This document shows positions 1 to 64,000 of a DNA stretch of 64,000 nt, piece after piece; the stretch's first letter is position 1, and the number at the start of each line of letters is the position of its first letter. A program made the position numbers and the translations under genes. The notes under the pieces are model-generated. The model searched no databases. It was given only the letters and a program-made list of their open reading frames with translations, and was not told the DNA's origin. Source of the DNA: Clytia hemisphaerica (lineage: Eukaryota > Cnidaria > Hydrozoa > Leptothecata > Clytiidae); NCBI GenBank assembly GCA_902728285.1, contig CACVBU010000953.1, positions 248,001 to 312,000 of the forward strand, written 5' to 3'.

Positions 1-326
1 ATCATGATAATATATATGATGCTTTAAGTTTCAGCTACGTTGTTTAAGAATAAAAGTAACAGGTCAAGGATGTTATGTTAGCACTAACAAAAGCTAGAAG
101 AAATGTATAAATGAAATGGAGTATTGTAATAACAAAATGACCAAGGCATCAGTAATTGTGATTAAAGAAAACAATGACGTCTTATTTTTAATTGTAAAGA
201 ATGAATTTGGGAACGTTCGCTTTTTGAAAGTCTTCAAGGTATTTTATTGAAGTTATTTGAGGCTTTCGTCAAGCTCAACTGCCTTAATGTAAGTAAGACT
301 AAAAAAAGTGAGTTACTTTTAAGGCT

Positions 327-605
327 TTGCTGAATGAGAGTATTATCAAGTTAAAAGCGAAGATGTACTCAATGTACCATCACGCTCACTACAAAGATAA
401 AAAGAGACTGGTCTCAATTCAATCAAAGAAAGCAAAAGGTGTAAAGAACTGTACCCAACAAAAGAAAATCGAACACGTGGATTATATTAACACGCTGATT
501 TATTATATTGATGACATTCATTTTTCTATAAGAGATCAATACAGATGTAAAGACAACAATTTGATTATTTCATTTATAGCTTTATTTATTTATTTTCTAA
601 TTTGA
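327..605 (+). pseudogene. Possible C-terminal fragment of a Polinton-type family B DNA polymerase
   Basis: The open frame contains LKAKMYSM followed about 25 residues later by KKAKGVKNC and then IEHVDYINTL. This order (a K/R-AKMYS block, an AKGVK block, then a DY...L block) is what I know from the C-terminal part of protein-primed family B DNA polymerases of Polinton/Maverick elements. Only the last 60-70 residues are recognisable; the catalytic palm motifs are not seen upstream, where the frame is closed. It is therefore at best a remnant. The opposing minus-strand ORFs next to it would fit a Polinton, whose genes lie on both strands. Recognition is from memory of the family and is not certain. 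Confidence 0.35.
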
Positions 606-1220
606 TGTAACGGTATATTATGAGTAATAAAATAATGTAACAATTTAAATATTTTAAAATTAATTGTTTCAAATTTCTGACCCATTGTTCATCAACTAAG
701 AGTTCTTGTTTGGAATATTTGATTTCATCATTCATCTGTAGCGTCTTGTTGCAAATTTCGTTGGCTTCCTCTTCATCGACCACTTTAAGGAGATTCGAAA
801 ATGCATCTTCTACAAATTGCTTAGTCTCCGTTGTGAGACAGTAGTGATGAAGTTGACTTGGGTATTCCTCCAAACATCCTTCGCACATTTCTCGCCGCAC
901 TTGCAAGACTTTTTCTCGCATGATCTTAAAAACACGTTTTGCATTTCATTTTTGAACTTCTTTCGTTTCCATTCCAAAAGATAACCAGTGACATTAGCGA
1001 TGAGAAGATCAGCTTTGTCAGGAGAGAAAATGATCGAGTTGGTATGTTGCCCACTAAGTTTTTGAGTTATGATAAAAAATTCCTCTTCTTGATCAAAGTA
1101 GTTTTCGATATTGAAATTTAAGGTTCGGTCATTCTTCCACCTTGAAATTCTGCTCAAACACCGTTTCTTCTTTGGAGCATCTGAACAGGATAAACTTCTT
1201 TTTTGATTTGGTGTTGCCAT
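586..1220 (-). pseudogene. Two overlapping minus-strand ORFs, probably one frame-broken accessory gene
   Basis: A 136-residue ORF (1220-810) and a 111-residue ORF (921-586) overlap in different frames. The first starts MATPNQKRSL and has a basic patch PKKKR; the second has a cysteine/histidine motif CEGCLEEYPSQLHHYC. The predicted switch is in a T-rich run near 930, and upstream and downstream of it each frame looks coding, so a single gene broken by one indel is likely. The C-x2-C...PSQ...H-x2-C pattern resembles a small zinc-binding segment I associate with transposon or Polinton accessory proteins in cnidarians, but I cannot name the family. No function is proposed. Confidence 0.35.
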
Positions 1221-1388
1221 TGTTTAACAGAGAGATAAAAAATATAAATCCAAGGGAGTAAAGAAATCCTCTAGTAGTGAACCAAGTATTCCAGATCTTA
1301 TAGCAAACTCGAACGAAGCTCATTTTTCTCGTTAATGAAAAAGACAGAATATTTACCCATAGCTTAAATTAGGTTTGTGGGAGCACAT

Positions 1389-1528
1389 TTTCAGCACTAT
1401 TTTTCACACATTGAATCATTTTTCACACATTGAGTTGTTTTTCACACATTGAGTCGTTTTTCAGACATTGAGTCGTTTTTCACACATTGAGTCATTTTTC
1501 ACACCTTGAGTCGTTTTTCACACCCTCA
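1389..1528. repeat. Tandem repeat, 19-bp unit, about 7 copies
   Basis: The unit TTTTCACACATTGAGTCGT is repeated head to tail with one or two changes per copy (CAGACATT, CACCTTGAGTC, ATTGAATCA). The copies are similar enough to suggest recent slippage or unequal exchange. Confidence 0.9.
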
Positions 1529-1529
1529 C

Positions 1530-2144
1530 TTTGAGCATGCTGTGCCAGAACTATCATAATTCTTCTACTATGACATAAAACCAAGCTAAAATCCTTAAAA
1601 CTCAAAATTTTAAAGTGCTGATAACTTCTAAACTATTTATTCAATCATTTTCAAATTTTGACACGTGATAGGCATTGATAATACAAATTTAAAAAATCTA
1701 AAGAAAATTTTTGAAAACGATGACGTCATCATTTATGATGTCATCAAATTTTGAATATTTTACTCATCTTCAGCATAGATTTTAAGAAAAAATCTTCATG
1801 GAAATTGCAAAACCGGCAATTATGTTAAAGAACAGTCTTTTACCTTTCAGAATCTTCAAACAGAATCGAAATATCTTTATTGGTTCGACTGTAATAGACA
1901 TTTTTGTAAACCATACATTCGGGCTTTTTTCCGACAGGTGGAAATTTTGTGATGACGTTATCAGTTTTTGAATAACGTCATCAAATTTTATTTTCTTCCT
2001 GGAAAATTATATCATGATGGAGAACATCTTTACCAAATTTCATGGCCATAGCTCTTTTAGATCGAAAATAATCGAGGGTGGTAGATTCTACCCCCCCCCC
2101 CCTGGGGATACAAAAGTCAAAAAAGCTTGGGGCTAATAGGGTTA
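1530..2144. other. Gene-free stretch with iterated GATGACGTCATC words
   Basis: No coding exon seen. The words GATGACGTCATCATT, GATGTCATCAAATTTT, GATGACGTTATC and AACGTCATCAAATTTT recur in both orientations at about 1720-1755 and 1950-1990, and a run of 12 C lies at 2091-2102. This looks like another degenerate inverted-repeat element, but its ends were not found. Confidence 0.4.
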
Positions 2145-2850
2145 AAGTCCATTCACGATAAGTGTGCACTCTTTTTTCTTTTACCTATAACTTTCGAAGG
2201 AATTCATCAATCTTCATAAATTTGGTATCGTTTTGTTGGAGAGATATTTATGAGTGGAACTATTTAAAATCAAAAAATCTTTAAAAATTAAAAAAATTCT
2301 AAAAAAGAAGTTGAAAATGAAGAAGAAAAAAATGAAGATCTTGTAGAAAAGTGCTATAACTATCATTTTCACTGAAGTGAATCCTTAATCATCGAACGTC
2401 ATCACTGTGAAAAAATTTCTCAAAAATAATCATTCAGTCAAAAGATATCAAACAAAGTTATAAGCTGATTGACGTCTAAAAACGCTGTTTTTCTGCTGTT
2501 TTCTGCTGTTTTCTGCTGTTTTTTTTGGGTCAATCACTTATTAACTTTGTATCATAACTTTATATTGAATAAATATTTGAGTGAAATTTCTTCACAGTGA
2601 TGACCTCCTAAGATCAAAGAATCTCTCACGTGAAAATGAAAGTTATAGCTCTTTTCTACAAGATCTTCATTTTCTTCTTCTTCATTTTCATCTTCGTTTT
2701 TAGAATTTTTTTTTTAACTTTTTTATTTCAAATTTTTTCACTCACAAATATCTCTCCAACGATACCAAATTTATAAAGATTGAAGATTTCCTTCAAAAGT
2801 TATAAGTAAAAGAAAAAAGAGTGCACACGTATCGTGAACAGACTTTAGTA
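2145..2850. repeat. Long palindromic (foldback) element, about 700 bp
   Basis: The left arm beginning GTGCACTCTTTTTTCTTTTACC returns in reverse near 2800-2830 as AAAGAAAAAAGAGTGCAC, and the inner landmarks (ATACCAAATTT, TCTCTCCAACGATACC, AGATCTTCATTTTC, CACTGTGAAGAAATTT) match along most of both arms around a centre near 2490-2520, where CTGTTTTCTGCTG is repeated. The outer AAAGTC at both ends extends the arms. Related but diverged copies lie at 39195-39690 and 51530-53075. No ORF is inside, so this is non-autonomous. Confidence 0.8.
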
Positions 2851-2851
2851 T

Positions 2852-4084
2852 GAACTTCGTTTTGAGAAACAGATCATTCGGGAAAAATTTTCAAATGCTG
2901 GTTTTCCTATACGTTTCACAGAAAGTGTAATAAATCAGTTTGAGGAAAAATTGAATGACGAAAGGATCATACCAGAATTTTTATTTAAAGAACCAAAGAA
3001 ATTTATTTTGATTGAAATCCCATTTTGTGAATTAAATGAATCTTTGACTAAACGATTCCTCCAAAAACTCAGAAATTTCACGAAAGATAAAGTCGACTTT
3101 GCTATAAAATGGTCGACAAAATAGGTCAAGCAGTTCTTTAACTGTAAAGATAAAAACCCACATCCTGCCTGTAAGATATATGAGGGTGCATGTACTTGCG
3201 GTAAAAATTATGTTGGTGAGATACAAAGAAATGTAGTGACCAGGTGGGCCGAACACGAGAACATTAAAAAGAACTCTGAACCAGCAAAACATTTAAAGAA
3301 ATTCCCTATCCATAAATTTACTTGGACTATTATTTCCAATGCCCCAGAGAAAACTCATTTAAGAAAGAATTTAGAAGCTTTGATTATTGCTATCAAGAGA
3401 CCCTCACTTAACCCTTTGAGTGCCAGGGTCCTTTTTTCTAAGTTTTTTTTAAAAAATCGCTAGTTCAAACTTTAAGGGCTTATATCTCCTGATCTAGAAG
3501 GAATTAGAAGCTCGTATATAGCTCGTTGGATAGCTTAGAGTCTCTTCTTTCTTTTGGGCGCCTTCGGCGCCGCCCGATTTAGGAAGGGCGTGGTGGGCGG
3601 CGGCCAAGGGGGGGGGGGGTAGGTTAGGGAATTAAAGCAGTCAGGCCCGCTGCGCGGACCTGACTGAACTGATGAAAAGGTGCCCAGTGGTAAAATTTCA
3701 AATCAATTCACTAGAAGACAGAATAAAGTAAAACAGGGCCAAATTTGGAGGTTCTTGGATCACTCGTTGACCAAAAATAGTCAAAAAACGGTCAGAATCT
3801 CAAAAAAGTGAATTTTTGTCAATTTTTTGCATTTTTTTGACTTTTTTGCTTAAAATTTCGCTGGAAAGACTCACTTTTGAATTTTTTTTTGCTTGACCAT
3901 AAAGGACAATCTAATTCCTACGAGTTCGACCAAAAATAACGATTTCTAACTCAAACTGGGCATTACAGGAGGGCTTCGCCCTCCTATATAGCCCATGTCG
4001 TATATATACGACATCGGCACTTAAAGGGTTAACGACCAATTAGACTCCAATAGATTAATTTTATTCAAAAACGGTGTTACATAG
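2852..4084 (+). mobile_element. 3' end of a Penelope-like retroelement (linker plus GIY-YIG endonuclease), split by a MITE
   Basis: One reading frame runs from 2852 with ELRFEKQIIREKF through a linker, one in-frame TAG at 3122-3124, then a GIY-YIG-type domain: CTCGKNYVGE (the GIY-YIG analogue), RWAEHEN (conserved Arg and His), AKHLKKFPIHKFTW, then LEALIIAIKRPSLN. In Penelope-like elements this domain lies C-terminal to the reverse transcriptase and nicks target DNA. The frame is cut at the SLN codons by the TTAA-flanked MITE at 3412-4028. Beyond that element, in the same frame, DQLDSNRLILFKNGVT precedes a stop at 4082-4084, the ending typical of the family. The reverse transcriptase is absent: the palindrome at 2145-2850 abuts the left edge. 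The copy is dead (5' truncation, one stop, one insertion). Confidence 0.85.
3412..4028. mobile_element. piggyBac-type MITE (617 bp), TTAA target site
   Basis: The element is flanked on both sides by TTAA (3408-3411 and 4029-4032). Its ends are CCCTTTGAGTGCC on the left and GGCACTTAAAGGG on the right, the CCC...GGG termini with TTAA duplication expected of piggyBac-type elements. Removing element plus one TTAA rejoins the Penelope-like reading frame perfectly, proving the boundaries. The interior is richer in GC than the neighbourhood (GGCGCCTTCGGCGCC, a 13-G run near 3609) and carries no ORF. A second copy in the opposite orientation is at 57273-57846. Confidence 0.92.
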
Positions 4085-4699
4085 ATTTTACGATAGACAT
4101 TTTATTCCCATAACATATGCATTTCCTTTATTTTAATCATTTTATTGTTTTTAAAAAAATTGAATAAATTTGTACTTTTTTGTTAAAAATTTTTTAAATA
4201 AAATACTTGTTGTTTTTTCTGGTTTACCACAATTTGGAATGGCAAATATAATTGACATTCAACACATTCAACCACTTTTGGATTCAACTTTACTTATATG
4301 TGTACATTCCACTTTTTTGTACTTTCCCGGGATCTTGTTTTACCAAGTTAAGACGCACGGACTTTCTCGAGTTACGACCATATGATGGTCTTTAAAGCTC
4401 AAGAAGCTCTATAAACAATAAAGCTAGTTATTAATATAATAGCAGACAAAGATAAATTACAGTTTGAACAAAAATATCAAATGTACATTTGAAAACTTGA
4501 GCAAATTTCTTTAAAGATTCCAGAAAAATAATTAAAATCATTACTACTGAAATGAACTTCTGACTAAATTACTACTTAGTATTCAGTTTCAAAGACAAGA
4601 AACAAAATTTGACATACAAAACACTTTTTCCAGTCAATGAATCAGCTCATCATCATAACCAGTCTGCCATTTTGTTTGTTTTGATTTGCACAAGTCGCT

Positions 4700-5660
4700 G
4701 CGCTCCTGCAGGGCAAATATCATTTTGACAAGTTTGGATCTGTGTTTTTTATTAAAAGCTTAATATCTTTATTTTTTGTTTTTTGATATTCTTCACTTAT
4801 TCTACATTCTTTTATACCTTTAGAAATACGAGGCATTATTCTGACTGGAACTAAAAAGATAAGTAAATATAAAAAGAAACGTAAAGGTTTTTCGGGTCTC
4901 GAAAACAAGATTTTGACTGCACAACAGACTCAACTGTTACTCCACCTACAACCCTTTCACCTGACAAATTCAACAGGTCCTTTGATAAGATTGAGAAAAA
5001 TCGTCTATTGAAGACAAAAGAGAGAAACAGTGTTTTTACTCGAAAAAGGGCAATCATCCTCACCGTCAGCATCGCATCGTCAACATCATCAAAACGTCCT
5101 TGCTAAGGGAAAAAAATCTTTGACAGCTCCCTTTGAACTCTTTGAAAGACTATCATGCCCTAAACTTTTAGAGAGATGCTTGAAAGAGTATACACAAAAT
5201 CAAAATGAAGTAATCGACAACATCATTGGGCTAAATGTCCAAAGCGCGTATTTTGTGGAAAGTTAAAACTTGAAACAGCTGCAGCGTAAACAATAGTTTC
5301 TTGAAACATGGGAGCAGCAGGACAAGGATTGATTCTGAATAAATTCAGATATTGTGGTCCTAATACGCTTGCTGGTTACCAACAGGAAAACAAGAAATTT
5401 ATCATGCAAGTAGAAAGGTTACGTCACTTTACCGCAGACGGCGTCAAAAACTTCGTTTCTTGAGAAAGAAGGGGAAAAGTTCTGCAAAATCATACCAATC
5501 GGGTGGATTTACAGTTAACAATCTACCAGAAACTGAAAAAAACTGCTAAAAAAGGTTCAAAGGAACCAAAAACTCTTCCTGCAACTGAAACCCATACAAG
5601 CGATGAACCTAAGGAACCTGCAATAATATTTGTTTCGGACGATGACATTTTACAGTATAT
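4700..5660 (+). pseudogene. Decayed ORF of an uncharacterised animal transposon-type protein
   Basis: Coding remnants appear in changing plus-strand frames: LSPDKFNRSFDKIEKN near 4960, LLERCLKEYTQNQNE near 5165-5210, KCPKRVFCGKLKLE near 5230-5270, NKFRYCGPNTLAG near 5340 and ASRKVTSLYRRRRQK near 5405-5455. The order CL...TQNxNE, then CPKxxFCG, then a basic RRRRQKLRF tail recalls a large family of uncharacterised proteins repeated in cnidarian and other invertebrate genomes, apparently transposon-encoded. At least three frame changes and stops show it is broken. I do not know its enzymatic activity; the name is deliberately left open. Confidence 0.4.
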
Positions 5661-6243
5661 TAGATGATTATTTACTGAAATTTTAGAGTTTTTATGTTAT
5701 ATTTGGTGTCCATATGGTTTCTAATCATTTGTAGAAGTTCATTTAATAGATGTCCACCCTTTTTTCCTGAAAATTCTGGCCAGATGCTATGGAACTTCAT
5801 GGATTTTCATGGGAAAAAAATCTTTTTTGTCGAATTCTGAGAAACAAGTATTTTGAGCTTTGAGAAAGGATTGTGACTGATCTAGCCAGGTATTGAGCTG
5901 AAATTTCAGGAAATGTTCAGTGGATACAAAACTGTGTTTTAAGCAGAGAAATTTTTAATTTAATAATTTTTTGACCCCGTATCCAAGAAAAACTGTTTTT
6001 CGGTTGTTGCCTAGCAACCGTTGCTAAGGAAAAATTTTCCCCTGCTGAGAACATGGAACTTTTCATTTCCTATCCATAGATATATAACACTTTATGAAAA
6101 TCTTTGTATAACATGAGAAATCTTTTTTTATTGACTTGACTTTCTTGACTCAAATCTATTGTCATCTCCCTATTGTGAATGCTAATTTTCTAAATTGCCC
6201 GTCTCAGACAAATTAATCGTCTCAGTATAAATAGAACTAATGA
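5660..6243. other. Gene-free stretch with an X-box-like palindrome
   Basis: No exon seen. At about 6004-6016 the sequence GTTGCCTAGCAAC forms a perfect palindrome of the RFX X-box type, followed by a second half-site CGTTGCTAAGG. A similar CCTAGCAACC...CCGTTGCTAAGG block is inside the repeat at 51980-52015, so this may be repeat sequence rather than a working promoter site. Confidence 0.35.
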
Positions 6244-6390
6244 ATAAAAAAAAGGAATAGAAACATGTCCTGGTTATTATTGACGTCAGCAGTTTACTTT
6301 AGCTTCAATTTCACAAAAACTCAGAGATTGGAAAATACCCAAAAGTCATCACTTATTAGGCGAATAAACAAAATATACATGATTGTCACT

Positions 6391-7095
<705 letters not shown>

Positions 7096-7157
7096 GATTG
7101 TCACTGTGTACTTGAATTAACTTGAAATTTATTGCCCGTTTAGGAATAATATGCAAA

Positions 7158-7833
7158 CAGTGAACTGTTATCAGATAGAATAATATCACACTTTGGCTAC
7201 TTCATCATCTATTCAGATTCCCTTTGTAAAGTGATTATTGGTCGTAAAAACAGTTTCTCAAAATCTGATGCGTGGATAGAAATCTCTTTATAAGGGTATG
7301 TTTGCACGGTATTTTTCTCAGTTACGAAGTTTTTAGTTTTGGAAAACCATTGATATTTACTAATCTATTTTAGCTTACAATCTGAAATTTTAGGAGCTGA
7401 AATTTAGTGATTTCATCGATTTTAACTCCTAAAATTAATTTTAGTCTATACGGAAAGAATAACTAATTTAGGTGAAAACTTGACACCCAAATTTCTTTTC
7501 TTAGAAGTGCTTTTTCAAATAGTTTTCAACACTGGTGAATCTATAAAATGAGCTGATTTCAAATATGTAATTCTTATTTGCATTGAGGGGACCGAAGTGC
7601 CCGAAATTTCCAGTTGAAAATAATCAAATTATGTGCATAATATTTTAAAAATTCAAAAGAATATCCAACCAAGCATGAGAAAATATGCAATTAAAATACG
7701 ATAAGAACAAAGAAATGAAATTATTATTACACGCGTATAATAGAATTCCCATTGCAACTAAGGGACCCCTTACAAACACGCTTCATTTTGAGGAGAAAAG
7801 CATGAATTCATTCTATCTGATAATAATTCTGTG
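7158..7833. mobile_element. Inverted-repeat element, 676 bp, possibly hAT-like
   Basis: The left end CAGTGAACTGTTATCAGATA and the right end (reverse: CACAGAATTATTATCAGATA) are imperfect inverted repeats extending into GAAT. They are bordered by ATGCAAA at 7151-7157 and 7834-7840. The intact repeat copy near 19840 has a single ATGCAAATC there. A 7-8 bp duplication and CA...TG ends fit hAT, but no transposase is present, so the superfamily is inferred only. Confidence 0.7.
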
Positions 7834-7959
7834 ATGCAAATCATCGTTTTTTACCTGTTTAAAGTTAAAGTTTTTGAAAATCTTTGCTTCGGTGAGTGAA
7901 ACACAAAATTAATGCATTTTTTGCAGGTATTCAATGACCTAACCTCCAAGCAGCTCTTC

Positions 7960-8330
7960 GTGCTCCACGCATTCCACGCATGCGCTCTAAAGGGAATGGT
8001 TCTGCAAGAAGACCTGCGAAGGTTCTCGGGTTTTCTTTGATGGCCGACACTCTGAAATTTCAGAGTACTTTTCACGATTCAATCGCGGGCATTCGCATTA
8101 ATTTTATCGATTTTCTCGGGCCGTCTTTGGATGCGTGGGATAAAGAAAACCGATTCTACTGCGACCGTGGCTTTTTTGCTCCGAACCAAATCCAAGATGG
8201 CGCCTGAAATTCACGTTTTGGCTCTTGGTCAATGTTTTGATTATTTTTATGGATTTTGAGACTTATAAAGGAAAGTTCAATGTTTCAAATGTTGTTTATT
8301 TAGTTTAGTGTAGCTCTGACATACACCCAC
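7960..8330 (+). promoter_or_regulatory. Candidate promoter with a YY1-like motif upstream of the 8437 gene
   Basis: This 350-bp block is more GC- and CpG-rich than its surroundings and contains CCAAGATGGCGCC at 8193-8205, the core (AAGATGGCG) of the YY1-type element common near animal transcription starts. It lies some 240 bases upstream of an ATG that is followed by a good splice donor. A 75-codon plus-strand frame crosses it but has no recognisable content and I do not treat it as a gene. Confidence 0.4.
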
Positions 8331-8436
8331 AGAAGTGGCTGCTCATACTTATTGACCTAAAAGCTTTGAAAGACTGTTTTGAGAGTTGTATTTTGTACAC
8401 TGATTTTGCTTTGATGTTTTCTCATTTTTGTTCAAA

Positions 8437-9056
8437 ATGAAGGCTCAAACACCAACCAAATTATTACAGGTATGTTCTCTTATGTAATGATTACTTCTCT
8501 CCTGCTATCTGCTTGATCATTAGGAGGAATGAAGCATTTTATCAGAATAATTATAACTTGACGTGTGCGAAATATCTATCAGGCATTCAACCGACAAAAA
8601 AATTGATTCAAACGCCAAGCCAAGAGGTTGACTAGTTTGACTCTAATTATATTGTTGGATATTTGTATACTCTTCTTGGATAAAATATTGGTGAAAATTT
8701 ATGTTTGTTGAGCTTTTTCAAGCGGTTTTGATGATCAGTTTTTTGGGTTGCATACTTTTTGCAATCAGACTTCAAAAACCTTTCATGAGAACTTTTTAAT
8801 AGATTTGGAAGATAAACAAATACCAACTCTAAGTTCTGGAAAGTATTTTCTTAGCTTGAAAAGGTCTAAAAACTCCAAATTAAATGATACTGTTTACGGT
8901 TTCGTAGCCATGATATTTTCAGGTGCTCAAAGGGCATTCCAGCAGCAAAAAAAATTAGTATTTTTGGCAGGTGAAGATTCAGATTGTTCCATGTACAATT
9001 ACCTGTTATCATCTAAAAAAATTCTTGGAAAATTGTCAATACTTCAAAAGATATAG
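8437..9056 (+). CDS. Candidate two-exon small gene, unknown protein (about 107 residues)
   Basis: Exon 1 (8437-8469) reads MKAQTPTKLLQ and ends at GTATGT. Exon 2 (8769-9056) starts after TTGCAATCAG in the same phase and reads TSKTFHENFLIDLEDKQ... to a stop at 9054-9056. The joined frame is open, with an upstream YY1-like promoter motif. The middle of the protein is hydrophobic (YGFVAMIFSG) and a basic LSLKRSKNSK segment precedes it. I do not recognise the family. The acceptor choice is a prediction; the other acceptor at 8581 hits a stop quickly. Confidence 0.42.
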
Positions 9057-9379
9057 AGGTTTTTGCTACTTTAGTTCTTACAAAAAGTTGTTTCCTATAA
9101 AATGATAAATAAATTTTGAAAACTGCGGGCCAATCGGATACCGGTATCTGGTCACGTGTCATAGCTTTTTCCCAGACCCCGAACGCGGTTTTGTAAAATT
9201 TCGCTGGAGAAACTTTTCAGATCATCATATGCCTTAGCAATGGTGATCGGTTATGAGATTATTCAATGACCATATATTCTTTAATTTCGGAAGACTCAAT
9301 CAAAATTATCAAAAATTTGTTTTATACAGACAAATTGACTTTGTGAACCTTTTGTATCTTTTCTTAAAACAAAATCATT

Positions 9380-9575
9380 ACATGTTTTTTTTTATAAGAA
9401 CAAACTATATAAGAACATAAGGCTTCGAGGCCCAAAAATTTAAGAACATTCTAAGAACATTCTTAAAAACATGCATTTTATGAAGAAATTACATTAAAAT
9501 GCTCAAAAAATCCAAAAAACTAAGAACATCCGAAGGCTTCGAAAATTTTTGACGTTCTTATAAAAAAAACGTGTA
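9380..9575. mobile_element. MITE, TATAAGAAC family (word AAGAAC)
   Basis: Ends ACATGTTTTTTTTTATAAG and CTTATAAAAAAAACGTGT are inverted repeats. Inside, AAGAACA recurs at least five times in both orientations. Related copies are at 19220-19463, 43864-44221, 45898-46171 and 49630-49882. Confidence 0.8.
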
Positions 9576-9675
9576 CTCGATGTAAAAAAACAACTTGAAT
9601 CTAGTTTCCAATGTATAACATATGTGGGTTTCAATTGGTCAACATAAGAAATGGTTACAATCAGTTAGTTATCTA

Positions 9676-9728
9676 TATAATAATAGCCGTATGTGTCTGA
9701 AGCCTTTCTCTGCAGCGTTTTTGTTTTC
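9676..9728 (+). repeat. Dispersed 50-bp conserved block, copy 1
   Basis: ATAGCCGTATGTGTCTGAAG followed by CCTTTCTCTGCAGCGTTT also occurs at 58764-58805 with one difference over about 40 bases. The flanks do not match, so it is a short conserved fragment of an unknown repeat. Confidence 0.75.
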
Positions 9729-9954
9729 GCTAGCGATTTTAGCACTCGCGGGCCTTTTATTATGAGGTATTGTTTCATTCAAAAGCAACAGTTCTCTGCC
9801 TGCTTTATTCAAAATACGAATACAGTCAAATCCCCTTGTTAAAAATCATTAACACATTACAAAATTAATTGCAAAATAGAGAAAAAATAGCATTACTCAA
9901 AGCACATTTAACAGTCATCATCTAAATTTTAAGATACGAGACAATTGACGAGAC

Positions 9955-10165
9955 CCCCACAGTCACCTTTCAATTAACGCAATCACGCTAAAAAAATTTT
10001 CAAATCATGTTATCACGAGTTATATTTCCTTTTTATCACCATCACGTTGATCACGTTGGTTCCTCCGATCACACAATCAATCACGCACTTTAAAATCTTA
10101 AATCACGAAATCACGAACTTGAAAAAAACGCCAATTACGCCATCACGAAAACCGCTTTTGGGAAT
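9955..10165. repeat. ATCACG-rich low-complexity repeat
   Basis: The hexamer ATCACG or TCACGA/C occurs about a dozen times in 200 bases (AATCACGC, TTATCACGAG, CCATCACGTTGATCACG, AAATCACGAAATCACG). Similar TCACG/CGTGA-rich stretches are at 24222-24465 and 42360-42490. Confidence 0.7.
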
Positions 10166-10301
10166 TGAATCACCGCGCAGTAGGGATAAAGGCTTATTTT
10201 CGAGATGGCTATCGAAATATATTATAAGAAAGTGTTGTTTTCAATTAAGCTAATTAAATTTAGTGAAAAGCCGTCTTTGATGACGGCTGCGACCTCTAGT
10301 T

Positions 10302-12232
10302 TCATCTAAATGCTGAATTCTTTGGTAGCAACAAAGCCCATCCAATGTACGGTCGAATTGTTGGAACATTTTTCGAATCTTTATTTCCTTCTTCGATTGT
10401 AAATCCAACTGGCCCTGAAAAAGATGTTTTTTTATGTAATTTTACTGTTTATCTTGATCTTTGACTTTTTTCCCTGATTTCAAGTATGATTCTTTTTGAT
10501 TTCATTGAAATCAGAATTTTCTTATCCCTTTATGACATCTCATTGTTCTTAGCTTGTTGAGGCTGGTTCTTAGCAGTTATTGTTACGATAGCTTACCTGC
10601 AACAAGTGCACTTTGTTCTCCTTTGGCTCGTGGATCGTATGTTATTTTCATCGGCACGCTCGTTATCGAACTTTGCATTTTTGATAAATTATCGAAGCCA
10701 CGTTCATCTAGATTTAAAGAAAAGCTTACTTACGTACTTGCTGAGGGTGCAATATATCGCAGAAATAATTCATTTCCAAAAGTTTTGTACTTTTGTGAGA
10801 GTGAGAGTTAACTCAAAGAAACTTCAAAAATTTAAGATTTAAAGGTTTTTAAATAAGATTGATATCGTTTGCTTACTCATAAATTTTGATTCACAATCTT
10901 TTTTCAAAAAGTAAAACCTTTAATAAAAAATCTGATTCTGAAACACTGTCGAACGTCCAATTCTAACCAACTTCAACCAAATCGTATCATTCTGAAGTCT
11001 CTAGCCTGCTCCAAACTTTCAGTCTCATTTTGGGGCTAACACTCGTGACCGCGCTCTTAAAAATCAAAATTTTGAAAAAATGAAAAAAAATTACCCCAGG
11101 GATTCGCCCAAAGATTAATAAGCTAAATTTCAGCCGAATACGACCAGTTTTGAAGTCCCCAGCCTGTCACAAAGGAAGTTAACAATTTTTTTTACATACC
11201 TTGTAGAAATTGAAAGATCCAACCCATGTATTTACATGCGCCAGAGCCATGGTTGTCCGTCGAAATAATTCTGCTCCACCAACCAATATCTAGATTGCCT
11301 TCAAATGTTGCCAACAAATTCACATACACTTCCCTTACGATCTTAAACCAATAAGAAAGCTTCAAGACATCTTCAAGAGGTTTGAGCAATTCAGCAAGTT
11401 GATCAATTTTTGTAATGAGTGATTTCCAGTCTTCTAATGTTCCCAGCATTTCGACCCCTTTGATCCCACACCGAGTTACCATGGTATATTCAAAATATTC
11501 TTGTAACGAGGACATTATATTGATTTGGGAGGCGATTTTTGTTATCTGAGTCGAAGTGGAAAAACTAGCAGTCATCAGGTCGTTGTACTCTGGTTTTTTG
11601 ATGAGATTTTTTATGTTTTGTGAAAATTCTTTAAATAACCAGACATAATCGACTTCATGAATTGTCTCTGCGTTAGTAAAAATAACAATTTCTTTTTTGC
11701 CTTCGAAATCAACAAAGAAATCTCTAACTTTGTCCTCCTTAGCATTATCATTGATTTTCCTACCAACACGAATTGCAACAGGGATCCAAAAATCATCAGG
11801 AGAAATTTTGAGATTCCAATGATGATTATATGCTTCCAAAACAGCTCCAAGCAACCCTGCATCACCAGTCGCATAAACTTCATCTTTTGTTCCCAAAGTG
11901 ACAGTTTTATCGCCTACAACGTTAGGTTTTTCTGACTTCTGTGTTTTTACCTTTGGGACGAGCGGAGAAATTCTTCGACCTCGAATTCTTGGTGTTGGCA
12001 TTTCCTTTTGTTCAGCTTTCTTTGAATACTTTTCGAGGTATTTTGAAGCTTCTCTTTTAAGTTGTTTACTTGACAATTCGTTATTTCGTTTTTCCATTTC
12101 ATCATTATATTTTCTCGTCCTTTTCCATTCCCATCGACTGCCTGCCTTGTAATCAGATAACAACATGGGTGTTTTATCCTCCGGCAAACCAAGATCAATG
12201 TACTTACCTTTCTCCAATGTAGTTGCTTCCAT
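10302..12232 (-). CDS. DUF4419-domain protein, three exons, 418 residues
   Basis: Exon 1 is 12232-11200 (donor GTATGT, phase 1), exon 2 is 10707-10597 (acceptor TAAATCTAG, donor GTAAGC, phase 1) and exon 3 is 10414-10302 (acceptor TTTTTCAG, stop TGA at 10304-10302). Junction phases match and the 1257-nt frame is unbroken. Residues 1-120 are charged and probably disordered (PRIRGRRISPLVPK). From about residue 130 the DUF4419 landmarks follow in order: AVLEAYNHHWNLKISPDDFW, the FVDFEGKKEI block, MTASFSTST, YFEYTMVTRCGIKGVEMLG, TLEDWKSLITKI, GWWSRIIS, SGACKYMGWIFQFL, SSITSVPMKI, SALVAGPVGFTIEE and TIRPYIGWALLL. The last two come from exons 2 and 3 and confirm the splicing. No signal peptide or membrane segment is seen. 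The molecular role of DUF4419 is unknown; length is normal for the family. Confidence 0.9.
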
Positions 12233-12470
12233 TTTTCAGTGTTATAAAGCTCTATTTTGAAACAAGATAATGCGTTCAATAGTCTTCAAAGAAGTTTACT
12301 TTCCTTAAAATATTTTCAAAGTACTTTGACAACAAGAAATACGTCATACGTCATTTCTTTGAAATGAGAGAAAGAAAATCCAAATGTAAAATCTATTTCC
12401 TTTTGAGTTAATTAGGAAACGGTAATGATCTTTCAATGTTCTTACACGTCAGTGAAGTAATTAAGCAAAA

Positions 12471-12612
12471 GTACCGTAAGTTGGTCTAATGTCGACACCC
12501 CTCCTCTAATTCTGTGGCGTTACAGGAAATGACACTGTTTAGTACCGTAAGTTGGTCTAATGTCGACACCCCTCCTCTAATTCTGTGGTGTTACAAGAAA
12601 TGACACTGTTTG
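12471..12612. repeat. 71-bp tandem duplication
   Basis: The block starting GTACCGTAAGTTGGTCTAAT and ending GACACTGTTT is present twice in direct tandem (period 71 bases) with only two internal differences, so it is recent. Part of the unit (GTTGGTCTAAT...CTAATTC) is echoed in reverse at 16325-16365. Confidence 0.9.
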
Positions 12613-12639
12613 TAACAATCTTTGGGATTGATTTTTTTT

Positions 12640-15370
12640 TTGAAGATTTACAGTCCAGGCACACCAGGGCCTCTAAACCGATCTATCGTCTACAATTACA
12701 AAGATCTTGATTCGTAGCGCAATGGATGTTCCATCCATGCCTTGGTTAGTTCTTCTTTGAACGCTTTGATGCTAGTAGCGTTAACAGTCTCTTTTGGTAG
12801 CTGATTCCTTGCTGTCACACATCGATAGTAAAACGACTTTGTCACCTCTAAATCCATCGTCTGCAAAGTTTGGTATCAGTTCGTAATCGTGAATTCGAGT
12901 TGGACGCATACTGCGAATAAACTTTCCAACTGTGGTGTCCTTATCGTAGAAGTACAAGTGTTTGTAGATCTGAACCATGTCTCCGAAGTGTCTTCTGAAT
13001 TCGAGAGAAGGCAAGTCAAGTTTTCGTAGGCGCTGCTCGTATGGTAGATTACTTCTGACCATCCTAGTGGCACGTCGTTGAACGCCCTCAATTAAGTTGA
13101 TGTCCTTACGTAGTTTTGATGACCATACAGATTGGGCATACTCGAGATGAGGCCGGACAAAGGTTGTGTACAAAGTGAAGAAAGTTTTAATGCTAAGGTC
13201 TTCGAAACCTCTTCTGATGACTCCTAGAATGGAATTTGCTTTTTTCACTTGTTTTGATATGTGTTCTTCAAAGGATAAGTCAGAGTCTATCAGAACACCG
13301 AGATCTTTTTCAACGAAAACATGTTCAAGTTGTTCACCTCTAAGTGAATAAGGGTGCGCGTGGACAATATTCCAATATTTACCGAGAGTGAGAACGTGGC
13401 ACTTATCTGGGTGAAATCTTAATAGCCAATCATTTGACCACTTTTCAAGTTTGTGTATGTCTTGTTGGATAGCCAATGAGTCCTCAATCGAGTTGACTTC
13501 TCTGAAAGTCTTCGTGTCGTCAGCAAATAGGAGAATCGAAGACAGCACATCGTCAGGGAGGTCGTTGATGTAGATCGCAAGGTTTTGGGCACCCTTGTTT
13601 TTATAAATTGGAGTCACATGTGCCATCTTCCATCAACTAACATTTTCTGGTGTATATCATCCGGACCGAAGGATTTACTCACGTCCAGCAATTTTATCCG
13701 TTTTCTCATTATATCTTCTGTTATGATGATGTTCTCAACTTGAATCTCCGTTCGTGTAGGAAAATCGGGAATCGTTCCTGGGGGCTCATTGGTAAAGACG
13801 CTGCAAAACTGTTTTTGTAGGATGTTAGCCTTGTCGAGATCGTCGTGTTTAATCGATGATTTGTCATCAGGGTTTTCAAGTAGTGGTGAGACTCCGCTTG
13901 ATGACTTAAGTTTAGATCTTACATGAGACCAAAATATCTTTGGCTTTTCCTTGGATTTATCACAAATGCTTTTTTCATAAGTCCTGTGGGCCTTTGACAT
14001 CAAACGATTAAAACGATTTCTTACAATAGTGTAATTGGCACGATGACGACCTCTGTCGAGAGGTGCAGATCTTAACCACCTTCTATGGAGCGTTTTTTTA
14101 ACTTGATTTCATCTTGAAGATTCTTATTAATTGGAACTTTACCTTTTTTCCTCCAAAAATCGTTTCCAACTTCTTTCAAAGGGACAAATCGATTTCTGAA
14201 ATCAATGAAAACTTTCTTCAACGATTCCCAAAGATCTTCCACTGATTTGTTTACAAATGCATTTTTGAAACCTTCTTTCCATTCCCTCAACGTCGGGTCA
14301 TTTTTCATTGATTTGAAACTGGCCGAAGCATAGATGAACCTTGTTTGCGTAGGTTTGGAGTATGCGTAGCAAACGACATTGAAAGCCAACGAACTATGGT
14401 CACTATTTCCTAGTGGTCTTAGGTAGTCGAGATTCCTAATTTGGTTTTCTTCGCCTGTTAAGATCAAGTCGATGAGGGATGGGTAATCAGTTCCTCTACA
14501 TCGAGTTGGTTCATTAACATGTTGATGGAGATATGCGTCTCTCAAAGCATTTAAGAATTTCTCTTCTTTGCTATCCTCCAGATGCGGGGTGGTCCAGTTT
14601 TCCCAATTGATTGTTGGAAAGTTGAAATCACCTAACAAACATTTGTGCGAATATTTCTTGTTTAATGCAATGGACTTGATCAATAAGTTTAGGTTGTTCT
14701 TGTTTTCGTTGGAGGACGTAAATCTAGTTGGGCTTAGATAAATGCATGCAACAGCGAGCAAATCTTTTCCTGATAGTTGTACTTCAATCATGCAAACTTC
14801 ATTGAAAGTCACTGGAGGCTTGGCATCGATTACCAAGTGTTTAATGGATATATGAACAAATATGACAATGCCACGCCACTTGATGATCTGTATCTAGTTT
14901 AACTTGGCTAGCGATTTTGTAGTCATCGAATTCATATTCATGTAGCTCCTTCAAGGCACCTGCTTTTGTCTTAGCTTCGCAGATTGCAATTATATGGGGC
15001 TTTTTTCCCGGGCCATGGACTGTAATTCTTTTTTCTTAAACGATGTTAACTGATCTGGATTTGTATAAAGGATCTTCATTTCTTGTTTTGGAGCGGTTTT
15101 TTCCCCTATATTTTGATGATGTTTGTCTATGTTAGGTTTTCGGAGAAGGAAACATTCTTCTCTGTTGGTGATTACGCCATTGATGATTTTTTCTTGAGTG
15201 GCACCATCTTGATACTGAACCCGTTTTTTGAATTACCACGGACGCGATATATTCCTGATGTTGGAGATTTTGTTGCATTCAATTCTTTAGCTTCGATAGA
15301 CAATTGGTGCACTTTCTTACGCAAATCAGGCATAAGGTCTATGAGTATTGTGTTTATAAAAAAATAAGTC
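12640..15370 (-). mobile_element. CR1-like LINE, reverse transcriptase core deleted
   Basis: Reading on the minus strand, a linker (KILYTNPDQLTSFKKKE near 15070) leads into an APE-type endonuclease with LLGDFNFPTINW, SLIDLILTGEE and LGNSDHSSL (14836-14072). A middle segment follows (14003-13614: KPKIFWSHVRSKL, SKSFGPDDIHQKML), then the reverse transcriptase end with AHVTPIYKNKG joined directly to AIYINDLP and LLFADDTK, thumb sequences, and a C-terminal tail ending with a stop at 12698-12696. About 35 residues are missing before MAHVTPI and more than 100 between NKGAQ and AIYINDLP, where the catalytic Asp-bearing and QGS-type motifs should be. Frame shifts occur near 15190, 15000, 13625 and 12835. 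It cannot encode an active enzyme. The strand and motifs fit the CR1/L2 group; the exact clade is not resolved. Confidence 0.88.
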
Positions 15371-15379
15371 TAAGTTCAA

Positions 15380-16150
15380 AAATGAAAATGTCTGAATTCA
15401 ATGAAAAAAGTATAAGTCTGATTGAAAAAGTTCTTAAATGAAAATAAAGGCTTGAAATGAAATACTGAACCTATTAATCATGTCAAGGCAAGGCCCTAAT
15501 CTATCAGTGTGTACTGAGAGAACAAAACAAAATGGCTGCCTGAAAGTAAAAAGAAGATGGTTGCCAAAGAACAAGAACAAAAATGAAACCTACCAGGTAG
15601 CCAATATAAGAATTCTGTCAATGAATTGACTATTGATTGACTTGAGTTGAAGTTGGCATAAAAATTGAATTTACTTTTTAAAGCTTGTCTTGATGCCATT
15701 ATGGTCAGTCAGCATGACATGACACAAAATGGTAGCTCTGAGGTGTGACTGAAGTGAGGTCTTAAGTAGACTGAGTTCACACTGTGACATGATACTGAAA
15801 ATGAGGCCATGGAAACCAGGTGTGCCTAACATACTAAAATAAAATAAATGAATAAATATAGCCTAGTCTAGCTAGCCTAGCCTAATGGCACACAAATGAG
15901 ATAAGTTACAGTAAGTATATAATGAATAAAGACTATTTCCAAGGTGCAAAAAATTTTGTTTCATGATTTATAAATCAAATTTTGTACTTTTTATTTTTGT
16001 TTTTGAAATATATTTTGATAAAAGTCACTTTACAAATTCCAACACCCTTTTTATTAGCTGAAATCGATATAAAGGTCAAAGCAGTTTTTCTTTGCTTAGT
16101 GGTCAGAGAGGAATAATCTTTTTTCAATCAGTGATTCAAGCTTTCATATT
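15380..16150. other. Gene-free stretch
   Basis: Low-complexity A/T-rich sequence with CTAGCCTAG-type short repeats near 15865-15885. No exon or element boundary recognised. Confidence 0.4.
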
Positions 16151-16151
16151 A

Positions 16152-16296
16152 GTGAGGTTAAGTATACCGGGATAATCACGACGACGGACGAAAAATGTAA
16201 TAGGCTAGTGGAAATACGAAATTTGATTGGTTGAAACTCACTAGCCTGTTAAATTTTCGTTCGTCGTCGTGATTTTACCGATTTACTTAACCTCAC
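16152..16296. mobile_element. Short MITE with TA target site, 145 bp
   Basis: GTGAGGTTAAGTA and TACTTAACCTCAC are perfect inverted ends bordered by TA on both sides, with a second inverted block ATCACGACGACG / CGTCGTCGTGAT inside. TA duplication fits Tc1/mariner-type mobilisation. No coding capacity. Confidence 0.85.
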
Positions 16297-16299
16297 TAT

Positions 16300-17430
16300 T
16301 ATTCATGTCTCTAAAGAAGGGTGTGGGAATTAGACGAGGGATGACGATATTAGACCAACTTTCTTTTTTAAAAAGATTCCTGTAATTAAAAGGACACTTC
16401 AAGGTTTTATTTTAACATAAATGTCCCGTTTCATATCAGACAAATGTTTCGTATCATGACATAGTATCCGCCTATTGTTATATTATGCTTATTTAATCAT
16501 AATACATTTTCCTCTTTCTGACCAATCTTGCTCCACATTCGTGTTAATTCAATGTGAAAAAGCTTGTGGATTAAAATTGATAAGTAAGCAAACGACATCA
16601 CTCTTTTTTAAAAACCTTTAAAATGATAAAAATAAGAACAATATTGATCCCCAGAATTCTAAAAAGAATCTCCAAACAAATTTTTAGTAGGATTGGGTAT
16701 GAATCCTGCTGTAACACCTCTGTATGTGCTAAAATAACATGTTAAGAACAAATTGATACTAAAAAAACCAAAGGAAATAAGAAAAGCCTCAACAGAAAAA
16801 TTATGACCTCAAAATTTGGTATTTTCTCAAATTTTACACCAGTGCACTTTTTCACACTCACAAATCAGTGAACTTTCCAAAGTCCAAAAAATCTACCCTT
16901 AAGGGCCGCACGTCCGGTAGGTCAATTACCTGGGGGCCCCCTCCCGGGCTGAATATCCAAGCTGTAAACATATAATTTCTGACTCCTGATGTTTCTGACA
17001 GATACAGCTTGTTCTACGTTCTACCTAGATGGTTGGAAACCCATGTTTGGCAAATTCTTAGCTGAACAACATCCGACTTTTGAATGTAATTCGATACAGA
17101 AACACCAGGGTAAGAAAAAATACTTTACCGAATGGATATCTAGGTAGGTATACTAGATCTTTCATTCTGCGCATGTCACACTCTTCTCTAAAGGAATTTG
17201 CGAATATGTTATTCAGTCAAAACAATCAAAACCGCGTTGCATTTTGCTTGAAAACGAAAGTGAAAGTGATTAGGCTCTAATGTATTGCTTCCAGTTGATC
17301 CTGGTGCAATTTTTTTGCTTTATGAAAAAGATCAAAGTGGTGCCTGGTCAGATCCTCTTACGAAGCCATGATCTTTAAAGTGAATAGACCTTTTCATAAA
17401 TTACGTCATGAACATCACTTGCCTCCTTTT
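16300..17430. other. Gene-free stretch
   Basis: No convincing exon. A G/C-rich patch (GGGGGCCCCCTCCCGGG) lies at 16932-16950. Otherwise AT-rich unique or decayed sequence. Confidence 0.4.
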
Positions 17431-17432
17431 GA

Positions 17433-17600
17433 AATAGACGATATCGCGTTTAGATAAATGCAATGCATTCTGGTTTCTCGGGGACTCTCAAAGGAATTAT
17501 AATGTCGATTATATAATGATCTGGAATAGATTATAATTCCCTTGAGGGTCCCCGAGAAACCAGAATGCATTGCATTTATCTAAAGGCGATATCGTCTATT
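17433..17600. mobile_element. Near-perfect foldback element, about 70-bp arms
   Basis: AATAGACGATATCGC, then GATAAATGCAATGCATTCTG, then GTTTCTCGGGGACTCTCAA are mirrored in reverse to GCGATATCGTCTATT at 17600, around a 25-bp centre. The arms differ at only a few positions, so it is either recent or maintained by conversion. It would extrude a stable hairpin. Confidence 0.9.
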
Positions 17601-18133
17601 ATTCCCTGCAAAAGTATGACATACATTTTGTTCTATTTGATCTTGGCTTATGTTTAAAGTACGTTGCACTCAAAATAATTAATGACAATGGCAATGTATA
17701 ATGTACGTTGTGAAACTCTATTTTGTATTTAACACAACAAATTGTCAGAGAATATTGTTGGCTTGTCACTTGATATTTGCTACAAATTGCGTCAATTCGA
17801 AATGTTACAAAGGAAGGGATTACGATTTCACGTGCAAAACATTACCTCATCATGGAACAAATACAAAACAGATAAAACTACAAGTCGAAACTTAAAGAAT
17901 GCCAAACAATACTATTGTGTCAATGTTGACAAATATCAAAATAAAACATGTCTGTACAAATTTACGTATGAAACACAAGCGAAATCAGATGACTGAAAAA
18001 AAAACAAGATATTTTTATAGTTATTGAGATCATATTTATGTCATCATTAGTATTGCGGTAGTTCAGTGTTGTTATTTGTCGAGAGCAGCTTCGATACAAA
18101 ATTTTACAGAGGGGAACATTTTTTCTGATCACT

Positions 18134-21100
18134 ATGGACGCTGACAAAAAAGCACCACCACCTAAAGAAATTTTTGAGAATGGTGGAGAAGAAGGTATTT
18201 TACGAACCAGTTCTTTGATATAAAGTGTATTCACTTAAAATTCCAGATTATTCCTTATAGTTAGTTTATACAAATTGTCCCTGTCACCAGATAAATCTTG
18301 ATGTTTAAGCGTTTTAGGAATCTCTGCAACAGAAATTCTTATGTGATGTCATGTTGTTGTTTTTCTTCTTTCTTCTACTTTCGTTCTGTAAGTAAACTCT
18401 ATTCCTTCTTAGATTTCAAATATACTTCCAAGAAAAAGTCTTTGCATTTAACGACTACAATGGGCTCTTCAAAAAAAAATTTTACATGGGGGGTGGAGGA
18501 TATATTGTCCGGGGGGGGTAGCAAAAAATCATCAAAATTTGCCTTGTCCGGGGTGTAAATTTGCTCCGTCCGGGGGTAATTTGGTGTGTCCGGAGGGTCA
18601 GCAGATGCTTTTTCGGGAGGTAAAACCTATTTTCCGGGGGGCCAAAAGTCACCCTGTCCGGGGGGTAAATCACTAAAAATTGTTATATCCTCCACCCCCA
18701 TGTAAAATTTTTTTCTGGAAGAGCCCAATTTACATTTTGCTGAAAAAACTGAAGACACGACTAGCTAGCATCACAAATAAAGCACCTTAACTCTTCTTAA
18801 AGTCTCTTCTTTAAGAACTTCGTTACATTTTCACAATTTCTTACATTTTAGTGTTCGATGATCCGGATGGCATTTTGAAGAAGAAGAAGAAGAGCAAGAA
18901 TAAAGCGGTTCCTTCTTCACAAACTGTAAGATCGTCTGCCACAATCAACATTATACGAACTCTCAAGGTTCGTCTGTCTCTGTCTCGTCGTCCGTACGAT
19001 GATCGCAATAAACCAGGGGTTTCCGATTCGAGATGCCTTGGAGTTTTTACAAGATACTTCACTGATTTGTCATTTAAAGTGAAAGAGATGACGCGTTCTT
19101 TAGAAAAAGTAATAAGATTCTTTTATTACATCTTAACGACCAACCAAATCAAATAAGAGCTTGTAAAAACTCCAGCTCGTCCCTTCAATTCAGACCTCTG
19201 CTCCTGTGTTCTCTTCAAGAATGCTTTTTTATAAGAACAACCCAATTTTTTGAAGCCTTATGACGTTCTAAATTTTTTTAGTTTTAAGCCAAAAAATGTT
19301 TTAACCTCTTCTTATTTTCACTATTTTGTGGGTATTTTTATATGCCATTTCCTTAGAAATCAGGTGTTTTAGAGTCAGCTACTTAATCCTTAGAATATTC
19401 TTAAAATTTTGGCCATCGAAGCCTTAGTTCTTATATACTTTGTTCTTATAACAGAAAACGTGTATACACGTAAACAATCGCCCTTACTGCCATATACTAA
19501 ACATTATCTTTAAAAATTTGTCCAAATTTGACCATCTTTTATAATAAATTTTATCTCTACTCTAAGAGTCGTTTTTAAGTCATATCCAATGCAAAAAGGG
19601 CTCAACATTTACATTTTTAATCTAGATAAAAAAGGAGCAGAAAAATGTCCTGGTTATTATTGACGTCAGCAACATTGTTTACTTTAGCTTTAAATTCACA
19701 AAAACTCAGAGATCAGTCTTTTTTGAAAAATGCTGATCTAGAAAATACTTTAAAAGTCATCACTTATTAGGCGAATAAACACATGATTGTCACTGTGTAC
19801 TTGAATTGACTTGAAATTTCTTGTCCGGAGAAGTATATGCAAATCATCTGTTTTTACCTTTAAAGTTTTAAAAATTTTGCCTGGATGAGTGAAATGCAAA
19901 ATTAATGTATTTTTTGCAGGTATATTCAATAACCATATGATCTTTTGTTAAAGATTGACTTTGTGATTATCAAACTGCCTCAAAAGTTTAATCCATAAAA
20001 GCCTTTGCTTTTATAGCGTCTAGCTAAGGAATTTAATGTATTTCTTTTTATCTCTTTATGAACAGGATGTTGTGACAAGTGAAGATGAAAAGGGAATGGC
20101 AATGAAGGTAATCTTACCATCTTCTTCTGCTTTGTGCATCTAAACATTTTCATCCAAGAAAAAAAGAAGATTTTGTTTTCATTGAAAGTTTTTCTTAATC
20201 TAGGATTGGTTTCTTACTTACTTTCTCACTTATACACTCCCTTCTCACAGAACCGATGGGATTTTTCATGACACTGGGAAAAATCTCTATAGAGATCGAT
20301 ACTATAAATTCTTTCATGATTTGGCATTTGAATTCCATTGTTTTCAAGTCAGAAATATGTATGGAACAAATAGCACAATATTTTGCAGTGAGGATTTGTT
20401 TATTTGATTGTTTTCAGCAAGGACAAAAATATTATGGTAAATTTTTCCAGTGGGAAGAGGTTCCACTGGGCCAGTGAAAAAGGGGTGTATTATACACCCC
20501 TGTCTCACAGCTGGTGGAAATTCTTCCAGCATTGGGGATGGAAATAATACACTTCTTTTCATTGAATTTCAAATGGGGGATGAAGACAAAGTCGATTTCT
20601 TAGTAGGGCTGAAGTTTTGGGGTATTTTTCCAACGGGCACAAAATTTTGGTCAAATTTTTCTGTGACTGGTTTTCATATCTGAAGACTTTATTTCTAGAG
20701 AGTATTGGAGTTAGAGAAAGAGCTTTTGGACATGCGCAGTTCGAAGAATGAAAGTGAAGAAGAAGTGAAAGGGTTGAAATATGAATTGGGTGGTCTTCAA
20801 AAGAATTTCAAAGAGTTAAAAGATTCATCAGCAGCATCTCTGGAAGAATTGGAAAAAGTAGGTTTGTCTCAGGGGCCTCGGTTCCACTTTGAATATGATA
20901 GGGCCATATATACTGATTAATCAGTAATTTTTGCATTTCAGTCCTATTAGTTCGCCTAAAGCACGTCTGTTTTAAGGTTATCAAACAATAGATTTTTTTG
21001 TTTTAAAAAAGTGACTCCTTGCTCCCCTCTTTGTTATTACAGTTCGAAGTGACGCGACTTTCAGATAAAAACGATGCTCTAAAGAAAGAAAATACTGACC

Positions 21101-24100
21101 TAATGAAACAAGTGGAGAACTCCATGACGCAACAAATTGCAGACCAGAAAGAATGCGAGCTCTTGAAAACTGATCTAAAAAACAAAACTGAAGAAATGAA
21201 AGTGTTGAAATTACAAGTTGATGAAATCAAAAGTCAACTTCTCAATTCTATATCCAGTAATAATGAGTCGCTTCAGGTGAGTATTTGACTGCAGTGTATC
21301 CAGAAAAAACAACCTTTAGAATGCCTGTTTTTAAAAACTGCTGTATGGCATAATGTCTCCATTTTATGTTTTTTTTGTATTAAAACTGCAATACTGTTTT
21401 CTTCAAATCACATTGAAACTTCTTGACCAATTAAGTGCCATTGGCAAAGACTGGTATTTGATTAATTAATAGTAGGAAAGATTCTATAAAATAGCACATT
21501 TTTTCTTTATAAACAACCAAGTCCCGAGTCTTCATATTAGCCGAACTTCTTTCACTCCCTCGCAAAGTAAAAGATTTTTGGATAGTCTTACCATGACAGG
21601 CAATGGCCCTTGACCCAAAATATATAATATCAGGTGTGATGTCAAAGCAATTTCAAAATTAGCTAAAATAATAAGCAGTCCAGGGCTGACCTAAAGATTG
21701 AATTTGTTTAAAAAGAATGTGTACCTCAGATACAAATTCTGCTTCGAAACTAGGTCATTGAGGAAGCGAAGAAAGAAATGAAAGAAATGACCGAGAGCAT
21801 GAAACAGAAAGAAGAAACGCTCAAACAACAAATCACTCAACTTGAAAATGATTGCAAAGCAAAAGAAGACAAAATTAACAACGAAAAAGATTCCCTTCTA
21901 AAAGAGGTAGTGGTTGTTTTTATCGTTGCTGCTGTTCTAGCATGGAAATTTTTCAAACATTGATTAACGAAATTAAAACTGATTTTTTTAAGTTATTTAT
22001 TTTTTTGTAGATAGGTATGGGTTTTTGGATTGTAAGTAGTTTCAAGCACATTGAAATATTTTCAAGATTCAATCACTGAGCCAATTATTACGAAACCTAT
22101 TAAGAAACTGAACCTATTCTGAGGTCTCTTCCAAAATCTCTTAAAAACTTACCTTATGCATGAAACCTTTGGAGAGATTACGTTTTGACTTTTTTAACCC
22201 TCAGAGGACTTTGGAAGGTTAAAAAACAACCATCATCGTTCGCAAATACCCAGAACCCATTTTTGCCTAAGTCACACCCCCAGGGTTGGTCCCTTCAGAA
22301 GACTCTTCAAATATTCTACGTTACCACAATTGGATGCACCCCATAAAAATCATGCTTCGCCTCTCTTTCTCCTGTTAATATTGTGCAGAATTCGGGTACT
22401 GGGACAGGGTTGTATGCTTTGAAATATTTTTTCTAAACCATTTAGAAATCGAAAGTGAAAAAAATTCTTGTAGAACTGTGCTTGCCAGGATGACTGTTTT
22501 AATATCAAATAATTTCCAATCTTAGAACACTATTACTTTGAAAAAATTCATAAAATATTTCTTTCACTCCAAACACATAACTTTAGTGACTATGAACGGT
22601 GATTTTTCAGATTACATTAAGACAAAAATTTACATGAAACACGCTTAGCTAGATACCACAATCCAATACATACACACGCACGCCCTCCTAACTTTCATTT
22701 TCTTCATTTTCACCACAGCTAAATGAAGAACGAGAGAAAGTGAAAGTGAATAACAGTGAAATCAAAGTGTTAAAGAACGGAATCGAAAAATTGATCAAAG
22801 AGAAGACTGACGAAAAATCTTTCAGAATCAAAGTATGTTTTCAAAGAGCTGACAACAAAGAAGTGATAATTCTTGTCATTCGTGCCTTTTAGTTGACTCT
22901 CGCTTATTCGAGCACGTTAGCGAAAATAATTTTTTCGAATTGCAGAGGGATTCGAATTATAGAAAGTACTCAACGAACTTTCTCTTGGTCAGGACTGCAA
23001 CTCAGTTCAAATTATATGAAGATTCAAATAATAGGAAGTTGGGATTGGTGAGGATACGGATACGCTGTGTGTCTGACTTGACACGTAAGGGTTTTGAATA
23101 TTTATGAAACTTTTTCATCTAATGGATGGTGTATATATTGAACCAACTTTCTCTGGCCATGACGACTAAAAGACATATCTCAGAACCATTCCATTTTACT
23201 CTTTCTACAGATAGCAGAGCGTTTAAAAATGATTATTGAAGAGAAAAATGCTATGGAAGCTGCTTACAAACTCGACCTACAACAAGTGTCATGCGATTTT
23301 GAAGACCTCAAAAAACACTTCGTTCACGTTACAAGGTGACTAGCAAGCGGTCTTATTATTTAAAGATTGTATTCACATGCCCGGCGTGGCGCTTGAAGTA
23401 AGGCAGGCAAAACTTAAGGGGGAAATTTAAAGAAGATTTTTTTTCACTAGTTTGCGGAAATGTGCGGTGGTCATGCCTCCTTCTCCTCCCTCATCGACGG
23501 GACCCACGATTCCAACAAATTATAATAAGTGCAACTTAAGCCCTTCTTCAAAGAGGCAGGACTAATTTTTCGTCACCTTCAATCTTCTCAAATGTAAATG
23601 ATTAAACAACAACTCAACATTCGAATGCTAACCCACGTATTTAGATTAAATTCTACTTCTGCATTTGAGCGACTGGAAATGATCCGAACTCATTCAAAAT
23701 CATTTCATTAATTACTTAGCGACAAAGCAGAAATGTTTCAAAAATTGAGCGACGCTGTGTTCGAGAAATGCAAGAAACAACGCTGGGTACCTGACATTGA
23801 ATCAGAAAATTGTACAAATTGTTGTGAAAAATTCTCTTTCACTCTCAGGAGGGTATGTTTCTCAATTGGAAGTTAAGGTGACATTATCGAATAATAGAAT
23901 ATCGAAAAGAAATTTGACTTTGGCTTTTAACTTGATCAAAAATGAAGCTTTGTCTAACATAACATCAAATGAGAGTGTCATATACATTATCTCCCAGTAG
24001 AAGGCTTAGATCTCGTCAATCTCCTTTTAACCACTCTTTTTACAACACATTGTTTGTAAAATTGTGTCTAAACATTTTTTTCCAGCACCACTGTCGAATG

Positions 24101-25575
24101 TGTGGTCATATCTTTTGTTTCAAATGCTCCGATCGATGGTTGCTTACTCCACACAATAGGTAAGTCGAAAAGTAATGTTTTCTGACCCCCTACCCTGTCC
24201 TCCAGTGGAGTCCCTGATCATGCCATCATGCCAAAAAAAGTTCTAATCCACAGGATTACGCTGAGAATATTCTTTTTTTCCCGGCATCACTCTTAAAGTC
24301 TCAATCGCATATCACGCTTTTTAAACTCATAAACTACGCCATCATGCCAAAAAAAGTTCTAATCCACAGGATTACGCTGAGAATATTATTTTTTTCCCGG
24401 CATCACTCTTAAAGTCTCAATCGCATATCACGCTTTTTAAACTCATAAACTACGCCATCGCGCCAAAAGAAATGCCCAAATCACATCGCTATGCAAACAA
24501 CCGGGGTTGGGTTTGAACCTCTTCTGCAATCTAAGTAAAAAAGTGTGAGTAAATAAAAGGTATTCCTTTTCACCGATGGCTGTCTATTTGCTCTTTTTAC
24601 TTTTTGTCGATTGCTCCGCGCTACTACAAGGAGTATGTTGCAAACTTAATCATTTTCTCTCCTGTTTAGCAAGAGAGTTCGTGCTTGTGATGTCTGTGCG
24701 GACACGTACACAGAACAACATTTGGATGCTGAACCAGGGCGTGATATAGATATGACTGACGCCCCTCCACAACAAATGTATGTATTCTTCATTACTCTGC
24801 TACAAACAAGCTTATTATGCCTAGATATAATGACATAGGAATAATTAGATGGTTTGATGAAACAAAATGATTTTGGTGTTAAGAAATTTCATATATTTCA
24901 AATTGCTTTACAGTATCTTGATTTACTGATGGGGAATTTATGAAGGTGAAATTTGTCTAAATTCATAAAGGATTGCTTAAAAAATCTCTTAACCTTTCGC
25001 CTTTTGGCCTAAAAACCAACTAACTTTCCCCCTATCTATTGTGATTGTAGGTATAGAGAATTGACAGGTGAAGAAATCGCCAAGTATGAAAAGGAGTACC
25101 AAGAGGACGAAGATGCAGAAGACGATGGTGGACCTGGTAATTCTTTTTTTCGATATTTCTACACCCCTAGCCACCAGGGGCGTTCACTCTAAGAGTCTGA
25201 AAAGTGGGGATCAATCGAATTTCTTTTGGCAAAACTTTGGAAAATCTGAAAATCTTTTGCCTTTTCTTTCCCGTTTTGACATAGGAGGATATGAAAATGT
25301 TTTGCCTTAAAATGGACAAAGATTTTTAAGAAAAGGGACCTAAATTAAAAGGCCTAAATTTTCCGCCTTCCTCATGACAATGCCTGTGGCATCACCAAAG
25401 AGCCAAACTTCACCTCCTGGCCAAAGATGTTATGTCACGCAAGTTTTGGTAATTTTCACAAATCGAAAGTGATATTTATCACATTGATCTAGACTCGATT
25501 GTAAAATTATATTATGCTCATGTTTTTTTTCATGCTATAGGTGAAACTTCTCGTTTGCTGGAGAAAGGAAAATGA
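18134..25575 (+). CDS. FYVE zinc-finger coiled-coil protein (EEA1/RUFY-like), 13 exons, about 465 residues
   Basis: Exons: 18134-18194, 18852-18925, 20066-20107, 20699-20857, 21043-21276, 21754-21906, 22719-22832, 23211-23335, 23720-23852, 24086-24159, 24670-24777, 25051-25136, 25541-25575. All borders are GT/AG and phases agree (1398 nt). The start is the MDADKKAPPPKEIF methionine. Residues about 60-330 are heptad-rich coiled coil (LELEKELLDMRSS, MKQKEETLKQQITQLENDC). The FYVE domain (about 340-402) has WVPD, the zinc pairs CTNC, CRMC, CFKC and CDVC, and the basic patch RRHHCR that binds phosphatidylinositol 3-phosphate in this family. The preceding loop FSFTL would insert into the endosomal membrane. 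The usual RVC is RAC here. The tail is acidic (EYQEDEDAEDD). By family the protein should act as a dimeric tether or adaptor on early endosomes; the specific orthologue is unclear. Introns carry many MITEs. A same-frame stretch RIRSDLRNLPSSSSSKKKM lies just after the stop, beyond two stops. Confidence 0.9.
18461..18726. mobile_element. MITE with 44-bp inverted ends and CCGGGGGGT words, in FYVE gene intron 1
   Basis: TGGGCTCTTC...TTTTACATGGGGGG and the reverse CCCCCATGTAAAATTTTTTT...GAAGAGCCCA form the ends. Inside, GTCCGGGGGGT-like words recur five to six times. The same outer end occurs at 58305-58638 and, on the right side, at 47461-47707, each with a different internal word. Confidence 0.85.
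19220..19463. mobile_element. MITE, TATAAGAAC family, in a FYVE gene intron
   Basis: Left end GCTTTTTTATAAGAAC and right end GTTCTTATAACAGAAAACGTG with internal CTTATT/TTCTTA words. It is diverged from the copy at 9380-9575. Confidence 0.7.
19621..19935 (+). repeat. Uninterrupted copy of the dispersed repeat at 6244-7935
   Basis: It carries the same order of landmarks without the two insertions, so it serves as the empty site for both. It sits in intron 2 of the FYVE gene. GTCCTGGTTATTATTGACGT marks its left part and ATGCAAATCATC its right part. Confidence 0.8.
20234..20683. mobile_element. Two adjoining MITE copies, CTCACAGACCC family
   Basis: The first copy starts ACTCCCTTCTCACAGAACC and ends AAAAAGGGGTGTAT; a second starts TACACCCCTGTCTCACAGC straight after. 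Words of the type CCAGTGGGAAAA and GGGGATGAAAAT fill both. Other copies are at 25677, 36650, 50506 and 54917. Located in intron 3 of the FYVE gene. Confidence 0.75.
24222..24465 (+). repeat. 118-bp tandem duplication in a FYVE gene intron
   Basis: GCCATCATGCCAAAAAAAGT to ACTCATAAACTAC is repeated in direct tandem at a spacing of 118 bases, nearly identical, so it is recent. It is TCACG-rich like the stretch at 9955. Confidence 0.9.
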
Positions 25576-25676
25576 GAATAAATCAAACAGAAACGAATTA
25601 GATCAGATCTACGTAACCTTCCTTCATCATCGTCCTCCAAAAAGAAGATGATTTCGTAATAACTCTGTCCCATATT

Positions 25677-25981
25677 ACACCCCCTTCTCACAGACCCGGT
25701 AGGATTTTTTTCAACCAGTGGGGATAAAAATAACGGACTGAAACTTGATGGGGGTCGATATTCTCATATTTTTCATGGCTGGGAATTTCAATTCTTTTCA
25801 TTTCAAGTCAATAAAATTCAGCGGGGATGGGAAAAAATAGTAAATATTTTGCAGTGAGGATTGGTTTAATGTATTATTTTCAGTGGGGACAAAGGTTGGA
25901 GGATGATTTTCCACTGGGGACCATATTTTGGCCAATCTTTCCATTGGGAAGGATTTCCAGTGGGGCTGTGAGAAGGGATAC
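25677..25981. mobile_element. MITE, CTCACAGACCC family, 305 bp
   Basis: Ends ACCCCCTTCTCACAGACCC and GGGGCTGTGAGAAGGG. Words CAGTGGGGA/TCCACTGGGGA recur inside. It lies about 100 bases after the FYVE stop codon, beyond its probable 3' end. Confidence 0.85.
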
Positions 25982-26565
25982 ATATAGGGATATTACACAT
26001 AAAAATGCATACAATTTTATTCCACATATTATATTAAAACGAAAAATATATTCTGGTAACGTATACCATGTTTTTAACGAATTAAAATTTTTTGATTGCT
26101 GTAAATAAGAATTTCCAATTTATTCTTAGAATTCATTTCTTTATTTTCTATCAGAATTTATACTTTTTATAACACACATTAATTTCTTTAATAAAGAAAC
26201 AAGCTAAGGCTAACGCAACATAAATTATATCATTCCTTTTTCCCAGCGGTGTGTAAGCGAGCATGTTACCCCAATGACAATGTCTATACTTTGAGACAAC
26301 AAGTTTATAAATAACAAAAACATTCAAACCCAACAAAAATTTATAAAAATACGAAATAAAAATTATTGTTCATTTAACCTATATTTCTTGTCTCTTTCGT
26401 TGCCATTTTAGAAATAGAACTTTAGTCATCAATTCCGACTACTCTTTCCAATTGTATAACCTTCAAGTTGGAAAATCAATTTTGGGTTCTTTTGTCTAAT
26501 GGAAGTCTTGATACTTCTCCGCCATTTAATTTCAATTCTTTATCCATATTCCAGAATACAACAGT

Positions 26566-27606
26566 TCATTTCATAGACTTGCTTCTTCTGAATTGTTCGA
26601 AGATCTGTCTTTTCTTTCTCTTCCCATCCTCCCAGACTTCTTGGTGAGATTTCTGAGCAAACAGAACTTCAAATTCATCATCTCGACTACCAGTGGCTGT
26701 AGTGGTTACGATTGCTTTATGGTGATCAAAACCATTGGTGAACTGGTAATCTCTGGAAGATTGATGGCCACCAGAGACTGCTCCTCCATAACTTACCACA
26801 GCATTTGATCCAGGGTATGTATTATAGGATGACTGGTACATCGAATTCCCTGCATATGCACCGTTTCGATGATTCTGGTTGTTCCCAAATTGCCAGGGTT
26901 CAATATTGACCACATCTGAGGTTGTACCAACGCACCTGTTAGCATACTGCTTTACCATTCGTTTCGCTTCCTCCTTCTTCAACTCGATAAACTTAGACAA
27001 CTCTTGAGACATTGTCCAATGGATCTGTTCAGTATCGGTAGATATTGGATATACATGCCGTTTCTTCAGAATAGGTTCTTCGAAGATGCATCGGTTCATA
27101 TCATGCCAGAGTTGTTCAAATTCGATTCCTGTTTTACATCTCACCATTCGCATCATGAGGTTTTGGAACTCTTTGGCAGATCTGATATGTTTGTGTTTTC
27201 TCTCAGCTGGTTGTAACACAGCGTACAGACAAACTAGGAATGTTAGCGTTGCCACTAACCCAGCAATGATGAATATAGTCACCGTTTGTAGTAATGCCAA
27301 CAGAGTTGCAACAGCTCCAAAGATTGCCATAGCTGACAGAAGGATTTTATTGATTTTATTCCAGTAGCGTGATGCCCACATATGACTTTTGTATTTGGCT
27401 TCGGTCTTCTGGATGAAGGTTTTCCATTTCTTGGTCATCTCCTTGAGGACTTCTTGTCCGATCTTCTTGAGCTCAATATCTTTATCCGTCTAAAACAAGT
27501 TAAGAATGAAATAATTGAGACATTTGAAGGATATTACGATTGAGTTGTTACCGAAGATTTAAGAATATCATCCATTTTTTTAATGATGGACTCAGACAAA
27601 TCCCAT
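26566..27606 (-). CDS. Two-TM protein resembling a SLATT-domain effector
   Basis: The main exon is 27489-26566 (acceptor TTGTTTTAG at 27490), reading TDKDIELKKIGQEVLKEMTK onward to a stop. A 62-bp intron (27551-27490) with GT/AG borders joins it in phase to MDDILKSS at 27575-27552. The frame stays open upstream (RWDLSESIIKKM) to a candidate acceptor at 27607, so the true start may be in a further exon; ATGGAG plus GTGAGA at 28061-28054 is one option. The protein has an N-terminal helix, a hydrophobic hairpin of two membrane segments (ILLSAMAIFGAVATLLALL and FIIAGLVATLTFLVCLYAV), then a conserved-looking helical stretch (HIRSAKEFQNLMMRMVR, FEQLWHDMNR, EEPILKKRHVYPI) and an Asn/Gly/Ser-rich tail. 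This order matches the SLATT two-TM effector architecture, known mainly from bacterial nucleotide-signal conflict systems. Assignment is by layout, not by a search. Confidence 0.72.
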
Positions 27607-27839
27607 CTATCATATATTCAATAGGATTAGAAATACCAAGATACAGTAAATTTATTCAAGGTTACGAAGGCGGAAATTTCCAGACAAATAATCCTCAAAC
27701 TTTTATCGGCCTCTATCAGGGGGATCATTTTTCAACTTCTGGCTATGACCTGGGACAGAAGGTTACTTATTTAATCAGTCACAACAATGATCGCACGATC
27801 AAAACCAGTATATGAATCAAACTAGCTAGAATTCCTGAT

Positions 27840-28030
27840 CCATCTTTCTTAGTTGAGGAGAGTTTTTTTGTCAAATTAGTCATTCTAAGGGTCGGAAAAT
27901 TCACGATGTTTAGAAAATTTTTCAAAAAAGTCTCTCTAAGGGTCACCTTTTCAGCAAAAATCAGTCTCTCCAAGGGTCGGTTTTTTGAGGTCCCATCCGC
28001 CAACGTAAGTAGTTCCCCCTGGGTTTTTTG
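27840..28030. repeat. Repeat with iterated TCTAAGGGTC words
   Basis: CATTCTAAGGGTCGGAAAAT, TCTCTCTAAGGGTCACC and TCTCTCCAAGGGTCGGTT are spaced by about 50-60 bases. It is probably a fragment of a word-iterated MITE. No clear ends. Confidence 0.5.
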
Positions 28031-28394
28031 TCCACCTTGAAGTAACAAATCTCACCTCCATCTTTTCCTTTTTTTGTTATTTCTTCTCTCTCTCCAATGA
28101 TACTGATACACTGATACAACAAAATATAAACGAAGAAAGATGTTGCAAAAAGTTTGAGCTAACAAAACTTCTAAAACAGAAAATATTAGCAAAGATTTTT
28201 TGAAACTCCTTTGAATCGAGCTCCCCCACCTCATGCAGTATTGATGCTTTTTCAATTTGATTTTATAGTATTTAATCAATATTAAGTCAAAATTTCTCAA
28301 TGTGAAATAATATGTTATTCAGGATTTCCAGCAAACATGATTATTTAATTCAACTTATTAAATCTCACTTCATAGGAAGAAAGACATATTCAGC

Positions 28395-28419
28395 ATGGCT
28401 AAACATTTTCCCTTTCACG
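28395..28419 (+). other. Weak candidate coding exon
   Basis: CTTCATAG (28369-28376) followed by an open frame KKDIFSMAKHFPFH and donor GTAAGA at 28420. The frame and sites are formally good, but no partner exon could be found nearby, so this stays a candidate. Confidence 0.18.
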
Positions 28420-28503
28420 GTAAGAGTTATTTTCTCTACTCGTTTCTTATAAGAATATCGAAAGTTTTTGAAGCATTCAGTTGTTCTTAGCTCTTTGATA
28501 TTC

Positions 28504-28763
28504 AAGCTTTTTTCACATGTACGTAAAATTTTACTTTAGACCTTACGGAAAATTGTTCGCAAGGTTGTCTTTTGGGAATCTCCCCGACATTATATAGAGT
28601 TTTTGTTGATTAAGAGGGTCTTGCGTGACTTTTCCTTCCGTTCAAAAATTTTTGAACGTAAGCAAACTCTACTTAAGGCCTTAAAACACTACGTAAGCCC
28701 AGGGAAATTTCCCACCCTTCAAGGTCTTTAAGTAAAATTCTACGTACATGTGAAAAAAGCTTT
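28504..28763. mobile_element. MITE, 260 bp, with AAGCTTTTTTCACATGTACG ends
   Basis: AAGCTTTTTTCACATGTACG at the left is mirrored by CGTACATGTGAAAAAAGCTT at the right, with GTAAAATTTTACTTTAGACC / GGTCTTTAAGTAAAATTCTA continuing the arms. No ORF. Confidence 0.85.
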
Positions 28764-29149
28764 AGACTTAAAAATGTTCTTAATCTTGCCAATTTGTGAT
28801 ATTTCGGTCCATTTTACTAAGAAATTTGGTATTTTAGAGTCCACAAAGCCTTCTGGTTTTAACTTGTTGCGGAACGAGCGTTGAGCGCGCGAAGCGCGCG
28901 AAGCGAGTGGAGCATCCTTTCTCTAGATCTGCGCATGCGAGATGAGGGAATTTTGTTGTATATGCTTGAAAAATCAAAAAGTCAATCAGGTTACCACGTG
29001 AAATATCTCCTTTGCTAAACGAAAGCCAAAAAGATCTCTTTTGCTACTAAACGATAGCCAAAAGCTGAAAGTATCAACCAAATCGTAGTAGTAGTAGTAG
29101 TTATTTTCTTATCGACTCATGATTTTATGCTGTAAAAATGATCTATTTT

Positions 29150-30085
29150 GGACTTTTGGTCATTTTTCATGATGATATAATTGGTGGTTGTCCCTTTTGG
29201 ATTTTCAAACTTGACAATGAAACTTTCAAACACACAGCCATTGATACACAGTATTTTTTGTGGTGTTATGCATGGCTGAAATTGATCCTGTTTTGGACTT
29301 TGTTATTGTCGTATTCATCATCGGCTGGCGACCGTTCCTTTTCACTTTTCAAACCCGACACAGATTTTTTACAAACATATCACTATGAGAATTCAATATA
29401 GGATACTGAAACACAGTTCCTGTGTAAATTTTAACAAGATTGGAGAAATTTTCACAGTCACAGACAGTGTTATGGCTGAAAATAATCATTTTTGGTGACC
29501 ATTCCTTTTGATTTTTCAAACCCGACACAGATTTTTTACAAACATATCACTATGAGAATTCAGTAAAGGATACTAAAACACAATTCCTGTGTAAATTTGA
29601 ACAAGATCGGAGAAATTTTCACAGTATTATGGCTGAAAATGATCGTTTTGGACTTTGTCGTAATTTCGTCGCGGCTGGCGACCATTCCTTTTGATTTTTC
29701 AAACCCGACACAGATTTTTTACAAACATATCACTATGAGAATTCAGTAAAGGATACTAAAACCACATTCCTGTGTAAATTTAAACAAGATTGGAGAAATT
29801 TTCACAGTAATTATGGCTGAAAATGATCGTTTTTGGACTTTGTCGTAATTTCGTCGCGGCTAGCGACCATTCCTTTTGATTTTTCAAACCCGACACGGAT
29901 TTTTTACAAACATATCACTATGAGAATTCAGTAAAGGATACTAAATCACAATTCCTGCGTAAATTTGAACAAGATCGGAGAAATTTTCACAGTGTTATAA
30001 CTGAAAATAATATTTTTTGGACTTTGTCGTAATTTCATTGGCTGGGGCGACCGTTCCTTTTGAACATTTTTCAAACGCGAAACAG
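29150..30085 (+). repeat. Minisatellite, 167-185 bp unit, about 5 copies
   Basis: The block CCCGACACAGATTTTTTACA starts at 29354, 29521, 29704 and 29889, with a diverged fifth near 30070 and a partial one before 29350. Each unit also carries ATATCACTATGAGAATTCA, TTCCTGTGTAAATTT and GGAGAAATTTTCACAGT. The inner copies are most alike, as expected of unequal crossing-over. Confidence 0.92.
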
Positions 30086-30210
30086 GTTTTTTCCAAATAT
30101 AACAATATTTATTACATACACACTATTGAACCATTTTATTTGGTTTATCCTACTCTTCTCTAAGTATTATCCCAGCAGAAAAAATAATGCTTAGCTAAAA
30201 ACCCGTGGCT

Positions 30211-30550
30211 TAATGGAATAAACTTTTGCGGGATTTAATTTTGCTGATTTCGTGGATTTGGGTGTCATCCGCGAAATTAAGTCTCAATGGAAATTTGGAA
30301 AGGCCTCATCCGCGAAATATTTTCTAAACAAAACTCAAAATTTGTCAAACAAATACTTTTTGAATGTTTACTGGCATCAAAGAAGTGCTAATAATGTGTA
30401 TTTCAACAACAAAAATGCACGATTTGACAGTTAAGTCACAAAATCGTGAAAATATTGCCACCCGCGAAAGTAAGTCCCTGCAAAATTTTTTAAATTTCGC
30501 GGGTAGGCCCCAATCGTGAAATTAAATCCTCGCGAAAGTTTATCCCATTA
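30211..30550. mobile_element. MITE, word CCGCGAAATT, copy 1
   Basis: Ends TTAATGGAATAAACTTTTGC and GCGAAAGTTTATCCCATTAA. The interior repeats CGCGAAATTAA, CCGCGAAATATT and CGCGAAAGTAAGTCCC in both orientations. It is about 80% alike to 37218-37580, including the central ATTTGTCAAACAAATACTTT-type segment. Confidence 0.88.
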
Positions 30551-31835
30551 ACGAAATTTTATCCGGACAATCAAATCAACGGCGCATCATTGCTTCGCTA
30601 TTGGCAAGTTTAGAAATAAATAAATTAATAAGAACTTGGAAATATTGACTTCTAAATGTTTATCTCCTTTAGCTCCAATTTTGAACTTTTTAGTTGAGGA
30701 TGAGTGGGCGGGGGATGGGCTTGGTTGTTTAAGCAAGAAAGTGCATGTGTAATCACTTAGAAGAGCTAAACTTCCAGCTGGTTTATTCATTCGTTAAGAT
30801 TATTTCTCATACTCGCTCTGCAATAGATTTATTGCTTTGCTTTCTGATCTGTTCTGATTAGTAGTTTGTGGGCAACGTTCGAACACAACTAATTCGTTTG
30901 TTTGATACTAGATTTTAAAGTTGTCAAGTTCTTTCCTCACAATCCATGATTGTCTTAATTGGTTCTGGATTGATAAATAGTTTAAACATTGCAAATTCTT
31001 TCAGGGCTCAGACTTAAGCCCAGCAACCTAAATCTCTTGTGTCCTGAATTAGATTCATCTACAAACTTTCAACTTTTCAACAGGAATTGTGAGGGAGCTA
31101 TTTTGTGTGATATCTATGATATCGATATTTAGTAAAATGAGTTGTGTTTTATACAACTACTCTCGAGTGAAAAATTCCGAGAGTAAAGGTAGATTGTTGA
31201 TTTTTATCTTTTATTATATATTATTTATTATATATTTTTATTATATTTATTATGCACAGTAAAAAAAGAAATTTGTAGTTTTTAAATTATTATACTAGAT
31301 AATATTCTATTAAAAAGTGTAAACAATATCATAACAGAAAATTTTGATATCAAGAATAATTCAATACATCTCATGCCCATTGCTAAGACCTAGCCGTTTA
31401 AAACTCTGTCAAGCTTAACATAAGGGGTATAACTAATGAAGTATAAGCCCGGAGGGATAGAATTAGGCTTATACTTCATTGGGTATAACGTATTTTTTAA
31501 ATGGTCCAATTTGTTACGTTGTCGAATTTGAGGACTTCTTTTTGCAAAATTGATTTGAAGAAAAGCTACCCTATTTCTATTAACCTATACTAAACATCAC
31601 CCACGGTACGAGATAAAAATCCCGCTTTTTAGTGAAGTGCTCGATACCTTAGTACACTCATTTTTTTATAAGCATAACGTTTATAAGCATACTGAAGCTC
31701 AAATTTCCAGAAAAATTAAGCATATAACAAAACTTCGCTTTGCGAAAACGGAACGCTCGTTCCGCAACCCCTTTCATGTTGATTCTCCTTTTTATTCACA
31801 TCAAAGCCGTATGTTTTTACATAATCGTTTTGAAG
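30551..31835. other. Gene-free stretch with one strong hairpin
   Basis: At 31427-31487 GGGTATAACTAATGAAGTAT is followed after about 18 bases by the mirrored ATACTTCATTGGGTATAAC segment, a 15-bp perfect stem AATGAAGTATAAGCC/GGCTTATACTTCATT. A TATTTATTATA run is at 31213-31250. No exon recognised. Confidence 0.55.
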
Positions 31836-32452
31836 TTTAAGGGCTCTGACCATAGTCCAAAAATTGATTTTGGTATTTGAACATAAAAGTTATATTTCAG
31901 GTTCCTTAACACTTTTTAACAAAGAATTGCCTTTATAAATTGCTTTTTAATCGAATCCCTTAAGAGTAATTAAGAATTTAATAGCAAAAATGACGTTATG
32001 AACTTTAAAAAGATGTTGATAATATGTTGCATCACCCTCTTTTACAAAAAGTGCTTAGTTTTAATGGGTAATTAACTTTTTTGTTTCAAAATTTCTTTAC
32101 ACTGTCCGCAAAGAATTGAACTATTTTAAATTTTGCAGAAAATTTTTCTAAAAAGATGTGTCAAAAGTTATGACTGTTTTTTTAAGCCAAATCCAGATGA
32201 AAAATTGATGAAAAACCACTATTTTGAAGATTTCGAGACAAAGAAGCATTTACAAAAATTTTCCGCAAAGATTTTTATTGTTCGGTAAAAGATCTACCAT
32301 CTACTGCGAAAATTTTTTCAAAATGTTTTTTCTTCGCCGAAACTAAGCTCTTCAAAGTTGAAATACTCTTCCTCGCAAAAGTCTTCATTTTCTTCCTCAT
32401 CAAAAATTTTCAATGCAATTTTTGAATTTTCAGATTCAGGAATAGTTTGTCT

Positions 32453-33407
32453 AAAGCCGTGGTTACACTACATTAATACCTTTAAAACTTTTGAAGTTTT
32501 TTAATCAAAAATACATTAAAGAAATTAACTATTTTCTTTAAAGTCTTTTTGAAATTTTTGTGTTGTATCAAATCTTCAATCGTTTTTTCTCAACTCATTT
32601 GCTCACTCAACAAACGACATGAGTGGAAGACATGAGTGGAAGGAGGAAGGCAGCTGCACGTATTGTGTTAATTCTTATCATAGTGCGGAAAGGGGTCTGA
32701 TACCCCCTTCTTAAATGATCCCCCCCCTTCTTGGCATCCCCCCAACCTTTAAAAATGTCTATCCCCCAAGGGTTTTGGGCTAAATTTTCGTTACCTTACC
32801 CTAACCCTTAAACGATCCCCCCTCCTTGCTATCCCCCTTTTTAATGAAAATTTCTGATCCCCCCTTCTTCACTTTTTTGGAAGGTGTCACCCCCCCCCCC
32901 CCCCCACCCCCTTAAGAAAGGGAAAAGGCGTCCGAACTATACTTATGAAACGGAAATTTCAGAGGAAATATTCTAAAAAGAAAAGTCGAGCTAAAAGATC
33001 TTGCTGGGTACGCCCAGTGGTTAAAGTTGAGGAACGAAAAAAGCACCTACAACAACATATTTGCTGAACTTCGTCTAAGTGACCAAGAAGAATTTATATC
33101 TTATTTAGAACTTATCCTATCTTTCATTCCTATCTCTTCCAAACGCTAGAAAATCCATTCATCGAAAAAAATGTACAGAACTATCATGTCGGTGGCTTTG
33201 ATCTCGAGAGAAGTGAAGAAAAAACTTTAAACTCTTTACCAAAAAAATGGTAAAGAATCGCAAGAAATAATTTGTTTTTCAAGAATTTATACGTCTTTAT
33301 TTTCTTTAAAAGAGGGCTGTTACACTTGTAAATTTTTTAATCATAAAGACTTGATTAAAAAATTTCAGAAATTTAGAAATAAATTAATGTAATGTAACCA
33401 CGCCTTA
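32453..33407. mobile_element. Nested inverted-repeat element, 955 bp
   Basis: AAAGCCGTGGTTACACTACA...TTAAT on the left is mirrored by ATTAATGTAATGTAACCACG...CCTTA on the right. It lies wholly inside the 31836-33511 element. TTTTTTAATCAAAAATACAT recurs in reverse near 33350. Confidence 0.75.
32685..32945. repeat. C-run element, words GATCCCCCCTTCTT
   Basis: ATAGTGCGGA at the left and TCCGAACTAT at the right are approximate mirror ends. Inside, GATCCCCCC/CTATCCCCC words recur about eight times and a 17-C run lies near 32890-32905. It is innermost of three nested elements. Confidence 0.6.
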
Positions 33408-33511
33408 ACAGAAAATGTATAACATGCTATAGTTTTGTTGGTTACATCAGTCAGAAAACATAATTTAAACACGGCAATTATGAAAAATTCACTATGGTCA
33501 GAGCCCTTAAA

Positions 33512-36500
33512 TGGTTTCCATAGCACTGGTTACATTACCATCAAAACTTAATATTAGTTTACTGTAAGGAGTTTCAAAGTAAGTTTATACTTGAGCTACC
33601 ATTTAGATGCTGCTCAGTGAGAGTATATCAATGTATATGTCTCAGTGACCTGTGGTGGATTTTACCGGGTTTGAATTTGAGATATCAAAAGCTCTCAAGG
33701 TGAGAGCTTTGAACTCGATTTTTACTGGGGTAGGATTCATTAAGATGTGTTTTTCCTAATTGATACAATTGTTGATCCGGGTAAGACCATAAATTTTCCA
33801 GTTTTGATCGAGGTAGAGAATTTCAAGTCATTTTGACCAGGTTTACCCATACGCTATTTTTGGCAATTATTTGTACCAAGTTATCTACCGGAGCAGATCT
33901 GACCAGGTCACTGATACAGGGGTGTATTAATGTTCAAGTTTGAATTTCGTGCCCGAAAACCATTTAGCCAATCAAATATTCGTGGATTTCCGCTCAAATC
34001 GATCAAAACAATACAATCAGGTACTGTGGTAGGTCATTTTTTGACCTGGGAAACTCAACGCATGGCTGGATGAATTTTCTTCTGGAGGGGCCTGATAAAG
34101 TTTATAAAAACATTACCTCATCTTTTATAATCTTTAACACTTCGGTATTCTATTCATCATATTCATCGTAAATCTCTCCATGCATATTCATTTAAATTTG
34201 CATTTCCCAGAAATCAACGTGAGAATTTAAGCTTTTCCAGCAATCATATCTAATATCTCTTTGTACATTGTAATCCCTGAAATCGAAATGAAAATGTTAA
34301 TTTATTTACTTGTCTCCCGAATAGACGGGGGTGGTCCAAATACGCAGGAGGTAGGAAAATTTTTTAAATTCTAATAAGCTGGGGGGGATGGAATAAGAGG
34401 GGGGGGTAATTTGAAGACAGAATTTTTTAAACTGATGTCAATTTTAACAACAAAAAAGAACCTTTATTAACAAATGAACACGTAAAATAAGAACCAATAC
34501 TAATAAAAAGGAAGAATCTAAAGCCCCAATGGGGCGCCAAAATCTCCAAAATTAATTTTCTAATTTTGGCGCACCATTTTGAAATTATAACATCATTAGA
34601 AATATTTTGTTCTTGAAATGGATTGTCTTGTCTATACAAAACTACTGTCGAAATTTCAAGTTCATATAGCATTACTATATAAAAAGACATCTTAGTTTGA
34701 AATTTGCAATAAAATACAGGATTTAGTACAGGATTTGCTCACGTAAGCATAATTGGATGTTTGACAAAAAATGTTTTTGTGAGAAAATGAGCAAAAATAA
34801 AAGTTAGGAATTGTTCTTAAATTATAAGGCCATATCATAATCCCTTAAAAAGCTATTGAAAAAAAAGTTTTAGGGGGGGAGGGGGGATTTTTAGCCCCCC
34901 CCCCCCCCCCCCCCCCGGCGCAAATAGGGATAATCAGATGGTCTAAGATTTTAGGGGTACTTGTTCTTATACATGAGAAAATGTGATTCCCAAAGTAGTT
35001 TTGTCAACTGACGAGTGTGTCAGGATATTCCACTTTACCATGTCAAATTCTGAGCTCTTTCCAACGTGAGAGGTCCGCGAGAGGTACCACTGTCTATTTA
35101 GTTCCTGAGAAGTCCGTCTGACTTGTCGAGGGTGAGATATATTTAAAGGGAGCGGTCTTGTAGAATTTTCTCAGACATAATCGACGATGTGTATTGGACA
35201 TGCTTGACTCAAAATAGAAATCATCATGGTTATATGTTCACATCACAAAAGGAAAATGAAATAAAGCATAAAAGTGGTGATAATACTAAAAATTGGCTCC
35301 TCAATGGTCCGCATAAACAAATAAACGAAAGTGAAAACAAATGTCTCTCGGAATTTTATAAGTTTGTAAGCCAACTCGGTCTACAATAACAAACTGGAAA
35401 GCTCGATGCAAGACCAAAAAAAAAAAAATGGTGACTGCTTTTTAAGATCTTTTTTTTTTTGAGATTAAGAATCACCATTAAAGTTTTGGGTGAGGAAAAA
35501 TGCAGTCTTTTATTCCCTGTAGGTTCAGCAATGAAATATTTTAATTTTGTCAACCACATGGATAATTATGATAATCATAATTTTAACTTTCTCAAAATCA
35601 TCGAAAGAAAATATAGCTTTTAGCATTCCTAGGGGATTATTAACGATTTACAGGGAAATTACCCTGGAAATGGCATTCTTAGGTTGCCCAATTCTATTAT
35701 GGTAGTATTCTTACGATATTCTCAATTTCTTGGCCATTTCTCATACTAGATATTCTAGCACTTAGAAAAGGCAGCGCAGAAATTCAGTCGCTCAAACTAG
35801 AGCTAATTCTTAAAATTATACCTGCCTTTCGTGTCATGGAGGTTGACATAAAAATAGAACAAATAAAAACCATTTGTGTCACTTGATGGGAAATAAACGT
35901 GCCCCACAATGCGTACCCACAATATCCTCCCCTAATTAAAACGGGTGCTATTAAACCTGTCAAAAAAGGAAAGTGGCTAACCTTCACAATATTGATGACC
36001 GAGGATGGCGCAATATATAATTTTTAATTTTGTAAGCCTCATTGTTCCAACCACTTACCCATAACCCTGATTTCTTGTATTCAGGCTTTATTTCAAAATG
36101 TTGTCAGAAAAGTTTTAATATTACAAAGACGAGCAGTTTAGAGTTCCACCGTGCACCTACAATTGTAAATCTCTTTAATAAAATCAAACTAGTTTTAATG
36201 TTATATTGCATGTGTCATTAAAGGTCACGGTTCAATTCACTATCGTGTTGGTTAATATAATAATAGAGAACAATTTCTTCTCGTTGATAATAACAATTTC
36301 TTCTCGTGGATAAGGACTACCATATAGTCCGACTATAGTTATGTTTCGGAAGTATGTAAATTCAAAACTTTTGGTTCATATCTTTATTCTTTCTTTTTTA
36401 ACGGTAAAGCTTTAATTCATCCACTTGAAATTGTCTTTGCAACAAGGCATTGAATTAATTTTTTCCTTCAAGAGTATTATTTTGTGTGGACACTGTATTT

Positions 36501-36649
36501 TTGTAACTTAAAATGAATCAAGTCAAAACATTTAATCAACTTTAAGTCTTCCCTTTTTTTTGAGCAATTCTTATTTTCAACAAGGAATCCACCATTTTGT
36601 TTCTGTGACTTCTCAGTAAATTATGCAACTCAATATCAAAAGACCCTGA
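33512..36649. other. Gene-free stretch with G/C homopolymer patches
   Basis: No exon with credible splice sites was found. At 34316-34425 CCCGAATAGACGGGGG and GGGGGGGATGG words resemble the 37702-37994 element. At 34868-34918 a G-rich run is followed by ATTTTTAG and about 22 consecutive C, which could fold as a hairpin. Confidence 0.45.
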
Positions 36650-36970
36650 CACCTCTTTGTCACAGACCCTGTTGAACCCTAACCCCACTTTAAAATTTGG
36701 CTAGAATTTCGTATTAGGCGGGAAAAATACCCTAAAATTTTAACCCCATTGAGAGCAAATTGACTTTCACATTCCATCCGGGTTTAGAATTCAATGTGAA
36801 AAATTACACTCCAAAACAATCCCTATTGGATTTTTTATCTTGGAACAATAGAATTTCTATCCCCATTGTGATTTTCATAGATATCTTTTATTCCCACTGT
36901 GGGATAAAGTTGCACCAAGAATGTGGGACAAGGGTGTACCCTGAATGTGAAACAGGGGTGTACCCTGGAA
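36650..36970. mobile_element. MITE, CACAGACCC family, 320 bp
   Basis: It starts CACCTCTTTGTCACAGACCC and repeats ACCCCA, CCCCATTG and CCCACTGTGGGA words; the right end ACAGGGGTGTACCCTGG is duplicated. Confidence 0.75.
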
Positions 36971-37217
36971 CTTAACAAAGACCATCATTGGTGAGCTCTA
37001 AAATATTATCGATACCTCTCTACCTCTACCGGAAAAACACTGAAATTTGGCAAAAGTGAATAAATTTTCGAACAATAGAATTGCAATTATTAAACCATTA
37101 CAAACAAGACATCTTGTAGATCTCCGTATGTTTTTAGCTCACGTTATCCCCACGGACAAAAGATGATACCGGGGTGGGTGCATTGACCAACAAAAGGTTG
37201 TATTTTCTCTAATGGAT

Positions 37218-37580
37218 ACTTTAATGGGATAAACTTTCGCGGGGATTAAATTTCGCGGATTTCGCAGATTTGGGTGTCATCCGCGAAAATCCGCGAAATT
37301 AAATCCCAATGGAAATTTGGAAGGGCCTCATCCGCGAAATATTTCTAGTCAAGACTCAAAATATGTCAAATAAATACTTTTTGAATGGTTACTTGCATCA
37401 AGAAAGCGCAAATAAGGTGTATTTCAACAACCAATATGCATAATTTTACAGTATAAAATCGTGAAAATATTGTCACCCAATAGTGCCACCCGCGAAATTA
37501 AGTCCCCGCGAAATTTTTGAATTTCGCGGATAGTCCCAACTGCGAAATTTAATCCCCGCGAAATTTTATCCCATTAAAGT
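37218..37580. mobile_element. MITE, word CCGCGAAATT, copy 2
   Basis: Ends ACTTTAATGGGATAAACTTT and AAATTTTATCCCATTAAAGT are mirror images. The words CGCGGATTT, CCGCGAAATT and CCCCGCGAAAT occur about twelve times in both orientations. Confidence 0.9.
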
Positions 37581-37701
37581 AGTTTGAAGTACTGTAGAAC
37601 ATTATAAAAAAGGACCAAAAAGTCAAAAACTGAATTAAAAGAAAGAAGAAACTTTTTCATTAAATATCATTGCTGAAACTTTAGCAAAGGGGACTAAAGA
37701 A

Positions 37702-37994
37702 TACTCTAAGGTCCCGAATAGTAGGGGGGTCTGAATAAAAGGGGGGGTCCGAAATTTTTGCAAAATATAATAAACGGGGAGGTCTGAATAAACGGGGGGG
37801 GGGGTCTGAAAATATTTAGGTAAATAAAGGCTAAAATCAGGCTATTTAGAGCAAAATAAGGGTCCTTCTCTTTGACAGCTGAAAATATTCTTAAAAACTA
37901 ATAAACGGGGGGGGGTCCTAATAAGAACGGGGGGGTCCGAAATATTTTCGAAAATTAATAAGCGGGGGGGACGTCTATTCGGGACCTTAGAGTA
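37702..37994. mobile_element. MITE, word GGGGGGTCYGAA, 293 bp
   Basis: TACTCTAAGGTCCCGAATAG and CTATTCGGGACCTTAGAGTA are mirror ends. The interior consists of about eight copies of GGGGGGTC(C/T)GAATAA/AAT separated by A/T spacers. Confidence 0.92.
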
Positions 37995-37999
37995 AAGCA

Positions 38000-39190
38000 T
38001 TAGTGAAAGAAAAGAGGATACAATAAATTCTACCATGGAGGAAAGCTTAATTTTATGACCCTGGTGTTATAAAATCTAAATCATTTTTATGGATATTAAT
38101 CAGGGGGACTGGGAAGAAAGTCGATGGTTTAGACAATTAAAATTGAAAATCAAACGAAATAAAAAAGGAGAAAGAGAATGTAAAGTTATTAGCAAAAACT
38201 TTGCTGTTTTTTTCTCGAATCTTTCCTCGCCGCATTTTAAGAAAACCGCTAATTTTGTTGATTTTAGGTTTTCCTTCTCGGAGGACAAAAGGAGGTGAGT
38301 TTGTTTAACATACCACGTTCTCTTCACCGCACATTTATTTATTTTTTCTTCATTTTTCGCATCTCTTTATTGGCGTGTTAATGATGTTTTCTGTGGCATT
38401 CTTGCATCTAGTTAAAATCTCATCAAACTTAATCCGATTCCTTAGACTAGTCTTCCGGCCGGCTAAGTCTCCGTTAGAACGTACACAAAACGTTCTCCGA
38501 ACTTTACAAGCTATTTGAAGAGCGTCATTCTTCGTTCCGTTGGAAATTGCGTTTCTATTTTGGTTTTGCATTTTAATTTTAGTACATGGCCATAAATTTT
38601 TCTCCCTTGTCAGTTAACACCGTCACACCCGAAAGTTATAGAACTATCACGTGTTAAAGATGGTAGATCCAAAATGTGTTCGAATTTATATGGATGGTTA
38701 GCGGAGTATGTTCAATGAAAGCGAAGTTTGGAACTTGAAGATCTGTTCATACACATCGAGTTCAGGTTAGTAACTTATTTTTTTTAATAATCTTAAAGAC
38801 TCGAAAAATTTTGAATCAAGCCTATGACACGGTTGATTAGATTTAGGACTTCAGATTTTGGTTTGAAAGGGTATTTTCAATATCAAAATACGTTCTTACC
38901 GGTTGGTTTATTTTAATGTTTCGAAGGACAGAGGCTAGACAGTTTCGTAGTTTCGTTTACTTTTAAGAGATTTGATTCAGTTTACTTACTCTCATATTCT
39001 CAAAGCTAAGCAGTGGGTGGTCACCAAAGACTACTCGGAATATTTTTGACAAAGAAAACTTATTGATTTTTGAAGAAAATGGAGATCTGGAAACTTGAAA
39101 AAGGTTTAAGGATTAAAAAAACGTATGTGCAGCGTCGCACTCTGCGAGTTCCAATCACTATACACAAAGTCAGTTAGAAATTTTGTTTTT
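38000..39190. other. Gene-free stretch
   Basis: A 69-codon plus frame at 38089-38294 ends at a good GTGAGT donor, but its composition is uninformative and no partner exon is seen. Nothing else recognised. Confidence 0.35.
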
Positions 39191-39194
39191 TAAA

Positions 39195-39690
39195 GTCTGT
39201 CTCAATATAATCTGCAGAGGAGACAAGAAAGGTTGTTAGCTTTTGATAGAATTCGAATCAATTTCGATTTCGTGCTTGTTGAAAGGATACTCAAGAGTAG
39301 AAAATAAGAAAATAAAGAAGAAACTGATCAACTATGTGAAAAACTGTGCTGTTATTACCATTTTCATACCAATTCCCTAAACTTCGAACATTGTCACTGT
39401 GAAGAATTATTCAAAAATGATAATAATACAATCGATAAGAAAAAGCTAAATGTTTATCGCACTGATTGACTTCAAAAATTATCAAAAACAACGAAAAGAG
39501 GTCAATTTTTATAGTCAACGAGAGAGTAGTTGTATTTTTTGACTGAGTAAGTTTATATTATTTTTTGAAAATTTTTTCACAACCCTCTAAGTCTAAAATT
39601 GAACTATTATGAAAATAACAATTATAGCGAAATTTCACGAGAAGTTGATTTTTTCTTCTTTATTTTTTATCGTCATTTCCAAAAATTTTC
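39195..39690. repeat. Copy of the large palindromic family
   Basis: It begins AAAGTCTGTCTCAATATAAT and shares GCTTTTGATAGA, TTCGTGCT, CACTGTGAAGAATTATT and TGATTGACTTCAAAAATTAT with the elements at 2145 and 51530. The right arm (TCACAACCCTCTAAGTC...TTATAGCGAAATTTCAC) is diverged and lacks the outermost end. Confidence 0.65.
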
Positions 39691-39699
39691 TATTTTATA

Positions 39700-42600
39700 A
39701 GGCGGGACCAATTTGATTTGTTGTTTGGGCCAAGCTACCCAAAAAAAGGGTTGGTCGGTCGGTGAAAAAATAAAAATAAAAGTAGAATTTCACCTACAAA
39801 ATCTTCTAAATAGGCAGCAAAAACATATCTTGACAAAGATGCGAAGTAGAAAATAAAAAGAAGGAAGAAGCTCGACTTCATGGATAAAATAAAAAAATTG
39901 AACATAAAATTCTCAAAACCTTAGAAAAACTACCAAAATTTGGCAGTCTGTAAAGCCATGAAAATAAAAATGTACTAACAAAATCAATTCTATTTTTATT
40001 TTGAATTTTGAAATTTCAGGGTTGGTAATTTTTTTTCAATTAATTTTTCTGTGAAAAGATTTTAGTAATTGTCTCATATTGAAATACCATATTTCAGCAT
40101 CATCTTTTTTTTTAAATCATACCAAATAGTACAAACAATTAACTTATTATCAGCAAAAAAAAATTACTCAAATTTCCTTTCTACGAAATAAAGTGCTGAT
40201 TTGCACAAAATTTGACTCTCAGACGAAGGAATGACACGATTTTGAGTCACCAAAAATAAATTATATTAAACTGGCTTTAGAAAAAAATGTTACGAAAATT
40301 CTGAGTCAAATTTGAAAGAAGAATAACAATTTTACGTGTTTTAATCATTGATTGTTGTAATCTATTGTTGAAATAAGTTCTTCTTCATTAGGCCCTATTA
40401 GGCCTCGCCTTACTGACAATATAAAGACACCAAATAAACAAATAAATAATATTATTGTTGTGATAAAAACCTACTAATATCGTGCTAATAATATATAAAT
40501 ATCACAGCAATTATACTACAAGCAGAGAACTTTTGCAATGCTTTGAAAACTTCTGCGATACTTAATGCCTTAATGATAAATTAGCTCCATAGAGGCCAAA
40601 ACTCTCAGACTAAAGAAATTTGCATTCATTTGTGTATTTTACACAACAGAACAGTTCTCCAATCTAAAAAAAGAAATATATAACTTCTGTACATTTCATT
40701 GAGAGCATTGTTCAAGCTTGTCCAGAAAAATATCACAGTCCTTGCCAGGAAACGACAGTCATAATCAAAGTTGCATTGGAGAGAAGTGGCCTGAAAAATG
40801 ACGTTACTGACGTCAGCAAAAACTTCAAGACTACTGAAACAAATTTATTACAACGAAATATAATAGAAAGTTGTGTTCTTCCACGAAGGAAACTTCGTGT
40901 ACGTCTTTGTGTCCAAACCAGACCGTTCAATAAAACAAACAAATCGACATCTTCAAATATGATTTCGCCATCCTTTGCCAATGTCTAATAATATAATTGG
41001 AAAGGAATGCAGACAAATATGAGATGATTTAGGGTTCCTAAAAAGGGAAAAAATTCTTGCATAGGCATTGAAATTGTGAGTATAAACGCATTTGTCATAG
41101 TTGTGGTGAGATTTAAGATCTTCAACTCCCTTTACGATATAGTTCAGCGGTTACTTCAGTCGTTCGTAAAATGTCACTCAAATATTACAGTAGTTCTATG
41201 GTTCAAATTAATCACATCAAAAAGAGTACTCCACATGATTTATAGGCAGCCACAAACCTAGACAGTCCAATGTCTTTCAAATGGCACTTTCAATGAATTA
41301 TGAGTATCTTGAGCGGTTAATTTTATATACCATTGGTATTAATCAGAAATGGTTGATTTTTCATAAACGAGAGTGCTTTTCGTCCCATATGCAATAAATC
41401 ATATTTTCAAAAGCATTATATTTAAAAATCAACCAAGTATTATTTATGATTTGGACAAGAGAGGACTTAAATTGGTCGATTTGTTGTTTAATTCTAAATT
41501 CTCAGCAATCTGTTCAATTCATTGAATGCAATTTGAATTCTAGTTTTCAGACAAACATGTCAGACCAACATTAAATAAATCGGAAAATAAAGAATAAATA
41601 AATATTTTCATACTGTAATATGCAAGGTACGAGCTCGAACTTCCCTCATAGACGGCCATTCAATAGGAGAAAGTACATTACATCACGCTAATTTTTGACT
41701 GGATAACACCATTGAGAACCTAGGAGCACTACAACCCATGCACCATTTGGTAGCACCCATAGAGATGGTTTAACTGCGCATAGATCTCTCAGAATGGTTA
41801 TGAACCAACCAAAGCTTCTACCCTAAAGTTCCTGTTTACTGATTAAAACTGATGATTAATGCTTTCCCTTAACTTTAGTTAATGCCCTTTCGTCAATGCA
41901 ATGACTTCTTTCAATCTTTTTCAAGAAAAGATTTCAGCTGCAAGCTTCTATTTACTCCTGTCAAGTAGACATTCAGCTGTGTAACTTGAGCTGAGTCATA
42001 TGTTAAAACTGCCTACCATTTAAAATATGATCTAATAAAACGTGGAAAATTGTTGAATTTATGCGGCGGGGGTGTTGTTTTTGCATCATAGAGATTACCT
42101 GTATTTTAACACCATTATGAGTGATAATGGGGACAGGAAACTCCCACCTAAAATTCCTTTAAACCTGTCTGCTATAGCAAACAAAGATGTGCATACGAAA
42201 TTAGAAAGTCGTAAAATGACTATTAACTTTGGATTAGCTGAAACTAAATATTTAGAAACGCTTAAGTTTTAAATTGAGACAACTGCACCATTGATGATTC
42301 AGAATCAGTTTAGGTAGTTTAGATATGGTTTCGATATCACCCTAACTTCTAAGGGCCCTAGCGGTTTGCATGAATGCTTGAAAATTGAAAAAAATGCGTA
42401 AATTGAAAAAAGTTGCGTGAACGTGAAATACCACCTTTGGATTGCGTGTGAGTCTACGCCATTTTTTGCATGAATACGTGAATTTTTCCTTTTCCAACAA
42501 TTATGTGCGAATATTCCCGATTTCAACATGTTTCTCCAATTTTTCCCAAAAAACCTTCCGATTTTCTGAATTATCAGGTTGTCGTGAAAACTCGAGAAAA

Positions 42601-43860
42601 GTTTCCGTGGATGCGTGAAATATCGAAAGAAAGCCGAATGTGTGAAATTCCGGTCCGCATAAGGGCACGCCTAATAAAATCATTATTTGAGGACGTCTTT
42701 TCCTCAAAAATCCGAACTTCCAAATTAAGAATAGTTGAACTTGAAGATAACGCAACAAAAGATTTTACCCAAATAATTTGATCATCTTTTCCATACTCAC
42801 AAAATGTAAAGTCAACAAAAGAAATTATTTTCATCATTTCATTTTCAAATCTAAATTTACCAAGATCGATCACTTTATGCCCATTTGTGAGAATTTATCA
42901 GATGTTAGAGTACATTATAAGGGACACACCCGTCGAGGAAAACCTTTAATGGCTTCCATTATCATTTCTTTTGATTCCAATGGTTGTGCTACTAGCAATG
43001 ATTAATTTTGATATTATTTCATGAAGGTGAAAAAAAAACGGATAAGGTCAAAATGATTCTTGTTGTCGTGGTTACCACACCATAAACAAAATACCGCCAA
43101 AATTATGCAATGTAACGCTTTTATAAATTCCAAAAATCTATAAATAAGCAGCCTATAAATCACATTGATGACGTTGTTCACGATCAATTTTGTTAATTCC
43201 TCCAGGATAATCATCAAACAATTTAAGGTGTACGTGCTACGTGACTTTAAACGGAGATCAAGCACGAAAGTACTAAATTGCAAATGCATTTAATGTCAAT
43301 ATGTGTAGGTTTTCATATTCTTCAGAAATTCAGAGTAGTTGATCAATCCAAAGTATTTGCTGACTTTAAGCGCTGGAGAGCACTAGACTTGACGAATGAC
43401 AATACTAGATTTGCGGAATAGCACAATTGTGACGGTCGAGCTTCGATAATCGAAAATTTTATGTAATTCAAACTAAAAAATGTAGAGAGCCCGATTTGGA
43501 AAACGACCGTACGTTCGGCAAAAATCAGGTCTCTAAAATCGGACCCTTACAGTGCAGGAAAAATTTGGCTGAAAATCTCCCCTTATAGTGCAATTTTTCG
43601 AAATCTTTTGGCCTTTGCAGGGCAAAATTTACCTGGAATGCCCCCCCCCCGGGGTAGAGAGTCAGCCATTTGAGAAGTTTAGCACCCTAGACTGGACGTT
43701 TCCGACAAAACTTTAGCCTTTTAATATGTAAACATTAGAATTGACTGTTTTTTATGATTCTTACGGGGGACTGGAACATCTAAGTGTCACAAAAATTGAC
43801 GCTTTTCCAAATACAAATTTATTTTATATGTGAAATATATCGTTTAAACCGTAATTTATT
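39700..43860. other. Long gene-poor stretch
   Basis: No gene could be supported. A 51-codon frame from ATG 42117 (MSDNGDRKLPPKIPLNLSAI) looks coding-like but stands alone. 42360-42490 is CGTGAA-rich, a counterpart of the TCACG-rich stretch at 9955. At 43490-43680 words of the type CCCTTACAGTGCAGG and a 10-C run suggest a decayed word-iterated element. Confidence 0.4.
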
Positions 43861-43863
43861 GAG

Positions 43864-44221
43864 TACACGCTTTTTTTTTATAAGAATACACTTTATAAGA
43901 ATGTCCATGATGAAAATGGCCAAAAAACTAAGAATATGCTAAGAATATCACCATCATGGAACTATCCTAATAAAGCTAAGAATGCTATTTTTAAAGCATT
44001 TTCAATTATAAATTATCAATTATCCCCAAGTTAGGCTCACTCCTTTTATAAAAGTGCCATTTTATACTTTAGACGTATCTACTAAATGTTAAATCTAGTA
44101 TGAATTAGGTTCCTAACCTAAGAATGTGCTGTAAGAATATTTTTGGATGATTCTCCCAAAAAAGTTAAGAATATCCATGATGAAATGGATTTACACCATT
44201 CTTATAAAAAAAAAGCGTGTA
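43864..44221. mobile_element. MITE, TATAAGAAT variant, 358 bp
   Basis: TACACGCTTTTTTTTTATAAG and its mirror CTTATAAAAAAAAAGCGTGTA are the ends. AAGAATA and CCATGATGAAA words recur inside in both orientations. Confidence 0.9.
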
Positions 44222-44490
44222 TTTATGATTAAATAAGCATTTTAGACTCATTGAACTGTTTTCTTTGAAAGCTTTTGTTAGAATACAATAGCTATTTATA
44301 AAAACAAAGGAAATTTTCGGTTTTTGCTCACTTTGAGCATGATGAGTGACGTCATCAAAAATTTTTTGTCAAAAGTTACCTCATATGACAAGGATGTTGT
44401 GTGCCGAATTTCATCTAAATTAGATCAAAAGTTAAGAGTCCCCAGTTTTGAACTTTTGATTGTAAAATCAAAAATTGATGCAAGTGGCTC

Positions 44491-45293
44491 GGGTTGGTCT
44501 AAAAAGCAGGGTAGCCAATTGGGGTAGCCAATTGGGCTAGGTTGTGGGGTACCTAAATATTTTACAGACCAGAATAGAAATACCGAAAATGAATGTATAG
44601 AACCACATTTTACTGACCAGGGAGCATGAATCTGATTGATACTTAGATTGATCATGTATGATTCAAAAGATAAACAAAGATATAAATTACCACGTGTTAA
44701 TGCACGAGGAGTAAGAAATAGAGCTTCATTATAATAGAGCTATTTCAAAAGACTTTTTGTACCTATTATAAGCTGCCATATTTAAAAATTTTGGAAGGAA
44801 TTAATTGTTTGAAACATCTAAACATGATTTAAATTAAACAATAGATTCAATAACAAAGGATTGTTAAGATATGAAAAGATTAGAGATCATATGGCCCAGA
44901 GGCGATTCCAAAGCTATTATCATCGAATTACAGCTTCACGGAAATAACAATTAAAAACATAAATAAAATCTAAATCTAAATTATTAAAAACTGTTTTGTA
45001 TATATTTCTTATTCGGGTCTGTAAAGTTTCAAACGAAGCCAAGAAGGAAGACAAAATGGCGCCAGGTCTCTTGAGAAGTAACAAAGTTCGGTACCTTTGG
45101 AAAAAAAGGCTATTGTGTCTGAAGTTTGAAAGGAATCTTAAATTTTATTACATGGAATCATTAACAAGATGTTGTGATAGTTATTTTCACATAAAAACAG
45201 GTTTCAGATTTCAAAAGTTTAGGCAAAAAGAGGTACCCCATAACCTAGCCCAATTGGCTACCCCATTGGCTACCCTGCTTTTTAGACCAACCC
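44491..45293. mobile_element. Mutator-like element, 803 bp, 9-bp target duplication
   Basis: GGGTTGGTCTAAAAAGCAGG at the left is mirrored by CCTGCTTTTTAGACCAACCC at the right, and the arms continue through GTAGCCAATTGG words for about 80 bases. Both ends are bordered by AAGTGGCTC (44482-44490 and 45294-45302). A 9-bp duplication fits a Mutator-like transposase. No transposase frame inside. Confidence 0.92.
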
Positions 45294-45302
45294 AAGTGGC
45301 TC

Positions 45303-45897
45303 TTAGTACGAAATTAATTTGACTATATCTCCACTCTCCAATCGAACTCCACTTTTATTTTATTCCCCAAGTATTATTTCTAACTGAACCAAGTTGGAGA
45401 ATGACTTTGCAAAAATATTTTGATAAATATGATTAAGCGTGGGAGTGCTTGATTACTACGAAGGATAAAGTTATGCAACTTGAGAATAAATGATAAAAAT
45501 TGGCTTTCGTGAAAGAAAAGGTTGCATTGTTCATCTCATCACGCAAAATATTATTAATCGTAATTGAGTGGTAGTCGATGTTAATAAAGTTTTGAATATC
45601 ACAATTATCTATTCGATGTTATATGTTGTATTGGCAATTCCAAACACCATTGAAGTGCGAATGTAAGGTTTGTGGAATTTGAGGTCTATTATTTTCGATT
45701 ATTTTTCAAGTTCCATATTTTTGACAAGATTTGTTGTTCTAATTAATGATCTGTTTATCATGGATAATCATTACTATTATCGAACTGGGATCGAACCATG
45801 TAGTAAAATGGAAATGTAATGTTTTTAAATCATTGTCTCCATTTGGTGCTGACTGAATACAAAGATATCTTATAATAGTACTTGAAATCTAAGGTCA
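45303..45897. other. Gene-free stretch
   Basis: AT-rich sequence without recognised exon or element ends. Confidence 0.4.
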
Positions 45898-46171
45898 TAC
45901 ACTTTTTTTATAAGAACCAGTAAAATCTTTCTGAGGCTCGGCTGCTCTTATTTTATTGGCACTTTGAGCCTCAAATTGTTCTCATCTCTTAATTATAGGG
46001 TGTAATTGAGGTATTTTAGGTGCTATACCCAATTTTTACTACTTTAACCCCTAATTTGTTTTAATTTGAGTCATTTCAGGCTCAGCATTATTCTTAAATT
46101 GTTCTTATTTTTGGTGATTTTGAGCCTTATTGTTCTTATAAAATTGTTCTTATATAAAACAAAAAGTGTAT
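45898..46171. mobile_element. MITE, TATAAGAAC family, GAGCC subtype
   Basis: TACACTTTTTTTATAAGAACC and TTCTTATATAAAACAAAAAG are the ends, with TTGTTCTTA and TTTGAGCC words inside. It is about 75% alike to 49630-49882, so these two form a subfamily. Confidence 0.85.
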
Positions 46172-47455
46172 CGACGGCAAAGAAGGATTTTCATTTCTCT
46201 TTTGCAGTTTTTATATTTTGATGTCGTTTTCAAATCAAGTCTTCAAAAAATTGTATTCAGCAATTTATTTATTTTTGGTCTTTCGAATATATTTAGAAAA
46301 AAAACAAACACTAAATAAGCACGTTTTGGACTCGACTGATTTTATGAAATCTAAAGAAATGCCAGGCTTTTTTCTATTGAGAAAAGAAGAAGTAATTGAT
46401 ATTTGCGAAATGATAATATCAAAATATTAACAAACGATGAGTAAAAATAATCAGCTGAAGTTTTTTTCTACAAAATTTCTTTCAAATTTGCCAAAATTCC
46501 ACCAAGATTTAGAAAAATCGGAACATTCGGACTAAAATATTTTTTATGGAAAAAGGTATTGAAGTATATTGAAGTAAAGAAATTAAAACATTCCAATTGC
46601 AATATAAAGATGCAATTGCAATGTCGGAATGTTGGATTGGATAAAAACAAACACTGAATATAACACATCATCATCAACATCATCAGGAAGTATTACATTT
46701 TTCAAAAATAGAAACAATTTACTGGAAGTGTATGGTGCTTTCTTAAAAAATGTATCATATGAAAGGAAATGCATATTACCTACGAAGGATGTCTGCACAT
46801 TGCGTGGGCAATACCTTTAATGTTTATTTTTCAAATAAAAAATAACAAAATAAGAAGCAAAATTCCTTTTGATTCGCACAACCAAGTAAACAGGCAGGCA
46901 TTTCAGCGGATGTAATTTTCAGATCTGTACCAAACCAACTTATTTGTTTTGATTTGCAACAAATTGAGAGGTAATGTTTTAGCAATTGCAACATGTTTGC
47001 ACAATAATTGTTTGATAATTGGTAAACAAACAGCACATGTATTGCTTGACCTTAATCAGAGCTTGTAAGTAAGTTAAAACTTTTCAAATTAAACAAATAG
47101 CTCCTACAATCGTCACTTGGTAGTTTTACCATTTTGGCTTTTCTCCAGTGGAAGCTTTCTTTCCGAACAATAGACTGTGACACTGTTTTTTGAAAAAAAA
47201 ATGACTCTAAAAGTAAAACTCATTGAATTATAAATTCCTAAACCTTCATACTTTTCCTAAATCAATTTATTAATTTTGTCTTCTTATTGCAACTTCGACC
47301 TGGTGGAAGTCAGAAAAGGGAACCCGAATCCTCTTTTTCTCTTGGTGAACTTTAATCCATAGTTCTTTATATCGGATAATTTTTCCATTTTATCTTGATT
47401 ATCAAAAAAATTTCAGTTGCCGTACCATCGTAAATTCCGATTCATTAATTTTTAT
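46172..47455. other. Gene-free stretch
   Basis: A 70-codon plus frame ends at 46430 without recognisable domains. The segments at 46470-46640 and 46850-47000 are AT-rich with nothing identifiable. Confidence 0.35.
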
Positions 47456-47460
47456 CTGTT

Positions 47461-47707
47461 ACCCCCCCCCCCCCCAATGGACGACATGGAATTTCTGTAG
47501 CAAATTGCTTTCAAGAAAGTCCTGAATTTCCGTAACAAATTTACAAAATACCTATCAAAACCGTGGAATTCTGTCACTGTAACCTAAAAAATCATGAAAT
47601 TCCAATACTTTCTCTTTAAAGTTTGCCTGGAATTCCGTGCCAAAATTTATTTTTGAAATGTATGTCGTCCATTAGGGGGTAATGTTTTTTTTCTGGAATG
47701 GCCCAAT
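47461..47707. mobile_element. MITE, related right end to the 18461 element, word GAATTTCCGT
   Basis: GTTACCCCCC...AATGGACGACAT at the left mirrors ATGTCGTCCATTAGGGGGTAA at the right; the outer right end TTTTTTTTCTGGAATGGCCC matches the 18461 and 58305 elements. GAATTTCCGTAACAAATT-like words recur four to five times inside. Confidence 0.75.
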
Positions 47708-48015
47708 GACACCTCGTATGACCTCAGTCAAGCAAAGTTTCGTCATTACTTTCTAAAAATAACCAAAAGTAATTTTATTGTCTACTTTTCCACGTTGTTT
47801 TTTTCACTTTTGTGTATTTATTGGCTCTTTCGAAATTCAAAGTGTCGGGACTCTTCCAACTTGATAGGGTGTGCTTGATGGCTTTATTTGAGTTTAACTA
47901 GTCAAGACTATTCGTTCAATTATTTCCATTCTCTTTTACGAAAAGAAAGTTTATTCTTAGCGTCATGTTCTGAAGGTTGAGTCGTTTTGAAATGTAAGAG
48001 GATAACGATTGGAAG

Positions 48016-48216
48016 ATGCCAGCAAATTTGAAGGTAGGTAGGATATTTCAAATTTTAGTTTTCATTTTCCTTATGTTTTCGTCGGCACGGTTTTATTTTT
48101 GAAACCTTCTGAGGTTCTTATCTTTTTTTATAGTAAAGTGTTGTTATTTTCAGCATTTTTGAAGCAAGAACTGACCTTCCATTGCTACACGGTGTCCCAT
48201 GCTGCCGCAATCTTCG
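48016..48216 (+). CDS. Candidate 5' end of a gene (two exons), unknown product
   Basis: Exon 1 (48016-48037) reads MPANLKV and uses the second of two overlapping donors (AG/GTAGGA, phase 1). Exon 2 (48154-48216) follows TTATTTTCAG and reads AFLKQELTFHCYTVSHAAAI in phase, ending at a GTAATG donor. Only the joined phase-1 reading avoids an immediate stop. No later exon could be placed up to 49600. It may be a short real 5' end, a pseudogene or chance. Confidence 0.28.
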
Positions 48217-48219
48217 GTA

Positions 48220-49628
48220 ATGCAGTGTATTGTGTTTGATTTAAAGTATTTTATTTGAGCATTTGGATACAATTCCTGAGAGACTACAAAGCCTTAAAAA
48301 TTCTTGATTAAGTTGTTCTTATTTTTTATTCAAAGCCTCATGTTCTTAGAAACTTTATCATTTATCATGTAAATTTTTCTTCTCTGAAACTTTTGTAACA
48401 AGTAGACAGAAAAACAAACATAAAACTGTCACTCAAAAGATGACACATCGAAACAAAGAATTCTTTAGAAAGTGAGGTATATTATGGCACAATCTTTTTC
48501 TACACCATCATCATCCAGTCAACAGAGTAGGCACCTAACCCACTAATAATATCCGGCCATCGAGTCGGAAACGAAAAGATACATTTCGTGAAATTGCATT
48601 CAACCATATTTTATTGCAAAAAATGTCAACGTACATCAAATTTATTATACGTAACACTGGTCAGAAATATTTGAGTGATGCCTCCATATGTCAATTAGTG
48701 AAAGCTATTAATTCAAATAAATCGATACCACTCCTTTATAACTCTCAAATCTCTCAAAATTACTTTTCAATCAGCGCAAAGTTTTTCTATAAGAATAATG
48801 TTAAGGAGAAAATCTCTTGATGAATCAGTTTGTTGTTTTGTTGAAAATATATTTACAAGAAGAATGTCGTAAATAAAAGGAAACCAAGAAATGACTAAAG
48901 CCTATCTTTATAAACTTGCACTACAATTATCGCTCCCTCATAAAAAATACACTGTCACATTTCAAAAGCCAAAAGCTCCAGTAGCTCAACTGTTCCAAAA
49001 AAGAGAGCGTGTATTTTACAAACCGGTCTGTAAAATACCAAATATCACCCTTAAGCTGCTTTCTTGCTAGTAAGTCCGTAAGCAAGTCCAAAGCCAATCA
49101 TTCTGGTCCGTAAAATACCAACCTAAGGGATGGCTGACCTGAACTTGCAATCTTCTATCAGCAACCAGTTGTTTAATTTTAATAGCAATTAAGAACGGAA
49201 GGTGGGAGGCAAAAACTTTTCGAAAATTAATAACCAGGTGATGAGGACGTTTTTTTCGTTTATATATGGTGCACTAATTCTTGTTTTTCTTGCTATTTTG
49301 AAACAATATTCAAATGTCAACAAATTATCTTTTAAACGCAAGGAAAATGAAAATGAAGATGAAGAAAAATTCATTCTCTTTTGCTAGAAACTGGTACCGA
49401 GTTACATTTAAACCTCAAACTATCAGTATCCCCGTAGTTTAGCTTTTTCTGTCAAAATATATGGAGAATTTCAGTTATTTCATCGTTTTTGTAAATTTGA
49501 AGTTTGGGTGAGAAAATCACTTTTGAGCTATTTGTTAAATGTAATCAAATATTTCAATTTGGGAGGGGTTTGATTTGGAAGCTATATTCTGAGCCTTAGG
49601 CCTAAGACCGCTTCAAAATTGTTTGCGG
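48220..49628. other. Gene-free stretch
   Basis: Contains AAGCCTTAAAAATTCTT/GTTCTTATTTTT fragments of the TATAAGAAC family near 48290-48350 and TCTGTAAAATACC words at 49010-49130 shared with the 53278 MITE. No gene supported. Confidence 0.4.
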
Positions 49629-49629
49629 C

Positions 49630-49882
49630 TACACTTCTTTTTATAAGAAGCAGTATGTTTTTATGTTTTTTGTCACTTTGAGCCTCAAATTGTTCTCATT
49701 CTGTTCTTATTTATAGGATGTAATTGAGGTAATTTAGGCGTTATATCCAATTTGTAACTCCTTTGACCCATTGCTTAGAATTGAGTAATTCCAGGCTTAG
49801 CATTGTTCTTAAATTGTTCTTATTTTTTGGAGATTTTGAGCCTCATTGTTCTTATAAAATTGTTCTTATAAAAAAAGTGTAT
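49630..49882. mobile_element. MITE, TATAAGAAC family, GAGCC subtype
   Basis: TACACTTCTTTTTATAAGAA and its mirror TTCTTATAAAAAAAGTGTA are the ends. Words TTTGAGCCTCAAATTGTTCT and GTTCTTATTTTT match the 45898 copy closely. Confidence 0.88.
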
Positions 49883-49997
49883 GAGGCTATAAGATTTCGT
49901 GGGAATTCCCTCTTTTTCTCTAATGACCTTCATTGTCGATCGCTGGAGCGGCAAAAGTCAATGTTTTTCGCTTCACCTGCCCAACCTTTAACTTTTA

Positions 49998-50264
49998 GCG
50001 ACCGTAGCACAAAGGTAGAGCATCCAGCTGCGGTGCGCAAGGTTGTGGGTTCGATCCCCAGCCGGGTCATACCAAAGATTCCCAAAATGGTACTTGATGC
50101 CTCTCTGCTTGATGCTCAGCAACTAAAGAGACGGATCAAGGGTAAGTGGAGAAATCCAGGGAAAGGAGTGGCGCCCTCCCCTACCTTCGGGTAGACAGCT
50201 ATACGAAAAGGGAGCCTTCGGGTCGCCCTCGACTGCGGTCGCAAACTTGCTTGCTTGCTTGCTT
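49998..50264 (+). mobile_element. tRNA-derived SINE with (TTGC)n tail, 8-bp target duplication
   Basis: The head 49998-50068 has pol III A box (TAGCACAAAGG) and B box (GGTTCGATCCC) at tRNA-like spacing. The body follows with GC-rich CCTTCGGGTAGACAGC and CCTTCGGGTCGCC, and the tail is four TTGC units. AACTTTTA borders both ends (49990-49997 and 50265-50272). The intact duplication indicates a recent insertion by LINE machinery. The partner LINE is not known. Confidence 0.9.
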
Positions 50265-50505
50265 AACTTTTAAAGACTTTCGATGCAATACTTGTGAGTA
50301 TTAACTGACGAAAAAAAATTCAATTTTTTTTCTTCATATTTAATCTGGAAGATGTAAGATTGGTTCATAGACCTGTGAAATACACTTCTATGAATCAAAT
50401 TAAAAATTAAATTTAATCTTTATTTTCTAAAAATGTTGGGAATTATTTTTCTCAGATACTGTAGTGCTCTGAAATATCTTTTCAACGGTATATATCATAC
50501 TATAG

Positions 50506-50788
50506 CACAACCCTGTGTCACAGATCCACTGGGACCCAACCCCACTGGAAAATTTGGCAAAAATTTCATCCCCGGTGGGAAAATACCCTGGAATTTCAGC
50601 CCTGTTGGGAAATTGACTTTGATTTTATCCCCATTCAAAATTAAACGATTAAAAATTGCACTCCAAAACCATCCCCTCTGGATTTTTTAACCTTGGAACG
50701 ATAGAATTTCTACAATCATTGTGCTTTCAATAAGAATTTTTATCCCCAATGAGGGAAAAATTCCACCGGGGCTGTGAGACAGGGTTAT
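50506..50788. mobile_element. MITE, CACAGACCC family, 283 bp
   Basis: ACCCTGTGTCACAGATCC and GGGGCTGTGAGACAGGGT are the mirror ends. CCCCACTGGAAAATTTGG, CCCGGTGGGAAAATA and CCTGTTGGGAAATT are successive copies of one word. Confidence 0.9.
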
Positions 50789-50789
50789 A

Positions 50790-51528
50790 GCTGATGACAA
50801 GCGAAACCTGAATCAGCGCACACTTGAGTCAGTGGCGTTGTGGGAAAATTTTTCTGGAGGGGCCAAAGTCAATTTTTTTTTAAATTCCGCCCCCCCCCCC
50901 TATTTTCCAAAGTGGTGCCCCCACTCACCAGTTTCTAAACTTTTACTAATTCATTTGCCTAGGCATAATGAGGAAGGAAATATTTAGTGAGGAAGAGTAG
51001 ATATATCTTTGATGAATAAAAAAGGGAAAAACAGGCTCCACCATGGTTAGGGCCGACTAGAAAAATTTGAAAATCGACTGCTAAGATACCCTAAATCACT
51101 AAATAAAAATAGACAAATTTGACACTTGCTAGAGTGAAAAGAAATTTAAAGAAACAATGTGTAAGCGTGCAAGCGGGCGAAAAAATTTATGTTTTATGAT
51201 TTCAATATTGTTGTCAGCAAATTGGTCTTGGGGCGCAGCTAGATTTTCATTTAATAATGCTTTATTGTACACAAAAAAAACTTGTAAATTAGCTAGATTG
51301 CAAAGAAGTTACCAATCAACTGTATTGTGAGCGAAGTGAGCGAAAAATTTGCAATTATCTCAGTAAAATTGGTCCTGGGGCACAATATAAGGCGCATAAA
51401 GTATGATTTTTAAGATTGGGGCGTTTAAAAAAATCTCTTTTGGCGCCCCTTGCTCTTCAGCGCCCCTTCAAAAAAGCTCCGCTGGGGGCATGGCAAATTT
51501 AAGAAGTTAAAGCTAAAATATTTAAAGT
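50790..51528. other. Gene-free stretch
   Basis: Decayed repeat sequence with GGCGCCCC/GCGCCCCTT words and CCCCCCCCCC at 50891. No exon. Confidence 0.4.
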
Positions 51529-51529
51529 A

Positions 51530-53075
51530 AAGTCTGTCCCAATAAAAGCTGCATTTGAGACAAAAAATGCTATAACTTTTGATATACCGAGTTAGATGGA
51601 AGTTTCGTGCTAGTTAAAATGATAATCTGGAGTGGAATCTTTTCAAACAAAAATCAATAAAAAGAAAAATTAAGATGAAAAATGAAGAAGAAACTCAACT
51701 TCTTGTAGAATAATGCTATTTTCTTTGATTTTCTTTTTTAAAAAAACTCTTCAAGCTTAGAAGGTCATAAACTTTCAAAAAATATTTACTCAGTCAAAAA
51801 ATACAGCTTTAAGGTGGTAGTCATATGGATTTTTGAGAAAGAATCTCAAAATTATCAAAATTGAGATTTTTTGATATTTAAGAAGCATAACCCTTTCTGA
51901 GCAATCTCTGAAAATTCTAGATCAATATCTTTAATATTCACCTCACAACGAGCATTTGAATAGACCATGGTATTTTTCAATGTCCCTAGCAACCGATAAC
52001 GTGTCCGTTGCTAAGGCCTCAATTGCTAACCCTTTGTCGTAGCATAGAAAAGTGGACCCACCATTCGAACGTATTTCTTACGCCCTTTCCGAGCGTCTAA
52101 GTCAATATCCACTTTGCTCCACGGCAAATTCTAATATTTTGAATTTTACAGTTCAAGATGTTACTTTTTCATAAACGCAAGAAGCAGCTCAATGCTGACC
52201 TGACGGAAACTTTAAATTTTCTGGTTTCCGCCCTTTTCGGGCGGGATACAAATGCGTCAATACCAACACGGGTTTGTAAATTTTAAAGTGGGCGTTGTAG
52301 TCTGCTAGAAATATCAAATCATATCAAAATTTCTAGTTTTTTAATCAATTTCTCAAAAAGTCGTTTTTTAGGTTCCAGACCCCCTGGTGAGAAATTAAAA
52401 AAAAAATTTTCATATATCCTCTAGCTTTTTTAATTACAAACCTGTATGCCAAATTTTATTTGTCAATTATTTCTGGATCTTAAGAAAAATCTGATACCAT
52501 ATTTTTACCATACCTTACCACCTGGACCGTAAAACCCCTTTAAAACTTTGATATTTTTTTTAAAAAATTTTATATTTTTATTTCTTGATAGTTGTTTTAC
52601 CATTGTGGAAAATTTTGAACTGAAATAATAAAAACTTCTCAAGTTATTGCAAAAAGTGTAAAAAAATGACATCCTCGAAAATCCATATGACTACCACCTA
52701 AACTTTCCCTGGTTCGCGAGAGAACTAGGGCTCTTTTTGTTGTTTTTGATGGTTTTGGAAGTCAATCAGTGATAAACTTTGTACTATATTTATATCTTTT
52801 GAATATTTTTTTAATACCTTGATAATGTTCTAAGATCAAAGCATCACTCATGTGAAAAATGAAAATTATAGCGCAATTATTGAAGAAGATGATTTTTCTC
52901 TTTTTCATTTTTCATCTTCATTTTTTCAACTTTTTATTCAACTTTTTCTTTTCGTAATATTATTCCGCTCCTATTTATCTTTTCAACGAGCACAAAACAC
53001 CTATTTATTTTGATTTCTGTCAAATTTACATCAGCCTTTTTTGTCTCCGCAACAGATTATATTGAATAGTAAAGT
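51530..53075. repeat. Large palindromic element split by a nested MITE
   Basis: The left arm (AAAGTCTGTCCCAATAAAAG, GAGACAAAAAATGC, TTCGTGCTAG) and the right arm, read in reverse (TTCAATATAATCTGTTGCGG, GAGACAAAAAAGGC, TTTGTGCTCG), are mirror copies. The inner arm sequence TGAAGAAGAAACTCAACTTC corresponds to the GAAGAAGATGATTTTTCTC region. The family also occurs at 2145 and 39195. The centre is occupied by 51811-52701. Confidence 0.75.
51811..52701. mobile_element. Nested inverted-repeat element, 890 bp
   Basis: AAGGTGGTAGTCATATGGAT at the left and ATCCATATGACTACCACCTAA at the right are exact mirror ends. The interior has CCTAGCAACC and CCGTTGCTAAGG and no recognisable ORF. It cuts the palindromic element at its TACAGCTTT/AACTTTCC loop region. 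Confidence 0.88.
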
Positions 53076-53277
53076 AATTTTCTTATTCTTAAAACAAGTT
53101 TTTTAGAACGGTTTGTTCAGCCGAAAGATGTCTAATCGAACATTTTGTTGGGCTTCAGGTATTGTTCAGGCTTTCCCTCCTAAAACTCAGCTCCAATAAT
53201 GCAGTAAATTCCATTGAAACTTGATCAATTTTTTACATAAGATAAACAAATATCGAAAAAAGTTGTTCACGGACTTT

Positions 53278-53443
53278 ACTGACTGGTCTGTAAAATACAC
53301 ACCCTAGTTTTGGAGAAGAATTGAGATCAGAAGAATTTTTGGGGCTTTTGAGTTGAAATTTGGAAAATTAGTTTTTCTTTGAAGCAATTTACAAAGTCTT
53401 CAGTCAGTCACCTGGTTGGTACGTATTTTACAGACCGGTCAGT
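53278..53443. mobile_element. MITE, 166 bp, CTGTAAAATAC ends
   Basis: ACTGACTGGTCTGTAAAATAC is mirrored by GTATTTTACAGACCGGTCAGT at the right. Related single ends lie at 49013-49040. Confidence 0.85.
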
Positions 53444-53860
53444 ATTTTAAACGAAATGATTAAACTTTTTAAATAACCACCAACCTAAATTCGTTGAAAT
53501 AGTAATTGGTCCAGCGCGCAGCAGAATGGACCTTTAAAAAGCAACTGATCGAAAAGATTTTGTCTTTGTCGGGGCCTGTGCGCGCCATAAACTAACAAGT
53601 CCAGGCTAAACCAACCGCCGATCTAGAATTTTTGCCCCGCCTACCCGCGCGATGTTTGACCTATGTTTTGGATTGAATTGGTAGTAGAGTCAAATTTCCC
53701 GGTTAGATTAAAGGGTTGTTTCAGGTAGGGTCAGGTAGGGTTAGGGCTAGGGTTGGGGATGGGGATGGGAGTTAACCCCTGGTTAGGGTTTTAGCCCCCG
53801 GGTAGAGTTTGGAGTAAATACCATGTTTATAAGGAACTTTGAACTCCTTCATGCAATTGT

Positions 53861-53942
53861 GACTCGATGGCCGAGTGGTTAAGGCGATGGCGTTCCTAGC
53901 ATAGGTTCCTTGTATATAGTGGGTTCGAATCCCATCAGCAGC
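53861..53942 (+). tRNA. tRNA-Ser/Leu-like pseudogene
   Basis: A box TGGCCGAGTGGTTAAGG and B box GGTTCGAATCC are intact, and the length fits a long-variable-arm tRNA. The acceptor arm is not paired (GACTCGA against CAGCAGC) and the anticodon stem is imperfect, so it is a pseudogene or tRNA-derived repeat head. The anticodon cannot be assigned. Confidence 0.6.
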
Positions 53943-53944
53943 AA

Positions 53945-54916
53945 AAGTTTCGAAATTTCGGGAAATGCATCAAAAACTATCAAAAATTAGCAATACAAAG
54001 TAAGTGTCAAAGAATAGAAGCTCAGAGTGGAGGATGGGAAGGAAATTTTTTTGCGTCACTTGAGAAACCCGGTACGAACGACATTTGGTTATTGCCACGT
54101 CAGCTGGACCTTCACGCCGCTCCGGCTTCTTGTTTGTATTCAACGATATTTCAACGAACCTTGGTCTTAGACCATTTTCTCGTTGATAAAAACTCATTCC
54201 TACAGAAAGTTGATCATTAAAATTTATTAAATTGATAAATTTCGCCAATTTCCAACCGAATCAGATGGCAAACTTTCAAATTTCTACAATTGTAATGTTT
54301 CCATTATTCGAAAGATTTCTACTACTCCGCTGTTCGAGTAATAGTGACTTTTTGAAGTGAAGCGACTAGAGTGAAAACTTATAACTATTTAAAACATCAT
54401 GAAATTTACTAATGAGCAGTTGCTTAAGCCAGCTGAAAGTAAATCAAGTTGCTAATTCGAGGTAATTGCAATATTTTTTCTACGGAAGCCAATTGAACCA
54501 TTTTTAGAAATGGTCACGTGTTTTATATGTCCGCTTTTGTTATCATAAACGATATTTCCAATATTTTATGGATGGGATATTTTTGACGTTTCTGGATGGA
54601 AAGACCTTAGTATGTTATTGCTTTTACGATTTGTTAAATCATGCTTTTTGATGTTTTGTTTGCATTTCTGGAGCGATGTTTTTTTCCCCAAATTTTTCGA
54701 TTTTAACGGGTTAGACCACGGCAACACAGTGAAATTTTGGTAGTTCATGTTTTTTTTCTCAATCACTTCAATCAGCGCCAATCGCGCCTATTTTTTCGGT
54801 TTTTTAAGAAATACAGTTTTACTTATTTATTTCATAAATAATTGGGTGAACCAAATTAGATTTGTTGATATACAGGTCTGACCAATTGACTGATCCTCAT
54901 TTACAGCTTTGATCTA
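53945..54916. other. Gene-free stretch
   Basis: No exon with good splice sites; the minus ORFs at 53970-54248 and 54566-54781 have no recognisable content. Just upstream, 53720-53830 carries GGTTAGGGTT-like words. Confidence 0.4.
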
Positions 54917-55222
54917 GACACCCCCTTCTCACAGACCCAATGGGACCCCTTCCCATTGTAAAATTTGGCCAAAATATTGTTCCCAGTGGAAAATTATCCT
55001 CCAATTTTTGTCCCCACTGAAAATAATCAAATAAACCAATCCTCACTGCAAAATATCATGCTATTTTTCCCATCCGTACTGAATTTTCTGACTTGAAAAC
55101 AATGGAATTTAAAATTCCCAGCCATAAAAGATAAGAGAATTTCAACCCCCCTCGAGTTTCAGTCCGTTATTTTCATCCCTACTGGTTGAAAAAATCCTAA
55201 TTGATCTGTGATGAGGGGGTGT
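54917..55222. mobile_element. MITE, CTCACAGACCC family, 306 bp
   Basis: ACCCCCTTCTCACAGACCC at the left and CTGTGATGAGGGGGTGT at the right. It matches the 25677 copy in reverse over its whole length (for example TTTTGCAGTGAGGATTGGTT there, AACCAATCCTCACTGCAAAA here). Confidence 0.9.
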
Positions 55223-55224
55223 AT

Positions 55225-57255
55225 CTAGAAAAACTCCAAAAGAGATGTTACATGAAAAGCCATTTCTTCCTACAATCTGCCCGTGAAGTACAAATCTAAT
55301 TTGTTTCACTCAAATAGTAAACAAGCAATGAACAAATTATATATATTAATTAATTAAATATATAATTCTGTCGTAGGATTGCTTAAAAATTCAATGAAGG
55401 TTCAACAACAAAACAAAAACAGGTCCTTATTATTGTCCATCATGGTATTATGGATTGAATAAAATTTCAATTCAAAATTCATTATTCATTTAAGGAAAAT
55501 TATCAGGCTATAAACATTTCGTGGTTAAAAAGATCACAGCCTTGAAAATAAGAAGTAATATTATTCAAATTGTGAAAATAAAATAAATATTCGTTTTAAT
55601 TTTAAAACTCTATTGTCATGCAGCCTCATTTGAAATTTCAAATTGAATAAAAAAAAACCCAAGTTTTAAACCAAATAAATATAATATTTGATTTGTTATT
55701 CGAACATATGATTCTTACAGTGACCTCCAACAGGTACAAACAAAAATACAACCATTCTAATAACCTCCAAGATAGGGCGTTGCACTCAGTGATTACAGTA
55801 TGTGGAAATGTCATTCAAAGGCAGCCACTTCAAAAAGCAAGTTTCTGACAGTAAAATATATAATGTAGGAATATTTCTTCCCAGAAATTAAAAAATGTGA
55901 ATTCATTTTGAGGATAAAAAAGTAGAGCATAAAAATATATTTTAGATATAATTCAAAAGCTGGTTGCTTTTTTTTTTTAATTCATTTATTTTCCAAAATC
56001 TTATTTTTGTGTACCTTGAAAATAAAATTAATTTTTAATTTTTAGAGGAGTAGATTTCTATATTGATGAATTGATAACGAGGAAAATTGAAAAATTATTT
56101 GATTCAAAATATCAAGCACAACTGAAATAAAAACCTATTTCAAACTTCGAAACGGTTACACGTGCGACGTATTATGATGCTGGTTAAATCCTTACGCTGA
56201 TTAGATTTGAAAATAAAGTCTTAACAAAATATCTGTAAAAAAAAAACTAAGATAACCAAAAAGGCTCGACATAAAAGCAGTATGAAGACATTACATTTTG
56301 TTTTCTAACAAGAGCAATTTCTGATTGATAACATCAAAATCAAAATTATATTTATCCCAACATACATGATCCTTCAATTTGACTCAAAAAAATCTATACC
56401 ATCACAATCGCGTCCTAATGTAATATCTCTCTTGTTTTGTTTACCTCAGCAATGTTTATTTGATCACACCCAAATTCCAGAAAAAAAAGCCATTAATTGC
56501 ATTGTAACCATGACATAAGGACTTTTTTCATTGTTCCTAAAAGAATTCATCTCGTTTACTAGTTTTACCAATCATTACGGTTCAAGAGGTAGTTCGTGGT
56601 TTAAGACAGGCTTTCTCATCTGACTGGAAACCCACTGAAAATTGAAATGATATTGGACTATTCCAGGTAAACTGTTTTTCTTATACAGTTTTTGTTATCT
56701 GTAAACATTTGCAGTGACCAAAAAATCACTTGATAACGACATTTTTTAACGAGGGATTTATTTTTTTTTCGTAGGAGTTTTTTATCAGATATTTTTGATG
56801 AGATGGATAATTTTTTGATTAGAATTGAGGCGAGTTTCGCGTTTATTATGATAAAAACGAAAGAAAATACAACGATTGATCTGTTATTTTATTTCCAGCC
56901 TTAAATTCCTTTGAAAACTCGACCTATCCTCCGGTAAAGAAATTCGTTAACAAATTCGGAAAGTGACAAAATTAATCCCCAAAGAATTCTTTTTCATTCC
57001 ACGATGATACATTTACTTTCGCAGAAGATCGAAAAGATTTTTAGAGGCAATCTAATTTGGCGGTTGCAAAAGTTGTCTCGAAGCATGAAATAGCCCGGTT
57101 TTGGGGAATACAAACAATTTTGACGGGAAATTGATTTGGCTAAATCCGTCAAAATTTATTCCTTTGATATATAAAGGATTAAAATATCAAACAAATTAGT
57201 ATATGGAATGATTGGTGGTTTCCAACTAAAAGTATATTGCATTTAAATTAATTTA
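55225..57255. other. Gene-free stretch
   Basis: AT-rich sequence with no recognisable coding region or element ends. Confidence 0.45.
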
Positions 57256-57257
57256 AA

Positions 57258-57973
57258 GTAGAGTCTCTTTAACCCTTTAAGTGCCAATGTCGAGCATATT
57301 GGACATGGTCTATATATGAGGACGAATCCCTCCTGCAATTCCCAGTTTCAATTAGAAATCGTCATTTTTCGTCTAACTCGTAGGAATCGGATTATGCTTC
57401 ATGCTCAAGCTAAAAAAAATCAAAAGTGATTCAAAAAGTTTAAAAAAATGTAAAGATTTGACAAAAATCTTTTTTGAGATTTTGACCGTTTTTTGATCAT
57501 TTTTGACCAACAAGTGATCCAAAAATCTCCAAATTTGGCTATGTTTTACTTCATTTTGTCATCCAACGAATTGATTTGAAGTTTTACCACTGGGTACCTT
57601 TTCGTCATTCAGTCAGGTCCACGCAGCTGGCCTAACTGCTTTCGTTCCCTAATCTAGCCCCTTAGCTGCTGCCCACTACGCCCTTCCTAAATCAGACGAC
57701 GTCAGAGAAGAAGAATAAACTCTAAGCTATCCAAAGAGCTTCTAATTCCTTATGGTTCCTGAAATATAAGCTTTTAAGTCTTTTAAGTTTGATCTATAGT
57801 GATTTTCTTAAAAAAATTAGAAAAAAGGACCGTAGCACTGAAAGGGTTAACTCGAAAAATTTTTATGACCCTGTCAATTAACAAGGCCTTATGACCTTTT
57901 TCCATAACACAAAATTTCCTTAACTCGAACAAATTTGTGTTCCCATGCATGTTTGAGTTATGGAGACTCTACA
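57258..57973. mobile_element. Short inverted-repeat element split at a TTAA
   Basis: GTAGAGTCTCTTTAACTCGA, obtained across the nested element, is mirrored by GTTATGGAGACTCTAC at 57957-57973. The outer element alone would be about 138 bp. Confidence 0.7.
57273..57846. mobile_element. piggyBac-type MITE, 574 bp, second copy (inverted)
   Basis: TTAA borders at 57269-57272 and 57847-57850. Ends CCCTTTAAGTGCC and ACTGAAAGGG. It matches the 3412-4028 copy in opposite orientation (AGTTTCAATTAGAAATCGTC, CCACTGGGTACCTTTTC, AGCTATCCAAAGAGCTTCTA). Confidence 0.92.
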
Positions 57974-58304
57974 ATTGTATATTTAGAAAAATTGTAATTG
58001 TAAAAATTGTCTGAAAAAATCTTTTTAGTTCGTAAATATTTGGAGGAAGAAAATATGTTTTTGTTATATTGTAAAAGCTTCAGAGCCCACCTCGTCCTTA
58101 TACACCTCTTACATAATCGCAAAATGCTCAAGAAATGAAATTTATATTTGTTTTAAGAGGTAACCCCTGCTAGGTATTCTTGATTTTACCCTGAAACACT
58201 GTTTCAAAAGATAGGGTTTAGTGGTTCATTTCTGACCCTAATTCGAAGGGCTGTAACTTTTTAGAAAGAAAGATATGTGATATCTGGCCCAAATATTGTA
58301 CAAA

Positions 58305-58638
58305 TGGGCTTTTCCAGAAATAGTCCGTGCCCCGCCCCCCCTGTTGAGGATATTGGATATCTAGGAGGTTAACGATTTTTGTTCAAAAATGGATATTCAG
58401 GGGGTTAAATATCTACAAGCGAGCGGATATCCAGGGGGTAAGTGTCTTTTCAAGTAAAAACTACGATATCCAGGGGTAAGCATCTTAATAAGAGAGAATA
58501 TCTAGGGGGTTGAGCATATTTTTAACAGTGGATATCCAGGGGATCTTTACTAATAAAGTAGGATATCCAGGGGGTTCGATACTTCGAAAACCAATATCCT
58601 CAACAGTGGGGGTAAAATTTTTTTTCTGGAAAAGCTCA
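58305..58638. mobile_element. MITE, word GATATCCAGGGGG, 334 bp
   Basis: TGGGCTTTTCCAGAAA...TGTTGAGGATATTGG and the mirror CCAATATCCTCAACAGTGGG...TTTTTCTGGAAAAGCTCA are the ends. GGATATCCAGGGGGTTA-like words recur seven times. It shares its outermost end with the 18461 element. Confidence 0.9.
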
Positions 58639-58763
58639 AGTCTGATGTCATGATTTTTGAAACGGAGGGAAATCTTCATTTTTCATCATTCGTTCAAAAA
58701 CCTTTAATTTATTAGATTATTCTCCTTGTAAATATGTTTCCAAGGGTGTCATCAATATAATTA

Positions 58764-58805
58764 TAGCCGCATGTGTCTGAAGCCTTTCTCTGCAGCGTTT
58801 TGATT
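58764..58805 (+). repeat. Dispersed 50-bp conserved block, copy 2
   Basis: ATAGCCGCATGTGTCTGAAG then CCTTTCTCTGCAGCGTTT, as at 9676-9728. Confidence 0.75.
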
Positions 58806-58809
58806 TCGG

Positions 58810-59915
58810 AAAAGAATAATAAAGGATTAAAATCAATAGCATTTCTCTTAGACCAGCCTTTGAGTAATTTTTATTTTTTCACAAGTATGAATCATTTAAT
58901 TTTTACTGGGTTAAAACAACTCTATTTATACAGGGTGTCCGGAAAAAAGTATCGAGTTCGAACATGATGTAGAAGGGAATGCACGTGTTTAACAAAATGT
59001 AATGCCTCGCCACCTTTTTCATCAAATTGTAACACTTTTGCGTGTTTCATTTTTCAAATGTTTGATGAAAAATTTTTCAAGTGGCAGCAGACATTAACTT
59101 TCAGTTAACGTGATCAAAAATCTACTATTTGAAATTACAGGTTATATTTTAACGCAAACCCGGCCGGCATGAGGTACCCGCATTCTAGACTTTTATCACT
59201 TTCGAGTCAGATTTAGCCTACGGCATTTTTTCTACGCAGTAACGAAACAGAAAATCCCGGTTTTTGGTGAGGTAGTCACTAATTCAGATTAAATAGGCAC
59301 TCAAGAGATTATCGAATAATGAATTATTGCAATTATTATCAACTGAAACAGGAAATCGAAACCAAAAAAAAAGGTAATCAACGTTACAATTAGTACAAAG
59401 CTCACTTCCCCATTAGTACCTATTAATATTTCTCACTAATTAACTTTTTCCTTAATATATTATTCTGTATATTTTTTTCAGATAGCAGATGATCGTTCTT
59501 TAAGTACATTTTATTTTCATTTTCCGTTTCATTTGTCAATACTCGGAATTTGACTTTTTCACCTCTCGAATATCATCAAAAAATAATTTAAACATAAAGA
59601 TCCTTAATAAATTTATTTAAGCAACTAAGCCGCTTGAAACAGACCAAAGTAAAAAAAATCTCGGAATTATAAATCTTCTCTGTAATATGTAAACTACAGC
59701 GTTAGGCAGTTAGAGTTTTTTGAAAGGCGAGTCGATTTGTTTCGGAAATCGATTTGTTTGTGGTTTCTTTTCGTAAATTTCCATAATAGGAACCATAATA
59801 AAACCTTTTCTGTAGACGGTAGAACAATCTGAAGTGGTCAAAAATATTATTTTAATGTTCTGAAAGAAGTAACTTTAGATAATCAAAAACTTATAAATGA
59901 CTGGGTATTTACTGC
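58810..59915. other. Gene-free stretch
   Basis: AT-rich, no exon. GGGTGTCCGGAAAAAAGT at 58932 recalls a transposon end, but no mate was found. Confidence 0.4.
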
Positions 59916-60274
59916 TACTTTAATCGTAGAAATTTTAGCGAGACTAATTTTAGAGTATATTAGCGAGCCAGAAAAATCTTGATTTTTTTTGGATTTATTT
60001 CTAGCGAATCACGATTTGAAAAGATTTCGCGTGGATAAATTTTAGCGAATACTCGTATTTCATTATTGACTGAATTCGTTTTCTAGCATTTTTTTGCACT
60101 GAAACCATTCCTATTGATAAAAATGTATCAAGGCAATATAACCAGAAATTTCGCGTGGATAAATTTTAGCGATCTGTCGATTCGGCGTGTTTTAGCGAGA
60201 TTTATTTTAGCGAAAATAGGGAAAACTCGCTAAACGCTAAAATTAGTCTCGCTAAAATTTCTACGATTAAAGTA
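59916..60274. mobile_element. MITE, word TTTTAGCGA, 359 bp
   Basis: TACTTTAATCGTAGAAATTT...TAGCGAGACTAATTTTAG is mirrored exactly at the right to ACGATTAAAGTA (about 38-bp arms). TTTTAGCGAA/G words occur about eight times inside, both orientations. Confidence 0.93.
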
Positions 60275-60279
60275 CACAC

Positions 60280-63190
60280 TTTGGAGTCAGACCAAAAATT
60301 ATTCAGTTATTCCTGAAGAAAACTCGTTTCGCTGATTTCCTGTCACTTCAGAAGAGTTTTAAATATCTTGGAATGTTAAAATTATATAAACTGCTCGAAA
60401 TTAACATTTCTCCATTTCTCCATCTTCAATAAAATTCTTTGGGTAATAATGTCATTGATACATGCGCAATAAAATTCTGGTTTTCCGTCCCCACAGGTTA
60501 AATTTCGAAGAAAGCTAAACTGTGGAGCTCACGTTACGATTTGGATGTTATTTGCTTACACTGATTGGTTCTCAGGCTAAACCTTTTGTTTTTAACAATA
60601 GAATGCATTCAAAAGTTTTCCTTCAAAAGTCATATGGTATTGAAGGCAGGATAGCAGGATGATTGTCTTTAAAGTAAAATGTTCGAAGGAAATAATTTTG
60701 TTAACTTGAAGATCTTCTTATATATTCGAGGAAATTCTGTATGTGTACTTTTTTGGAAATCAGTTAATACACTTTTGTAGGTAGTGGGCTGTAAGAAACT
60801 CTTTCTCTGTTTCTGTTATAAAAACCTTCTGTGTATTTTGTAAGGAAAACCTATCAATTTTTATGTTATATACTTCTAATTATTGTGTTTGTTGTAAATC
60901 TTTCTGTGTACTTCTGAAGGAAAAATATTTCTATGTTTTTTAACATTTTAATCCTTTGGATTAAACAGAACTCAAAAAAGGTCCATATGGCTGATAAATT
61001 GCTGAACATGATCGACATGGACCTATTGCAATTGCAAGGGGCTATGACTTTTAATAAAAAATGGATGTGAAAAATCAGAAAACATGTTTGGAATCAGCGA
61101 TATTGAAAGTTTCAGATAAGTATGCAATAAATCTTTTTAATCAATGAGAAAAAAATTTTATTTTTCATCTTCATTTCTAAATTTTTAGAGAATCTTTCAA
61201 AGCTCATAACAAACTACTTAAAATTATAATTCCAACGAATTGTTACTTTAATTAATATCTTATTTCTCTCATGGACCATGCTTAAAAGAAATATGGCCTG
61301 CCAATTTTTTTACGTATATACGTATACTCGATTCCTTTAGTGGAGTCTGGGAAATTAGATATCCATATCACTCTGATAAATGAGGGGAGTATGGGGAGAT
61401 TTGTCGTGTTCTATGGTGTAGCTCTCTCTTTTTTACTCTCTCTCTCTCTCCCTTTCTGCAACGTTGGTAACATTGGCATTTATGAAATACTCCCACATGT
61501 GTATACGTATGTGTAACGCCCACAATTTGGAAGATAGGAATACTCTGATATCCGTAATGTACCTTGTGTCAAAGCCGCACACCAACTATATTTATTTGAT
61601 GTACAAATAGATTCGAATTTCCTTTCGATATTCTGGTAGTCTTGTAATAAAACGTGTAGGTAGAAGCCATTATCATGTAATTTAAATGGGAAACATTTCA
61701 TCGTCATATTTCCGAAATAGATAGCGAAGTGTTAATTTTGAAGATTCCAGTTATTTCCAAAGAATGAAACATCTCATTTGTCGCCGCAATGATTTTGATA
61801 ATACTTCTATTCCCGATGTGGGGCTGTGAGGCTTACAGGTCCTAATAAGGTACAATTAACAAGCGGGGGGGGGCGTTTATTTGGAACCTAAGAGTACTTT
61901 TATCCCGATGTGGAGCTGCGAGGCACGGGTGTTAGAATACAGGCATCTTTATTCACTCCACAAAGCCTAGGGCGTAAAACTTTGAGAGCAATTTAGAAGG
62001 AATTTTGTCTCATTCATGGTTCCCTTTTCTCAAGTTTTATCAAATGATTTGTTAAAAATAGGTTCTATGTAGGGTCCATTTTTTGAATCCTGCCTCAGAC
62101 ACACTCCTGTCAGTCGGCAAATTCTTTTTCTAATAACAAAACCAATTGAACAAAAAACAGAAAGAGATTGATTGCCTTCATCACCCTCACGCCACCCTCA
62201 TCTCTCAGTCACCCGCACTGGAAGCTCTTAACTAATGCAGAAATTACGATCTTTGCATTCCATTGGACAATTATGTTTTAATTTACAGGCTATTTATGGC
62301 TTTCCCGTTCTGTTTAGCCTGCTTTTTCCCTCAACTAACACTATAAATACCACAGCTATTTGATCAGACATATCATTTTCAAAGTTTGTTTGTTTTTCGG
62401 CTTGTTACTATAGTGACAACCATACCATCATTTCGTCCCATTTTGTTATTTAATTGATTCAAATGAGACACAGTTGGTGGTATATCTCAAATACCGTTTC
62501 AAAAATACGGAAACAGCTCCTCTCAAAGAAGTCTGCCTACGCAATTTACTTTATATGTTGTCAGAAAATACATACTAAAAGATAATGCTAAAAAGTCAAA
62601 ATTTGTGTTCTTTTATACAAACAACTGAATTCAACATGCAGTAACATCACAATCTAAGCTTTTTTCCAGCGGTATACTTAAGAGGTAAAGAATCTGTATA
62701 TTTTTAGAGGTGACAATATATTTAGAAGATGATTGTACTTGGTAAAAGCTACATACGTTAGATAGTGGTGTGTGGTCATTCACATAATCGCCTCTGATGA
62801 AAAATCCTCTAATACCATTGTAAAGCCACAAAATTCTTCAGAATGAATCTCTATCCAATTTGTATGGAATTCTGGATGTTTTTGATCAAACTGTATTAAG
62901 TCCACAACCATTAACACCAAGAAATGACAGAACTTGCAAGTAACATCAACATCTCTTTTAAAAGTATAGCATTTCTTTCTTTTTTTAGACAGACAATTGA
63001 CAACAAAAGAATCATCCAATAAATTCCTGGTATATATCTTGACGAGTAACAGAACTTCACCACAGACAAAATTAAGTAGTTGGCAGCACTTGGAGACGAA
63101 AGTGACGGAATAAACATATTCTTTGATTGACGAATCTCGATTATCTGGTAACTCTTGGTGTTCCAGACGTAATCGAAGAGAGAACATTGA
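60280..63190. other. Gene-poor stretch upstream of the FoxB gene
   Basis: No exon recognised. A CT microsatellite is at 61422-61456. At 61810-61930 CCCGATGTGG(G/A)GCTG(T/C)GAGGC is duplicated around a G-run. The last 400 bases before 63195 may contain FoxB regulatory DNA, but no motif stands out. Confidence 0.4.
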
Positions 63191-63194
63191 AGAC

Positions 63195-63936
63195 ATGCCA
63201 CGTCCACGAAAGACGAGTTATGGCGATGATAAACCACCCTATAGTTACGTCGCTCTATGCGTCATGGCGATCGATAGCTCGCCTACCAAAATGATGACTT
63301 TGAGTGAAATCTATAAATTTATTACCGATAATTTTCCATTCTATAGAAAGTCGAGTAACAAATGGCAGAACTCTCATTACGTCATAATTTATCATTTAAC
63401 GATTGTTTTGTGAAAATTTCGAAATCGAATGATCAGTCCGGTGGAAAGGGAAGCTACTGGACGTTACATCAAAGCAGTACTCAAATGTTTGAAGAGGGGA
63501 GTTTCCTCCGGAGGAAAAGACGTTTTCACGATAAAAACACGCATTCAAAAAGTGTCGAATTGGAGGAAAGACTTATAGATAATACTGACTCCTCACACAA
63601 AACCAACCACAGACGATCCCCTTCTGCAGAGAAATTGTCAACTAACCAACGAAGACACTCTGATCCTCAACCCAGCTTAAACAATACAAGTCCGACTAGA
63701 CGTGAAATAAGAACATCCTCTGCTCCTTATATACCTCATTCACGATAGACTCTATACTCAGTGATAATAAGAAAGACGAGACAAACTTTTCACGGTCTTC
63801 TCCTCATATCACATCTTTGGAGGGGAATGTTTTGAGTAGGACTGACAGCTCCCGTGTGGCTTGGAACATGCCACAACTCATGAATTATAAGTATAGACAT
63901 TCGTTTGACAGTTTTCAAAACATGCACGATATTTAA
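63195..63936 (+). pseudogene. foxB-like: FoxB-type forkhead transcription factor gene with two frame breaks
   Basis: The start [20 protein letters not shown] is the FoxB N-terminus (family pattern MPRPxxxSYxDxKPPYSY); hence ATG 63195 is preferred over 63123. The winged-helix domain continues through [20 protein letters not shown] and WQNS, then shifts frame in a CTCTC run at 63374-63379 and resumes as [27 protein letters not shown] and [15 protein letters not shown]. Removing two bases there restores the canonical WQNSLRHN spacing. A second change near 63745 passes from a TAG stop into an open frame (DSILSDNKKDE... to RHSFDSFQNMHDI, stop 63934-63936); this one is less certain because the first frame also ends naturally. 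The protein would bind DNA in the nucleus via helix 3 (WQNSLRHNLS). It is single-exon, as is common in FoxB. Either a pseudogene, an allele or assembly indels; the intact motifs favour a gene with sequencing errors. Confidence 0.85.
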
Positions 63937-64000
63937 AAGTGTTTTATGGGATGATATTCTCTTGACTATTTTGTTGTTGTGACTTTAGGAGATCTACATT

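Follow-up and report, generated by a model that had tools for sequence, protein, structure and literature searches.

Word-array elements in the Clytia window

The window analyzed here is a 64-kb stretch of Clytia hemisphaerica DNA in which we catalogued 17 elements whose interiors carry repeated short words (Table 1). The elements are 193-361 bp long with paired ends, have six end types and occur in several copies in A, B, D/D2 and G, as is characteristic of MITEs, which are shorter than 600 bp. Within the 64 kb, A and D/D2 are represented by five copies each, B and G by two each, and C, F and H by one each. All 15 elements named in a preliminary description of this DNA were recovered at the same positions or a few bases off; those at 18462-18726 (G) and 32683-32937 (H) are additional. 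The ends had been called unrelated. This is correct between A, B/C, D, F, G, and H; the outer CTTTAAT, however, is common to B and C, and the two G elements combine common outer ends with different words.

Table 1. Positions, ends and words of the 17 elements in the 64-kb window.
Family	Position	Strand	Ends and flanks	Words
A1	9381..9573	+	TA on both sides; right end CACGTTTTTTTTATAAGAAC	TAAGAAC at offsets 0, 15, 46, 57, 126 and at the right end; second word AAGGCTTCGA x2
A1	19219..19462	-	left end decayed	A-family layout kept; second word AAGGCTTCGA x2
A1	43866..44219	+	perfect 24-bp arms including TA	exact copies all TAAGAAT (9/9); second word CATGATGAAA x2
A2	45900..46168	-	end CACTTTTTTTATAAGAAC	mostly TAAGAAC; second word GAGGCTCAAA x2
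A2	49632..49879	-	sister of 45900	TAAGAAC; second word GAGGCTCAAA x2
B, decayed	30210..30551	+		CCGCGAAATT, 10 copies at up to two mismatches
B	37219..37579	+	TA on both sides; ends CTTTAATGGGATAAAMTTTCGCGG	CCGCGAAATT x11 at up to two mismatches
C	59918..60272	+	TA on both sides; ends CTTTAATCGTAGAAATTTTAGCGAGAC	TTTTAGCGA x10 at up to one mismatch
D, decayed	20235..20487	-		CCCCACTGG
D	25678..25980	-		CCCCACTGGAAAA; 30-bp period
D	54919..55221	+	flanking repeat ATCTAGA	CCCCACTGGAAAA, as in 25678; 30-bp period
D2	50508..50787	+	flanking repeat TATAGC	29-30 bp period
D2	36650..36936	+	flanking repeat ACCCTGA; right end duplicated in part	words diverged
F	37704..37992	+	TA on both sides; perfect 18-bp ends CTCTAAGGTCCCGAATAG	GGGGGGTCYGAA x6, one orientation
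G	18462..18726	+	right end GGGCTCTTCCAGAAAAAAATTTTAC	GTCCGGGGGGT x7 at up to three mismatches, one orientation
G	58306..58637	+	outer ends similar to 18462	different from 18462: ATATCCAGGGGGT x7 at up to three mismatches
H	32683..32937	+	TA on both sides; ends GTKCGGA	ATCCCCCCTTCTT x6 at up to three mismatches, one orientation

The target site of Tc1-mariner (IS630) transposons is TA. A TA duplication of this kind is present at four of the five A elements, one of the two B elements and C, F, and H, a 2-bp match that cannot exceed chance by itself; TA stands on both sides of 8/10 elements of these families, some of which were found by a search that required it. In the D family, direct repeats of 5-7 bp lie near the ends of four of the five elements (ATCTAGA, p = 0.007; ACCCTGA, p = 0.002; TATAGC, p = 0.02; CATAT, p = 0.083), with end positions free up to 4 bp, and the flanking repeat of the fifth (TTATACAC) is ambiguous. 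G was compared with PIF/Harbinger, whose 3-bp target duplication is TWA; the G flanks, CAAT at 18462 and CAA at 58306, do not rise above chance. CACTA/CMC ends are absent: A2 elements end in CACTT and A1 elements in CACG, CATG or a decayed sequence. Nor is the 3-bp duplication of that class seen at the A elements with their TA, and a 3-bp flank match at two of them, obtained only with the end shifted by 1 bp, is no better than chance. The long inverted repeats that make up most of a Foldback/Galileo element are not found, the arms being 24-50 bp (six word elements among 25 of 106 pairs listed). VANDAL/MULE elements duplicate about 9 bp of target, as opposed to TA or 5-7 bp here, and the lengths in Table 1 are too short to encode a transposase together with VANC.

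No transposase or partner gene was seen among the stop-to-stop frames of at least 120 aa in the window; one of these frames, at 49733-50194 (+), overlaps A_49632 and is without a Pfam match. Viral contigs were scanned for patterns of the ends and of word pairs with no matches, apart from one scan with 11 loci (L001-L011) containing 2-5 TAAGAAY words within 250 bp of the hit, which we treated as chance. The pattern scan of prokaryote genomes returned two loci (L012, L013), neither with a partner end within about 900 bp. B_37219 had no match among plasmids, Rfam at the gathering threshold and a tRNA search returned nothing, and of the end and word strings only TTTTAGCGAGA was found in printed literature, in four papers that were judged unrelated.

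Word counts against shuffles and background

First, we consider the proposal that a word from the element's own end fills the interior. Words of the outer 40 bp were counted in the interior and compared with 200 dinucleotide shuffles (p ≤ 0.05, uncorrected). Ten of the 17 elements show an excess (9381, 43866, 45900, 49632, 37219, 59918, 25678, 50508, 37704, 32683), with a best end word in 50508, AAAAATTCC, that differs from the word first reported; seven do not (19219, 30210, 20235, 54919, 36650, 18462, 58306), nor does any of 11 comparison inverted-repeat elements. In the G pair, the interior word has no clear counterpart in the ends, and enrichment among the outer-40-bp words is lacking (p = 0.96 and 0.22). 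When words were taken from the whole element, an excess at p ≤ 0.01 was found in 11/17 word elements, 2/11 comparison elements and 0/90 background windows. At p ≤ 0.05 these numbers become 14/17, 6/11 and 2/90, so that the whole-element test discriminates poorly between word and comparison elements at this threshold, in part since paired arms are themselves scored as repeats. Moreover, the words are family-specific, and a count table of words against elements is nearly block-diagonal. When 510 windows of 250 bp were scanned blind, six reached z ≥ 3, three of them in word elements and three in or beside a 185-bp tandem array. The word signal is clear per element and not overwhelming in the blind scan.

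Low complexity combined with post hoc word choice might mimic such a signal. The word elements' share of the blind scan and the comparison elements reaching p ≤ 0.05 point in this direction, as does the finding that some words are cheap in shuffles (mean 2.4 for the G_18462 word; 2.7-5.5 for TAAGAAY at one mismatch). This account is largely contradicted by the end-word results, by the whole-element results at p ≤ 0.01 and by the family table, and we consider it very improbable. The preliminary observation is largely real, confirmed in part and with corrections. One of these concerns copy number: the reported 6-12 copies agree with A (8-12 at one mismatch), B (10-11), C (10), F (6), G (7), and H (6) but not with D, which has only 1-6 at up to three mismatches. 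In three of the five A elements (19219, 43866, 45900) the maximum of 100 shuffles reaches the observed TAAGAAY count at one mismatch, and exact A words are therefore the stronger evidence.

Orientation, spacing and concerted change of the words

The words had been described as lying in both orientations, which applies to B (10:5) and C (6:2) but not in general. Overall, 81 of 92 interior words (81:11) follow the major orientation of their element, which was chosen per element so that chance alone yields more than half, and in D, F, G, and H the ratio is 38:0. The seven ATATCCAGGGGGT copies of G_58306, all in one orientation, are spaced 31-39 bp apart. This bias bears on the mechanism suggested first, template switching or gap repair in a folded-back element that copies end sequence inward, since copying of this kind predicts both orientations and drifting positions. 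End sequence is indeed matched by the words of A, B, C, and F and in part by those of D and H, and folding is stronger than in shuffles for 5/17 interiors (z below -3), namely 9381 and the two elements each of B and G. Family B keeps further signs of such copying, namely its mixed words and 28-32 bp of the left end of B_37219 that recur inverted inside at 81-89% identity (pairs I21, I22). The single orientation elsewhere and the fixed layout of diverged A elements described below argue against it, and as a general mechanism we regard it as improbable. Separately, an interior hairpin was rejected as a common theme, the fold z being mixed (-4.6 to +0.6) with only the five interiors below -3; among eight comparison elements folded, four fall below -3, down to -15.4.

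A dominant orientation is also expected of degenerate tandem repeats, in which slippage would turn an end-proximal unit into a minisatellite and the resemblance of cores would reflect chance or age, with no binding needed. Cryptic periods are consistent with this origin. The D family has a period of about 30 bp (29-30 bp; family-wise p = 0.003 in 3/5) that is defined better than its word, and periods were further found in G_18462 (about 21-24 bp, p = 0.03), G_58306 (33-37 bp, p = 0.04), B_37219 (15-16 bp, p = 0.03), and C (14-16 bp, p = 0.053). The periodicity test is loose, however, giving p ≤ 0.05 in 9/60 background windows and p = 0.01 in one of four comparison elements tested (17433). Spacer similarity was tested in 10/17 elements with spacers shorter than 8 bp dropped. 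It persists in C (p = 0.002, three spacers) and F (p = 0.008, two spacers), as slippage would predict, and also in G_18462 and A_43866 (p about 0.04) and D2_50508 (p = 0.022). In the other five, G_58306 (p = 0.45) and four of the five D elements, the words are alike but residual spacer similarity is absent, which speaks against simple tandem decay.

The A family bears on both alternatives. Counted from the left-end word, all five elements have words at 0, 14-15, 45-48, and 56-59 bp, and only one of these 20 left-side words has a mismatch, a single one in 19219. On the right side, a word lies 32-33 bp from the right-end word in 4/5 elements, two of the four with one mismatch. In total, 36 offsets coincide compared to 7.0 under random placement (maximum 19). 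This spacing is irregular (0, 15, 46, 57) and a significant period was found in none of the five elements, contrary to a tandem origin.

Furthermore, on the question of whether words in sister copies evolve in concert, those of A change as a set. Exact words in A_43866 comprise nine TAAGAAT and no TAAGAAC (9/9), while the other four A elements have 18 words ending in C, three in T and two in G (18/21 TAAGAAC against TAAGAAT; Fisher 1.5e-5, p values here describing the contrast and not a strict test, because words within one element are not independent). The switch is carried by one element, A_43866. Compared with A_9381, with which its interior aligns weakly (z = 2.0), the final base differs in 6/6 shared words, while the spacers are identical at 82/144 positions and show C/T differences at 13/37 C-containing sites. 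A general C-to-T mutation in A_43866 was rejected on this comparison, which is a small sample. The second word of the A family also changes by subfamily (AAGGCTTCGA, CATGATGAAA, GAGGCTCAAA). The two G elements likewise carry different words behind common outer bases, as do B and C more weakly; between the interiors of B and C, homology is lacking in the aligned orientation (z = 0.9), and z is 3.4 when reversed. Neutral decay of a tandem array leaves unexplained how a whole word set switches its base under a fixed layout, and we consider a tandem origin of the arrays unlikely.

Putative binding-site arrays and known transposon systems

The reading we favor, with somewhat better than even confidence, is that these are non-autonomous cut-and-paste MITEs of several unrelated families, the interiors of which are arrays of putative sites for a DNA-binding protein that co-evolves with them, the arrays being maintained by selection. 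Of the mechanisms suggested in the preliminary description, selection for many binding sites is supported by the family-specific words, the conserved layout with diverged spacers, the dominant orientation and the concerted change. The catalytic part of the transposase would read the outer bases, and a sequence-specific DNA-binding module would read the repeated word. This module may be a domain of the transposase itself or a partner protein that the element encodes, as with TNPA in CACTA and VANC in VANDAL. Extra sites might raise occupancy and end pairing, so that copies with more matching sites would be amplified. If the preference of the protein drifted, the words of a successful lineage would be re-selected to the new form and shift in concert. 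The arrays of B, C, and F probably began with the duplication of longer units, of which erosion then left little more than the bound core.

Alternatively, the words could have no role in transposition itself and instead be bound by host proteins such as transcription or chromatin factors, or help the elements to escape silencing. In plants, host factor sites are known to be amplified by MITEs, for example E2F sites in Brassica, according to the accessible part of the report (PMC12595863). Here, at least seven different words occur, each almost confined to one family or subfamily and often present in the family's own ends, hence family-encoded proteins fit better than a common host factor. We assign the host-factor explanation little probability.

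Multiple binding sites are already known in CACTA, VANDAL and Galileo, and the present elements vary this known theme. Sleeping Beauty and Bari have two sites per end, as opposed to up to 5-11 putative sites throughout the element here. These Tc1-mariner transposons resemble the Clytia elements in having extra transposase sites within their ends, as the available portions of two reports describe (PMC3688188; PMC9921582). A likeness in motif arrangement comes from the accessible text on VANDAL21 of Arabidopsis, where a 9-bp VANC21 motif occurs in many copies, in one orientation and at high density in non-coding transposon DNA, with a C-type that both subfamilies have and a T-type restricted to one of them (PMC5735166). 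Both the dense one-orientation arrays and the C-type/T-type variants by subfamily are paralleled here, and the authors propose that protein and motif co-evolve through tandem repeat formation (PMC5735166). VANDAL21 is, as far as that text goes, a plant transposon that carries several genes and has its motifs in introns and in the non-coding DNA alongside, whereas the Clytia elements are 193-361 bp long, their words are often part of the ends, their duplications are TA or 5-7 bp and no partner protein is known.

In CACTA transposons (Spm/En, Tgm), a conserved outer repeat is combined with reiterated short motifs bound by TNPA, and the subterminal motifs diverge between subfamilies while terminal repeats are conserved, according to the part of the source available (PMC2613891). 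CACTA elements are large, with motifs near CACTA ends and a 3-bp duplication, whereas the motifs here extend across the interior and the elements have other duplications. Galileo/Foldback likewise has internally repetitive ends with several sites bound by the THAP domain of its transposase, as stated in the accessible sections (PMC3688188; PMC3573991); its inverted repeats are kilobase-scale, unlike the short ends and mostly one-orientation interiors here. Stowaway and mPing are small non-autonomous elements like those of Clytia, with interiors that alter the transposition rate, and the available text describes no reiterated end-derived word (PMC9921582). In the same text, no common promoting interior sequence is reported for mPing/mPong and the authors suggest that interiors do not act sequence-specifically (PMC9921582), a result that would count against reading the arrays as putative binding sites. 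The CMITE elements of Acropora corals are also MITEs, in which the interior is conserved and the ends vary; they are about 100 bp long and use TTAA sites, and the accessible part of the source describes no word array of the kind found here (PMC2872659).

More tentatively, we propose a joint reading that at present seems possible but doubtful. Many unrelated families may have converged on a two-module code of a conserved outer end for cutting and a private interior word array, the rapidly switching word (two in A) may be read by a fast-evolving element-encoded DNA-binding protein, and the arrangement may correspond in animals to CACTA/TNPA and VANDAL/VANC, except that MITEs are reduced to putative binding-site arrays. 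If true, MITE interiors would be a readable record of drift in the DNA-binding specificity of a transposase or its partner, as every subfamily would hold several samples of the preferred site. The co-evolution of transposon proteins and their sites would thus become testable from sequence alone. Moreover, such drift could explain the loss of cross-mobilisation among related MITEs, and orphan MITEs could be paired with autonomous elements.

Word-array elements of the window

Seventeen MITEs in the 64-kb window, belonging to families A, B, C, D/D2, F, G and H, carry arrays of words, i.e., short sequences reiterated inside the element. The window appears to be animal DNA; it is AT-rich (31-39% GC) and inverted repeats are abundant (106 pairs). 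The catalogue was built by sequence reading combined with a scan for inverted ends flanked by TA, which returned 47 pairs, many of them nested, compared with 5-8 in four Markov-randomised windows. Several elements, among them most A, all D and the H element, were recovered by reading, without the TA search. G_18462 and H_32683 (family and start position) are additions to the preliminary description.

Word-array elements (start positions) and open reading frames of the window
Feature	Position	Strand	Remark
A elements	9381, 19219		second word AAGGCTTCGA, two copies each
A element	43866		second word CATGATGAAA, two copies
A elements	45900, 49632		second word GAGGCTCAAA, two copies each
B elements	30210, 37219		
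C element	59918		
D elements	20235, 25678, 54919		
D2 elements	50508, 36650		
F element	37704		
G elements	18462, 58306		
H element	32683		
Long open frame	11192-12235	-	DUF4419 match, E 4.8e-54
LINE-like endonuclease frame	14072-14893		
Long open frame	26566-27489	-	SLATT_4 match, E 6.4e-4, below Pfam's cut-off
Forkhead-domain frame	63359-63748		

TA flanks both sides of 8 of the 10 elements in families A, B, C, F and H, and four of the five D-family elements have direct repeats of 5-7 bp as putative target duplications; the fifth case is made ambiguous by an adjoining second fragment of D type. Since target duplications differ among families, the ends probably stem from at least two types of transposon. 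The adjoining D-type element or fragment, at 20491-20670 (ACACCCCTGTCTCACAGC...), lies immediately next to D_20235, and the right end of D2_36650 is seemingly doubled at 36898-36967, where ACCCTG follows each of two 24-bp units. Further features are a tandem array immediately upstream of B_30210 (29493-30108; 185-bp unit, 3.3 copies), a long near-palindrome at 2143-2847, whose arms (193, 90 and 58 bp) show 78-91% complementarity, and an identical 30-bp sequence, ATGTGTCTGAAGCCTTTCTCTGCAGCGTTT, 3' of A_9381 (9691-9720) and of G_58306 (58771-58800).

Enrichment, specificity and orientation of the words

The preliminary description held that the interiors are filled, in both orientations, with words from the element's own terminal repeat. 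The word-array feature is real, and this description is partly wrong. Among the 9-mers in the outer 40 bp, nearly single-base ones excluded, we took the one with the highest interior count (one mismatch, both strands) and set this count against 200 dinucleotide shuffles. The claimed interior excess was found in 10/17 word elements and in 0/11 other inverted-repeat elements of the window (uncorrected p<=0.05); it was absent (p>0.05) from A_19219, B_30210, D_20235, D_54919, D2_36650, G_18462 and G_58306. This end-word test gave no interior excess in two elements at 3411-4029 and 57272-57847, whose left ends ACCCTTTRAGTGCC adjoin TA, or in the inverted-repeat element at 44488-45296, which has tandem GGGTAGCCAATTG within its ends. 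When the commonest 10-mer (two mismatches) was counted across the entire element, uncorrected p<=0.01 was reached by 11/17 word elements, 2/11 comparison elements and 0/90 background windows, and p<=0.05 by 14/17, 6/11 and 2/90, respectively. Thus, it is the end-word test and not the whole-element count that sets the word elements apart from the comparison elements. In a blind scan of 510 windows, six reached z>=3, three of them word elements and three in or beside the 185-bp tandem array.

Family specificity is established by a count table of 12 words in 17 elements, which is nearly block-diagonal, each word being tied to its family. Exact TAAGAAY, the A word, occurs at 22.9 per kb in A elements versus 0.8 per kb in the remainder of the window. 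There are three exceptions. The loose D word, at three mismatches, has four matches in G_18462, two in B_37219 and 26 in the remainder of the window; the word GTCCGGGGGG of family G, at two mismatches, is present once or twice in other G-rich elements; and CATGATGAAA, at one mismatch, has eight matches in the remainder of the window.

A dominant orientation is likewise established. With 30-bp arms left out and the major orientation set per element, interior words are oriented 81:11 (major:minor), namely 38:0 in D, F, G and H together, 27:4 in A, 10:5 in B and 6:2 in C. Both orientations, as originally described, are therefore seen in B and C and do not hold overall. Template copying within a folded-back element had been proposed as the source of the arrays; the dominant orientation speaks against it. 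Family B is an exception, as stretches of 28-32 bp from its left end reappear inverted within the interior at 81-89% (I21 and I22 in B_37219, among the 25 pairs listed of 106).

Shared layout and concerted change

The layout of the A family is established. In a common orientation, all five elements have words at distances of 0, 14-15, 45-48 and 56-59 bp, counted from the left-end word; a single one of these 20 words is mismatched. Counted from the right-end word, four of the five have a word at a distance of 32-33 bp, mismatched in two of them. There are 36 coincidences, compared with a mean of 7.0 and a maximum of 19 under random placement, and the shared positions reflect common descent. They have not drifted, while the spacers of A_9381 and A_43866 have diverged to 57% identity (82/144).

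Concerted word change is established in A and G. The last base of exact A words is T in 9/9 words of A_43866 and C in 18 of 21 C/T words of the other four elements; between A_43866 and A_9381 it differs in 6/6 shared words. A second word, adjoining the first, switches by subfamily, and A_9381 has an additional single copy of GAGGCTCAAA at one mismatch. For nine 7-bp words changing together, selection among many copies appears likelier than gene conversion, which is less plausible on such short tracts. The two G elements have common outer ends and different interior words: GTCCGGGGGG occurs six times in G_18462 and twice in G_58306, ATATCCAGGGG zero and seven times. B and C share outer CTTTAAT and have different words (14:0 versus 1:6); this pair is weaker evidence, because the two interiors show no clear homology (z=0.9 aligned, 3.4 reversed).

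A test of spacers of at least 8 bp in 10/17 elements detected no similarity in G_58306 (p=0.45) and four of five D elements. Residual similarity was found among the three spacers of C (p=0.002) and the two of F (p=0.008), and in D2_50508 (p=0.022), G_18462 and A_43866 (p about 0.04 for both). As some spacers are unrelated and others retain a degree of similarity, duplication of longer units probably gave some word copies, with something retaining the words. D has a cryptic 30-bp period, under a loose null (background p<=0.05 in 9/60 windows and p<=0.01 in 1/60; p=0.01 in one of four comparison elements).

Putative binding sites and known systems

Published work on several transposons allows comparison. 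The 9-bp motif bound by VANC21 in Arabidopsis VANDAL21 elements stands in one orientation at high density, with a C-type motif in both subfamilies and a T-type in one only (PMC5735166; related work, PMC10398659). CACTA elements keep their terminal repeats, and reiterated subterminal motifs, sites of TNPA-like proteins, diverge (PMC2613891). The long ends of Galileo hold several THAP-domain sites (PMC3688188), and a related paper describes multiple binding sites as a convergent trait across different superfamilies (PMC3573991). In Herves, both ends carry a short motif that is bound by the transposase (PMC3143072). Interior sequences alter mPing transposition; its authors cite Spm TnpA sites, yet suggest that the interior acts without sequence specificity (PMC9921582). 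The interiors of the ATon families of Aedes are unique, and some of these families resemble one another at the extreme ends (PMC3422177). A narrow search of an incomplete literature collection, covering listed records and excerpts of the papers cited here, yielded neither interior-filling word arrays across several unrelated MITE families nor concerted word switches in animal MITEs.

We infer a DNA-binding protein, its putative identity and an advantage of many sites. The words would be sites of a protein that also contacts the element ends, and its preference may drift, pulling all sites of successful copies along. The arrays most likely consist of binding sites for proteins of transposition or anti-silencing that are family-specific and co-evolving.
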